NCBI GenBank assembly: GCA_033439295.1
Contig: JAVTLE010000003.1
Coordinates: forward strand, 1,178,001-1,242,000
Reading direction: 5' to 3'
From: Deuterostichococcus epilithicus
Taxonomy: Eukaryota; Chlorophyta; Trebouxiophyceae; Prasiolales; Stichococcaceae
DNA length: 64,000 bases
In this document: positions 1 to 64,000 of the stretch, piece after piece
How the letters are laid out: each line of letters begins with the position of its first letter
Position numbering within the stretch: the first letter of the stretch is position 1
The notes under the pieces: model-generated
Seen by the model: the letters and a program-made list of their open reading frames with translations, nothing else
The model's database searches: none
What the model was told of the DNA's origin: nothing
Translations under genes and position numbers: made by a program

Positions 1-1971
1 GGGAGGAGGAAGCAGAAAGGCGCAGCGGCCCACCGCGTCGGCGTCCCAGGCGAGCTTGCCGCCAAACACGTTCCAGACGCCATTCTCGTCCTGCTTCGCG
101 GCGCAGCGGTGGTTGATGACGATGTCGGCCAGCACCTTCACGCCCGCGCCCTGCAGCCCCCGCACGCACCTGCAGCAAGTTTGAAGATGAGCGTTGGGTC
201 GAGAAGTCTTCAAGTGAGTTGCTCTTCAAACGAGTTGCAATGCGAAGGTGGCCGGCACGTTCAGGCGCTGTGGCGTATGATGTCGGATCTACGCTGCGGA
301 GTTCCAGCGTTGCACTGGGTCCATCGCCGGGCACCTCAGGAACAGCTGCGTATGCATTCTAAACCCTCCGCCAGACGGCCGTGTCATGTTGCTGTGCCAT
401 CATTCGCTGGCCAACCTCAGCCATGGACGCTGGCCAGTTTGTTGTGCAGGCTGTGCAGCACAGTGCCTCTTCAATTGAGACTGAGGATGGCCGCACTGCT
501 TTGGGCCGTCCGCCGAGCTGCAGCCGCTGTTCGGATTGTGCAGGTCCGTCAACATGTCATTTACTACTCAGCAAAGGAGTTGAACGAAGATTGCACCGCT
601 TCAGGCTGTCCGCGGAGCCGTAGCCGCTGTTCAGGTTGTACAGGTCCGTTGGCATGTAGCCCTGCCGGCTGACGGAGGCTGTCGGCGGCGGCAGCCACGC
701 GAGGCTGAAGCCCGCGTCCGCGATCTCGCCTGCTGCGTGCTCCACCTGGCCCCACCAGTTGCCGCCGCTGGCCGATTCCCAGTTGAAGGCCTGCAGAGCC
801 GAAGGGCTTGTTGGCGACAGGTTCGTGCCATGCTCGGACACACAGGATTCCTGGCTGAAGCGGCCGTTTGAGGGACAGCCGGCCCCCTGGCTCATTGTTG
901 CATGCTGCCGCATGCCTCACCAGCCAGCGAGTGCAGCCTCTGCACAGCGACCCGTTCGACTGCGCGACGCTTCTGCCACCAACACAGCGCGGTGCAGTCC
1001 ACGACGGTGCCGGGCAGCTCCCCGACGATCAAGTTGATGCCAAGAGGCCTTCTGAGTGCGTGCATCAGCAGCAACCTGTGTGCGATCTCAGGGCGCCCAG
1101 GCCAGGCGCGGCACGACAGTGACAAACAAACCTGCAGCAGGATCTCGTGGCCAGAGCCCTCTGCACGGACGTCGCCGGCGCCGCCTGGCAGCTCGTCCAG
1201 GGCAGGAGCCGCGGGCGGCGTCCACTCCGACTTCTGCTCGCCGACAATCGGGTCTGGTGCCGGCCGCGCCTGCTGCGCCTGCTGCTCTGGCGGCGCCACT
1301 GCCGGCGCCGCTGCCTCCTGCCGCTGCTGCGGCTGCTGCTGCCGCTGCGGGCGGGGTGGCGACGGCGACGGCGGCGCCTGCTGCGCCTGCCGTAGCGCCG
1401 CGGGCANCTCGGCCAGCGGCACCGGCGTGTCGGGCTGCACGCCCGCACCGGCCGCCTCCTCGTCTGCGGCCCGGAGCTCAGCCTCCAGAGCGTCCAGCAG
1501 CTTCCGCGCGTCCTCCAGGCTGGAATCCTGCGGGATGTGCATTCGAAGCCCATCCAATCGGCAGATGGTGATTGCAATGCATGTGCTTATGCTCAAGCAT
1601 ATACTCGGAGTGGCAGGGGAGGCTGCATGCGCACCGCTTTTCTGGAGGGCATGCAGCCTGCTCGTCACGATCAGACCACGATGACGGAGACTCACCGGCT
1701 GTACTGATGCTGACGCTTCACGCGACGCCTCCTCCGCCGCTTGGCGTAGCCGCTCGACAGCCGCCTGCGCACTCTGCGACGAGCCCTGTTTCCGCGGCTG
1801 CGTGGCCGTGGCTGCCATTCGCCTGCCGCTGCGACGCCGGGGGCGAGCCGCGAGGGGCGCAGCTGCCGGCGGAAATGCTTGCCTCGAAACGGGCCTGCAG
1901 CACAACAGGATTGCTTGTTTACAAGGCGTGGTCTTTCTGTGCTGTTGCGAGCGAGTGGTTGAGGCTGTCAC
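1..1971 (-). CDS. Alpha-amylase (GH13), plastid-type, 5' part; runs off the left edge
   Basis: Endo-acting starch hydrolase, here only its N-terminal part. Exons on the minus strand: 1971-1696, 1527-1132, 790-597 and 169-1; all phases agree. The first 92 residues are Ser/Arg/Ala-rich and resemble a plastid presequence. Residues 93-224 are a Pro/Gln/Ala-rich low-complexity stretch with one N base at 1407. The GH13 barrel begins with GHEILLQAFNWES, then WLPPPTASVSRQGYMPTDLY, then DIVINHR, the GH13 conserved region I. The last visible exon may end at a GTGGGC donor near 34. Catalytic Asp/Glu/Asp lie off the edge. The extension suggests a plastid isoform (inference). It is divergent from the gene at 2531. 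Family call is firm; the ATG at 1971 is the first in frame but unproven. Confidence 0.88.
505..657. repeat. Two-copy repeat with exact 100-bp offset, straddling an amylase exon end
   Basis: Bases 505-557 align with 605-657 without gaps at about 81% identity (10 mismatches in 53). The right copy is coding (the PTDLYNLNSGYG part of the amylase exon). The left copy lies in the next intron and is not coding. Similarity fades but continues into 458-504 versus 558-604, so the unit is probably about 100 bp. A weaker third copy near 405-457 is possible. Confidence 0.6.
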
Positions 1972-2530
1972 ATATTCACCCGTGCGCGCTGTGACTGGCG
2001 AGTGTTCTCATCGGGTAGACCAGCCGAGGCCCGCTGCCAAGAACCACGATATGTCACCTACAGTTGGTATGATTTGTGCAGGGCGTTTGAATCTATGACA
2101 AAAGCAATTTGAAATGCTGATGGTCAAGCTCTCTGGCAGATCCGCTCAACCTTGATCGCTAAAACAATCAAATAGTAGTAAACTCAGAGCATGCACAGCG
2201 AGCCAGCTTCAATCGTGGATTGAAGCAAGATCCTACTCTTGCGGACACCAGCATTCAGCATGCCGGCTAGTGAACGGCCCACACTCAACGCCTTCGTCAT
2301 CGGCCCCTTGTTGCTACCTCGCTGCTTGTCCGCAGGACACTCAACTGGCGGCATCACTGCTCGGTGCCTGTCATCTAGGCGAGCCACTGGAAGCAGCTGT
2401 GTGAGGTCTGGGACACGGAGTTTCACCCTAGCTGCGCGCACGCGCCGTTCGCGCGTCAATCAATGATTGAACCCCGCCAACCATTTGCAGCCTGCTTCAC
2501 CTTACGCCTGCGCTCCCTCTACAGACTGAA
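1972..2530. promoter_or_regulatory. Divergent intergenic region between amylase and the small secreted protein gene
   Basis: 559 bp between two start codons on opposite strands, so it must carry both promoters and 5' UTRs. Base composition is less GC-rich than the exons. I see no convincing TATA box or conserved motif. Confidence 0.45.
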
Positions 2531-3234
2531 ATGGCTCGCTCTACACGTACAATTGCCGCTCTGGCGCTGCTAGCACTGCTGGCGGTCCACGCCGTCAGCG
2601 CAACCAAGGCAAATGACGATGTCGCTTCGGAGTCCGGCGTCGTCACGGCCGCGGCTGAGGTGTGTATTTACTGCGTGGAACAGCACCTCTTTGATGCAAG
2701 TTCTTTGCTGGACACAACCCTCGCAATTCCCGTAGGTCCCGTTTGCTTGATCCTCTCGCTGGGTCCAAGGCCGAGGGCCATTGGAAACAGAAACCTAGCT
2801 GCGCATTGCAGTGCAAGAGGCACAGTCCGTTTCCTGCGCTGCCTGCGTGCGTGTGCATGCGATGCGCGCGTGATGAGATTGTAATTGCTCTGGCTCGATG
2901 ATGTCGAGGACCAAAGAACAAGAACGGGGCAGATGTTCATTGTACAATGCTCATGCAGAATGCCGCCATGCCCCGAGCGCTGACGACCAGTCGTTACTCG
3001 AACCGCCGCCAGCTGCTCGACGATGACGACGACAGCAATTATGGCCTGTCGCCTTCTGATGAGGGTATGGCACCACCTGCTGTATGGAGCTGCCCGAGTT
3101 GCTTTAAAGGCGGCTGAAGGGCCACTCGACTTGCTGCTCGCATGTATGGGCATGAGTGCTGATGGTAGTGGGATCTGAGTTCCCGTCCTCGGTGCTTCTC
3201 TGCAGATGATGAGGCGGGTCATGACGAGGATTGA
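2531..3234 (+). CDS. Small secreted acidic protein, unknown function
   Basis: Three exons, 2531-2659, 2959-3064 and 3206-3234, splice in phase to about 87 residues. The protein starts with a clear signal peptide (MARSTRTIAALALLALLAVH, cleavage probably after AVSA, residues 21-24). It continues as a short hydrophilic chain. A dibasic site lies directly before an acidic run (NRRQLLDDDDD), and the C-terminus is also acidic (DDEAGHDED). There is no Cys in the mature part and no recognisable domain. The dibasic site next to an Asp cluster could be a processing site, giving a secreted peptide or cell-wall/Ca-binding protein (inference). No family recognised. Confidence rests on the signal peptide and on three junctions agreeing in phase. 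Confidence 0.65.
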
Positions 3235-4009
3235 CTTCCCGCCGCTCGTGGTGGCACCAACTTCTATGAAGATGCCCGATGCAAATTACAGCATTGCACT
3301 ATGCATACAGCTGGGAACGAAGGGGTTGCCTGTCCTCTATCGCTGTTTATTGGACAGGCGGCTGGCAACTGGATTCTGGATAAACAAGCAACTTTGCCGA
3401 TGTCAGCCTGGCGTACGAGGTGTGGAAGTGTTGAAGTGTTGAAGTTTGCTATTACTACTGCTAAAACTACTAATTCACTTGGTTCTGCGTAAGAGCTTCT
3501 ACAACGGTTGCCTCGAGACAATCCCATCAGTTCAATCAATTGACCGCCGATCAGAACGTCAGTCAGGATTCGAGAAAGTTATTGACCATTGACACTGGTT
3601 CACCTGGTAGGTACTCGCCTAGCTTCGGATTGCGACTCCCCTGGCTGGCAGGACTTTCGACTCAAAGTAGCAACTCCTGCGGTGTCGCGAAGCATGACTT
3701 CTTGACGGCGGATATTTCGCCGTTGGTTCTGCATACTCGTACGGTTCCGCAGCAATCAAAGTTGGCAGCTTGGCAAATCTTGGAACCCAAAACGGTTGTT
3801 ACACCAACCTCGCTGGCGAAACAGCGCTGGAGACTTTTCGAAACAAATGCTTGAGCATGCTGTGCTCCAGCCCTCGCTACCGCCTGTGATCAAAGGTGGA
3901 ATGCTGGTGTCACCACAACAGTACTGATGAATGGATCAATCAGCACCAAGAGTGAGTCTCAGTGAATGTGCCAGCACCTTCCGCCCTGGCGACGTCCAGG
4001 ATCAGAGCC
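3235..4009. other. Convergent intergenic stretch
   Basis: 775 bp between the 3' ends of two genes, with lower GC than the flanks. The open frame at 3540-3854 shows no domain, coding bias or splice continuation. I see no gene here; it should hold two 3' UTRs. Confidence 0.5.
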
Positions 4010-5124
4010 TCACGTCCGAATCGTGTGGAACTCTGCATTCCCGAGGCTACGGCCTGACAGCGCAGCCAGCACCCCCCAATGCGACACGAGCGCAATCGAG
4101 CTCTCAGGGCGGCTCAGCAGCAAGGTCCGGAGGTTGTCCATGCGCCGGTCGAAACTGTCTGCATTTGCACGAAGTACGTCAGTTACTGTGTCTATCAACT
4201 ATTGTGGCTTGCAGCTGGTGCTGACGCTTGGAGGCTTCTCGGTGTGCATGACAAGCGATCACCATAGCACCATGCGCAAGACTAACAAGGAACCCACCGT
4301 CAGACTGCAGGGAGACGGCCCTTAGATCCTCAGGATCGTCAGTGTGCCACCAGGCGTCGTCTGGAAGCGCGGCAAAGTCAAATGCCGACCACTGCGCCAG
4401 CAGCTCTGCCTTGGGTCTGCCCACCTGTGCATCAAACCAGCACAGATAGGTACAGAGGGAAGGCACATGGGTTTTGCCTGTGTGCGCATCATTGTGCGCA
4501 TCATGGATATGCGCCCATCTGCAGAGCAGAACGGGACAGAGCCCGGCTGCGCACGTCAGAGGCGTGGTACAGCCGCTCCGAGGCCCAGTGTGATACCATC
4601 CGCTTGCCTTCGAAACCCTGAAAAGCCAACTCAGCCGTCTGCAGTGCCCTGTGCACAAAAGGGTCCGCTTTGTGTGAATAAAGGTCAATCAGGAGGTTGC
4701 GGTGAATGCAGCTTCAGACCCACAGCATGCGATGTGCAGTGGGTTTCGGCAGGCATGTGTGGACGCTGTGTTGGCGATTCACCTCGTAAGAGGGCTGCAA
4801 ATGATCAGCTCGGGCGGCGGTGACAAACGTGGCACAAAAGCAGCGGCGGCCGCAGCCTGGTGCTTGCCCCTTGGCGTCAAGACGGTGTCGTACCTGCATT
4901 AGAGCTGCAGTGCAATCAAGCGCGGCCATAAGCAGGCGCCAACCTCCACGGTCAGAGAGTGCACGGCGCCGAACACCAACACCGACTACAGACACTCACA
5001 TGAGTGGGTCCTGATAGTTGTCGGGGCTCCTCGCAAGAAACGCGTTCATCTCTGTCTCGCCGTGCCGCAGCAAGTGCAGCGTCTTCTGTGCCGCGTGCAA
5101 GCATGCAGCGGGCGGCACTGCCAT
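4010..5124 (-). CDS. Histidine phosphatase superfamily protein (phosphoglycerate mutase-like)
   Basis: Five minus-strand exons (5124-5000, 4893-4783, 4648-4555, 4424-4298, 4158-4010), all in phase, give 201 residues. LHLLRHGETEMN near residue 20 carries the phospho-acceptor His of the RHG motif. VLTPRGKHQA and CSPLTR follow, and the second catalytic His is in VSHWGVLAAL near the C-terminus. These are the histidine-phosphatase landmarks. The YQDPLMYDTVLTPRG stretch resembles small plant phosphoglycerate mutase-like proteins of unsettled substrate, so it should not be called glycolytic. No targeting peptide is obvious. The chosen start, 5124, gives a compact domain; an in-frame ATG at 5343 would add about 73 residues without domain character. 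It shares a 349-bp divergent promoter region with the SelM-like gene. Confidence 0.85.
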
Positions 5125-5473
5125 TGCTGATCGGTGCCTGACCTGCAGTCCTGGCAGGGCGGAAGCAAGGAGCTTTCTGCTGCGTCCCACCCTGCCGCTG
5201 CCAACGTGGGACTGCAGCACTGGACACCAGTCCGCCGTGCCGCGACCGCCGGCAGGAAGGCAAACTGGCTTGGCAGGCAGCGCAAGCGGCGCGGGCATGT
5301 CACAGATTCTTGGGATTGACATGCACTTGCGGTGGTAATGCAAATTCGAAGCCGATTCGAAGCGACAGCAAGCAACACATCACTGGACATCCGCGAAAGG
5401 GGGGGAAGATGCAGCCGAGGGACTTGCGCGTACGAGCAGTCATGAGCAGCGTCACTCTTCCGTTTGCAGCAGC
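5125..5473. promoter_or_regulatory. Divergent promoter region, phosphatase / SelM-like gene
   Basis: 349 bp separate the two start codons. It must hold both promoters. No clear TATA box or repeated element is visible. Confidence 0.45.
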
Positions 5474-6447
5474 ATGAAGCGCATCGCCGCCGTACTGTTT
5501 CTCCAGGTGAGTTGCAGCTGCACGCGGTCCATGCTCGCCGTGCACACGCACTCGCTAATTCGCCGTCCACCGACATGATCCCCCAGTCTGGCAGTTCTGA
5601 GCTCCACATCCGACGACGACCGCAGGTGCTGCTGGTGTGCAAGCTTGCCGAGGCGAACCTGCCGGTGCCTCCACTCGAACTCCTCAAGCGCATCGACCGG
5701 CTGGAGTTCAAAGTGCGCAACTCCCCCTCCCATTCCGCGCACGCCCCGCCACTGTGCCTTGCTGCAGCTGGTTGGCTCTGTGCAAGTAAGCAAACGTATC
5801 CTGCATGCCATCTGCCAGCTGATCTCATCGCTGATGTTCGCTGCCTCACTGTGACCTTGCACCTACTTCCGCAGTCGTGCCCCGGCTGCCGTCTCAATTT
5901 GCAGGGCGAATTGAGAAATTTCCTGCACAACGAGGTCAAGCTGAACAGGATCCCCGACGTCACCGTCGTTTTGTGAGCGCCTTTCATTGTCCTCAACTCT
6001 AGCCCAGCCTGGGCTGCTCACCCGCTGCTGCGTGCCACTGATGCACCCTGTCAGGAAGGCCAGACAGTCGATCACGTGCATCTATTTGATTCTTGTCACT
6101 GATTGTTGTCGCTGCCCTCCTGCAGCATTCCTGCGCACCGACCGGAGCTGCATTACCTGGACGCCGACGGCAACACGGTGCCGCCCGCCCCTTGACATGT
6201 CCCTTACTGCGATGAGACTGCCATCTGTTTGCGACGCCAGTAGGACATGGACATCACCGATGCGATTGCCTCTGCGCAGTGGCACTACCTTTCGATAGTG
6301 CACCAGTGCTCCAGGCTTGCATTTGCCCTTGGTCATCTGATAGTAGTTGTGAAGCGTCGATCTGTTTCATAACAGATTGGCGGCATTGTCGTGGACCGGC
6401 AGCCACTTCACGACATCAGGGTCCTGCTGGAGGAGCTTGGCTTCTAA
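5474..6447 (+). CDS. SelM/Sep15-family ER thiol-disulfide oxidoreductase, cysteine form
   Basis: Six exons: 5474-5506, 5626-5712, 5875-5972, 6126-6177, 6244-6297 and 6376-6447. They give about 131 residues. An N-terminal signal sequence (MKRIAAVLFLQVLLVCKLAE) directs it to the ER. The redox site is SCPGCRLNLQ, followed by ELRNFLHNEVKLNRIPDVTV, then PELHYLDADGN, and the C-terminal block HDIRVLLEELGF. This is the thioredoxin-like layout of selenoprotein M and Sep15, small ER proteins linked to glycoprotein folding and Ca homeostasis. In many SelM proteins the second redox residue is Sec (TGA); here the codon is TGC, so no SECIS is needed. The junction after 6297 (GTGCAC donor) is the least certain. 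Confidence 0.78.
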
Positions 6448-6661
6448 TTCAGCTGCAGCTGCAGCAGCGGCGTTGACAACGCAGCTCGCCCCGTCTAGAG
6501 GGGCGAGTGCTAGTGGCCGCTGCGGCCGCCAGCATTTGCGACAGGGCGGCAGCAAACGCTTCGGTTCCCTCAGAGAGACAGCGGGAGCCGATCCTGGCGA
6601 GCAGCCGCAGCGCAGCAGCAGCCAGAGGCGCTGCGGGGGAAGCCCGCCGTCTGGCGGCACT

Positions 6662-8407
6662 ATGGCGCGCCTGCTGAAGGCGCGCTGTGTGCCGACAACT
6701 TGCCAACTGTGCCACCTTGCCCTGCATCGCAGTAAATCGCCTGCTGTTTTGATGCAGTTTTGGCGCACAAACAGTTTACATCCAGTGCTCGGGCGGGCAC
6801 GCAATATTGGTGCTGGCCGGCTCCAGATATATGTTGCCTGGCAACGCGATTTGTAGTGCTTCCAGCGGGATGTATGCGCCGCCCCGGAGGTCCAAGGTGC
6901 CGCACGCAGCCCCTGAAGCTGAACCGCTCGTTGTGTCCTGGCCGCAGCAACTGGACCCGGTCATCTCGCAGTACCGCGACCGCCGCTTCGAGGGCAGCCA
7001 GGAGGCCTTCGAGCAGGCGCTGCGCATGTCGACCACCGTGTACGTCGGCAACCTCTCCTTCTTCACCACCGAGGAGCAGATCTACGAGGTGGAATCTTGT
7101 CCCTCGGCAAGTGCCAAATTGTGAACTTTTCGAGATGTTGACTGGTCAACTCGCGCGCACAGGTGTCAAGTGTCACGGACCAGCAAGATCGGTCAAATGC
7201 AGCCTGCCGCCGCAGGCGCCTCTGCAGCTGTGTTTCAAAGTGAAATTGCCAACAGGCCGCTGCCGACCGCTGCATTGCAGGTCTTCTCCAAGGTGGGCGA
7301 CGTGAAGCGCATCGTAATGGGGCTGGACAAGCAGCAGCTGACGCCCTGCGGCTTTTGCTTCGTGGTCTACTACACCCGCCCCGACACCGAGGACTGCGTC
7401 AAGTGCGCGCCCTAAACCCTCAAATTCTCTCACGCTCCTTGCTAGACCCCACCGCGCGAGGCCGCACACTCGGGGCCTGCACGCACCAGGCTCGCTGTGA
7501 GCCGCAGCAGTGCGGGATGCTGGCCGCACGGCGATCTGCGGCAATTGTCTGCGTGCAGGGCAAGCAGACGGCGGAGCTGGCGGAGCACTCTTCGGCTGTG
7601 ATCTTCGGGCCTGACGTGCCCAGATCCATTGATGCGCCCTCGCTGCTTTGACGCGCCTTGCATGTAAACCCTTCAGGTACATCAACGGCATGACGCTGGA
7701 CGACCGGCCGGTGCGCGCCGACTTCGACTGGGGCTTCAAGGAGGGCCGCCAGTTCGGGCGCGGCCGCTCCGGCGGCCAGGTGATCGGCGGCCGTCGCTTT
7801 GTCCTCCTGCGCCCTGGTGCTGCGCTGCTCTGCAGAGTCTCGGCAGCAGGCTGTCCTGTGACGCTCACGCGTGGTTCTGCCATCGTTGCTGCCTCCTTGC
7901 TTGCCCCGGATTGCGTCGAGGTGTATTTCAGTATCTGACGAAGTGTGCTGATGCTTCCAGGTTCGAGACGAGTACCGCATGGACTTTGACCAGGGGCGGG
8001 GCGGCTACGGCCAGGTGTGCCAGGTTCTGTCGCTGACCACGTATCAATATGCGCAGGACTGATAGCACCATCATGCTCACTCCTGCGTTGCGATCAGGTC
8101 AAGGCTGACTTCTACTGGGGGTTTCTGTTGCACAGCAGCTGTGGTAACACGACCAGATGCCCAGCCTCTCCCCGTCCTTGCTGAAGCTGTGTAGTCATGA
8201 TGTGCGCAGATCTTCAGACAGGAGCTGGAGCTGCGGCGAGCGGCCATTCAGCACCAGCAGCGGCAGTACGGCGAGGGGCAGGACCAGGACTCCCCGGCGG
8301 CGGCCGCGCCTGCCGCCAAGCGGCAGCGGGTGTCGGCGAACGACGGCGCCGCGCCGCCGNTGCGGCGGCGGGACTCGGACGATGAGGACGAAGACGACAA
8401 GCAGTGA
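6662..8407 (+). CDS. NCBP2: Nuclear cap-binding protein subunit 2 (CBP20)
   Basis: Small subunit of the nuclear cap-binding complex, which binds the m7G cap of RNA polymerase II transcripts with CBP80. Six exons (6662-6688, 6948-7088, 7281-7402, 7677-7779, 7961-8014, 8210-8407) give 214 residues. The RRM shows RNP2 VYVGNLSF and RNP1 GFCFVVYYT. The N-terminal ISQYRDRRF and the C-terminal block [20 protein letters not shown], then [16 protein letters not shown], are diagnostic of CBP20. Both cap-stacking regions are intact. The last exon adds an algal tail that is Gln/Ala-rich, has a basic KRQR patch and ends in an acidic run ([10 protein letters not shown]); one N lies at 8360. It is head-to-tail with the SelM-like gene, 214 bp away. 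Confidence 0.95.
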
Positions 8408-8927
8408 ACAAATATGGAGAAAGGCGGGTTGTACGTGCGTGGGCCTCCAAGAAGTCTGCAGGCGGCAGAAAGGGGTTGAGATCTCTTACAGCCGGAGCAG
8501 CCGGCCATGCCTGGCCACGATGGCGGAGCCTGCCAGTCGACGCATGTTGCAACATTTTACGTCAGCTCTGGCAGCCTCCCGTTGCACATCCAGCTGGAGC
8601 TGGGTTCTTCAGGTGCATCCCAGTGTGCTTCGCAGGGCTTGGAACACCTCAGATATTAGCCAGACCTCAGAGATACAGACTGTCATTGCTATGGTTGCAA
8701 TGACGGTCAGGCCGTTCCTAATGACAAGGCAGCGCTGGTTGTGTGAAATTGCCAAGTCACATGCTGGTCTGCATTGCACAAGGTCACAGGATGGTCGCTC
8801 GTGGCAGTCCACTGGCGGGTTTCGATGGGGAGCGCGTTCACGCATAATGCTTCAGACCTCGGCACTCCGCCTCACGGCATCAAGCACAGAATAGCACAAG
8901 AGCAAGTGCCTGTCCAGCTGTATCTGG
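8408..8927. other. Convergent intergenic stretch
   Basis: 520 bp between two stop codons. Only 3' UTR sequence is expected, and I see no gene. Confidence 0.5.
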
Positions 8928-11117
8928 TCACGCGCTTGACCTCATCAACAGCAGCGAGGACCACCATCCGCAGGCAATGTCGTCCACCTTCGACCCGCCT
9001 GGCAGCAGCACCACCTTCACAGGCGCCCGCCGGCTGACTGCATCCCCTGTGCCCAGCTGGCCCCACTTGCCCCAGCCGCACGCAAAGGCCTCACCGCAGG
9101 CGGTCTGAAACACTGTGTGCCGTGCGCCACAGGCCACCTACGAACAGACCATGGCCTCTGTGCTGCGAGACCAGACCAGACACACTCATGCTCTTGCGGC
9201 ATGCAGAAGATACTACGTGGCCATCGCCACGCGACTGATGCTCATAGGCTGCGGAGCATGTGAGGGTGTTGCCTCTGCTAAACCACTGCGCAGGTGGAAC
9301 ATGGCTCGACACATGGCGCGTCCCCAGCAGAAAAGCTCCACGACGGCTGCACAAGCGCAATCTCTTCGGCCACCTTCACAATGTCGACATTCTCAAGGAC
9401 GGCGGCGTCCACGAGGTGGGGGCTGGTGCGCGCCGAGTCGTCGCTTAGGCCCAGCTGGCCATCGGAGTTCAGGCCCCAGCTGTACGCGCTGCCGTCCGTG
9501 AAACATGCTACGGTGTGGCCCAACCCCGCTGCAACCTGCACCATGTGCCCAAATTTGGATGCAAGGTTTCGAACTCGCATGCCTCTCTGCAAGTTTGCCT
9601 GCACTGCCCAGGCCTCATACTGTGCGCCGGGATGCTTGACACAAAGATGCAAAAAGTGTTGGGACTGGGGCCACGCTCAGACGCCAGCCCATCACAGGTG
9701 GGCTCGGACTCAATCACAGAGGAGCAGGCAGAGAGAACCTGCCTGCTTGCATCGCAGCTGCTGCGGCATGAGCACCAGTATCGGCGCCGTCACGCTGCCG
9801 CAGACGCCGCCGGTGCCGCACTGGCCATGCAGGCACCAGCCCCAGGCCAGCAGCGCGCCGGCCTGCGTCACCGCGCATGAATGCCGCGCCCCGCAGGCCA
9901 CCTGAGTGATGGTCGAAGAACCATAACGTGTGAGGTGTCATGTCTCAGGCAACGTCTGCTGTCCCTGGCCTCCCGGAAAGGCCTGGAGGCCGTTCCCTCT
10001 TTCATATGCAGCCCACCTGAGCGCCGGCGATCAAGCACCACCTGCCGTGGTCGCGGCGATTGCTCTAAAACCGGCATCCTTTCAGCATTTGCTGCTGCTG
10101 CAACGAGGGTCTCGCATTCGAAACACCACGGGCACAAGCGGTCGTGAGCAGACCTGCACGACGTGGTGCGCCGTGTCTGCACCGCCGACACCGCGTGGCA
10201 GCGTCACCCGCAGCGGCTGCTGCCAGCCATTGCCGCGGTTGCCGACCCCCAGCTGCCCGTCCTGATTGCTACCCCAAGCGAACAGGCCGCCGTTCTCTGT
10301 CACCGCCAGGCTGCGCAGAGATGAGCAATTGAAACGTGCCGGCGGTTCGTACTTGGTCAGTGGTCCAGATGACTGTGCCCAGGGGGTACCCTCTTGCACA
10401 GAGCAGGGCGTCGAGATGGAAGCAAGCCTCACCTGTGCTGTTCTCCGGCTGCGACGGCGGCCAAGGGCTCACCTATGCTCAGTCTCTCAGCTGCAGAGCC
10501 TGCTGCATCATCCTTGCTGCTCCCACCGTGCGTGCTGGCAACATCGAAACGCTCGAAGCCTGGGCGGGGTGCTGCACTGCAGCTGACTGCGCCGTCGGCG
10601 CTTGATACCACGACGTGGTCCCAGCCAAAGGCAGCTGCTGAAACGCCAGTGGCGATTTCTGCGGGGCGATCCCAAAGTCTGGAAGTGCATCATCTGAGCA
10701 TGCAGAATGGCACGAATTTTGTGCTGCACAGCATGCAGGAGCGCTTCTATCGCTGCAGGACCCACCTTTTGACTGCAACACCTCGGCAGGACGTTGGTCG
10801 TGCTGATCTGAGCCTTTTAAAACAGCGCTGGAATAGCAGAACAGAAAACCGCTCGCAGTGATGGTGCCGCAAATGCCAAACCCTGCAGAGAGTCAGTCAG
10901 AGGGCGACTCGCAAGCGTGCGCTCCAAAACAATGATCATTCAGACTTGCATGTCGTGGACATACATGCCAGAGCGACCGGTGAGCTTTTGCAAACAGTGC
11001 ACCTCCTTGGCACAGCCGGGTGCCGGGGTTGTCGAAGGTAGGCGCCGCGATCAACACGGGCGTCAGGACTGTGGCAGAGGTGTCACCCAAGAAGCCTGTG
11101 GCGTAGATGCGCTGCAT
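8928..11117 (-). CDS. RCC1-repeat (seven-bladed propeller) protein
   Basis: Six exons (11117-11003, 10658-10433, 10310-10154, 9901-9739, 9603-9374, 9137-8928), all in phase, give 366 residues, about one RCC1 propeller. Repeat marks appear in every exon: AAFGWDHVVVSSADGAV, GLFAWGSNQDGQLGVGN, VACGARHSCAVTQAGALLAW, AAGLGHTVACFTDGSAYSWG, then VACGARHTVF and ACGWGKWGQLGTGD. Such proteins serve as Ran GEFs, UVR8-type photoreceptors or adaptors. I do not see the Trp cluster of UVR8 or a nuclear signal, so the partner is unknown. The start at 11117 (MQRIYATGFLGD) is the best; an upstream ATG at 11267 lies in frame. Confidence 0.85.
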
Positions 11118-11603
11118 GTGCCCGTGCGGACGCGAACAATGGCCGCCTGCACCTCGAAAATTCTTTGTGCGGTTTCGGTGAGAACTCGCAGTCCCTGTAG
11201 CGGGTTTATCTAAGCGGTGGCTGGCGAACACATTCATGTAGGTTCCCTGCAACTTCAGGAGAGCCAACCCAGCTAGAGCGCAGGCGGACAGGATGAAGTC
11301 ATGCGAGGTCGGCGAGTGAACAGACTAACCTCCCGTCACAATACAAACGAACTCCAAGGTGGACAGACGTTCTTGCCCATTTCAGATACGTGTGGGCACG
11401 GTGCCAACCATGTCGCAGATACACTGCAAAGGTGCCCGGCAGAATGAGATGGCAGCACCGCAGCCATGAGTTTGCACCAATGCCCGAATTAAACCTCCCT
11501 CACAGCAGTTGTAGGCAGTGCTGAAAACACACACTCACCTCTGAAACTCAACTCAGATCTGAACCGAAGGCGTAAAAAAGGCTGCCATGCACTTTGCAGG
11601 ACG
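11118..11603. other. Intergenic, 5' of the RCC1 gene and 3' of pheophytinase
   Basis: 486 bp, expected to hold the RCC1 promoter and the pheophytinase 3' UTR (both genes on the minus strand). No other gene or motif is seen. Confidence 0.45.
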
Positions 11604-14373
11604 TCAGCGAACCACCCTCTTCACCGCCCGTTGCATGAAAGCGGTGGCGCGGTAGACCGCATAAATCACCCATTCGAGCGGTTTGGTGGGGCTATCGTCC
11701 GCGCGCCGCAGCACCACACCGTCTGAGTCTTTCATTTCCTCCCCGACCTGCAGCAGCGGCGCACCGCCCGCCTCCGTCTGCTGTATCCAGGCCGACAGGC
11801 AGCGGCCAACCAGCTCTGGCGCCTCCGCCTGCGGGCAGTGGCCGGCGGGTGACACCTGCGCGCGGCATTGCACCTTATCACAGCCAGGCGATGACGCCGG
11901 GTGCACTTTGTGAACGCCCGCCCAACCCTTGTGGCGGCAGCGCCAGCCGTCAGTGGCCACAGTGTTGGCCACAGACAGAAGTCAGAGATCTGGTGTGTCA
12001 GCGAGCCTGTGCACTACCGCAGAGGATCTGAGCATGTTGAGCTCGTGTCGCGAGCGAGATGTGGACATTCTTGCCTGGTAGTAGGCTGCCTCAGGCACGA
12101 CGCGCAGGATGCGCTGGCCCCATATGGAGCGTACCCAGGGGTCCTCCCGCCCATACACCAAAAGCATGGGCAGCCGAGCCCGCTGGATGGCGCGCAGCAT
12201 CTCGTCAAAGCTGCCGGCGGTGGCTTGCGGCGCGAACAGGATGCTGAGGAAGGCGTCGAAGGCGAGCGGGTTGTCTGCGAGCAGCACGGGCGTCAATGGC
12301 TCACTCGCTTCGCGATGGGCCTCGACCCCTTGCAGTGTGTGTGGCGTGTGTCGCACCCGAACAGCGTGTGACTGTGGCAGCAAGGGGAATCAAATGCAAG
12401 TGACACTCGGCACGAGGGGTGAGCTCTGCCCACACCTGCCGCCTCCAGAATGCGCAGCGCAAGCGCCTTGTCAGCCAGCTCCTCGCGAGCGTATACCTGC
12501 TTGTGCAGCAAGTTGCACTTTCATAGGTGCTGCTCCCGAGGCCCGATTTCTTACCATGGACTGATGCTCAGAAGTCCCGAGCGTCCCTGCTGAACAGCAG
12601 CTGCCGGCCCTTGCGAGTTTTTTCTCGCCTTTCAGCATGATCCGCGAAGTGCCAACATCAGGGATGGTGGTCCTCAACCAAGGGCGTCCCAGCCGCAGCC
12701 TGCTGCTGCAAAAGAGGTTGGATGCGACGACGAAGCAGGGTGCGAAGCCAGCAGCCTGCCTGCTGGAGGGTTTTCTGGATGGTCTCGGCGTTTCGGAGGT
12801 AGTCCCACAGTCCGCCTCCCACGCGCCGCACCCAGCCCGGCGCCGGCACGCTGCCGGTCCAGATCCAGCTGCCGCCACCGCCTCTGTCGCTGCTAGTGCT
12901 GACGGTGCCAGGACTCCTGGCTGTGCCGCTGTCCGAGCTGCTGCCTGCCTCTGTGGAAGCAGTGGGGGCAAAAGCATTGGATTGAAGGGGCAACAAAACG
13001 TCCACTCTTCGTGATGCCCGAGCTCCGGCTAGCATGCTGACACCAGACGATTGCATCGCTTCCAGTGCGCCTGTTTTGTCAGGAGGCATTCGTGTCGCAT
13101 GTATTAAGAAGCATGCCTGCGTCCTGCGGCCTGCCAGCTGACTCGTCAGGCGGGTTGCCGGCGGCTGCAACATCTCCCGCTGCAACGACCGCCGCCACTC
13201 CTGCCCCGGCGACTGGGCCGCTGGCTGCGGCGACCACTTCTGCAGTAATCTGGCCGCTGGGCTTGTTGAACGCCCACCAGGGTGTGGCATTGAAGAAGAC
13301 CGTCTGCAGGAGGCAGAAAGGCGATGTGAGCAGGGTCGAGCATGACACTCTTGACACAATGATATGCTGCGTCATCAGCCCAGGCACCGACGCATTGCTG
13401 CTAGCACCTACTGCATCGCTTGCAACTCGCTGGCATGGGAATTTGCAAGCTATAATGTGAGGCGCACCCCCCGGCAAAGTTCAGGATGATGGGTGGCTAC
13501 TGACGCCGCCACGAAGCCGCCCAGACTGTTGCCGGCAAGGAAGACTGGTTCCCCAATCTCGGATCTGCAACACATTAGCTTACTGTCGAGGTGCGCAGCG
13601 ACTAGGAGATCTAAGTGACTGATGTGCCTGCCCAACAAGCGCAACACTCGATCAAGTCAAAGGCAGATCAGCTCACCGTATGAACTCGCTGACTTGTTGG
13701 GTCCACAGATCCACTGAGTAGGTCAAACCCTCAGGCCGCTCTGGCCAGCTGCGGCCTTGCCCCAAAAAATCCAGGCTCCACAGGCGGTGGTCCTCGTGCA
13801 ACTCGTGCATCAAGTCGCCGAAGTGAAAGCATCCTGGATGCAAGCAAAACACAGAGGCCTGACTGCAGATTGCAGCCTCGCCTTCCAACGCAGCACATTG
13901 GAAGCTTCAGCATGAGCACAGTCGGTGCTGCAACAGCCCGGAGAAGCACCCAAAGCAGATCATGAGCGCGCACCGACACCGAATCCGTGTAGCAGCAGGA
14001 TGGGCGGCCCGCGAGATCCCCTCTGCCAGTAGTGCACGCGCGGCTGCGACGGATGCTGCCAGTCCAACCACCAGCGGCTGTGCGCATCGTCCTGGTGTCG
14101 CGGCCGGCTTGCCTGCACCTCGCTGACGGCACTTGAGGTATCAACCGCGCTGCCGCATGGGGCGCCAGAACGGCTGAGGCGGTGCGGCGCATGGCTGCGC
14201 GTGCGAAAGGCTTGCTGGGGGTTATGCCTGTCCACAGTAGACCACGCTCTGAGTGCCTGTGTGCCTGCATTGCCATTGAGGAGAGATCCGTCTGAGTGCC
14301 TGACAATATGATAGCATTCAACCTGCAGGTGTTCACAGTGCGATGCAGTCGGGGCAAGCCAGAATCTGTACAC
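11604..14373 (-). CDS. PPH: Pheophytinase (pheophytin pheophorbide hydrolase)
   Basis: Plastid alpha/beta hydrolase that removes phytol from pheophytin during chlorophyll breakdown. Eight exons: 14373-13974, 13833-13677, 13564-13468, 13303-13117, 12950-12760, 12496-12436, 12274-12075, 11855-11604; 514 residues. Landmarks in order: oxyanion LLLHGFGVG, HRLWSLDFLGQGRSWP, nucleophile elbow FLAGNSLGGF, NATPWWAF, catalytic acid region LLVYGREDPWVR, and catalytic His in VSPAGHCP. The His block and NATPWWAF match plant PPH rather than generic hydrolases. The cap between NATPWWAF and WDYLRNAETIQKTL holds a long Ala/Gly/Val- then Ser/Thr/Gly-rich insertion. Three of its introns begin with GC. The N-terminus from 14373 is a plausible but unproven presequence. 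Confidence 0.9.
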
Positions 14374-14806
14374 CTTGCTGTACGAGGTTCATCCTCGCGG
14401 TCTGCAGGAGCAGAAGCCACTGACTGCCCTTCTACAGAGTGTGCATCGCTGGTGGATTGTCCGACTGCAACTTGCTGATGCCCGGCGAGCCTAAGCGAGT
14501 GCACAGTTGGTCATACAGAGTGGCCAATAAGGTGTTCGGCGAGCGAGAGAATCTTGCAACTTGCGACTGCACCAGCACATCTCGTCACGGACAAGATCCA
14601 TTCCGCGATGTCGTCTAGTCTCCCTACTGAACACACAAATCACGCCTGTGTCGAATCTCGTCAACTCCATTACATCCTGCTGCCATCGACGCCTGCTTGG
14701 CACCAATCGCTGGCCGCTCGTCTTCAGATCATCTTGTCCAATCTAGAGTCGGCTGACACACCTCTTGTATGCAGCTTGATCCAGCCTGTGCTCCTTCTAA
14801 ACAACA
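14374..14806. promoter_or_regulatory. Divergent promoter region, PPH / Mis18-like
   Basis: 433 bp between opposite start codons. It is relatively AT-richer than its flanks. No specific element could be assigned. Confidence 0.45.
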
Positions 14807-15849
14807 ATGTCAAAATCATCTTCGCCGGCGGTCCTGCTGTGCAACAGCTGCAACACCATCATCAGCGATACGCATGAGCTGCGCGGCGAAGCGGCAGAGC
14901 TGGGGGCATTCATCGTGAACGGCAAGCGAGACCTTGTGTTACTTCCGTGTACTGGAATAGAAGAGCAAGAGCATTGAATATCGAAAGCAAACATGAGGCA
15001 TGTAGCCGAGTGCCAAGCGCTCGCCTGCAGGCGTGGAGAATGCGACCATCGATAATGTGCAGCAGCAGGTGCACCTCCCCTCCGGCAACACCAGGTACGA
15101 CATATTCAGAGCCTCAATTGCTGCAGGCCGTCGAACTTGATCCAGGAGCCGTCAATGATGAGTAGCAAATGGTCCTGGCGCATGTTCAAGCGCAGGACGT
15201 ACATCTCGATGCTGTGCGGCACCTGCGGCACGGCGGTAGGCAGGTGCTACGAGGCCATGGAGGAGGGCCTGCGGCACCTGCAATCGCGCTTCCTGCTGGA
15301 CGCGGCGTCGGTTCGCAGGTCGGCTGGTGTGTAGGTTGTGCTGCTCTGACCATCGTGTTTTGAAGTCGGCAGGTTTTGGTGCAAATTGCGCCGCGCAATG
15401 TCTGGGGCACTGGATGCTCTGATTAGAGACGTAGGCGATACTGACTGCTGAGTCGAGCAGTTGAGCAGGGAGCCTAGACATATCTGCCTGAACGCAGGTG
15501 GCAGTTGGGGAGTTGCAAGCAGCGGGCGCCGGCGGAAGATGATGCTGCCGGTGGAGGCACTATGTCGCTGGTGCAGCAACAGCAGCAGCGGATAGAGCAG
15601 CTAGAGGATGCGGTGCTGAAGGCAAGCTGTCATCAGCTCCACAGTTTTGTCGGCACTCTGCCCGATTTTTGTCACTTCAAGTGCAGGCCTATGAACTTTC
15701 AACTTCAGGTGTTCATATGCATCCTCAATGACGCCGCGCAGGTCCAGCATCTGATGTGCTTTCATAGCCAGCGGTTGGACAGCCTGGACGCGCGTTTGAC
15801 TGGTGACGAGGGGCTGCGAGGAGCGGCAGGCGATGCCAACCTGCAGTAG
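14807..15849 (+). CDS. Mis18/Yippee-fold zinc protein with C-terminal coiled coil (Mis18-like)
   Basis: Five exons (14807-14921, 15031-15094, 15127-15318, 15498-15621 and about 15742-15849) give about 200 residues. Two zinc knuckles, LLCNSCNTIISDTHELRG near residue 12 and SMLCGTCGTAVGRCY near residue 95, have the CxxC spacing of the Yippee/Mis18/cereblon fold. They are followed by RHLQSRFLLDAASV and then a Gln-rich helix, QQQQQRIEQLEDAVLK. A two-CxxC domain followed by a C-terminal coiled coil is the Mis18 layout, which in fungi and animals licenses CENP-A deposition at centromeres. Whether this protein does so is inference. Introns after 14921 and 15621 begin with GC. The last one is open in frame, so it could be retained. 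Confidence 0.7.
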
Positions 15850-16049
15850 GTTCCGACGGCAGGAGAGATTTGTGCGCCATCTGTCTTCACAGGAAGCGGC
15901 CGGCACGGGACAGGTGTGGCTTCGGCAGTGCCAGACCCAGTTACAGCGCTGAATCATCTTGCTGCAAACGACCCGGCAGATGTGTGTCACTCCATCTCAC
16001 AAAACGCTCTCTCTTTCACATCAAGTTACAGCACATTCGTGACTGCAGG

Positions 16050-17012
16050 TTACGTCGTTGCCGCTGACGCCTGGAGCGGCAAGAACAGTTTGAACTCCGC
16101 TGGCAGCTCCTCCTCTGTGTAGAGGCGATCAGAAAAGTAGATGCGGCGTATTCGGCAGTTGGCGTGCAGCTGCACCCGCAGAGTCTCCACGTAGTTTGTG
16201 CCTGCAGTGTCACAGCAGCTTAGATCAGGAAAATGAGATTCGAGACTCAAGGTGGTGCACAGCAGCTTTTCAGGAACAGTTGTGGTGCTGCCGTTGAATC
16301 CGCATCACGCTGCGCAAAACGTACTCGGAATCAGGACTGACTCTGAAATGATTCAGCAGGTCTGCGCACCGTACGCTCTCCGTGTAAACTCTGCAAGATT
16401 AAACTGTATCTGATTCCACCCCTCATCCAGCCGCATCGGCATCGTGCAGATGAACGGCTTCACGCGCGTTGCCGACTGGTAGTTCGAAGCCCTGAAGCGC
16501 CGCCGAACGTTCTTGTCGTCCAGTATGGTCACCTCAAAGGTGAAGTAGCGCTTCAGGTTTTTGACCTGCAGGGTGGGACATAGAAGGTATCCCCCGACGT
16601 GCACCATCTTGACTGCTGACGGCACACGCAGGGATTGCATTGACAGGCATTGCCCCATGTCTGGGGAGCGTGCGCAGGAGATAAAGCTTTGCTTCAGCAT
16701 GTGATGCGTCCCAGCATAGACCAAATGGTGGCTGCTAGGCCTGACGGCGGCAGGGACTGCTGGTCAATGCCGCACCACCATAACCAGGAATGGCAGCTTG
16801 ACCCCGAGTGTGGCCGCCGGGTCGGCTGGACACGATATGTAGGTCGTTGCGACGTTGTTGGACGCCACCTCTAGCACTGAAGATTGGATGTCTTCATCAG
16901 TTATGCGCGTAATGTGCCCGTTTGTTACTGTCTTGTCCCATAGCTGCAGTGGCTTGCTGCCTATCGAGTACAGAATGCTGAGAAAACCACTTTGAAAGGT
17001 GTTTTTGAACAT
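16050..17012 (-). CDS. CFAP20: Cilia- and flagella-associated protein 20 (BUG22)
   Basis: Three exons (17012-16776, 16565-16370, 16201-16050) give 194 residues, within a residue of the animal length. The sequence is nearly invariant: [20 protein letters not shown] at the N-terminus, then [95 protein letters not shown] and [14 protein letters not shown]20 is an inner-junction protein of doublet microtubules in cilia and also binds RNA polymerase II in animal cells. It is also kept in non-ciliated plants, so its presence does not prove motile cells. It is divergent from the plastid-protein gene, with 483 bp between starts. Confidence 0.97.
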
Positions 17013-17495
17013 GGCTGCCGCTACTGTGCTCCGTGAGGTTGCAATAGTTATTCAGATCGACCTCGGCCGCACTTCAAATACTCTTTCTGTGCAAGCAGCT
17101 GCGCGATCACTTGTCGAACTACCCACACGAAAGGTAACTATGATTGCCTTGGTGCAGAACTTCAGCAGTTGATCATCTGTCGGGCTGATGCGCGCGCCCA
17201 GCTCCAGCTGACCAGCTCCGAGCCTCCGACACCACGGGACTGCCAGCAGGCTCTGAGGCGGGTTTTCCAGCGCGCGATCTTGCAGGTCAGGTGGTTGCAG
17301 GTGCGCGCTGCGCCGCTCACATGCAAGCTTCCAAAGCCCCGGACGCACGTTCACAGAATCGTTCGAGTTTCTGCGCTCGCTCGTGCGGGTCTCGGACGTG
17401 CGGCGCCCACCCAGATCAAAATTCGAACCACAGCTCTGGGCATCATCGTTTTCCTGGGCCGATCAGCGCATGATTCCAGGCTGAATTTGACAGAC
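17013..17495. promoter_or_regulatory. Divergent promoter region, CFAP20 / plastid protein
   Basis: 483 bp between two opposite starts. A long plus-strand open frame crosses it but begins without a start context and is most likely chance in GC-rich DNA. Confidence 0.4.
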
Positions 17496-20400
17496 ATGAC
17501 GCAGGTGTCGCTCATGACAGCGCTGCAGCCTGCCAGGGGGTGTCGAAGTCTCGCACCTGGGCCACGGTCCAGGCAACAGCCGGTGGTAGCAGTACGGTGC
17601 CAGATCGCCGGGAATGACACTCCGGACAGCGATTCGGCGCGCATGGGGCCGTTGGACCCACACGCCCTTCGAGGCGCCACGCTGCTCCTGGCGGCCGCGC
17701 TCACAGCTCAGGCCGCGCAGCCGGCGTCAGCGTCTGCCCGGGGGCTGCCATGGGAGCCGCGGCGGCATTTCCGCCGGCTGCCCAGGATAGAGGCAGACAT
17801 GGAGGTGGGTCAGGCGCTTCTCAGATCCGCCAGATCTGCCAGAAACCAGATCGTGGGCCACTGCCCAGCTGGCGCCTTCTTGACGGTCACTGTCTGGTGC
17901 CGCGATGTCCAGGAGGTGGAGGACGCACAGCAGGCGGCGGCGGTCGAGCGGCAGCCTGCGGCGGAGCAGGCGCCAGGTAGCCTACAATCCCAGGCAAGTT
18001 GCAGCCCCACGCGCCCGCCATCAAGCACTGTGCTTTCGTCTCCGCGTGGCACGGCGCACCGGCAACGTCGACCCACGACCTGGATCGAAACCTTGCCTCA
18101 GCTGGACTGTGTGACATTCATTCCACCCTTGCGCACCGCAGTTCTCAGAGATGCAGCGGTCGGTGGGATCGGCCGCCAGCCTGGCGCTGGACAAGGTGCA
18201 CACCGGGGTGGAGAGCGCCAGCAGCCGCCTGCGCGCTGCGACTGGCAACGACGGCGTGGTAGGCACCTTCCCGCTGGGTGCATCTAATCACTCGGAGTGT
18301 GGATGTGCCAGCACGCAATCTGAGCGCACCAGCAACAGCTGGGTGCCCGGGGCGCCTGTGCGAAGGGTGGGTGCGTACTGTCGACAAGCGGTGCGATGTG
18401 CTCTCTGGGTGGTTATCAGTGCGATTCTGAGGGGAGGACTGAGTGATGGCTGGTGGGACTCGCGCCAATTGGGCTGAGGGCTGAGCGGGTGCTGCCGTGC
18501 CATGCAGGCACAGTACTCTGAGACGGTGGCGGCGCCAGCGCGGCGGCACATCCCCCCCGGCGCGATGCCCGCCGCGGGCGAGTGGCTGGGCCTGGCGGCG
18601 AGCATTGCGGGCGGCGGTCTGGCGCTGTGGCTGCTTGTGCGGAAGCTGATTCCCGCAATCTTTGGCGCGTCGCGGCCCGCCGAGGGGGGCCGCTGGGTGC
18701 GAGACCGCGGCCTCGGCGGCAAAGAGGTGTTCGTGGCCGATGATGACCCCTCGTCGCGTCGGGTGCGCGGCCTGCAGCCTGCGGCCGATCGTGTCAGTCG
18801 CCATGCCGCAGTCGAGCTCAGGACACACTCAACTGCTGCCACATGAGTGCACCTAGGATGGCCGCCTGGTCTGGTCTTGTCTCGCCTTGAAGGCGACGTC
18901 TGAGAGGATGTAGTTTTGACTCGCACCGCACCTGCGCAGGCGATCAGCCCGCCGGAGCAGGGCAAGCGGCGGCAGGCGCGGATGCCGGACAGCAGGGGCG
19001 TGCAGATGCCGGAGTCGGGCACACGCATCATCACTGCCGGCGGCCGGCGGCGGCCGTCCAGCCTGGCGCCCGAGCCCGAGTGGTGGTCAGAGCCGCGGCC
19101 GCCCATGTATGTGCACCCCAACCAGAAGGAGCAGGTGAACAGGGCTCCCTACTAGCGCAGATGAAACGGAATGTGCTCGGTTCGAGCTGAGTTCGCCGAC
19201 AGGGCACGGCCAGCAGGTGATGTCCCTGTGGTGTGGCGGGCAATAGGTCACGATGGCTGCAAAAACCTGCGGCATACTCGCGCCATGGTGCTGGGCTCAG
19301 ACATGTGCTGATCACGCCGCGCAGGGCCTTCAGGCAGCCAAGCGCATTTTGCGAGGCCTGGAGGACTCCAAGCTGGCGGGCCGCAACTACACTGCCTCCG
19401 CCATTGGTGCGACAGCCGTTGCACTCCATGATGTGCCTGTGCACGTTGGACCTTTACACATCCTCTCCCGACCACACCCCACCTCCACACCCGGGCGCTT
19501 GATCCAACCATCAACGAAGGGAGTTTCTTTTGCTCAACGTCTCAACACAATGAACCTTCCATTTCGTGCAGTGGAACTGCGGGAGACCTGCCAGAGCGCG
19601 GGCATCAGCGGCGTGGCCACCACCACGGAGAGCGGCCGCGACAGCATCTTCCGCGCCGCCGTCAATGCCGCGCTGGGCGCCGCGCTGGAGTCAGGCAAGC
19701 TCGCTGGCGTGCGGCCGCAGCAGTTCGTCGCCGGCGTCGCCAAGGACCTCGGTGAGTTTGTTCTTGCACGATTTTCCTGCAACTCTCGAGCCTGTATCCT
19801 TGAGCGCTCACCACGCAGCAGCTGCCGTCTTGTTTTCTTTCACATAATCTTTCAACAGCAGCGAGTTGCCATATCCTGATTGACGATGCGATGCGGTTCT
19901 GCCTGCGGCGTCTGCACAGGTGCTGACAAAGGCACTCCATGGTGCGCTTCTGAATCAGCACTGCTTTCGTCGCAGGCGTGCCGACGCCAAGAGCGGTGCA
20001 GATCGTGCACGCGGAGGTGGCCTCCCGCGTGCGCACCATGATCATCAACGCCTGCGCCGCGCGCCGCGCTGGCAACACGCCCGAGGAGATGAACCAGCTG
20101 CTGCGGTGGGTGTCGCCCTGTGTGTTAGTTCTTGTCATGGTGCCAGGACGTTGCTGGATGCAGGCCTTGCCAAGCGTTCATGGCTCAAGCCTGCCGCAGG
20201 TAGCTTGAAGCTGTTGTTGGCTGCAGCACTTGGAACACTTCTGACCCTCATGGGCGTCCCTGCAGGCTGGCGGGTCTGCTGACACAGTTCCCGCTACCAC
20301 GCGGCTCTGCGGAGGGTGAGGTCATCGCTAGCAGCATAGCGGCGCGCTGCTGGCTGTCCGAGCGCCAGGTGGGTGACGTGGTCCTGCCTTGAGACATTCG

Positions 20401-20757
20401 GATCAGGCTGCCTTCTGTGGTTTGTGGCATCATCAGTGGCGAAAGATACACAGGAACTGAGATGCTCATCGCGCTCTTGTCTGCAGTCGGTGTTTTTGAC
20501 GTACGGCGCAATGGAGCCCGGCACGGCGTCCCTCATGGCAGAGCTACTGGTGAGCCCCGCTCAGCTATGCCCTGTCCATATAAGCTGATGGGGGGCGGAG
20601 GGTCTTGTGGCGCAGCTTGCGGGAATTTCGACCCTTTAGTGCAGCCTGCCAGCATCAGCATCTGAGGCATCTCTGCTGATCTTGCCATGACGCCTTGCAG
20701 GGTTTCGACCCGGAGCTGGTCCTGCCTCAGCTGGAGATGTACACGAGGGAGCAGTGA
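17496..20757 (+). CDS. Conserved plastid-targeted membrane protein, unknown function
   Basis: Eleven in-phase exons: 17496-17804, 17913-17976, 18149-18258, 18508-18762, 18940-19134, 19325-19406, 19572-19751, 19976-20105, 20266-20368, 20487-20549, 20701-20757. They give 515 residues. The N-terminus is Ser/Thr/Arg/Ala-rich (MTQVSLMTALQPARGCRSLA) and is followed by a hydrophobic Ala stretch near residues 57-75. A transmembrane helix, GLAASIAGGGLALWLLV, lies mid-protein, then a basic Pro-rich linker. The C-terminal half is helical: KRILRGLEDSKLAGRNYTAS, SGRDSIFRAAVNAAL, AEVASRVRTMIINACAARRA, AEGEVIASSIAARCW. From memory, land plants have a plastid protein with a very similar SGRDSIFRAA-type block and no assigned role. 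A stop at 19155 is bypassed by the in-phase donor after 19134. Confidence 0.75.
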
Positions 20758-21231
20758 GGCGAGTCAAAGGCTGCCGCAGTTCACAGAGCGGCTGGCTGCC
20801 GCTGCCTCCTGATGTCGGCACATCCAGCTTTTACTGGGTTTCGAGTTCGCACAACAACGCCAAGCCGCCGTTGCATGGCTCCTTTGTCCACGACAGCACC
20901 CACACTCGACAAAACCGAGAACTGAGTGCACTGCGCCAAACTCGGCACCAGAGTCAAGGAGCTTGGGATTGGTACACCTAGAATGAACAAGCTCATTGGC
21001 AATCCATCGATCTCTAGAGGCAAGCACCTACAACGCAACAAACATGTTCCCAGAACGAGACACCCCGTGGGCAACCAACATATACACTGCACAACCGCGA
21101 CTCTGCCACACTGCCCGGCAAAGAGTCACAAGTGCGACTGATTTTCATGGCCGATGGTTGTCGCTATGCGTGCGGCAATCCAGGCCTGCATGAATTAATC
21201 GTGCTGCGTCAGATTACGTTGCTGATGAACC
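20758..21231. other. Convergent intergenic stretch
   Basis: 474 bp between two stop codons; 3' UTRs only. No gene seen. Confidence 0.5.
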
Positions 21232-22255
21232 TCAGCACGGTGATTCTCTCACAAAATGCATGAACGTGTCAGGTTTCTGGGAGAAAAGCTCCAACAATTT
21301 GACCAGACTGTGACATATATCTTGCGCAGCGCCAACCTCCTTCAATTGCTCGAAAATGTCCCGGCAGTAAAACGTGGTCAGCCGCAGCTCCGGCATCTCG
21401 TCATTGGCCTGGTGGATCACGATCTGCAGAAACAAAACAGGCGTAACAGGCTTGAAGCACCAGCGGTCATTGAAAAATGGGAAATGGAAAACGAGTGCTG
21501 CTATTGCATAATGGACATATCGCTCGCACCCACCGTCCCCCGGTTGGCGCACCGCTGCAGTACACTTCGCGAGAAATGGATATCTTCGATGCGTCGCAGG
21601 TCGAATGTGTCCTCGTTCGAGGAGCAGCAGCCGTCTGCACAGTTCAGAAGCGTTGCACATTCAAATAGTGAGGCCAGCTGGAGCTGGAAGCAGCTGATGC
21701 CAGCGCAAGTGGGGCCACGGGCGACATGCCCTGGTAATGCAACTCTGTGAGGGCGCACGCGTCAAGTCAATGCGCTGCGTAGTGATGCGCCAGCTCCCTA
21801 ATAGCAGCAGGGCGACATTCCTCAGCAATGTAGGTGCGGCTTTCATGTTCACCGTGAAATCGTCCACAGGTGCAAACGCAGTCACGCTTTACTTTTCACG
21901 GCATTACTCCCTGACTCAGCGAAGCATGCGTGCATTCATGTCAGGAGCGGAAGAGTCCGCACATGTCGAGCAGATCATCGGCGAGCAGCACTTGAGCATG
22001 AATGGACAGCTCTCCCAAGTGACGCCTTCCCATATGACATGTGGCCCCCTGGAATCCGCTGAAGCACTCCTGCGTGCCTCGTAGAACCAAGATTTAGATT
22101 TTCTGCAGCACTTGAACTGCTTTGCCTGCAGTGCATGCCGCAAGTCAGCAGGGGAGCACCCCACTGCGCTGCAGGGCGGCGCGTGCAGGGTCAGGAGAGT
22201 GTGCGCACTGCAGAAGGCCTTGCTGCAGCTGGATCTTGCCGTCGGACGCTGCCAT
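21232..22255 (-). CDS. Unknown helical protein, partly resolved gene model
   Basis: A gene is indicated but not fully solved. The last two exons are firm. Exon 21683-21534 encodes SLFECATLLNCADGCCSSNE, then DTFDLRRIEDIHFSRS; it splices in phase 0 to 21423-21232, which encodes QANDEMPELRLTTFYCRDIF, EQLKEVGAAQDICHSLVKLL and a stop. A probable first exon, 22255-22160, begins MAASDGKIQLQQGLLQ in an ACCATGG context and ends at a GT donor in phase 0. Exons between 21700 and 22100 are uncertain; pieces such as LGELSIHAQVLLADDLLDMC and ELHYQGMSP look coding. It appears soluble and alpha-helical, with no recognised family. Confidence 0.45.
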
Positions 22256-22619
22256 GGTCCCTCTCCACAGCCCTGTGCAGCCTCACAGCAGGACAAGCCG
22301 TGAACCTGTGCTGGGGATCTGAACTTCTGCAGCTCAGTCGTTGCGATCTAAAGCCAGTGGAAATGCGTCACAGCTTGAAGGGCAGTCCACAGCACCTTGA
22401 CACAGAAATCACACAAATGACTGCTGAATTGCGATGCCCCGCTTGGCGAGTGCCTCCGATCTCTGTCTGGAATGCGCCCTGATGCGAAACTGCTTTTGCA
22501 TATGAGGTGCAGCATGTTACGGCGTCATCCAAACGACACAAAAGTCGTTCGCGTGCACTGTACAACATTGTGTTGGCACAACTAGATCACTCCCCGCCGA
22601 GCATGCCCTTTACAGCGGA
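22256..22619. promoter_or_regulatory. Divergent promoter region, unknown gene / CDPK
   Basis: 364 bp between the proposed opposite starts. No assignable element. Confidence 0.35.
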
Positions 22620-25600
22620 ATGACCACAGGACATCGGTTGCAGGCTGGTTGGTCGCGGTCTTTGCATCTGTCGCTTGAGCGCCCGCACAGCAGTCGCAGC
22701 AGTCAAGCAGGATGTCATACAACAGCTGACAGGCCGTCAGGGCGGGGTGCACTGCGCCCCTCTCGAAGGTGCATCACCGCCGCGCAGTTTGCACAAACCG
22801 AGTCACAGGCAGGACCAGCAGACTCGGGAGCCAGCACCTCACCACAGCTTGGCAGTGACAGCGACAGCGATGCTGGGAACAGTAGTAGCAGTAACGCTAG
22901 CGATGCGCAGCATGACATTGGCTTCAGCCAGGACTTTCACAAGCTCTACACGCTGGGTGACAAGATCGGGCGCGGCGCCGAGGGAGAGGTCTTCATTGGC
23001 CTCTCGCGTCGATCTGGTGACAAGTGAGCACTCCCGTGTGCTTGTACTCATGCAATAAAATCTGTAGCTGCATTTGCACGGCAGCACGCAGCAACAGAGA
23101 GCTTTATCAAGGCCTCGAGCGGTTGACCCCGCCATTCTGGCACCGCAAAGCAGCGGCTGCTCATGCAGCATTCCGCATGTGACCTGCAGGTTCGCCGTCA
23201 AGCGGACCAAAAAGGTGTTCCGCGATGACGGCGGCCTGTCGCCGGCGTTTTGCGAGCGGCTGCGCCACCAGATAGACATCTACCATGCCGTGGGTAACGG
23301 GCTCAGCATTGCACATCTTTATGGCGCCTTCGAAGATGCCGAGTTCGTCTACAGCGTGCAGGAGCTGTGCACAGGCAAGTGCCATGAGGATCCGAGCCAG
23401 AAATTGGGAGGGTCACAACTATGTGGGGCAGTGTGCTGTGAAGAGAATGCAGCAGTCTGCTGTCCAGGGCCAGCTGCACAATGACCCAAAACATGTGCGC
23501 AACCTTTGCAGGTGGCGAGCTGTGGCAGCACATCGGCGACCACTACAGCGAGGCCTACGCCGCCCGCATCATGCGCTACGTGCTGCAGACCATCGCCCAG
23601 GTCGGGATTAAGAATAATTTTGCCTTGCATCCACCCGACCCACCGTTTCCTCCACTGCCAGGTGAAGGCCATTCTCGCACTCCTGATGACAGTCAGCGAA
23701 ACGACAGCCAGCACAATGACTCAAAACTCTGCCAACAACCAGTCTCTGGCATAACGTGCACGCAGTTTCATGCGCACGGCGTGGTGTGGCGGGACGTGAA
23801 GCCAGAGAACTTTCTGTTCGCCAACGAGGACGACGACTCGCCCCTCAAGGCGGTCGACTTCGGCACCGCCGAGCGCTGCAAGCCCGGCGAGTTTATCACC
23901 GCCCGCGCAGGTGCCCGTGAGGGGGGACCTGGTTTTGTAGCTGTGAGACAGCAGTGTCCCCGGAGTGACTGTAGTGGTGTTGCAGGCAGAATTTGTCTGG
24001 TTGTGACTCGAGACGCTGTTGGGGCCTGTTGTGCGCCTTCTGCACAATGGCAATCAGAGCCAGGCATCAAAGAGCAACTGCTTTTGTCTTATGTACGCAG
24101 GCTCGCCGCTCTTCGTGGCGCCTGAGGTCCTGAAGCAGAAATACAACCACAGGTGCCTACCACGAACAGCTGCAGTCTTGTGTCGGTATTGAGCGTGCCA
24201 ACGACGCTGTCCAGTGTGGCAGAGGATGAGCACCTGCAGGCCCAAGAAGTGCCCAGCCCGGGCTGTATACTTGAACGCTGCTGCGGCATTCATAACTTAT
24301 CTCAAACCTACGTGTCAACTGCCAATTTGCTACTCCTTGCAGTGCGGACATGTGGGGTGCAGGCATGCTGGCATACATGATTCTTTGCGCCCGCCTGCCC
24401 TTCGGCACTGCGGACGCCAGCGTCACCGTCGCAGACCTGTACTCAGGTGCCAGCCCTATACGCCGCTTTTTCCGCCGCAAATTTCATGTCTGCGGGCATC
24501 GACACTGTCGCATTCGGACACACTAAAGTGGTGCTGCACAGCAGCCATGCGCGTTTGCCTGCATGATGGCATCTGTTGTCAGAGTCCTCTGCAGCAGCCG
24601 CTGTCGTCGTGCATGCAGGCCGGGTGAACGTGTCGCGGCGGCAGGCATTCGAGGCGTTGCTCACCTTCGAGATGGACTTCCATGGGCCTCACTTCACGGA
24701 GCTGTCTGACGGCGCGCAGGAGTTCATCAAATCGCTGCTGCAGGCGAGCCGCACACTTTATCTGTGGCAAAACACACAGATGTTTAGATGTTCTCAGACG
24801 TTATCTGCGGCCAGCAGGCAGTACCACTTGGCGCCTCATCCGAACGGATTCGCATTCTCGTTGGCAGCGGTGTTGACCGGGATCGCAAGTGCACGACAAC
24901 ATGGTTGCCTGCAGGAGGATCCTGAGAAGCGGCCCACAGCAGAGGAGGCGCTGCAGCACCACTGGGTGCAGGTGCGAACACTGGTATTACTGCCCTGTAG
25001 ACGCGAAAGCACGGATCACTGACGCCGAAGGCATCAACGACTATGTCAACCCATTCTGTGTTCTCTGCTCCAGACCTTGCGCCCTGCACCATTCTTGGCA
25101 CGTATGTTGTCGCCACCACAACCAGCCTAAGTCCGATGCGATCTGGCACGAGCTCTCGTGCCGGCTGCAGGCTGATGCGCCGGACGTGCCGTTCTCCAGC
25201 TCCCTCGTGCAGCGTCTGCAGCGATTCGGCAGTTACAACCGCTTCAAGCAGGTGGGCGCTGAGCCTTCCTGCATTTCCAGCGTCACTTTCCCCCAGGGGA
25301 CGCACGCGGGAGTGCCGAGGTTGGCAACGGGGATTGCCCTCTCACCGCTGCTAGATGCCAAGCCCCATGCTGAAATGCCACCCAGCTCACCTTGGGTGCG
25401 CCGCCAAGCAGGCTGGCGCCTCAGGGCATGCCAGTGGGTTGGCTCTCGTAAGGGCTGTGCCTGCGCTGAACTTAAACCAGCTTGGATGAGGAAAGATCGC
25501 TCCTGCAGGTGGTGCTGCAGGCGCTCGTGGCGGAGGTCCAGGCCACCGACGAGTTCCTCATCCCGCCGCAGCTCCATGCAGGCGAGTCAGCGCCGCGTCA

Positions 25601-27200
25601 ATGCGCAGCGAAGTCTCCTGCCGTCCCACGCTGCAGTCCCAGCAGCCGCTGCGCTGCACGACGCCTGCTGGCTGCGCTGCTGGCAGCAGCGCAACCCTGC
25701 ACGGGCAGTGCCGCCGAGTTGCTGACCGCAGGGTGCTTGTCTGGTCGCTCAGTCTCGCGCTTGCTTCCTGCTGCGCCTCGCCATCTGCAGACACTGCCGC
25801 GAGACGCCTCTCGATGCTCCTGCCCCGTCAACGACCAAGCCGTGTGCCATCGCTGCGCGCCCCGCGCTCAAAACCCTCAGTTCGATGCCGCAGAGTTTGC
25901 GGCGCTGGACCCGGAGGGAAAAGGCGTCGTGCCGCTGGCGGTTATGCGGGAGCGGCTGCAGGGGGAACCCTTCTTGCTGTCTGCACAGGAGGTGCGCGCG
26001 GCCGCATAGCTTTCCTTCAATCTCCCATGTCGCAAAGGGCCCTTGCCCTGCAGTGAATGGGGCAGGGTTCACTGCTGCATTGCTTGGGACCGGCAGCTGC
26101 CGCAGCCGAGCTGCCTTGCAGGGGCGCCATGTCGTATTAGAGGCGCTGAAACTTGTCGCCCGAAATGATGGGAATGTAGAAGCAGCCAGCTGGACGAGGG
26201 CTGGCCGAACTGGTCGAGGAACCATGCGCCATGCGTGTGTGCTCGTGAAGGTGGAGCGGCTCCTGCGGCAAATCGACAAGGACGCGGACGACCATGGCAT
26301 CGCCTATGACGAGTGGATGGCCGCCATGCTGACCTGGCGAACGGTGACATCCTAGGGATGCGAACCCCTCCTGCCTGAAGCCGCAGTGGGGCTGAGCCTG
26401 GCAGCAGCATCATGCAAACGACCCATCAAAGTGACTCGTCATCACCAGCAGTGCGGGCCGGCATGTGCTGGCCGTGCATGTGCCGGCCACACGGCTCCGG
26501 GTCGACTACCCTAGCGATTGGTTGACCATGCATGCGCGTGAGTCGACCTGCAACCCGAGTTCCGTGCTGCCCTGCGCAGATCGAAAAGTGCCGGGAGTGG
26601 GACGACTGGATCGACAAGGCCTTCGCAGCGATGGACTCTGACGGCAACGGGCGCCTGAGCCGCAACGAGCTGGAGCGCTTCCTGTGCCGCGACAACATCT
26701 GCCTGTCGGAGCAGGCGCTGCACGCGGCGTTGGACGAGGCGCACCGCGCCTGCGGCGATGACATGACGCTGGAGGTGCTGACATCGCGCTGCTCTGTTGA
26801 TGCCCGCGCCCTTCATGGATGATGGTGTGTGGACATGGAATGCAGACAGAGTTCCAAGGGGTGGCTGCCCCCAGTTCCTGTGAGTGGCGAGGCATTGCCT
26901 GCCGCCGCCGGGCAGGCGCTGCGGGCGGCGGCGCAGGAGCAGCGCTGTGCTCGCGCGGCTGCCTGCGTGCGCTTGGATGACTCTGTGCGCTGGCGGCAGA
27001 CGCACAGTCGCCTTGTGAGCGTGTCGCGGCCTGTGCCGCAGGACTTCAGGGAACTCATCACTGCGCGGCCGCACGGCCATCATGACGACGATGCCGACCT
27101 GGAGATCTTCCACGCCCGCGTCAGCGACCCCGGGCGCGACAAGTCCCTGGACTCGCGCGACGGCGGCTCGCCGCGCGGCTCCCGAGACGGTGGCGCCTGA
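22620..27200 (+). CDS. Calcium-dependent protein kinase (CDPK) with EF hands
   Basis: Ser/Thr kinase directly activated by Ca. Fourteen in-phase exons: 22620-23023, 23190-23374, 23512-23600, 23766-23910, 24101-24152, 24343-24446, 24619-24743, 24915-24971, 25171-25251, 25509-25581, 25894-25991, 26251-26343, 26580-26774, 27042-27200; 619 residues. N-terminal Ser-rich extension of about 110 residues, then glycine loop [16 protein letters not shown] lysine in FAVKRTKK, catalytic loop [11 protein letters not shown] (Trp replaces the usual His), DFGTA, APEVL and [13 protein letters not shown]. After the kinase come a junction helix ([13 protein letters not shown]), EF-like loops [10 protein letters not shown] and [14 protein letters not shown], and one canonical EF hand, [12 protein letters not shown]. 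The tail is acidic and Ser/Gly-rich. Three introns start with GC. There is no N-terminal Gly for myristoylation. Confidence 0.92.
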
Positions 27201-27733
27201 TCATAAACTGGTCATGAGGGGCGGCGGGCCGGCGGCGGTGGCGGCTGATTTTGGCCGCTGGTATGGCGGCCGGCCGCTGTCGCAGCAGCTGCCGCTGGGG
27301 CAGCAGTTGCTGAGGGGGTGCGTGGCGCCTGCTCTGGGCAGGAGTGCGGCATTGAGGTGTCGGGGCCATGCGATGGGGTGCGATGCGGCGCGAGATATTC
27401 ATTTGGAGTCGGGGAGTTGTAGCCTCAAGAGAAAGAGGGGATCGCCATGTACAATATTTGTGGAAGGCAGCCGGGGGCCACAGCTGCCAACGAAACAGCC
27501 AATGGCGGGCACACAGTTGCCTCACTGAGTATTCAACATTCTTGACAATCAGTCACCCTGCACGTGTGTGCTTGTCCTTGCTTGTGCATTGGCGTAAGCG
27601 TTTATCAGCATTTGGGCTGTTGCAGGCCCTTGCAAGTGGACAGCATCAATTGCAAACGCTCACCTGATCTCCTATGCTAGCGACGCAGCTCACAGTGACA
27701 CTCGCCTCAGCACATAACAGGCCCCAACGACTA
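27201..27733. other. Convergent intergenic stretch
   Basis: 533 bp between two stop codons, no gene seen; expected 3' UTRs. Confidence 0.5.
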
Positions 27734-30700
27734 TCACGCAGACCCGACGGTATTGTTGATTTCGCCAATGATGTTGAAGATGCGGCCGCCGTTGGCGGCG
27801 GACAGCGCCCTTTCTGTCTCTCGCTGAATCATGGCGGTGCGCTCAAGCAGCGCCGCCAGCTTTGGCGCGTCGGCCATTAGCCGCCGCTGCGTCGTGATGC
27901 GCTTTGCCTCTGTCTCCTCTGCCGCCCTGCATGAGAAGAGGGCTAAGCAGCTCGGAAACGATGTCCCCTCAGAACATGCGTCACCATGCAATGCAACGCA
28001 GGAGATAGAACAGCCTTAGTAAGTTGTTACACCCATGGTTGTAGTGCTGAAGAGCACCTGCCATCTGACTCTCATGCTGAACCAGGTGTGAGGTGCAGAG
28101 ACAAATGAGAGTGGCAATGCCGACGCCCGATGGTCGCAAGTAGCATGCCATGTGCGCCGGATCCCACCCGCGCACACAGCTAAGCATGCCCCAGCAGCGT
28201 GAGCTGGAAGGAGCAGAGGGTCGCACTGCTTGAACTTGGCGCCCTTGGCCGCCTGCTGGCGGAGGTGGCGCGCCAGCCGTGCCCTGTGACGTCCGCTGCC
28301 CCGGATCAGCAGCAGCTGCTTCAAGCGCTCGCCCGTCAACTCCTCCATGGCCGCCGCGACCGCCACCAGCTGCGCCTTCACCGCCGAGGCGCCCACCGTC
28401 TGCGCGGCAAGAGGCCAGCAGGGCGACCCTCATGCCCTCCCAACGATGCTGCCACCGCCGCGCAGTGTGTGTTTCGCACCGTGATGCAGGCAGCAGGAGT
28501 GCAACCTAAGCCCCGCCAAAGGCATCGCCGCTGGTGCTTCATCACATGACCAGAGCAAGCAAGCAGGCAGCCAGATCTGCCGGCAGCATGAGTAGCGGGC
28601 TGCTGTGGTCCGGCAGACTGACGAAGGGAAACCACAGGCAGGAGGGGCACCTGCACAGACTCGGGGGCAGCGGCAGACAGCGCCTCTCCGGCACCACTGG
28701 CCAGTTCTGCGTCGCGCTGCGTCAGAAACGCCTGCAACTCGTGCAGGTCGTCCAGCAACCTGCAGCGCATGACTTTGCTATCAATGACTATGCTATAATG
28801 CTCGTAAATAAAAGAGACGCCTCACAGGAGGCAAGGCCGGTCCTCCTTGTGCGGCAGGGAATTTGTGCGCCAATTGCTGAACCTGTGTGTGGGCAGCAGC
28901 CACACAGCTGCAGCTGCAAGACGGGCAATGATGACAGTTGGGCAACTGCTGTCAGAGATGCTGCAGGCTGATAGTGGCAGACGGCTGTTGCGGCCACCAG
29001 CCGCAAGGCGTAAATTCATCGCTTGGCGGCGTCAGCCGCTGCGTCCGCGCTGGCAACTGGGCAACAGCGTACCTGGCACGCGCAGCGGTGCTGGTCATGA
29101 GGGCTGCCAGCTGCGGGTCCGCATGCTCGCCGCCGCCTGGGCCGCCTGCCACTGCCACTGCCTCTCCGCCGGCGGTGTCGTCCTGTTCGGCGGTGCCGAC
29201 ACCGTCCATGGACAGGTCCCAGTCGATTCCTGCTGGCGCGGCGCCGCCGTCAGTAGCTGCATTTCCCGCGCCTGTGCTGTCGATCTGCACGCCCCAGTCG
29301 ACGCCGCCGTCTGCCTCCGCCTCTGCCGCGGCCGCGCCGTCGGCCGGCGGCGGCGCAGGGCGCCCGGCTCTGCCGCCTCTGCCGTCCCGTCCGCCGCCGC
29401 AAGGTCCACGTCCCAGCTGATGCCGGCCGGCGCCTTGCCTGCCTGCCCCATGCCATCCGCAGACTCGCCCGGCCCGTCCCCCGCTGCCTGAAGGTCCCCA
29501 AAGTCGATGTCCCAGCTGATCTCAGCCGCGGCGGCGCCGTCGCCGCTGCCGCTGGCTGCACCGCCACCGTCCCGCTGCTCGGCAGCTGACACATCCTCCG
29601 CGCCTGGCAGGCCTGCGCCCTGCTCGGCGGTTGGCGCCGCATCTGCAGCAAGGACGGCACGTGCTGTGATGCCGCAAACACCAATTGTTGTTTTCTCATC
29701 CGGCAGCCAAGAATTTCATGGAACATCTCAGCTCGGCCGTGCCCCTGGCAAGTAGGTGAAAACTGACGACTTGGGATTACATTGACGGGGCGCCTTCGGA
29801 CTGCTGGAAGCCCAACGACTGCTGCGCTGCTGCAGCTCTGCTCGCGAGCCCTGGTGAGCCTGTCCAGATGGAACCGCTGATCAATTCTCGATGGAAAATA
29901 CACACCTGCGCCGGGCGGCGCGTCCCCCAATTGCAGCGCCCGCAGCGACGGCAGCACGGCGGCCTCCGCCACGCCGCCGCCGTCCTCCTCCCGGCCGTGC
30001 GCGTACCCCGTGAAAGCGCCGTAATACCCTACAGCCTCAGCGACAGCGGCATCGCTGCAGGCGTTCACGGCCTCTACTAGCTGGCTCGTCAGCACGGGGT
30101 CCAGGCCGCGCAGCTCGGCGTCCACGTCCCGCCCCAAGATGCCCAGGTCGCGGCACTCCTGCGGCGCTCACACCATGTCACACCACTTTGAGATCATCGA
30201 GTAGTTGGCCCTGCTGCAGTGGATTCTGCCCTGACTTCTGTGAGTATTGACTCCTGAGGAGCAGGCGCCGGCTGTGTCATGCTGCGGCAAGGCCGCAGTG
30301 GACGCCACAACGCACCAGAGTGTAGGCGGCCGCTGCGGCCGAGGCGCTGTGCAAATACTCCTCCCGCCGGCGCTGCAGGTCGACCAGCTGCTGCTGCGCG
30401 CGCGCCGCCGCCTTTTTGAGCGCCGGGATCTCAAAGTCCACGTTGCGCGTCAGTGTCTGAGCCGCCTCGCCCAGCCACACGCCTACATTTCATCGTGCAT
30501 TCTCAGTGTATCTGTGATCCAAGTGATCGTACCCATGTCGTCCTTGCAGGCCGTGCACTGGAAGGCTTTCTGTGCGAGGTTCAGACCCAGGCCTGTTGAA
30601 TGTGCAGCTGCGCTCAAGACAGAGGAGGATGGCAGCCCCCCTCACCTCCCTTTTCATAGGCGCCTGCGAGGCGGTGCCACTCAGCGGCATCACCCTTCAG

Positions 30701-31104
30701 CTGGCCCAGCAGGTTCCGCTCGGCGCCGGGCGCCAGGCGGTCCCGCGTGTCGCGGACCATGAAGTAGTCTGGCGGCGCCACGGCATCGGCGCCCGCCTGC
30801 GCCTGTGGCAGCTCCGCGACCTTGGCTTGGATGAGGCGCAGCCGCTTGCGCCAGTCCGGGCTCAGCTGCTTGCGATCCACCTGCAGCGGCACCAATGGCT
30901 TGTTGATTCAGCTGGAACCGTGTGCCGTGCGGTTTTCGCCGCTTCAGTGCCGCTGGAGCCCGGACGCGTATGGTTCAGGATGGGGCTCACCAGCCATTCC
31001 GAGAGCTTGGCGTAGTTGACGTCGATGGGGAGGTCCGACTCGCCCCCGGGCCTGCCAAAGCCCTCCCCCACCTTTGTTGGCGTCAAATGCAGTGCTTCAA
31101 GCAT
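27734..31104 (-). CDS. CDK5RAP3: CDK5RAP3/C53 homologue, UFM1-ligase complex and ER-phagy receptor
   Basis: Eight exons: 31104-30991, 30880-30646, 30482-30316, 30158-29906, 29642-29073, 28759-28651, 28399-28227, 27926-27734; about 604 residues. N-terminal landmarks match animal CDK5RAP3: DLPIDVNYAKLSEWLVDRK, GDAAEWHRLAGAYEKG, RNVDFEIPALKKAAARAQQQ, ECRDLGILGRDVDAELRGLD. The central disordered region has four W motifs, ISWDIDFG, ISWDVDLA, VDWGVQID and IDWDLSMD, like the shuffled ATG8/UFM1-binding motifs of C53. The C-terminus (LLDDLHELQAFLTQRDAEL, GASAVKAQLVAVAAAMEEL, PKLAALLERTAMIQRETERA) also fits. C53 bridges stalled-ribosome UFMylation by UFL1 and ER autophagy. Within the exon 29642-29073 the frame slips by one base between the second and third W motifs (near 29350), as if one base were missing. 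Confidence 0.9.
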
Positions 31105-31416
31105 TGTGCTGTAGTCGTGTCTGTTTCCTGGCCTTGCTGCGCAGGACATGTAGAAAGTGCTGCCTGGCCCCGCTGGGTCGCTGCGCAGGACACACACCAA
31201 GACTGTTGTTCCCAAGCAGCGTCTACTCCAGCTGTCCTGCAAGATCTGCGTGCACGTGCATGTGCCATCGTGGCAATGAGTTCGGCGAGGTGCAGGTGGC
31301 GTTTTCAAGGTCCAGAAGGCAGTCGCACATTCCGGCCTTGCCGAAAGTAGGCCAAGTCACATTCTGCATCCGGCAACCACCCGCAGCATCCTCCCAGTGC
31401 CGTCGACCATCAAGCA
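31105..31416. promoter_or_regulatory. Divergent promoter region, C53 / rhodanese
   Basis: 312 bp between opposite start codons; no clear element. Confidence 0.4.
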
Positions 31417-33151
31417 ATGTCACTGCTCCAGTCCACCCTACAGAGGAGGCCAGTCTGCTCCTCACTATGCACAGGGCTTCCAGTCAGCAGGCCCAGCATA
31501 CGCAGGAGTCTTAGAACAGTCACGAGAGCGGCCCCGGAGACAGAGACCTCCGAGGCGCAGTCTGGTGAAAAGCAGCAGGTTGGGTTCAGGTAAGACCATC
31601 AAACTTGCACAGTTGAAGAAGCAAATAATTCCTCAGATCGAAGCACGACTTTTCACCTCGATGCGTCCATGCGATGCGCAGGTGGGACGGTACATTGCAG
31701 GTGAGCTGTGCGGTATGCGGCGCCTCAATGCGCCGTGCGTCATGCGAATGCGCTGTTTGCTTGTCAGAGAATGGAGCTCTGTTGGGTATTCCTGTTTGCT
31801 TACTCGAGTGGGCACCGTCGTTACCTCCAGCGGTGGGTGAAGGACAAGCGCGTTAATGCTCGGGTCTGGGATACGGTGCCGATGATGGAGACGAAAACGG
31901 GTGGCAACTACGTTGTGCGCATGCACACCCGTCGCTGCGGTGCCACGTCTCTTGCTGTTTTGGCATCATGCGTTGAGCCCGAACCTGGCTCTGCTGCTAA
32001 ATCATGGCGTTGGTCGTCTTTCAACAGCTGTTCACTGAGCACCTCACTCTTCATTCCCATCCTTGCAGATCTGGCCCGTCATCCACTCAGCCCTGACCGA
32101 CGCCGGGCTGAAGAGCGTGAACGCAGAGGAGGTGCGTGCCTTCTCTTTCGGCACCTCGAATCGAAACACCACCCACCTGCGTCTCCATACCTGTGTGAGA
32201 GGTGCACCACCAACAGAACAAGGTGTCTGGTTATGGAAGGAATCCCACTCCCCTCGCCCCCAGAGCCNTCACGAGGACCCCANGTCCCCCCCCCTTCTCT
32301 GTGCAGGCGAAGAAGCTCGCAGCAAAGGGCGCTGTTTTCGTCGACATACGCACAGAGAAGGACTTTGAAAAGGAGCACATCCCTGACGCCGTCAACGTGC
32401 CGCTCTTTGTCCCAGTCGCCGGCCAGGAGACATTCGACAAGATCAAGCGATTCGTCATGGCCACCGCATTCGCGATGGCAGCCACAGGTGCTGCTGCTGT
32501 AGTGCCTGTCTGGTGCCATGCCGTCTCCATGGCTGGTGCAGAACCTGGGAATATTCTGGGGGTGCAGTCGAGTAATCATCACACCTGGTGGTTCGGCGGC
32601 GGGTGGTTCTGTCACTGTCGCATTCAAGGATCATTTTACACTGCGCCCGACGACGGTGCATTGCTCTTGTGTTTGGTGCAGAGCGCAATAAGCGGTTCGC
32701 AGAGGACGCGCAGCAGGCGCTCAAGCAGGACCAGCAGGTCATTGTGTACTGCAGCCGCGGCGGCAAGCTCACGACGGGCATCGTGGGCCGCCGCGGCAAG
32801 TTCGACGACCCGGACCGTTCTTTCGGCATCGAGTCGCGCAGCCTCAAGGGCTGCTACGAGCTGCTGCAGGTGGGAGGGACGCCCTGCCGTCAGAACCATT
32901 TCACAGCAATCGTCTCAGTGTGTTCAGATGGCAGACGCCGAAGCTCACACAGCCTGGAAGCATGTGGTTGTTGATGTGCCGCCGTCCACCTGTGCGCATG
33001 CTGTCATGAGCGCTGTTCGTGACTTATTCGATATGAGATCATCAGCCTTGACGGCTGCCTGTGCTTGTCGCAGGCGGGCTTCACAGATGTGGTGCACCTG
33101 GAGGGTGGCATGAGCACATGGCGACACAGTGGAAACCCCACTGAGCCGTAA
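31417..33151 (+). CDS. Plastid rhodanese-domain (sulfurtransferase-like) protein
   Basis: Seven exons (31417-31589, 31682-31700, 31831-31875, 32069-32131, 32307-32487, 32682-32869, 33074-33151) give 248 residues. The first exon is a typical plastid transit peptide (MSLLQSTLQRRPVCSSLCTG, rich in Ser/Arg/Thr). The rhodanese fold shows AVFVDIRTEKDFEKEHIPDA, then the active-site loop VIVYCSRGGK with the catalytic Cys, and C-terminal VVHLEGGMSTW. The loop CSRGGK has the six-residue length of sulfur-type rhodaneses rather than the seven of CDC25-type phosphatases. The in vivo acceptor is unknown; plant plastid counterparts are mostly uncharacterised. Exon 31682-31700 is only 19 nt, fixed by phase on both sides. 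The donor after 31875 is the least certain. N bases 32268 and 32283 are intronic. Confidence 0.82.
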
Positions 33152-33412
33152 ATGAAGCAGTAAAGGTTGCAGGCTACCGTGGTGTCAGGCGGATGGCGGG
33201 TGGTCCTGCAGCATGTATGTTGACGGTGCAGCTTGCTTGAAGTTAGTGCTGAGGAGAGGGTGTCGGGTGGTGAGTAACACATTGTTGGTTTGTTGATGCG
33301 ATTTGATTAAGATCCGAGGTTTTGAAGTGAAGTTTTGGCAAGCGATTCTTGAGGCAGCTTTGCAAGAGCAGCGTTAAATCGCAAATCCTGCTGCATCCGC
33401 TGCGCAAGCTGC

Positions 33413-36400
33413 TCAAGCCAGGACCATCTTGCGGTACTTGATGCGGCTGGGGTCAACGTTGCCGTTGCGCTTCCTGAGGTCTTGTGCGTATTCACTGTAG
33501 CTGCCCTCGAAGAAGACCACCTGCATGTGGGCATATGGCGTCAGAGACACATGGTCACCTGCACCTGAGAGTTGCAGTCAGCGTGCACCAAAGGTTGCAC
33601 AGTTTGCGGACATGTGGGACTGTCACATCAGCACTGGTGTGCAGCGCGGAGCTGTGCGCACCTGCGAGTCGCCTTCGAAAGCCACGATGTGGCTGCAGAT
33701 CCTGCACAGGGCACAAGCGAAAGGCTTGTCAGCAAGAAACTTCAGTCTGTGCTGTAGTCTGCATTCAGGCGTGAGGAGCCGCGCCGGCCTGGCGGCGAGT
33801 CCCGCCATGCCAAGATGATGCACCAAAGCTCGGTGATCCCAGATTGGTCACAATGGCAGTGCACGGCCAGTGACCATGACTTGACGGGCTGAAATGAGAG
33901 CCCGCGCCTGTCCAGGAAGAAGCGGTCGTGGGAGATGCACAGCACGGTCCCTGGCCAGTCGAGGATTGCATTCTCCAGCGCCCGCAACAAATCCACATCC
34001 GCATCGTTGGTCGGCTCGTCCAGCATCAGCAGGTTGCCATTTTGCTTAAGCACCTGCTCGGCGCACAACGAAAGGTTTGCGACTGTCAGCTGTCAGTAAC
34101 GAGCTGCCGCAATGGAGTGGCGTCAATATAAAAACCCTCAGCGTCCCAGTGGCTCAGGCATGACGAAACGTATTTGACAGCAGACGGCAGCTGTGGAGTC
34201 TCTTTCTGCGGCTCAAATGTTCTTTTCAAACATGGAAAGGCTGCTAGCAGCTGTAGCCATGCTGCCACACGCTTTACGGTGCTTGATGCCGGAGGCTTCC
34301 GTGTCCCAAAACGCGCTTGCCTTTGCAAGCTGTAGCCGGTTGCGCTCGCCGCCCGAGAGCACGCCGACCTTCTTCTGTCGAAAGCAAACATGACTCATGA
34401 GCAAAGGGCGACAAGACCAAGCGTTCTACCGGAATGTCATCAGCACAGCCACGACCTCACTGTCGGCGCAGACGTCAGCGCAGCTGCGCGGTGCTGATCT
34501 GATGCCATTGTGCGATGAGAGCCAATTTCGTCCTCTACTAGGCTGAGAAGAGGAGGCTTCAGGGCTTGCCTGCTGGTCGGAGCCCCTGAAGTTGAACTGG
34601 CTGCAATAGGCGCGCAGCGAGATCTCGCGCCCATTGATGCTGATGACGTCGGCGCCACCGCCGATCTCCTCGTACACCGTCCTACGGCAGTGCAACAGTG
34701 AAAAAGCTCAACACACCGACGGACGGTTGGTGCAGAAAGCTGGTGACCTGCTGGGCTGTGAGAATCAGAGGGGCGCCAGGTCATGCGCGCAAGTCATGCG
34801 CATGTTGCGACATGCACATCTCTGGCCTGAAACATGGCTACTGCGCTCCGTGTGACTGGTGTCGTCCTTCAGCATGCCACCGCCATCACCTCCACTTGAC
34901 TGACTCTAGGGCTGAAAGGTGGCGCACTTGTCGTTGCCGAGGTCCCGGTCCTGCTCCACGTACATGGGCACCACGGTGTCGCCGACCGTCAGACTGCCGC
35001 CGTCCGGTGCCTCCCGCCCCAGCACCATTTTGAACAGCGTGGTCTTGCCCGCGCCGTTGCCGCCGATGATGCCTGCAGACGCGGCACAGGCAGGATTGGC
35101 TGGAGCATGAGACATGGGACACAGGTTTCGGCCACGGCTGGGCTTCGCTGCCTGGCTGTGACACCTCCAGCACACAGCATCAGCAGAGCTGCAGCCTGCG
35201 ACCTCGTGACATCACACACACGGGTCGAGCTTGCGAAGTAGGCAAGCTGTCTGCATAGAGGAGTGTCTTGGACATAGGACAGAGCACAGCGAATGCCGCT
35301 CACCGACGATGGCACCGGGCGGGATGGCGAAGCTGGCGCCGTCAATCAGCAGCCGGTCGCCAAAGGCCTTCTGCAGGCCCGCCACCTCCACCACATCGTT
35401 GCCCAGCCGCGGCCCCACCGGGATCTGGATGCTGTCGATGGACGCCGAGCTGCTGTTGAAGGACCTCGCCTGGGGAGCGTAGGCGCAAGGGGTTGCCGAA
35501 TGGCGCGCGGGGAAAAGGGGAGGGGGCACAGCAGGCGCGATGCGGTTCTGACACCCTGGCACCCACAGCGGCTCACGATACAGCTCAAGTGCAAGGCGGG
35601 GAATCAGCCGATCATGTGCTCCGCCAGGTCGTGATGCGACGGAAGCCCTACTTCTCACTGATTGTTGATCATCAACCTGAGCCAGCTGTGCCCCAGCCGA
35701 TGATGGGCTGACGGGGTGGAGTCTCCATGTCAATGCACGTTCCGTCCCGAGGAAGAAAGCTGCACGGGCACACAAGGGAACTGGCAGGCAGACATGCAGA
35801 ATGGCGCACCTCCTCGACGAGGTCCTCGTAGCGTCTCAGCCGCGCCTTGCCCTTCTTCTGCTGCCCCTTTGCGTTCTGCTGCATCCACTCCAGCTCCCCG
35901 GAGATCTGCCGCTGCAGCGACGCCTGCATGCGCATGACGGCCATGCAGAGTGAGCCTCGGAATGGCGGCGCATTCGTGCGACATGTCCCATGCCCACACG
36001 GGTGAGTTCGCTCACGTGAAGGCAGAGCGATGACACATAGTTTTCTGTTCCCGGCCCCACAGCAAAACAGCTGATTGCAGATGGTGTTTGCTTGCACATC
36101 TGCCGGTCTGTCCGCACCTGGCTCTTGGACTCGGCCGACAGGCGCTTGTACTTGGCCTCGAGCCATGCCGAGTAGTTGCCCTCGAAGGGGATGCCCTTGC
36201 CACGGTCCAGCTCCAGGATCCAGCCGGCCACTTGGTCGAGGAAGTACATGTTGCACAGAAAGGAAGCAGGTTTCAAAGACTCGAAGCAGAATGCATCAGA
36301 TGCAATAAGGTTGACGCCAGCACAGAGCGCGGGTGCACCTGGACATTTCCTCAGCAGCTGGGCTGGAGCCGTCACAACAGGCACCACAGCGCAAGCCCTC

Positions 36401-38550
36401 GATGCCTGGAAGTCTCAGGCTCTCAAGAGCGAGCCCGGTAGGCGATGTCGCTGGCCCTTCCCTGCATCCGCACACGCCAAGCAGCAGGGGAAAAGGAAGC
36501 AAGTACCTGTCGTGGGTGATGCCGACGACGGTGCCGGGGAAGGCATTCAACGTGCGCTCCAGCCAGGCGACGGACTCTGCGTCCAGGTGGTTGGTCGGCT
36601 CGTCCAGGAGCAGAATGTCGGGGGACTCCAGCAGCACGCGGGCGATGGCGACCCGCCGCCGCTCGCCGCCCGACAGGTGCTCCACCAGCGCGTCGCCTGT
36701 GGGGAAACGGGACACACTACCTGAGAACTTTTTGGAGAACCAACTCCATCCAGAGGCCATAATCGGTTGCAACCGAACACGCAGGGCATTTTTGGGGCTC
36801 ACCAGGCGGGTCGATGGCAGAGACTCCAATGGCTGCCAGTGCCCTCCCGCCGCGATGCACTGGTATGCCACCAGGGGTGTGGCTGACCGACACCTGTGCT
36901 GAGTCGCCGCCGAGGCTGCGGCGAAGGGACACAGAGGGAACGCACCGGGCGGGCAGCGCAGCGCATCGGTGGCGCGCTGCACGTGGCGGTCAATCTCCCA
37001 GCCATTGGCGGCGTCAATAGCCGTCTGCAGCCGGTCCATCTTTGACATGAGCGCGTCCACATCGGCGCCCTCCTCCCCCAACTCGACGCCCACCTGCAGT
37101 GGGTTCACATTCGGAGGCTTGCGTTCGGGATTGTGAGTTAGCAGCAAAAGCCCATGTGCGGGGTTGCACATTGGCGCTATAGGTTGACGTCCACCTTCAG
37201 GGTTTCACATCCGGAGGTACACACGTCCGAAGTTCAGAGGCAGCTTGCAGCATCGGCGGGACGTCTCTGCTCTGCCTTGGCTTTGCAAAGACCTGGGAGG
37301 CAGGCGTCGCTGCCTCCCGTCAGTGCAACTAGGCAAACCAGCTCGAGCAGGCCACCCAATGCCACAGGAAGACTGTTACTCTTGCGGCGCTTCGATGGCA
37401 AGCATTTGTCCACCTTTTCGAAATCGGCGACCATGTCGCGTATCTTCTGCACGCCCGGCTGAATGTTGTCGTCCACTGTTGGGCCGTCATCCAGCGGCGG
37501 CTCCTGCAGATCAATGCATATGCAGGTTGCCCAAATGGCATGAATGACGCAATTGGCTTTGAGCATGGTGAGCCGGCCTGCTGTCAGGTATGAACCCTCT
37601 TTGCACGTTCCAACAGGGGGTGCAGAGAGGAAGGAGATTTGCTGTCCTAGTTTTGACCTGTTCCAGGTGCGACACGGTGATGCCGGGCGACCGTTGCAGC
37701 TCGCCGTCAAACTCTGTGTCTTTACCGGCCAGCATCCGCATGAGCGTCGACTTTCCGGCACCTGCATGTGTGTGTGCACTCTTCACAGATGGCCGAGCTG
37801 CGTGACACACCAAGTGAATGATGCGTGAAAGATGTGCAGCCCTGCTCCAACCGCCTCAGTACTCAAGTCTGCGCACCGTTGGCGCCGAGGATTGCGATCT
37901 TTGCGCCCAGATACATCCCTGCGCAATGATGTTCCACGAATCATCTGCGCAAACGCTGGCCTGCATTCACTGGGTGCACATGGTGCCTCAGGCTGGTCTT
38001 TGCGAAACAGCATCATGCCTGGCACCGGCCGCCGCTGCAATGCTGTTTTGCAGTGGTCAAACATCGGAAAGAGAGTACGCACCAAGGCCAACCCCGTTTA
38101 GGATGGGCTTGCCCATGGGCGACACCTTTGACACCTTGTCCATAGACAGGATGATCTTCCGCGTCTCTTGCTCGTAGGCTGCCCTGCACATGCCGCCGCG
38201 TCAGATCTTAGTGACAAGATTGCAGCCCTCGCACACACTGTAGCGAATCACAAGGCGCGTTTCAGACAAAATGTGTTCTGGTCGCCGATTTGAGCCGGGA
38301 TCGGGTCTCACCCCTCCTTCACTTGGCCCGGGCTCTTGTATCTTGCTGGTGCCGAGTCGCTGCCGCCGCCCTTGCCCTTGCCACCGCCCGCCTTTTCCTT
38401 GCCGCCACCCTTGACCCGCTTCGCCGCCCTGCACCGTATAGATGCTGCCTTCTCCCTGGTCTCAGCCACTCGCTCTCTGAGCGCACCGGACAGCCTGCAT
38501 GCCATGCGGTTGCGCCATGCTGCCGACGCTGTGCCGTGCGGCTTAGACAT
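33413..38550 (-). CDS. EttA-type ABC-F ATPase, probably plastid translation factor
   Basis: Sixteen exons: 38550-38312, 38183-38083, 37918-37877, 37761-37658, 37503-37414, 37093-36946, 36696-36507, 36247-36118, 35923-35810, 35469-35304, 35072-34928, 34681-34570, 34374-34321, 34053-33908, 33701-33662, 33520-33413; 642 residues. Two ABC domains with P-loops GANGAGKS and GGNGAGKT, signatures LSGGERRR and LSGGERNR, Walker [14 protein letters not shown] and [13 protein letters not shown]. The linker ([20 protein letters not shown], then ARLRRYEDL) and the Arm region ([20 protein letters not shown]) plus [10 protein letters not shown] at the end match bacterial EttA, which gates the first elongation steps by binding the ribosomal E site. 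The added N-terminus is basic ([20 protein letters not shown]) and may be a plastid presequence. Starts at 38760 or 38667 are possible. Three introns begin with GC, and one lacks an AG end. Confidence 0.9.
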
Positions 38551-39131
38551 CACTCGATCGAAAGAGCTTGAACCGTGCACTCGAGAGCAGAGTAGCCGGA
38601 CAGCCAATACATTGCAGCCCACGATTGATGAGCAGCGCTCCGTCTCTGCACCTGACGACTCTATCATGTTGCCGGCGCCGGCTGCGACATTGATCGGCTT
38701 GGAAAGGCCGCAGAGGCGCGACAAACGCTGAAGATAAGGATATGATGTTTGTATGACCATGCAGATGCATTGCGGTGCCGTTGGCCCGCATCATTACGAA
38801 GGACAGCTATCGGAAGTTTTCACGCAAATGTCAAATGGATGTCATCCCTTGCGACAAGCGCAACACCCGAACATTGGTGATGACCACCACCACCAGAACG
38901 TTTGAACATGTCGACGATCAGGGCGCAGCGCGGCTTCTGCTATCAACTGGGTGGCATACCCGATCCGTGCCGACAGCAGGAAGCATTTGTCTGACACAAT
39001 CTGCTTCCAGGAGCGTGATCAACCATTTCAAACACTCTGATCGGCAATCAACGCCAACAGAAACGTAATGTACAGTCGTTGAGGCCGCAGCGGCCCACCA
39101 CTGCAACGACGCTCGGAACCCATGCCGATTG
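38551..39131. other. Intergenic, 5' of EttA and 3' of VPS37A
   Basis: 581 bp. The first 210 bp are open in frame with EttA on the minus strand, so they may be extra N-terminal coding sequence or 5' UTR. The rest shows no gene. Confidence 0.4.
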
Positions 39132-41381
39132 TCACAGCAACGTCTGTTCGGCGGCCTGGCGCTTGATGTCCCGCATGTGATATAGCTGCCGCAGCTTGAG
39201 GTGCTGCTGCTGGAAGGCCTCCACGCCGAGGTCGCCGGCCACCAGCTTCTCATACAGGGCGTCCGCCTCCTCGTCGAGCACCTCCGCCGCCGCCGCGAGC
39301 GAGGCAATGAGCTTTTGCGGCGCGATCTTTTCCAGGACCGCCTGCTGCCTCGCCATCTTCTCGTCAAAGGATTCCTTCGCCAGAGCGTATTCGGACGACC
39401 TGTAGTTGGTTCAATCGAGAACAACGTGACGTCTCAGGCAAGCAATCTGCGACACTGTCATCGCCTGCCGCAGACTGGCCAACAGCCTCACACTCCCGCC
39501 AACGCCACAAATGCCCGAGTGATGGTTGACCAATATCTGCTGGAGCATTTGCAGCTGATCATCAGGGGCGTGTAAGCCACCATGAAGCAGGGACCAACTG
39601 GAGCAGGCAGCACCTGATGATGGCGATCTGGTTGCGCAGCTCCGCAATGTCGCCCTCCTTGGCCAGGTTGGCCGTTGCGAGGTCCGCATTGCCGAGCCGC
39701 AGCTGCCGTTGCACCGCGCCGCTGGCCGAATGCGACGCCAGCCGTTGCACCAGCTCCCTGCCCAGTCACAGGCAACAGGCTCTAACAATGTGTTCACGAC
39801 ATCTTGCTGCCCGTGTTGCAAGCAAGTGCATGTACCTACTGCTCCAGACTGCAGCACCAGTCGCTGTACAGGCGCATGGGTGCGTCAGGGAAGGGTTGCC
39901 CAGTGCATGTACCTACTGCTCCCGACTGCAGCACCAGCCGCTGTGTAAGCGCGTGGGTGCATCAGGGCAGGGTTGCGGGCACATGATGAAGGCTGCAGCG
40001 GGAAAGGCGTCGGGCCGCCAAACACTCGTAGCCTGCGAGCTTGCGAACCATGTACCTGTAGGCACGCTCGTCCACCAGCAGCAGGTGCAGCTCCTCGGCG
40101 GTCATGCCAGTCAGATCGGCAAACTCGCTGGGCACCGCTGGCTCCTGGTAGTGCTGCTGCTGCTGCGAGTCTCGCGCCTGGCCCTGCTGCGCGTGCTGCT
40201 GTCCGTGGATGCTGCCCGATGGCGACGCTCCACCTGCAGGAATGGCACCGCAGCTTCAGAAGCCAGCCGCAATGGGTTACGCAAGCTTGCGCCCGGCAAC
40301 TCTTGACAGCTTAGGCCAGCAGATGTCACTGGAGCCTATGAGTGCCAGGTGCAGCAAAGGACCGTTTCGGTCCTTGCCTCATTCAGGCAGGTTTGCTGGC
40401 AGCTGGGGCATCATATGCTGGAGGCAGCTCGCCTGAGCTGTGTTGCCGCGACGACTGCCCTGCTGCTGGCTGAGAGCCGGACAGCTCCGATAGCGCCTCC
40501 AAGACAACAGACGCCAGAGTGGACTGCGAGGGCACCCAGTGCAGCACCGACGGGAATGCAAGCCGCCCCGCAGGATCCACCCACGCATGCCGTATCGGGT
40601 GCGTGACTGAAAGGCCCGGTCGGTGCTGCAGTAAGGGGAGTGAGTGAGCAGGAATGAGTGTTGGATTGACTGCCAGCAGAGGCTGGGTGATGCATAGCAT
40701 GGAAGGAACGCATAGTTTGGCAGGAAACGCATCAACACTCCAGAGCGGTCGCACGTGCCGCTGGTCAGCTCACCTGCGGAAAGTTTGGTGGCAGGCTGAT
40801 GCGCAGCGCCGTCTGCCGGCCGTCCCGCAGGCGTAGCGAGATCTCGAAGAGGGACCTGTGAAACATCAGGTAAGGTCGTCCACCGCGATTGGGCGAACAG
40901 GCTGATCATATGGAATGGCGCAACCACAAGCCTGTGATATTACTCACTCGTCGCGGTTGAGGGGGTGGCAGGAAGGTATGCGGAACAGCAGCTGTGCAAT
41001 CTGCTGCTGTCGACTCCTGCACGCCATGACATGGTCGATGATTTCTCAGGTTTCCATTCAATATGGTAGTGCGCGCAGCAGATTTCCCGCGACTAGATCC
41101 GAAAGCCGCACCCTGCCAAGTCAGGAGCGTTGCTGGGGGATGATGTTCTAGGATACATGCTGCGCTGTGGTTTGCGCTTGGCTTCAGGCTCCCAGCTGTC
41201 AGCCAGTCAGTTCCGGAAACTGGATGACATTTGGAGTCAGACCAATTTTCGAAGGTCCGGCCAGCGGCGTCTCGGGCGCGCAAGGCTCTGCACAAAGGCT
41301 CACCTCTGCACTGCAAGTCTGCGACAGATAGCTCAGCGATGTGTTGCGCTTGATGCGGCTTCTTCTGCACTTCTCTGCCAT
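39132..41381 (-). CDS. VPS37A: ESCRT-I subunit VPS37A homologue (UEV-like plus Mod_r domains)
   Basis: ESCRT-I sorts ubiquitinated membrane proteins into multivesicular bodies. Seven exons (41381-41304, 41000-40948, 40855-40774, 40625-40433, 40233-40056, 39757-39614, 39399-39132) give 331 residues. The N-terminal UEV-like part has SLFEISLRLRDGRQTALRIS, LPPNFPQHRPGLSVTHPIRH and AWVDPAGRLAFPSVLHWV, matching VPS37A. A Gln/His-rich linker leads to the Mod_r helices: FADLTGMTAEELHLLLVDER, LRLGNADLATANLAKEGDIA, ELRNQIAIIR and a long terminal helix. The UEV-like part appears to lack a catalytic Cys. The start at 41381 (MAEKCRRSRIKRNTS) is the only in-frame ATG before the UEV-like block. The intron donor after 40433 is GC. 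Confidence 0.85.
39836..39969. repeat. Tandem duplication, two 67-bp copies, inside a VPS37A intron
   Basis: Copy one begins at 39836 and copy two at 39903. Both open with gtgcatgtacctactgctcc and run through a shared ctgcagcaccag core, with about ten differences. The repeat lies wholly in the intron 39758-40055. Confidence 0.8.
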
Positions 41382-41598
41382 GACGTGAGCTTCGGGTTTA
41401 GCGCTTGTTGCATGGCTGGCAGTCAGTCCGCCAGCCCACGATCACGATCAATCGGATCCTCATTCCTCACTGATAACCCTTTTGTCCATTGACATTCAGT
41501 GTCGTCGTCAGTGCGCCCTCGCGCTGCGTCACGCCCGCAGATCGTTCGGCTGACAGTCCAACTCATGTGAATTTACGGTGTCTGGCACATTCAGCGTC
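41382..41598. promoter_or_regulatory. Short divergent promoter region, VPS37A / CYP51
   Basis: Only 217 bp lie between the opposite starts, the shortest divergent spacing in the window. No clear element is visible. Confidence 0.4.
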
Positions 41599-44500
41599 AT
41601 GGCGGGCGACTTCACGACATGGGGCAGCTCTATGGATCAAGCACTCTTCGGCTCGGTGGACAGCATATTCAGCAGCATGTCGAAATCCCTCTTGGCGCTC
41701 GTCGCCCTGGCATCGGTACTCGGAGTGTTGGTCTTCAGCCGCCTGGTGGTGCGGCTGCTGGCGACAAAGGCACCGCCGGTGTTCGAGGGAGTGCCCTTTA
41801 TCGGTGGCATCCTCAAGTTCATCAAGGTGCAGGCGATCACCTGGCGTGTGCACCTGTGAACTTGGCTTGATCTGGCCGAGGAGCGCGGCTTTAACGAGCG
41901 AAACGCTCCGCTTTGGGTGCAGGGGCCAATGGTACTGATGAGGCAAGGGTATGAGAAGTATGGCGAGGTGTTCACCGTGCCGGTGCTGCACAAAAACATC
42001 ACCTTCCTCATCGGGCCGCATGTCTCGCCGCACTTCTTCAAAGCGACGGATGATCAGCTCAGCCAGACAGAGGTGAGAAGCAAGTTGCTATGTAAGGAGT
42101 GGGCTACTCCAGCATTGCAGACACCGCAGCCGCTCTGACCATGGGTGGATCTCCACAGGTGTACAAATTCAATGTGCCGACATTCGGCCCGGGCGTCGTG
42201 TACGATGTGGACGTTTCGATCAGGACAGAGCAGATCCGCTTCTTCGCGGAGAGCCTCAAGACCCAGAAGCTGAAGAGCTACGTGCCGCTGTTCGTCCAGG
42301 AGGCAGAGGTGTGACTGCAGATGCAAACTGAGCAGAAGCCAGTTGCACAGCTGTCATCATCGCAGCAGCATGGGATAGACCATGCATCCACTGCTTCCAT
42401 GCTGCATTGGCCCAACTCGCAGGAGTTCTTCGCAAAGTGGGGCGAGGAGGGCACTGTCGATCTGAAGGATGAACTTTCGGAGCTCATCATCCTGACAGCC
42501 AGCCGGACACTCCTGGGTGCGTGATGTGGCTTGGCGGTCATTTTGAGATTTCCACAATCATCGTGACGTTTCAGTTCGTGATATGATAGACCTCACTACT
42601 GTGCTCTCGTTAATCCCACTGCTGCGCGTCCATGGCAGCAGTGATTCAAAGAGGGCATACAGCGACCTGAGAGTTTCGCTGACAGCACTAGAGCGAGCGT
42701 CATGTCGCTCATTGAGTGACCATCTGATAGTAGCTTCAAGACATGCTCGCATGAGCCCCAGTACCTCGAGCCGGGAAATGCCCGGCAGGCGCTGCAGCAG
42801 GCGTTTGCGCTGAATTCCATCCTCCTGTGGAGCAACTATGCCCATCGCCAAGGCATTCTGATGCTGAGCTGCTGAGTTGCGGGCAGAGCCCCTGAACCCT
42901 ACACGCTGTTCCACAGGGCGGGAGGTACGGGAGGAGATGTTTGAGGAGGTGGCGACGCTGCTGCACGACCTGGATGATGGCATGCGCCCCATCTCCGTCA
43001 TGTTCCCCTACCTGCCCACCGCGTTCCACCGCAAGCGCGACGCGTAAGGCCCCCACGCTTCTGCTTTGTTCCTGCATCTGCTGCCAGACCTATGCAGCCA
43101 GGCACACACGCAAAGGAAGCTGTGGCTGCGGATGTAATACATCTAAACATCCAAATGTGAGACCCGGCTTTCCTGTGTGCCCAAAGTAAGCCCTGCGGTT
43201 GTGCACAGTCTGACTCTCGAGTGCCTCATTCCTGATGCATCTGGGCTGTACAAACACAACTGAAACTGAAGCCTGCACGTGACCGTGCGCAGCGCGCGCA
43301 AGGAGCTGTCGCGGCTATTTGGCAAGGTCATCCAGGCGCGGCGGGCGTCGGGCGCCAAGGGCAACGACGTGCTGCAGACGTTCATCGACAGCCGCTACCG
43401 TGCGGTGTACGATGGGCGGGCGACCAACGATGAGGAGATTGCGGGCTTCCTGATTGCGACGCTGTTTGCGGGGCAGCACACCTCCTCCATCAGCTCCTCG
43501 TGGACGGGCTACCAGATGCTCGACACGAAAGTGAGCTGTGAGGTTTGAAGGGAGCTTCCCACTCTCTTTGACCCGCTGCAGACGGGTCTGCATGCAAGTT
43601 TCGACGCGGCCGGGGGCGGGCTCGGTGCACGTTTCAAGCAGCGAGTCCTGACGCACGCAACTCCGCTTGCGCTGCTACATCTGTGGTATGCGCTGGCTCA
43701 GGCACGTGATAGGCCGGCGAGGCACCATCCTGATGCAGTGCACCATCCTGCTGTTCCCTGTCAGTAGCGTGACAGTGCAGGGTTTGGAGCGTAGCCTGGG
43801 ACAGCATGCCAGAGCTTCACTTGCTGCGGCCCAGGGTGGCGTCAAGAGCACCTGTGCCGGAGACCCAACCCCAGGTGCTTTGACTGCCGCCGAGCGCAGG
43901 ACAAGAACTGGAGCGCGGCGCTGGAGGAGCAGAAGCGGGTCATCGAGCAGCATGGCGAGGAGCTCAGCATGGAGGCGCTGCAGGCGATGGACGTGCTGCA
44001 CCACAATATCCAGGTTGCTTGCCGCTGTTGTGTGATCGTGCGATCTGATCGCGTCTGGGCATGCCGCAATCGCAAAGGCTGTGCCTTCAGGTCGCCAAAA
44101 TTTGCTGGTCCGCCCGAATGTGCTGCAGTCCCATCTTTCATAGGGGCGCTTGGTGTTCTCGGGACGCCCTCGGTCCGTCACAGCTTAACCCTGCGCATTC
44201 TGATGGTCTCGCGTCACCTTGCCGACCCTGCAGGAGGCGGTGCGGATGTTTCCGCCGCTCATCATGGTCATGCGCTATGTCAAGGAGACATTTGCCGTGA
44301 CCGACTCCTCTGGGCGACAGTTTGTCATTCCCAAGGTGAGCACCCTGACTGCCGCTGGCTGCCTCGCTCTTCCCTCAGCCACACCACGACGTTTGCCTGA
44401 TCAAGCGGACATTGTGAAGACGGCCTCCCATGTGGGATGCAGCTGCATCGCGTTACACGTGTGTGCACGTGTGACCGTTTGCATGCATGTCAGGATGTCG

Positions 44501-45035
44501 GGCAAGCAGGTGCCCATCCATTGGTTCATGACGCCGAGCCGCCACTCCGCAGGGCAACATCGTGGCGGCGTCGCCGGCGTTCTCGCACCGGCTGCCGGCG
44601 GTGTTCCAGCAGCCGGACGCATTCCAGCCAGAGCGCTTTGAGCCGCCGCGGGAGGAGGACAAGGCGGTGCCTTACAGCTACATCGGTTTTGGCGGCGGCC
44701 GCCACGGCTGCCTCGGCCAGAACTTCGCCTACCTTCAGATCAAGGTGCGCTGTGGGCGGCACCCACGCCTCTTGGTAACCCTGTCTCAAGCGTACTGCCA
44801 GACCTCACGCATTGCTGCTAATGAGTGATGCGCCACCTCTCCACACCTCGGCATGTCTAAATGTGCAGCGATCCAGGGCATCAAAAGTGTGTTACAACGA
44901 TTGCAGGCGATCTGGAGCGTGCTGCTGCGAAATTTCGACATGGAGCTGGTGGACCCATTCCCGGAGCCGGACTACCAGTCCATGGTGGTGGGCCCGAAGT
45001 CCTGCCGCATCCGCTATCACCGCCGTAAGCTGTGA
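41599..45035 (+). CDS. CYP51: Sterol 14-alpha-demethylase, cytochrome P450 family 51
   Basis: ER-anchored P450 removing the 14-alpha methyl group of sterol precursors (obtusifoliol in plants and algae). Ten exons: 41599-41826, 41923-42072, 42159-42308, 42423-42516, 42917-43043, 43293-43530, 43900-44013, 44234-44335, 44553-44744, 44907-45035; 507 residues, all in phase. N-terminal membrane anchor (LLALVALASVLGVLVFSRLV), proline-rich APPVFEGVPFIGG, I-helix LFAGQHTSSISSSW, the ExxR pair in EAVRMFPPLIMVMRY, and the haem loop FGGGRHGCLGQNFAYLQIK with the Cys ligand. The haem loop and the YEKYGEVFTVP region are CYP51-specific. It is the usual azole target, and no substitution could be judged without an alignment. 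Confidence 0.96.
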
Positions 45036-45487
45036 ACTTCAGCTTGGGATTCAGCTCGGCTGGTATGGAGGGCCATGGCAGGCAGGCAGCGGGGACATTG
45101 GAGTGTGGCTAAGCCTTGGCGCGGCGCATTGCGCATTCAGGGTACTACAGCATTGAGAGCAGAGAGGGATCTGCAGACGAGGCTTTGTGCCTTGACATCA
45201 CGGGGGGTTCGTGAACGAGTTGTCAGGGTTGTTGAGAGCATCGAAAAGTCAAGGGAACGCCATCCCTGTTGCTCAATTCAGTACGCAACCGCACCAAATG
45301 TCTTCAGCAGTCTGTAGACGGCAAGGTCATCTCGATCAGGAATTTGGATCGGCAATTGCATATCACAGAGCCATTTGCAAGCCACTTACTGTGATACGTA
45401 AGACCCATCTCGAGTGGTGAGGGTCGTTGCCAGGCCTGACGAGCGTACTGATCGTCACTTTCACTTTGCATCCCCGGAGTGTCCAAC
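45036..45487. other. Intergenic, CYP51 to NDP kinase
   Basis: 452 bp head-to-tail spacer, expected to hold the CYP51 3' UTR and the NDP kinase promoter. No gene seen. Confidence 0.45.
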
Positions 45488-47138
45488 ATGATCCGGCAAC
45501 TGATTCGCGCAGCGAGCAAGGCCGCTCAACAGTCAACCCGACCTGCAGGTGAGGTAGATTTGCCATCGTGCATGCGCCAACCGGAGGATCCCATCTAATT
45601 TGACGCACAAGCTGCATGGCGCAGATGCGCTTGATGCCAGCCCCGCCGAATGCACCTCCTTCACTCGATTTCCTTGCAAACGCAGGCGCTGCGGTTGCTT
45701 GCAGGAGCCAGAACTTCTCATCTGTGGCGCTCGCCTCGGGCGCACAGTCATCCAAACGCAGCACTGTTCTCTGGACTGCAGCCGTCGCAGCAGCGTCCAT
45801 CGCAGGTGCCAGTACAATGCCACCGCTTGCAGAATTGCACACTCGCTGTCCGCCCTGGACATCCGCAGCAATTGGATGCTGTACTTCATGCAGGCACCGC
45901 CTCCTGCGCTCTGGCCGAGCCGACGCGGGAACAGTCCTTCATCATGGTGGGCTCAGAAAGCAATGCTTTGCTTCAGGGTCGAGCACTGCTGCAATTGATT
46001 GAGATGTGCTGCCAAATATCAAGCTTAAGTCTGCGTGATGCGAACCTCAGATCAAGCCTGACGGCGTGCACCGGGGCAAGGTTTCGGATATCATTCGGCG
46101 ATTTGAGGACCGAGGCTTCAAGCTGGTCGGAATCAAGGCGTGCACTCCGGCCTGTTGGATCAAGGAATAACCACCTGGCAAGCACTGGAAATGCCTGCAT
46201 GCCGTTGCGTTCCACTGCAGGTGACGTCTGTGCAGTCAGGTCAGTCAAGAGTGTGCGCTGAGCAGCTGAAAAGGCCAATGATCTTGACTTCCGTAGGTGC
46301 TGGTGCCGTCGCGGGCACTGGCAGGCAAGCACTATGCGGAGCACGAGGGGAAGCCGTTCTTCGACGGGCTGGTGTCCTTTCTGTCCTCAGGTTTGTCGGC
46401 CCCTGGTCGCCCGACTCACATCTGATGCACATTAAGAGTTGGAATGTGGCCATGCCCATTGTAGTCCAGCAGTGCCCTGTAAAACTGAGAACCATGCCAT
46501 GACAGCAGCACCATTTTTGGCGCAGGCCCGGTCATTGCCATGGTTTGGGAAGGTACGGCGCTGCCGGCAGCGCGGTCTGCAAATATTGCTTCAGCCATGC
46601 TGCTGCTTTGCATATGGTAAAGGCATGATGATGGCGGTCATGTCACCCAAACAAAACCGCCCTGCTGTTGCACTGCACAGGAGAGGACATGACGGCAGCA
46701 GGTCGCACCATGCTGGGCAGCACGAAGCCGCTGCAGAGCGCGCCAGGTGACGCCGATGTGCCCCTAGACGGCGTTTACTGTTATTAAAAGACCTGTCGAG
46801 GTAATCTACCGCGACAAGAGCAATGTCAAATGGTGCGATCAGTCACGCATCCATCCCTTCTAGCACGCAGGCACGATCCGGGGGGACCTCGGCATCGTAA
46901 TGGGGCGGAACCTGTGCCACGCGTCCGACAGCGTCCAGGTGCCAGATTATGCCATCAGCTGCCATAATCTCCGAGCTGCAGACCCATCGTTGAATCTGCT
47001 TGAGCTGCAGAGCCGCTTGTTGCATGACGTTGTGCATCTGGTGCCAAGCAGTCGGCGCAGAAGGAGATAGCGTTGTGGTTCACGCCGGAGGAGCTCGCGC
47101 AGTATGAGCTGCATTCAGAGAAGTGGGTCTACGAGTGA
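45488..47138 (+). CDS. Nucleoside diphosphate kinase with N-terminal organelle/membrane extension
   Basis: Transfers the gamma phosphate between NTPs and NDPs through a phospho-His. Nine exons (45488-45548, 45686-45805, 45894-45946, 46051-46137, 46297-46390, 46526-46552, 46681-46746, 46871-46938, 47052-47138) give 220 residues. The leader [20 protein letters not shown] plus a hydrophobic stretch ([15 protein letters not shown], residues 46-60) resembles plant mitochondrial intermembrane-space NDPK3; a plastid location is possible. The core has [43 protein letters not shown] and the active-site His in [11 protein letters not shown]. It ends with the short YE tail of this family. The intron after 46137 begins with GC. 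An exon of 27 nt encodes PVIAMVWE. Confidence 0.93.
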
Positions 47139-47822
47139 GAAATGCCGTGTTTGTCACAATAACTGAACATTTAGGGAACTGCAACTCTAGCTCGGCGGCA
47201 AGGAGTGCTGCTGAAGTCGAAGTATGAAGCAGCCTTTGAGTAGGAATGCTGTGCGCGCTCACTATCACACCAGACAGCTGCCTTGATTCTTCTAGGCCAT
47301 TTCAATCACTGCTGACGCCCGCCGGCTGTATTCTGGCTAATGTACCACTTTTTCAAAACCCCGGCCACCTCTGCATGTCCAACTGTCCAACGAATGCGCA
47401 TGCAGCACTCGCAAATTGTCGTCTTGTGTGAAGTGATAAACCGGAGACCTCTTCGCACGGTTCAGGGGGTGACCTCACCACGCAGGGGGACAGGCGGAGA
47501 GCGTGCTGTTGGAACATGACGACCCGCCGATGTTATACCGGCGGAAACACTTAAAATTTGAAAGGCCGCCTGTCGGGCTGTTGGCAATTGGCCTCCTTGC
47601 CGTCCCACGTGAGTCGCGCGCAGGGACTCGTCTAAGGAAACACATCTTCATTTCACAGCTTTCTTGCAAGTCCTTTCGGCAGGGAACCCGCAAGTGACTC
47701 TGTCGTCTTGTTTCAGGTCGCAAGGGATTGTGGCATCCGAAAGCGTTGTTGGGGACAAACGCGCGGCCCGCGCCACTTTGAAAGGATGTTAGAGTCGTTT
47801 TTGAACAGTTGAGTTGTTGGAA
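47139..47822. other. Intergenic, NDP kinase to kinesin
   Basis: 684 bp. A short plus-strand open frame at 47503-47697 shows no domain and no in-phase link to the kinesin first exon. I treat the stretch as 3' UTR plus kinesin promoter and 5' UTR. Confidence 0.4.
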
Positions 47823-50800
47823 ATGGAAACAGTTGGTGCGATCACGCCTGCGGGCGGTGACGCAACAAGTGGTACGTGCTTGGAAAGAAATGAACGTAGT
47901 AGCACGACGTGATCACCCGACCACTCAAAGCGACTGACATGTGTTGGTTTTCAGGAACACCATCCGCAAAGGTTGCGGGCGCGGAGCAACAGCGCACGCC
48001 TCTGCAGCTGCTGCAGACGCCCAACGTGGGCGGACCGCTGCCGCCGCTTCGCACGCCCAAAACGGTCAGGGCCGCCTGCCTTGCCCTCTAAGCATATCAG
48101 CGTCGTGAAATTTGCCAACTGACGCCAGATCTGTCTGGTCTGCCGCAGCGCTGGTGCACACCGGGCAGCGCCATAAATGCCACAGACAAGGTGACGATGT
48201 GATCGGCTGTGCCAGCGAAAGCTTGCGCTTGGAACCTTATTGAGGCGCGTCAAAGTCATACAGCTTCACTTGCTGCTCCGCAGGACCAGAGCCGGTCGCT
48301 GTCGCTCAGCCCGGTGCCGCTGTGGGTGGCGGGCGCCGGACCCGCACAGGAGAATGTCAAGGCGAGTCCAGCCGCCGGTAGCTTGCCACTGAGTCCAGGC
48401 TTTGTAAAGCCGAGGCCACGCCATGGCCCGACAGCACCGCTTGGCTGAAACGTGCATGTTGCCAACTGCAGGTGTGCTGCCGCGTGCGGCCGCCACAGGA
48501 CAGCAGCGCAGGCAAGTGTTCGGCGACTGTCCGTTAGCTGCCGTCCTTTGAGCTGCCATTCCCCCATGCCTGGAGTTCCATGCTGTTCATGACACAATAC
48601 ACGTGCTCACGCTTTGTGCCGCTGCAGACGCTGCCGGGGCGGCTTGCATAGAGCTGGATGGAGGAGACAAGCGGCGGGTGTGGCTGCTGCCCAGCGCTGC
48701 CGCCACGCCGCTCACGGCGACGCCGCTCAAGGCTGGCAAGGCAGCCGATCCCAAGGGGCAGCCGGCGGCACACACCCTGGACCACGTCTTTGCCCCAACA
48801 TGCTCCCAGGAGACGGTTTTCAAGGGTGCGCAGCTTTGGAGTCTCTGCTCTCGAAGCTGCAGCAGCAGTCCGCAGTGAGGGTCCAGTATGCAATGTCAAA
48901 TGAGCGATGCGCCGCAACCAATAGCGATGATGACTGCTCGCAGTCGTGGGGCGGCCAATCATCACGAATGTGATGGCTGGCTTCAATTCCTGTGTGCTGG
49001 CGTATGGAGCAACTTCATCAGGTGAGACGCTGTGCTGCTTCATGGCAGCACGAGGCCACACATCTGCAGCACTGACTTTGCGGCGCCTGACATGACCAGA
49101 GCCTACCTGCTGCTGCAGGCAAGACGCACACCATGCTCGGCGATGTGTCAGCAGGCCAGGACGGGCTGTCTGCAGAGGTGCGTGCGATATGTCCACCATG
49201 CCCGCGCTCGAGTCGCCAATTTGCACACTGTGTGGGCGGGCGGTCCTGGCGGGCGTGTGCACACACCCCAGGGCTGTGGCGAGGCGCTTTGAATTGGCAT
49301 TGTGTGCTGCTCTCTGCAGGCTGGACTGGCGCCACGCATCTTCCACCGCCTCTTCGACGAGATGAAGACGCAGCAGGCAGCCACTTGCAACCTCTTCTGC
49401 CGGCTCCTCATCAGACAGATCACCTAAACTGACCTGCAGCGGCGCTTGGCAGTGCTTCACCTGCGCGTTTGTCGCCTCGGCTGTTGGCGCAGGTCCCACA
49501 CCTCGGCACCTCTTCTTGCCACCGCCACCGTCAGTTGAAGCCCTGCTACTTCTGGGCTGCAGGCCAGCGGAAGGCTCATCTCCGGCGTTGTGCGCTGCTC
49601 CTTCCTGGAACTGTACAATGAGACACTCAGGTGCTGCTGCACCGGCCCATCCGGCTGGCTCCACGTCCAAATTAAATGCTGGCGTTGCAGCAAAGATCAC
49701 AGAGTCATTTTTCGGACCCTGTAAGGGATCGTCAGGAGATAACGTGTGTGTGCTGGCCCACCCTGCAGCGACCTGCTGGAGCCGAGGCGCAGCCTGGCCA
49801 TCCACGAGACGGCAAAGGGTGTGCACGTGGAGAATCGCAGCAGCATTGTGGTGGCAAGCGGTGAGCGCACCCTTCCATTGGGCTATCACGATTGCAGTCC
49901 TGGTCTTGCTCGGGATGCAGTTATCGCCCACCAGGCTGCTGCGCAAGCATCGAAGGTGCCTCCGCGGCAGCAAGCGCAGGCTATGCCCGCGGCAGCTGCA
50001 GCCGGCACTTTGGGCAGCCAGAATAGTGTGCCGCCCTTGTCTGGGCAACTTGACCGATGGTGGTGATGATCCTGATGTTTCGTTGTCGTTTCCTGCGCAG
50101 CTGTGGAGGCGGTGGAGTTGCTGCAGCGAGGCCTGCGTGCGCGACAGACGCAAGCAACCAAAGCGAATGCGGCGTCCAGCCGCTCACACTGCATCTTCGC
50201 TGCAGACCTGGAGCTGCACGCCATGCGGGGCGGCACGCCACAGGTCCTGTCTGCCGCGCTCACCCTCGTCGACCTGGCAGGTGCGACCGCACCCGGAACC
50301 ATCGTGCAGTGGCAGCAGTGCCAGCCTGTGGCTTTTGCCAGACTGAGAGAGCGCTTCACAAGGCGCTGGCGCGGTAAGGCGCCAGCCTGGCCTCGCCTTA
50401 CCGACAGGCGGGCGCGATCAGAGTGCACAGCCAGTCCAGGCTGGCAGACCTGCGTGCTCATCGCATGACCTCATCGAGAACATGCGAGGGGGGCTGCATC
50501 CTGCTGTCCGTGCCAGCGGATGCAGCCGACCCACTGTATATTGACCTCGGCTCGTTCAGGCTGCTTGGTTGCCGTGCCGCCGCAGGCAGCGAGCGGCAGA
50601 AGGAGGCGGAGACGTCGGGCCACCGGCTGGAGGAGGCCAAGAAGATTAACGGCTCGCTGATGTCGCTGGGGCGCGTCATCAAGGCGCTGACCGAGGCGGG
50701 GGGCGCCGGCGGCGGCCGTCCGCACGTGCCGTATCGCGACTCCAAGCTAACGCACCTGCTCAAGGCGAGGCACTGGCGCCGGCAGCGAGCGTGATGCCAC

Positions 50801-53800
50801 CTGCCACAGTGACGCAACTCGAGGCCGAACGACTCGGCGCTTGCATCGGCGCGGCATGCCCGGCGGGCTTCCTGAGGGGGGGCCCCGGTGTGGTGCAAGG
50901 GTTTAGGCCGCCGCAGCGCACGATCTGTGGTGTATCCTCGCCGGTCGCCACAGTCCGCCCCACAGATCTCTCCATCGCGACTTCCGCAACTGTCTGCAGT
51001 TGATGCCAAGCCGCTTGCTTTTTTCAGGACTCCCTTGGCGGCAACTGCAAGGCTGTGTTCATCGCGAACGTCAGCGCGGCGGAGGCGCATGCGGCGCACA
51101 CCGCGCACACGCTCGCGTTTGCGCGGCGCGCCAAGAACATCGTCAACACGGTGCGGCGGCTGCTGTGGCGGCATTGTCGTTTTGATGTGCTGCACGGCCC
51201 ACACATCCATAGTCGATGTTCTGCTTCGACGAGCGCCGACTGCTGCCCGGCTGGCCTCTGTGACCTGCTCAGCTGCAAGGCTGGCTACGAGGATGCCACT
51301 GTCCGTCTCACTTGCACCACCAGCGCCGCCCGAATGCAGGTTGCTGTTCGGCTGCAGGTGCGCGTAAACGAGGACAAGTCGGGAGAGAGCTCGTCGTTGC
51401 GAGATCAGATCCAGACGCTGCGCCTGCAGCTGCACCGCCAGGCGCTCTTCATCCAGGTGCGCTACTCGACGTCCACCACAGCTGCGACACAGGGAGGAAC
51501 CAACATCTAATTGACGCAGCAATCGGCCTGAACATGGCCTGGTTGCCACTGAAACGAGCCGCTGTGCATGAGCTGCGGCTGAGATGAGTGGGTGGCGGAC
51601 CAGGGTGTCCTGCTTGGAACGCCGGCATGCAGCAGAGGCTATCGGCATGCAAGTCTCAGAACCCCCGGCCGCCTGAACCGCCCGTTCCGCCCTCCGCAGG
51701 AGCTGTCCGCGCAGCGGGCGGAGGGCGAGGAGCGGCAGGAGGCAGGGCGGCAGGCGCAGCTCGCAGAGGCGACGGCTGCCAACGATGCCCTGCAGCGCCG
51801 GCTGGCGGCGCTCGAGGAGGAGCACGGCAAGCTGCAGAGGTGCGGCGGACGCCCTCGGACACAGCGTGTGCAGGAGGCTGCCTAGTCGTCTCGAGCCGAA
51901 ATCCGGAGTCTGTGATGCAGTGACTGTTAACGAATGCTCTGCTGATTGCCCTGCGCCTTCCGCCAGGCGGCCTGCTCATTGGGCTGCGACGTCCGGAAAG
52001 CCACATGCAGAGCGGTTTGTGAAACGGTTCCAGTCCGGTCGCGACCCCGCTGGCGCAGGGACCACCAGGAGCTGCGGCAGCGGGAGGCGGCGCTGGACCA
52101 CGACCGCGAAACGCTCGTCGAAGCGCACCTGGACGCCCGCGACGTGCACTCTGCTCCCTGTCTTTGCAATTTTGCCAAGACCCGGCTCAAAGCCTTGCAG
52201 TGTTCCCAAGACGTGGCGTGCCTTGCACGTGAAGCGGAGCAAGAACTGATGCGAAGCTGCTTGCACCACACCGCTCAACCTTGGTGCCTCGGATGAGACG
52301 CAGAGACGTCATCAATGCCTTGCACACGACAGTCAGCCGGTGCCTCAGCCGCTGTTCGCTGCATGCCGTGCAGCGCGCCGAGAGGGCAGAGGCGCGGGAG
52401 GCGGGCCTCGCGGCCGAGCTGGCGGCGGGCCGGGCGCAGCTGGCGACGGCGCAGGCGCGGCTTGACCAGCAGGCGGCAGACCTCGCGCAGCAGCTGCAGG
52501 TCAAGGAGTCGGCGCTGGCGGCCGTCACTGAGCAGGTGGGCAGCTTGATGTGGTCAGGTACAGTCGCACTTTCGTGTCGCTCTCCACAGTCATGCAGACA
52601 CAGGGCTGCAGCAGCAGCTGAGAGCATACAACCAGGTCGGATCGATGCAGCAACTTCAAGCAGGCAAAGCAGCTTCGATCTGGCGCTGCACACCAGATGA
52701 ACCCTTAGTCTGTGTTGACGAGAAGGCGTACTCCATGCTGTCGACCTCAGCCGGGTGCGCTCGAGTGATGAAGTCTTGCTTCGGGCAGGTGGCGCGGCTG
52801 GAGCAGCAGACGCAGCAGCTGTCCGGGCAGGACGAGGCGGCGGCGGCGGTGCAGGAGCTGCTGCGCGCGCAGCTGGCCGACAAAGACAGCCAGCTGACGT
52901 CGAGCAGTGAGCAGCTGGCGGCAGCGACAGCGGCGCATGCGCTCAAGAGCGAGGAGTGCGCCAGGCAAGCTGGCAGGCATGCATCAGCCTGCCATCCTCG
53001 CACCGCATGTGGCCAGTACTGCCTGATCATGTGCTGCCCTCAACCCTTTGTTCTGTCAGCTGGCCACTGCACGGCATCGCACTGCTGCAGGACATGGCGA
53101 TGTGGCTGTGGTCTCTCAGGGACCGCAAGGCGGGATCGACCAGGGCCTGGCGGTGATCAAACCAACCTTTATGTTCTGGACCCGCAGCTTGGCCGCGCGG
53201 CTGGCGGGCCTCAGGGCGGCAATCGTGGAACGCGAGGCGTGTGCGCACGCGCTGCAGCTGGAGGCCGCCGCCCTGCGGGAGGAGGCCGCGGTGTCGGGGA
53301 AGCAGTCGCAGCTGACCGCCACCAGGTGAGCCGCGCAGTGCGGCCTGCACTCGAGCGTCTCCGAACGCCTCTCCGTGCTCCGCCGCACTGCCGCCGGCAG
53401 AGCAGGTTGTGGTGGCGGCCTGCACCTGCACCTGCCCATGGAGGCTGCTCGACCAGAAGGCTGTTCCAGGGCCGTCTGCGACCCTGGTCCACGACGGCGG
53501 CCTGGTACTCCCGCGCAGGCTGGCAGCCCTGGAGCGGCAGCAGGAGGTTGCCGAGGGGCGGGACCAGCAGCTGACGGGCGAGGTGCAGCGCCTGCGGCAG
53601 ACGCTCGACGAGGCACGCGCTGCCCTGGCGGCCGCGCTGCAGGGCGACGAGCAGGGCGCAGGCTCGCCGGCGCAGGTCGCCTTCTTGCCATCGGCCAACC
53701 TGATTGATTTGCCTATTGAGTTTGCTGGAAACTGGCTGGGTACAGCAGGCGAGTTGTGCGAACGAAGATTGCAAGTTTAAACTGTCGGTAGTATACTGCT

Positions 53801-56800
53801 GTATCTAGGGGGGTTTGTGAGGCTACAGTTGCTGGCCATGCGCGGACCTGAGGCCTTATCGACCTGTCCTCCTTTGTACAGGACGCCGCCGATTCGCTGG
53901 TTGGCCAGGTTGCGCGACTGCAGGCTGCGCACGCAGCAGCGCTCGACCAGCTGCGCCTGCAGACGGCCTCCGGCGCCCAGCTGCTGGCGACGCAGGCACG
54001 CTGTGCAGCTGCTGTGAACCGCCTGCCGCCACCACTGCTGTCCGTTCTGTGCTGCCTGTCGCTGCCGCCAGCCAGCGTGACCAAGTATTCCACTTCTACA
54101 ATCCGCACCTCCAGGCCCAATTGCAGATGGAATTGCATCTGATCCAGCACTGTCTGCGCAACTGTAGGAGCAGTCGGCGCTTGGCCTGGCGGCGGACAAG
54201 GAGCAGCTGCTGGCCAGTGTCTCAGAGCTGCAGGTGGCCCTGGCCCAGGTGCCCAACCGACAGCCGTGGCTGGCGTGGCTCTTGCCTTCTGAACTGCCCC
54301 TTGGCTTCGCAAGGCTCTGAGGGGGTCCTTGCTGCCACCAGAGTGCACCCGGGCTGGACAGCTTCATCGTGCGAAGCGTTCAACGCTGCGACGACAGACC
54401 TGACTCTCGCCCACTGACTGTCGCCTCCTCGTCTTTCCCCTGTGCAGCTGCGGGCTCACGCAGAGGAGGTGGGCGAACGGCTGGAGGCCGCGAACGGGGA
54501 GAAGGCGCAGCTGGCGGCGGCGCTGGCAGCGGCGGACGAGGCGCGACGCCGCAGCCGCGACACTATCAAGCCCCTCGTGCAGGGCCTCACCTCTCAGCGG
54601 TCAGTACACTCTGCAGGCGGACAGACCTGACCTTGCTGTTGACTTGCCACGATGCTGCCGCCAGAACGGTAGCGATAGAACGCATGTTGGTAGCATGCCA
54701 TGCTTGCGCTGCGTCCTGAGATGAACTGCTCGAGTGTCGTCCAAACAGCACAGGCGATGCAGCCTCGTGCTGGTGGCATCGACTTCTGGGTGCAGATGGC
54801 TGATGACGTATCGAGAGCAACACCTCGCGACCTCCTGCCGTTGCAGGGACCAGCTTCTGGCGGAAAACAAGGCGCTGCACACGGAGCTGGCGGAGCAGGG
54901 CGAGAAGGTCGCCGTCTTCGAGGCGGAGATCATTCGCCAGGTGGGGCCTTAGGGTTCAGGGTTTAGGATACCGCAAAGCGGGACTTGGCGCCGTGGCATG
55001 GCGCCGCCCGGCGTGCCTGCCTGCGCCGGACGCAAGCCTGCTCGCCAGGCGCAGGCAAAAGGGCGGTTTCGGGAGACTAGCTTCAGTTTCTCTGCTCGCT
55101 GGTGACGCATGTACGTGTGTTGATGCGATGCGCCAGGACGGCGTGCTGGAGGAGCGGCGGCGCAGCGGCGAGGAGTGGGAGGCGCGACACGCGGCGGCGC
55201 GGGCGGCGGCGGCGGCGGCGGAGGCACGCATCGCCGACCTGCAGGAGGCGGCCGCCTGCCAGGCCGAGGTATCGGCGGCCGAGGTGCACACCTGTGGTCG
55301 GGCGGTTTGCTGTCTGCCCAACTGTCGACACTCCCCCTCCTCTCCAACCTGGGAACACGACGCGAAGGGCTGCAAGCAGAACCGCGAGTCAGCGCAGCGC
55401 TGCATTGTGAGAGCGGTTTGCCTGTCACGCAGGCGGCTGCCCTGAGGGCACAAGCGGATGAGCAGCGAAACGACCGCGAAGTGCTGTTGATGGGCGTGCG
55501 GGCGGACCTGGACTTTTGGCAGCGGCGCGCCCTGGATGCAGAGGATGCAGCAGCCGCCGCCCGAGAGGCCGCCGCTGCGGCGGTGGCGGCAGAAGACGCC
55601 GCGACAGCCAAGGTGCGCTGCTACCCTGTGCTACATCGTGTGGCCGCCGACCAGACGAGGACGCGCCCTGGCAAACACTCGGAATGTTGCTGACATGCTG
55701 TGAAGTCACAGCTGTCACATCCTGTTCTGGATCATCACAGGTGGAGGCGCTGCGGCAGGAATGCCAGGCGGCGCGAGAGGCAGCGGCCGCCTCTGCAGAC
55801 GACGATCTGGAGGCAGAGGTTGCCAGGCTGCAGGCGGTGGCGGCGGACGCCGCGAGCGCCGCCGCAGCACGAGACGCCCAGATCGACGAGCTCAGCGGGC
55901 GGCTGCGCGAGGGCGGCAGCCAGATCGCCACGCTCGAGACCGGAATCGAGGCGGCGGGCGCTGCTGCGGCCGCTGCGGCGGCGACCGTCGCAGGCTGGCA
56001 GGCGCGGTGCGAAGGCCAGGCGGCGGAGCTTGCGCGCCAGGCAGCAGACCTCGAAGCTGCGCATGCAGGCGCGCAGGCTGCAGCCGTCGCGCTGACTGCC
56101 GGCGAGACGCAACTCACGAGCCTCCGTGGGCGCATGGCGGCCGCAGAGGCGTCGGCCGGCGAGGCGCGGCAGACGGCAGACCAGCTGTCGGAGGCAAAAA
56201 CGCAGCTGGCTTGCCAGCTGGAAGCTGCGCAGGCGGGCGCGGCCCGCCACGAGGAGCAGGCGGCGGCGCTGCAGTTGCGGCTGGACGCCGCGGAATCGGG
56301 CGCCGAGCGACATGCTGCAACGGCGGCGGCGCTGCAGACACAGCTGACCGCCGCACAGGCAGACGCTGAGCAGCAGGCAGCGGCAGCGACGGCGCTGCAG
56401 CTGCAGCTGATCACACTGCAGTCCCAGCTGGCGGCCGCAGAAGCACGCGCTGAGACACTGCAGTCTCAGCTAGCGGCGGTGACGGAGACTGCGCGGCAGC
56501 AGGATGTCGGGACAGCGGAGCTCCTGGCGCAGCTGGCGGCGGCCACGCAAGCGGCGCAGCAACAGGATGCAGCGACAGCGGAGCTGCGGTCTCAGCTGGC
56601 GGTGGCGATGGAAGCGGAGCAGCAATGGGAGGCCACGACAGCGGAGCTGCGGGCACAGCTGGCGGCGGCAAGGGGCAACGAGTTCACGCACGCCGCAGAG
56701 ATGGCGGCGCTGGCCACTCAGCTGGCGGTGGCTGCACGGGACCTGGATGCCGCCACATCAGCAGGGCAGGCACTGCAACAGCGAGTCGAGGTAAAACACC

Positions 56801-59800
56801 GATGGCGCCAGTTGCCTGTGGCGGACAGTCAAGTGAGGTTTTCGACCATCCTGCAGCTGCCCTGACAGCGCCCTGACTGTCTTGTCCCCTGGCTGTGCCT
56901 CCGAGAAACCAGCGGCTATGTTCTGCATCTGCCATTCAGCTGCAACGGGTGCCCCTCGGCCATGACAGGGCCTGGAGGCAGAGGCGGCTGCCGCCACTGC
57001 CGCCGCGACAGCCAACGACGCCGTCGCCGAGCAGCTGCGCGGGGAGGTGCAGCAGGTGCGCCAGGCGTGCGAGGCTGAGGCGGCGGGGGCAGAGGCGCGC
57101 AAGCAGCGGCACGCAACCGAGCTGGACAGCCTGCAGGTGTGACGGCCTCGAAGTCAAGGGAGGAGTGTCTGGCACATGTCGAGCACTGACGCTGCCAGTC
57201 TGGCGAGCCACACTTCGGGCGCTGGCTCCTGCTGGCGTCGTGTGCGCACCTTTGACCTGTCGCAGGCGCAGACAGCGGCCAGCTGCAGCGGCCCCGACCG
57301 AGCGTGGCGCCAGGACGCAGCTGCAAGAAAGGCTGCCAATGCATGCGAGGTGAGGGTGACATCTCAGGCGTCGACCGACTGCTGCAGGAGCAGCTGGCGG
57401 CGCAGACCGCGGCGGCGGAGGCGCTGCACGACAGACGGCGTCTGGAGGCAGCCGCGGCGGCAACAGCCGCAAAGCGCGCAGACGCCGAGCTGCGGGACGC
57501 CAACGTGCGGGCACAGAACGCGGAGTCAGCGGCGGCCGNNGCCGCCGACGCGGCGCGAGCCGACGCTGCGCTGCTGCGGTCGCAGGTGCGCGGCCTGCGG
57601 GGCGACCTCGCGGCTGCAGAAGCGGCCGCGGGCGAGGCGCGGCAGCGGCTGGAAGCGGCAGAAGCAGCAGCGGCGGCCGAGCTGGCCGAGGCGCTCGACG
57701 TGCATGCCGAGCAGGTGGCGGCGCTGCATCGACGGCTGGCGGACGTCGAGTCACGGGCGGCGGCTGCCGTGACAGAGGCTAAGGCGGCTGCAGCACGGGA
57801 GGCAGAGGTCGCCGCGAGTGCCTCGGCACATGCTGACGCCGCCGCGGCGCAAGCGGCCGCCGCAGCCACGGCCGAGGCGACGGCGCAGCACGGCAGGGAG
57901 AGGGCCGAGCTGGAGGCGTGGGCGGCGGCGGCAGAGGCGGCGCAGACGGCCGCCGAGGCCGAGGCTGTGCAGGCGGCCGCAGCCCTCGCCGACGCGAGGC
58001 AGCAGCTGGCGGAGGCGTCGCCCGAGGCCGCCGAGGCGCTTGCCGGCCAGCTGGCGAAGGCCCGGGCGGAGCTCGACGCCCAGCGCGCGGGCGGTGATGC
58101 CGCAGAGTCCGCCGCGCTCGAGGCGCGCAGCCGGGTCGCGACACTGCACGCGCAGCTGGCGGCACGGGACGCGGCGGTGGCCGGCCTGCGGGACGAGCTG
58201 GGCGCTGCGGCGCGCCGCGAGGTGGCTCTGGAGGAGCGGTCGGCGGCGGCGCTGGAGGCGCGGGAGGCGGCGGCGGCGAGTCGCGAGGCCGAGGCTGCCG
58301 CCCGCGCGGCGGCGGAGCGCTCGGCGCAGCTGGTGATGCCCTGAACCCTAGATTCTTTCGCTGCCACTTCTGAGTGCACGTGTCCAGGTGATGCAATCCT
58401 GAGGTCGATAGTTTCTGGTTCGTCAGCGCGGAGGAGTCTGCAAGAGCCCAGCGCCATGGCAGCACATCGGTCTGCGCCGGCGCCGCCTGTCACAAGCTTT
58501 CCGACCGGTGCTGAGCCCGTCAGCCGGCCGAGCTGACAGGCAGGCTCCCGACTCCCGGGGCATCGCAGGCGCATGCGGCGGCCGAGGACGCGCAGCAGCG
58601 GCTGGCGGCGGCGCAGGCAGCGGCGCAGGAAGTGCAGAGGCGCTCCGAGGCCGAGCGGCGTGCTGCTGAGCGCGCCGCCAGCGACGAGCGCCGCGAGATG
58701 CTGCGGGCCGCGGAGCAGCTGCACTCGCAGCTGCAGGTGTGGCCCCAAATGCGCAGCGCCACGCCTGCGCGCGTGCCAGAAGCCGTCCCCCCTGCTGCAC
58801 TCGTCAGCTGCCTGGCACGGCGCGCGCGGCTGTGATCCCCAGACGGGACTAGGGTGCTTTGCAGTGGGTTGTAGCCTGGTGCGCATGCGCTGCGCTGCCG
58901 AGCAAGCCTCCTGACCATGGCCGGCGGTGCGCCGGCGTGTTGCGCACGCATTGCCGCATCCTCCTGCTGCCCAAAGGCTCATCCTGGCTGCGGCGGCAGG
59001 CGGCCGACGTCGAGCGCCTCAACGTGTCCGCGGCGCTGGAGGACGCGCAGGCGCAGCTGCAGCGCGGCGAGCGGGAGCGGGCGTCGCTGCAGGAGGCGCT
59101 GCAGTCGACGGCGGGGCTGCTGCGGCAGCAGGAAGCGGCGGCGGACGCGCTGCAGGCATGTGCCGTCGCCTGTGCCTGCTCGAGCCTCCCTCTGGTGCAG
59201 CAACGGGATGATGGCTTGCCCGCGAACAGGAACGGAAGGCAGCCGAGCGGCGCGTGCTGGTGCGGAAAAGCGGGCCACAGCTGTGAGCTCCTCCACGACT
59301 TCACTCTTCACATGAAAGTTACGCGAGGCCAGGCGCAGACGACGGAGCGATCGCCTCCAGACTCCCGCATGTTCACGCGGCAGGCGCGGGCCGCCGATCT
59401 GGAGCGGCAGCTGGACGAGGTGTGCTGCGCGCGGCGCGACGCGGCGGAGGAGGCGGCGGCAGCGCGGCGGCGGGCCGCCGACGCCGCGGCCCGCTCCAAG
59501 GCCGTGCTCGCGGAGCGCAGCCAGCAGCTCGGGCAGCTGCAGGTGCGCTTCTCATGTGTATACCGCTTACGGCACCCACTCGAGAAGCTCTGATGAGGGA
59601 TGTTCCCTCTGCTGTGCTGCTGTTGGATGCACAATCCATCTATCCTCTTCTCGATGTGCATAAGCGCGACCTCGGAGCTCTGCTCCACAGGATGTCGGCG
59701 AAGTGGCCAAAGACCAAATGCTCCGCGAGATCCAAGCCTAACCACTCCCTTTGGTCCGCCTGTGTGCAGGCAGAGCTGCAGCGGGCGCAGGCGGAATGCG

Positions 59801-61829
59801 GCGCCGCATCCGACGCCGCGGCCGGGCTGCGGGCGGACGTCGCTTTGGCAAAGCAGTCGGCTGTGGAGGCGGCGGCGGCGCTCGCCAGCGAGCAGCATGA
59901 GGCAGCGCAGGCAGCCGATGCAGAGGCGCAGGCGCTGCGGCACCTGCAGGCACGGACTCGAAGCCTCCCTTTTGTATTCTGCCAATGTCGCGCAGGGGCT
60001 GTTCGGGATCGCTAGGGTGGTGTGTCTGTGGAGGCGAGGCCTCCTGCAGTTTCACAAGTGCTGTGACACTTTCGGCTCGTCAGCCTGGGTGCCCAAGCCC
60101 TAGCCACACAGATGTTGCTCTGTCTCGAGCCAGACACCCCACAACTCCGGGTCGGAACCCGGTCACTGAGCTCATGAAGATCCTCGAATCATCAGCTTGA
60201 CAAAAGGGGTTGCAGCAGTTCGTGAGCTTGGCGGCAGAGGGTTCCAAGGCTTTCAAACGGGGCGAGCACCTATGAGGTCGCAAGGCTCGGATCTGGAATG
60301 CGCATCCCAAGACCTTTAAGCGCATGTTCAACATGATGCGAGATTTCCAGGTGGAGCGCCCCCGCAGCAGGTGCGCCTCCTGACGGTGCCCTTTCAGCTG
60401 CCGATGCCTGACAGCTGTAGCGGACGCACCTGTCGTCCAGTACAGGAGCAGCACGCCGGAGCGGGGCGGCAACTGCCGCAGCGGCCGGCTGCAGAAGAGT
60501 GCTGCTCCCTGACGGCGGTTGCGTCTCTTGACCGTCGTAGGAGCATCACGAAGATGCCGAGCGGGAGCTGTCGAAGCAGCTGGCGGCGCGGCGGCGGGAG
60601 GCTGAAAGCCTGTCGGAGCGCCTGGAGGAGGCCGAGACGGCGCGCGCGCTGCCGGCGGCGGTGGCGGCGGCGCGGGCGGAGCTGGCCGATGTGCACGTGG
60701 CGCTGGCGGCGGCGCAGCGCCAGCACGCGCACATTCTGCGGTAGGCAGTCGCACCTGCCTAGCCTCCACCAGTGTCAGACGGGACGAGCAAACCGCTCAA
60801 CGTGCAGCTGCGCTGCTGATGATTTCAGCTGGGAACGACGGTGTGCCAGGAGCCTGGCCGGCGAGCCACTGGCTGACCAAAACACTCCTTCGGAAGAAGC
60901 GTACCATGCAATGCTGATGCCGCCGTCCCCTTGCGCAGGGCTATGCAAGGGCCGCTGCGCAGCGGCCTCGCAGGCGACGAGGCGGCGACGCCGCCCGGCG
61001 CCGTCGCCGCCGAGGTGCGCGGCAGCGCCAGCCAGCAGGAGCTGCACAGCCACCTGCGGGCGCTGCAGGCCGAGCGGGAGGGGGATCGCGCAGAGGCCGC
61101 CGCCCGACTCAGGTGCGATCACAGACTCTGGTGCAGCTTTGCAGGGCTGCCCCAGGGTGGTCATCGGTCCACCACGCCCGGCCGCCTCCAGCGTTCAGAG
61201 CGCGGCGCACGTCAAGCTTTGAGACTGTGCCTCGGGCAGGCAACCTCCGTGGCACCTGTTCACACCTCGCCCTCACACGGTGCTCCGGGTCCGGACCATT
61301 GCCGCCGCGTACGCAGGACTCAACCAGGACCCTACATGACCACAACCCATTTCGGTCTCGTTTCGGTGGCGCCAAGGGGGGCGCAGAATTTGAAGCTGCA
61401 CCCACTATGGGAAAACCCTATGCTGAAATATCGCAATGTGCTCTAAGGAGCTGGACGTCAAAACGCGGCGTGGCGAGTCCCTGCCCCTCGATTCGCAGGC
61501 GTCTGTGTTCCCAAGATGTGCACCTGAGGCATGGCTCTGTGTTTTGTGAGTCAACTCTGCTGCCGCGATGACGGAGCGCAGGGAGCTGGAGGTGGAGCTG
61601 GACGAGATGGAGGCATGACCAATACCCTGAAACTAACGAAGGTTCTTATCACCATGTGCGCAGGGAGCTGGAGGCGGAGTTGGAGGAAAAGGATGCAGAA
61701 TGCGGCGTGCAGCTGGACATCATTGCAGGCATGCGGGAGGAGTATCGCGCGCTGTCCTCCCGTTCCGCCCAGCGGCCTGGGCCATTTGGTGACCGGGTGT
61801 CCCGGCGGCCGGGGGGTCGACAAGGATGA
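47823..61829 (+). CDS. Large N-terminal-motor kinesin with very long Ala-rich coiled coil (kinesin-12-like)
   Basis: Microtubule motor, 37 in-phase exons, about 2,167 residues. Exons: 47823-47871, 47955-48064, 48284-48361, 48472-48511, 48628-48825, 48944-49021, 49119-49177, 49320-49376, 49563-49630, 49769-49860, 50101-50280, 50586-50764, 51028-51150, 51358-51456, 51700-51839, 52059-52143, 52374-52535, 52789-52964, 53188-53325, 53519-53675, 53882-54013, 54168-54248, 54448-54599, 54847-54940, 55137-55283, 55433-55612, 55741-56790, 56969-57136, 57266-57349, 57388-58332, 58569-58736, 59000-59155, 59384-59542, 59770-59949, 60541-60740, 60939-61112, 61664-61829. Motor: [13 protein letters not shown]-loop [13 protein letters not shown], switch [10 protein letters not shown], switch [52 protein letters not shown]. 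The tail of about 1,600 residues is almost wholly coiled coil, Ala/Gln/Glu-rich. Motor-first layout and tail length favour kinesin-12; the subfamily is uncertain. Seven introns begin with GC. Confidence 0.88.
56340..56690 (+). repeat. Internal coding repeats in the kinesin coiled coil
   Basis: Inside exon 55741-56790 a unit of roughly 20-23 residues recurs, read as [47 protein letters not shown] and similar. At the DNA level the gcggagctgc / cagctggcggcg blocks recur about every 60-70 bases. This suggests growth by tandem duplication of heptad modules. Confidence 0.6.
61576..61612 (+). pseudogene. Duplicate of the start of the last kinesin exon (skipped exon-like block)
   Basis: Bases 61576-61612 read acceptor gcgcag then a [11 protein letters not shown] block. 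This closely copies 61658 onward, gcgcag then [11 protein letters not shown], the true last exon. The upstream exon (ending 61112, phase 2) can splice to either acceptor, but the copy ends at a GC donor in phase 0, which would throw the last exon out of frame. It is best read as an unused duplicated exon within the 551-bp intron. Confidence 0.5.
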
Positions 61830-62904
61830 AGTGGTGCCGCTGTCGCATGGGTGAGCTCCTTAACAGCGGCGCAGCAGCAGGGACCGGAACAATGGCCGCA
61901 GGGATAAAGTGCAGGGCTTTACACACGTCTAGATGTGGCGCTGCGGCATGCAGTCGCATGTCCCGCAGGTTGCTGGTGGCTGTTGACGACATTGGAATTC
62001 AAGTTTACGGCGGGATACGAGCACACTCACAGATTTTCTGAAAATTTCGCTGGTACCTCTCTCTTTCTATAGGTATATATAGACAGGGTATCGGCACCAG
62101 GTCGTGACTATTACAGACGTTGCATCTAGTTTTGTGATGTCTGGACAAGAACGTGAGGCGAAATGTTTAACCTCGACTTCTGATATCAACATGCCTAGAC
62201 ATAGTCCACTGCCCTTGGCCTTCCCTACTCCTTGAACCCTTGCCGCTAGCACCGCCACTTTCGAATGTCGGCTGATGATATTGCAGCTCAGCCGCTCTAG
62301 CGCATGCAGCACAGATGTGTGGTAGGTAGCAGTTTGGCGCCACCAACCTTTCTGCCCTATAGCTATCGTCTGCCGGAGCGCGCATGATGTCCACCTCAGA
62401 AAAGCCGCACATTGTTCCATGCGCACTGCGATCACAGCGCAACGAGTCAGTCGCGAAGTGATTGAGGCCCATCCGGACAGGTTTTTCAACAAAAAAGCAT
62501 TCCTAGCACGGCCGAGAATCCCAACCACGCTGCCGCTTGCCTATCAGCATAACAATAGCAGAACTTTCAATAGGGCATAGTGCCGCCTGCTGCGACTGAC
62601 AAACTAAAGTCGCCCGCTGCGCACCTGCAGCAGTTTCATCGATGGCGAGAGTGATGTTCAACAGCAGCGGTTGTCGTAGTGTCGGGTCTCAGATGTGTTT
62701 GCCATATGGCCAACTTTTATCTCAGTTCAACGTTTCGCCGCAGCTTGTGAACAGGTCCTCAGGTCCAGGTACAAAATCGCCTGAGATGTCGTGCCGCGAA
62801 CGCCTGCAACCTTCACAGAGGCGAATGTTCACCACAACAGCCCTGATGCCACACAGCACATAGCGGAACCCAATGTGCACAAGCGCGACCTCACCCGCAT
62901 TGCG
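61830..62904. other. Longest gene-free stretch, convergent
   Basis: 1,075 bp between the kinesin and PIG-P stop codons. It includes an AT-rich patch with a TATA-like ggtatatata at 62071-62080. Minus-strand open frames (62067-62528) show no domain. I see no gene; a non-coding RNA cannot be excluded. Confidence 0.4.
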
Positions 62905-63579
62905 TCAGCTGCCGTACAACACCTTGCACACATCCGGCAGTGGCAGGTCCGCCAGCGGCGGTATTGACAGTGGATCGCCAGCGGGCGGCAGCTTCTTCCC
63001 AAACCGGTCTGTAATGCGTGCATGTCAACTTCAATATGTTAGAAGCCAGATGCAGGCATGCGGGACATTTGGCAAATGCAGCCTGCTCACCTTGCACTGT
63101 TTTGAGGTTCCACAAGGGAGGCACGCTCAGCCGATTCATGCTGCAAGAAGCAGGGCACACGCTGGGTCACAGCATCTGCGCGACGCGGGCTGCCGTTCCG
63201 GCGAGCGTCATGCAATCCGCAGTGGCGACACGGCAATACGTGTACGCACACCTTTCGTAGGCAATGTATGTGAACACAGTCGCCAGGCAGCACCAAGCCG
63301 GCAGCGCTGTGGCCCAGTGCTTGCTGGGATAGTAGGTGACGCCACACGTGTGCAGGGTCTCATTGGGCACGAATGCCCACAGGAGAAACAACACTGTGAG
63401 CAGGCACACAGTCAGTTATACACGTTAACAATCTTGCTATATGCGGGGCAGAACTGGCAAGTTTTCGAGACTGCACTGAGCCAGATCCCACCGTAGGCCA
63501 CGGCTGATGTCACCCAGTACACGAAGCCCGTGACCGCCAAAGACGACGCTCCGCCTCCGGAGCTCCTGGCATCAGGCAT
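62905..63579 (-). CDS. PIGP: PIG-P, subunit of the GPI-GlcNAc transferase
   Basis: ER membrane subunit of the complex that moves GlcNAc to phosphatidylinositol, the first step of GPI-anchor synthesis. Four exons (63579-63492, 63393-63252, 63140-63091, 63008-62905), all in phase, give 127 residues, close to the family length. Two membrane helices, TGFVYWVTSAVAYGVLFLLW and PAWCCLATVFTYIAYE, flank the family motif FVPNETLHTCGVTYYPSKHW. The conserved tail SMNRLSVPPLWNLKTVQD is followed by a short basic and Pro-rich end. The ATG at 63579 (MPDARSSGG) fits the family start; the frame stays open upstream to 63816. Confidence 0.92.
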
Positions 63580-64000
63580 CCTGACGGTCGCCCTGTCGAT
63601 CGAAGGCAACACAGTCGGTGCAAAGTCAAAGTGCTCTGGTGAAGTCGTAGCGACATGCTGGACCAATTTTCTGAGGACCTGACAGGGACACGCCGTTCGG
63701 CCGTTGGGTTGCCTGATGTTCGGCTTCAATTCGATATTGAGAGGCAAGACATCATTACTGTTACATGGATCTACCTGCGGAGGGAGCGGCATCACAAGGA
63801 GGTGTGCAACGAGCAAGAACGCCAGAGCATGCCACCTCTAGAGAAAAGGAGTCGGTCCACCTCTGAAGTATTTCTACCGCCTCGAGCAAGTGTGTGTTTG
63901 TCAGAGAGAAATGGGGCACGTGCTTCCTCTCCATCACAGCAAGCATGCCGCAGCTGGCGCTGCGCAGCTGGCGCTGAGCACCGCCCGGCGCTGGTCAAAC
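63580..64000. promoter_or_regulatory. Upstream region of PIGP to the right edge
   Basis: 421 bp, expected to hold the PIGP promoter and 5' UTR. Open frames on the minus strand here show no recognisable domain, and the region may include the edge of a neighbouring gene. Confidence 0.35.

Follow-up and report, generated by a model that had tools for sequence, protein, structure and literature searches.

GC donors account for fewer than 1% of donors, and the remainder of such a donor compensates by lying closer to the U1 consensus (PMC2490688). GC-AG introns average 1.2% in plants (PMC6310983). For some GC-rich algae, Iwata and Gotoh (2011, PMC3033335) give shares of 7.7% in Chlorella sp., 22.2% in Micromonas pusilla and 39.6% in Aureococcus; their look at U1, which took in Aureococcus and two Micromonas but left out Chlorella, showed the usual 5' end. 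A U1 variant has been suggested for the GA donors of Eurytemora and Oikopleura (PMC7072748).

The introns described here, from a 64,000-nucleotide stretch of Deuterostichococcus epilithicus (the window) and from two other contigs, are best assigned to the known GC-AG class, and such a raised share is already on record from a few other algae rich in GC. They have in common with U2-type GC-AG introns the GC donor and a donor remainder nearer to the U1 consensus, and are modelled with the AG acceptor of that class. Their share, however, is about 5 times (outside the window) to 15 times (in the window) the plant average, and since GTGCGY is the form of the GT donor in this alga, A at +3 and +4 sharply marks the GC class. 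With the GC-rich algae cited above, this alga shares high G+C, a raised GC-AG share and the usual U1 5' end, whereas its sampled sequence is about 62% G+C against 66–70%, and its share was measured by model and homology rather than from transcripts. As in the systems attributed to U1 variants, an unusual donor is common, but the dinucleotide is different and no matching U1 variant occurs among ten U1 matches. These are very probably ordinary GC-AG introns of the U2 type, several times as frequent as usual in those parts of a GC-rich algal nuclear genome that were sampled.

Placement of the GC donors

The sample comprised 304 kb, namely the window and 240 kb from the two other contigs, or about 0.65% of the genome. 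A gene-structure HMM was bootstrapped on GT introns, after which any donor was permitted. The HMM that placed the individual sites allowed GT and GC, with weight matrices for each class obtained by EM from training data that include the window; its gene models fuse some neighbouring genes. When EM was run over the 304 kb without dinucleotide preference, starting from a context derived from GT introns, it returned 491 GT, 58 GC, 31 CT and 19 CA donors, and at most 10 of each remaining dinucleotide. Adding a single dinucleotide at equal prior brought a gain of 162.8 nats for GC, 79.3 for CA and 48.2 for CT, and of at most 11.8 nats for each of the other 12.

The earlier note had listed 19 GC donors among roughly 150 introns, holding that only these keep reading phase and protein intact. 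GC stands on the strand given at all 19 positions, and the HMM places GC introns at 18 of them, the exception being 14922 (Table 1). The count proved fair or even low, since the window holds 29 GC and 106 GT introns in raw calls, and 20 and 79 at a margin above 4. The frame fits, and so does homology at all seven listed sites where possible splices were enumerated and scored against homologues of solved structure (34569, 34320, 33907, 46138, 50765, 23375 and 24744). For the other 12 the basis is the HMM, except for 14922, whose sole source is the earlier note; exons downstream of it match Yippee-Mis18 in Pfam. The name PPH, given to another of the genes, was not confirmed (no Pfam match).

These seven sites and two junctions elsewhere, all picked for conservation, made up the homology set. 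The GC splice scored highest in all nine, although at 24744 an AG donor displaced by 3 reached an equal score, and the same enumeration recovered 10 of 11 GT control junctions correctly.

Table 1. Predicted GC-AG introns and one candidate donor in the window. Unlisted, absent from the earlier list; points, homology score relative to the GC splice.
Feature	Position	Strand	Donor	Basis
Nuclear cap-binding protein subunit 2, unlisted	6680..6947	+	AAG/GCGCGC	HMM margin 3.5; junction upstream of aligned part
Gene earlier called PPH	11829..12074	-	CAG/GCAAGA	HMM margin 9.4; no Pfam match here
Gene earlier called PPH	12497..12759	-	CAG/GCAGGC	HMM margin 4.6
Gene earlier called PPH	12951..13116	-	CAG/GCATGC	HMM margin 7.7
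Mis18-like gene, candidate donor	14922..14923	+	AACG/GCAAGC	Not used by HMM; donor score 1.3; unsupported
Mis18-like gene, unlisted	15622..15708	+	AAG/GCAAGC	HMM only, margin 5.5
CDPK-like kinase	23375..23511	+	CAG/GCAAGT	HMM; ranked first among 408 splices (chain 9vhu_A); best GT 20 points behind
CDPK-like kinase	24744..24914	+	CAG/GCGAGC	HMM; ranked joint first among 459 splices; best GT 19 points behind
CDPK-like kinase	25582..25893	+	CAG/GCGAGT	HMM margin 4.1
EttA-like ABCF gene	33702..33907	-	CAG/GCGCGG	HMM; ranked first among 338 splices; best GT 19 points behind
EttA-like ABCF gene	34054..34320	-	AAG/GCAAGC	HMM; ranked first among 257 splices; best GT 34 points behind
EttA-like ABCF gene	34375..34569	-	CAG/GCAAGC	HMM; ranked first among 301 splices; best GT 56 points behind
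VPS37-like gene	40234..40432	-	CAG/GCGAGC	HMM margin 11.3; Mod_r domain downstream of junction
Nucleoside diphosphate kinase	46138..46296	+	AAG/GCGTGC	HMM; ranked first among 168 splices; best GT 20 points behind
Kinesin	48362..48471	+	AAG/GCGAGT	HMM margin 6.5
Kinesin	48512..48627	+	CAG/GCAAGT	HMM margin 5.9
Kinesin	49377..49562	+	CAG/GCAGCC	HMM margin 8.4; weak donor score 1.9
Kinesin motor domain	50765..51027	+	AAG/GCGAGG	HMM; ranked first among 136 splices; best GT 69 points behind
Kinesin	52965..53187	+	CAG/GCAAGC	HMM margin 3.2
Kinesin, unlisted	53996..54167	+	CAG/GCACGC	HMM only, margin 9.8
Kinesin	59156..59229	+	CAG/GCATGT	HMM margin 7.7
Kinesin, doubtful	59950..60367	+	CAG/GCACGG	HMM margin 6.8; next exon of 3 bases

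Donor context and the proposed compensation

The GC and GT classes differ in the rest of the donor. At a margin above 4, A at +3 occurs in 50% of GC donors versus 6% of GT donors, G at +5 in 93% versus 78%, and A at -2 in 95% versus 72%. The difference at +3 persists in a non-circular set, in which the context was taken from GT introns only (15 of 55 GC versus 28 of 411 GT donors, p = 2e-5). Matches to U1 in the rest of the donor average 4.67 of 7 for GC and 3.72 for GT donors (p = 4e-10), and the GC share is 17.4% among donors with a preceding AG and G at +5 versus 5.0% among the others. Expressed as U1 duplex energy, GC and GT donors showed no compensation (p = 0.19 both ways). The classes were also alike in intron phase (p = 0.20) and in intron length (205.5 for GC versus 197 for GT, p = 0.86). 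The acceptor reads YGCAG/G in both, its AG being imposed by the model, and 9 of 61 GC introns versus 40 of 503 GT introns are first introns, as raw counts.

Under the reading as ordinary GC-AG introns, the predicted introns would be spliced as drawn, with a normal U1 pairing with the GC donor. The pair lost at +2 would be offset by better matches at the AG of the exon end and at +3 to +5, and mainly by A at +3, where the GT donors of this alga carry G. Such donors may descend from strong GT donors in which the T at +2 mutated to C, possibly in a setting of GC-rich composition and weak selection. A role for composition would have to accommodate the equal G+C of GC and GT introns (0.595 versus 0.590) and the finding of Churbanov et al. 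that composition does not strongly affect donor conversion in mammals. If this reading holds, gene finders restricted to GT would break many multi-intron genes in such algae, and the way GC use depends on the remainder of the donor would offer a natural test of the extent to which other pairs can stand in for the +2 pair. That dependence is also relevant to the wealth of GC-AG introns in some algae, termed an 'enigma' by Iwata and Gotoh (PMC3033335).

An alternative is that recognition of +2 is relaxed throughout the alga by way of a donor-reading protein, not U1, leaving T and C nearly equivalent in strong donors. It is suggested by the predominance of GC (16) over GT (10) among donors with A at both +3 and +4; the corresponding numbers in the non-circular set are 6 and 7. 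We regard this as unlikely, though deserving consideration.

GC share inside and outside the window

To obtain a net GC share, the 14 other donor dinucleotides served as decoys and were subtracted. The net share is 18–19% in the window and 5.5–6.1% in the 240 kb of the two other contigs, where the bootstrap range is 3.3–8.8% over both margins and the uncorrected share 6.5–9.5% across margin and exon-length filters. The enrichment is therefore not limited to the window. The earlier estimate that GC-AG introns are about ten times commoner than usual thus needs qualification: an excess of several times over the plant value of 1.2% stands, whereas the factor itself is near double in the window and about half outside. 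Small loci, most of which lie on other contigs, contribute 3 GC and 26 GT introns, too few for use.

GC introns seem two to three times as common in the window as outside it, though the window was chosen for its richness. It could be a local or gene-specific hotspot, in which a few genes have recently changed donors, a possibility that we consider quite improbable. At a margin above 2, GC introns number 24 of 122 in the window versus 37 of 442 outside (Fisher p = 0.0008), but the contrast weakens under strict exon filters (p = 0.02–0.10), falling to 13 of 86 versus 29 of 357 (p = 0.06) when both flanking exons have at least 60 bases. The window had, moreover, been selected because it looked rich, and GC introns occur in all 25-kb bins of the C12 stretch, with 2 to 6 per bin. 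Clustering by gene, which had been put forward as a hint of recent turnover, is significant when the regions are pooled (p = 0.04), a test that mixes in the difference between them, but not inside either region (permutation p = 0.11 in the window and 0.78 outside). Since the clustering is unsupported, so is the hint of turnover.

Prediction artefacts, U1 variants and introners

It is very unlikely that the GC calls as a whole are artefacts of prediction, with real donors at nearby GTs and GC sites that fit the frame by chance in GC-rich sequence. Without a margin, CA equalled GC in one HMM setting (56 each) and CT exceeded it in another (90 versus 76), but once a score margin was required GC was the sole non-GT dinucleotide well above the decoys, outnumbering every one of the 14 at margins of at least 2 nats. 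In eight homology cases the best GT splice was 5 to 69 points worse, the closest being an aminotransferase junction at only 5 points, and in the ninth there was none. The GC and GT contexts also differ in a way that makes sense for U1, even without circular learning. In a model-light boundary test, GC (31 of 90) did no better than GA (12 of 33) or GG (12 of 28) at AG/GN[AG]NG, likewise at AG/GNGCG, and only AG/GC[AG]AG appeared better, with 16 cases. An exon of at most 3 bases precedes 5 of 61 GC calls versus 1 of 503 GT calls (margin above 2), and some GC calls are therefore artefacts. The call at 36534 (margin 0.8) is false, as it omits about 15 residues found in EttA chain 3j5s_D, and that at 23052, preceded by a 2-base exon, is doubtful.

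The earlier note had also proposed inspecting U1 5' ends. A variant U1 snRNA pairing with C at +2 seems an extremely remote cause of the GC use: none of ten U1 matches is complementary to C at +2, all ten present the usual A to that position, and eight carry the canonical 5' end ATACTTACCTG. The other two do have changed 5' ends, ATGCTTACCTG (L008) and ATACGTACCTG (L010), but their changes face +6 and +4, respectively. A divergent U1 could escape this search, because 41 of 864 candidates were scored. Altered U6 was likewise rejected, ACAGAGA being kept in both U6 matches.

Recently spread introner-like elements with a GC donor, as in Micromonas pusilla, which combines a high GC-AG share with introners (3,566; PMC9860276), are scarcely credible here, given that GC and GT introns do not differ in length and that none of the 630 introns had a similar partner at E < 1e-4 in an all-against-all comparison, or a second copy, within the 304 kb, from which we conclude that the sample holds no introners.

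An ARAGORN scan and an Rfam scan at gathering cut-offs gave no matches in the window. U1C was not found, the sole zf-U1 match lying in a protein that by eye resembles the WBP4 type. LUC7 is present in the genome. PsaD, which matches photosystem I chains, is encoded by a nuclear gene with introns.

GC introns in the gene model

The assembly comprises 46.8 Mb in 21 contigs, with a G+C content of about 62% both in the window (C3:1178001-1242000) and in the C12 stretch. To judge by its PsaD gene, which is nuclear and intron-bearing, the organism is a photosynthetic eukaryote. Genes were modelled on both strands with an HMM combining order-4 codon-periodic exons, order-4 introns, and weight matrices for donor and acceptor (acceptors restricted to AG). 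The training sample for Viterbi re-estimation totalled 304 kb and consisted of the window plus 200 kb from contig C12 and 40 kb from contig C18. A GT-only run over this sample returned 611 introns whose splice signals were clear, CAG|GTGCGY at the donor and YGCAG|G at the acceptor, and non-GT donors were permitted only after this training. The margin of a call is the score lost on forbidding its donor. The GT donors carry G at +3 in 86% of cases, and the textbook GTAAG is rare (AA at +3+4 in 10/503).

All 19 positions that the earlier note had read as GC donors do carry GC, and 18 were recovered as GC introns by the HMM, the exception being 14922. The EttA-like protein has its best match in the E. 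coli EttA chain 3j5s_D (573 bits); the HMM merged its gene with an adjoining VPS37-like gene. Counting against some GC calls, exons of 3 bases or fewer precede 5/61 of them at margin >2 vs 1/503 GT calls.

Coordinates of individual features (window positions unless a locus is given)
Feature	Location	Strand	Observation
Candidate GC donor, Mis18-like gene	14922		Weak donor; gene start tentative, first half of the domain left unassembled by the HMM
Doubtful GC donor, kinesin gene	59950		Intron followed by a 3-base exon
EttA-like gene	33413-38311	minus	Nuclear, intron-rich; protein close to bacterial EttA
Rejected GC call	36534		False, since 3j5s_D has 15 residues where the HMM skips
U1 variant	L008:1501-1511 (C13)		Base facing +6 altered, A to G
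U1 variant	L010:1501-1511 (C10)		Base facing +4 altered, U to G

Homology and decoy tests

Nine GC junctions were picked in well-aligned stretches. For each, every pairing of a donor with an AG acceptor lying no more than 75 bases away was listed, provided that it kept the frame and introduced no stop (113-459 combinations per junction), and the resulting proteins were scored against a homologue of solved structure. At 9/9 junctions the GC splice came out on top, with one tie (an AG donor displaced by three). At the eight junctions that had a GT alternative, the best of these trailed by 5, 19, 19, 20, 20, 34, 56, and 69 points, the narrowest gap being that of an aminotransferase on C12; the ninth offered no GT splice. 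As a control, the GT splice was best at 10/11 GT junctions from the same window genes. Outside the window, 14 conserved-looking junctions out of 37 GC junctions at margin >2 were compared with Pfam: ten lie within a single domain match (one below cut-off), two of these without net gap (Lipase_3 and Chorismate_bind), and four do not lie inside one domain match. Two fragments of the outside set (29 and 30) contain stops, perhaps because the gene is cut by the stretch end and was read in the wrong frame.

When a single extra dinucleotide was allowed at equal prior, GC brought the largest gain (162.8 nats), followed by CA (79.3) and CT (48.2), with the remaining 12 at ≤11.8. EM with the donor dinucleotide freed assigned 491 introns of the 304 kb to GT, 58 to GC, 31 to CT, 19 to CA, and ≤10 to each other; CT and CA sites resemble CTG/CAG-rich sequence and were taken as a noise floor. 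With all 16 dinucleotides permitted and the 15 non-GT ones equal, GC received 54 calls vs 113 across 14 decoys, 20 vs 11 at margin >4, and 5 vs 0 at margin >6. In pairwise settings, decoys equalled or exceeded GC without a margin (CA 56 vs 56; CT 90 vs 76 with class matrices), and GC was ahead of every decoy at margins ≥2. A lighter test scored loss of coding signal after donor-like motifs. After AG|GN[AG]AG, loss was found for GT in 12/12, GC in 10/16, GA in 2/3, and GG in 1/2, counts too small to weigh. GC was not above GA or GG after AG|GNGCG (GT 36/50, GC 9/34, GA 3/11, GG 3/12) or AG|GN[AG]NG (99/124, 31/90, 12/33, 12/28), so that this test gives GC donors no support beyond the strongest context.

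Frequency and donor context

The decoy-corrected GC share is 8.6% overall (bootstrap 6.2-11.3), with 17.8% (10.8-25.8) in the window and 6.1% (3.6-8.8) outside; at margin >2 the values are 8.5%, 19.3%, and 5.5%. Uncorrected shares with only GT and GC permitted range over margin and exon filters from 13.9 to 21.7% in the window and from 6.5 to 9.5% outside. The window-outside contrast, which is biased since the window was chosen because it looked rich, has a Fisher p of 0.0001-0.001 with short exons retained and of 0.02-0.10 with both flanking exons ≥60 bases. The usual share in plants is given as 1.2% (PMC6310983). Iwata and Gotoh report 7.7% in Chlorella, 22.2% in Micromonas pusilla, and 39.6% in Aureococcus, link high shares to high genomic G+C (a correlation otherwise weak), and call the origin of this algal abundance an "enigma" (PMC3033335). 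The most economical reading is an elevated level of the known GC-AG class, and this genome adds a further case to such algae.

At margin >4, GC donors exceed GT donors in A at -2 (95 vs 72%), A at +3 (50 vs 6%), A at +4 (48 vs 24%), and G at +5 (93 vs 78%). Because the HMM partly learns the GC context, the comparison was redone using a context derived solely from GT introns and then kept constant; +3A now occurs in 15/55 GC vs 28/411 GT donors (p = 2e-5), and AA at +3+4 in 6 vs 7. Mean U1 matches over seven flanking positions are 4.67 for GC and 3.72 for GT, a gap roughly equal to the single pair given up at +2. No such advantage emerged when duplex energies were calculated. Length, phase, and intron G+C do not differ between GC and GT introns, and no repeated introns were found among 630 in the 304-kb sample. 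Churbanov and colleagues describe GC donors as compensated by closer consensus elsewhere, favour neutral fixation in strong context, and find that in mammals base composition has little influence on the conversion of donors (PMC2490688). We infer the direction of the donor changes, which would have run from T to C, as well as how recent they are.

U1 and U6 snRNAs

The earlier note had suggested inspecting U1 5' ends. Ten U1 matches were found, eight above the family cut-off, and the A facing +2 is retained in all ten; U1 5' ends are usual in the species checked by Iwata and Gotoh (PMC3033335). The 5' end reads ATACTTACCTG in 8/10 matches, ATGCTTACCTG at L008, and ATACGTACCTG at L010, which lies under the cut-off and may be a pseudogene. 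Each change is the exact complement of C, the most frequent GT-donor base at +6 and +4, respectively. C-rich runs stand just 3' of the U1 matches at L002, L003, L008, L009, and L010. In U6, ACAGAGA is present in both matches.
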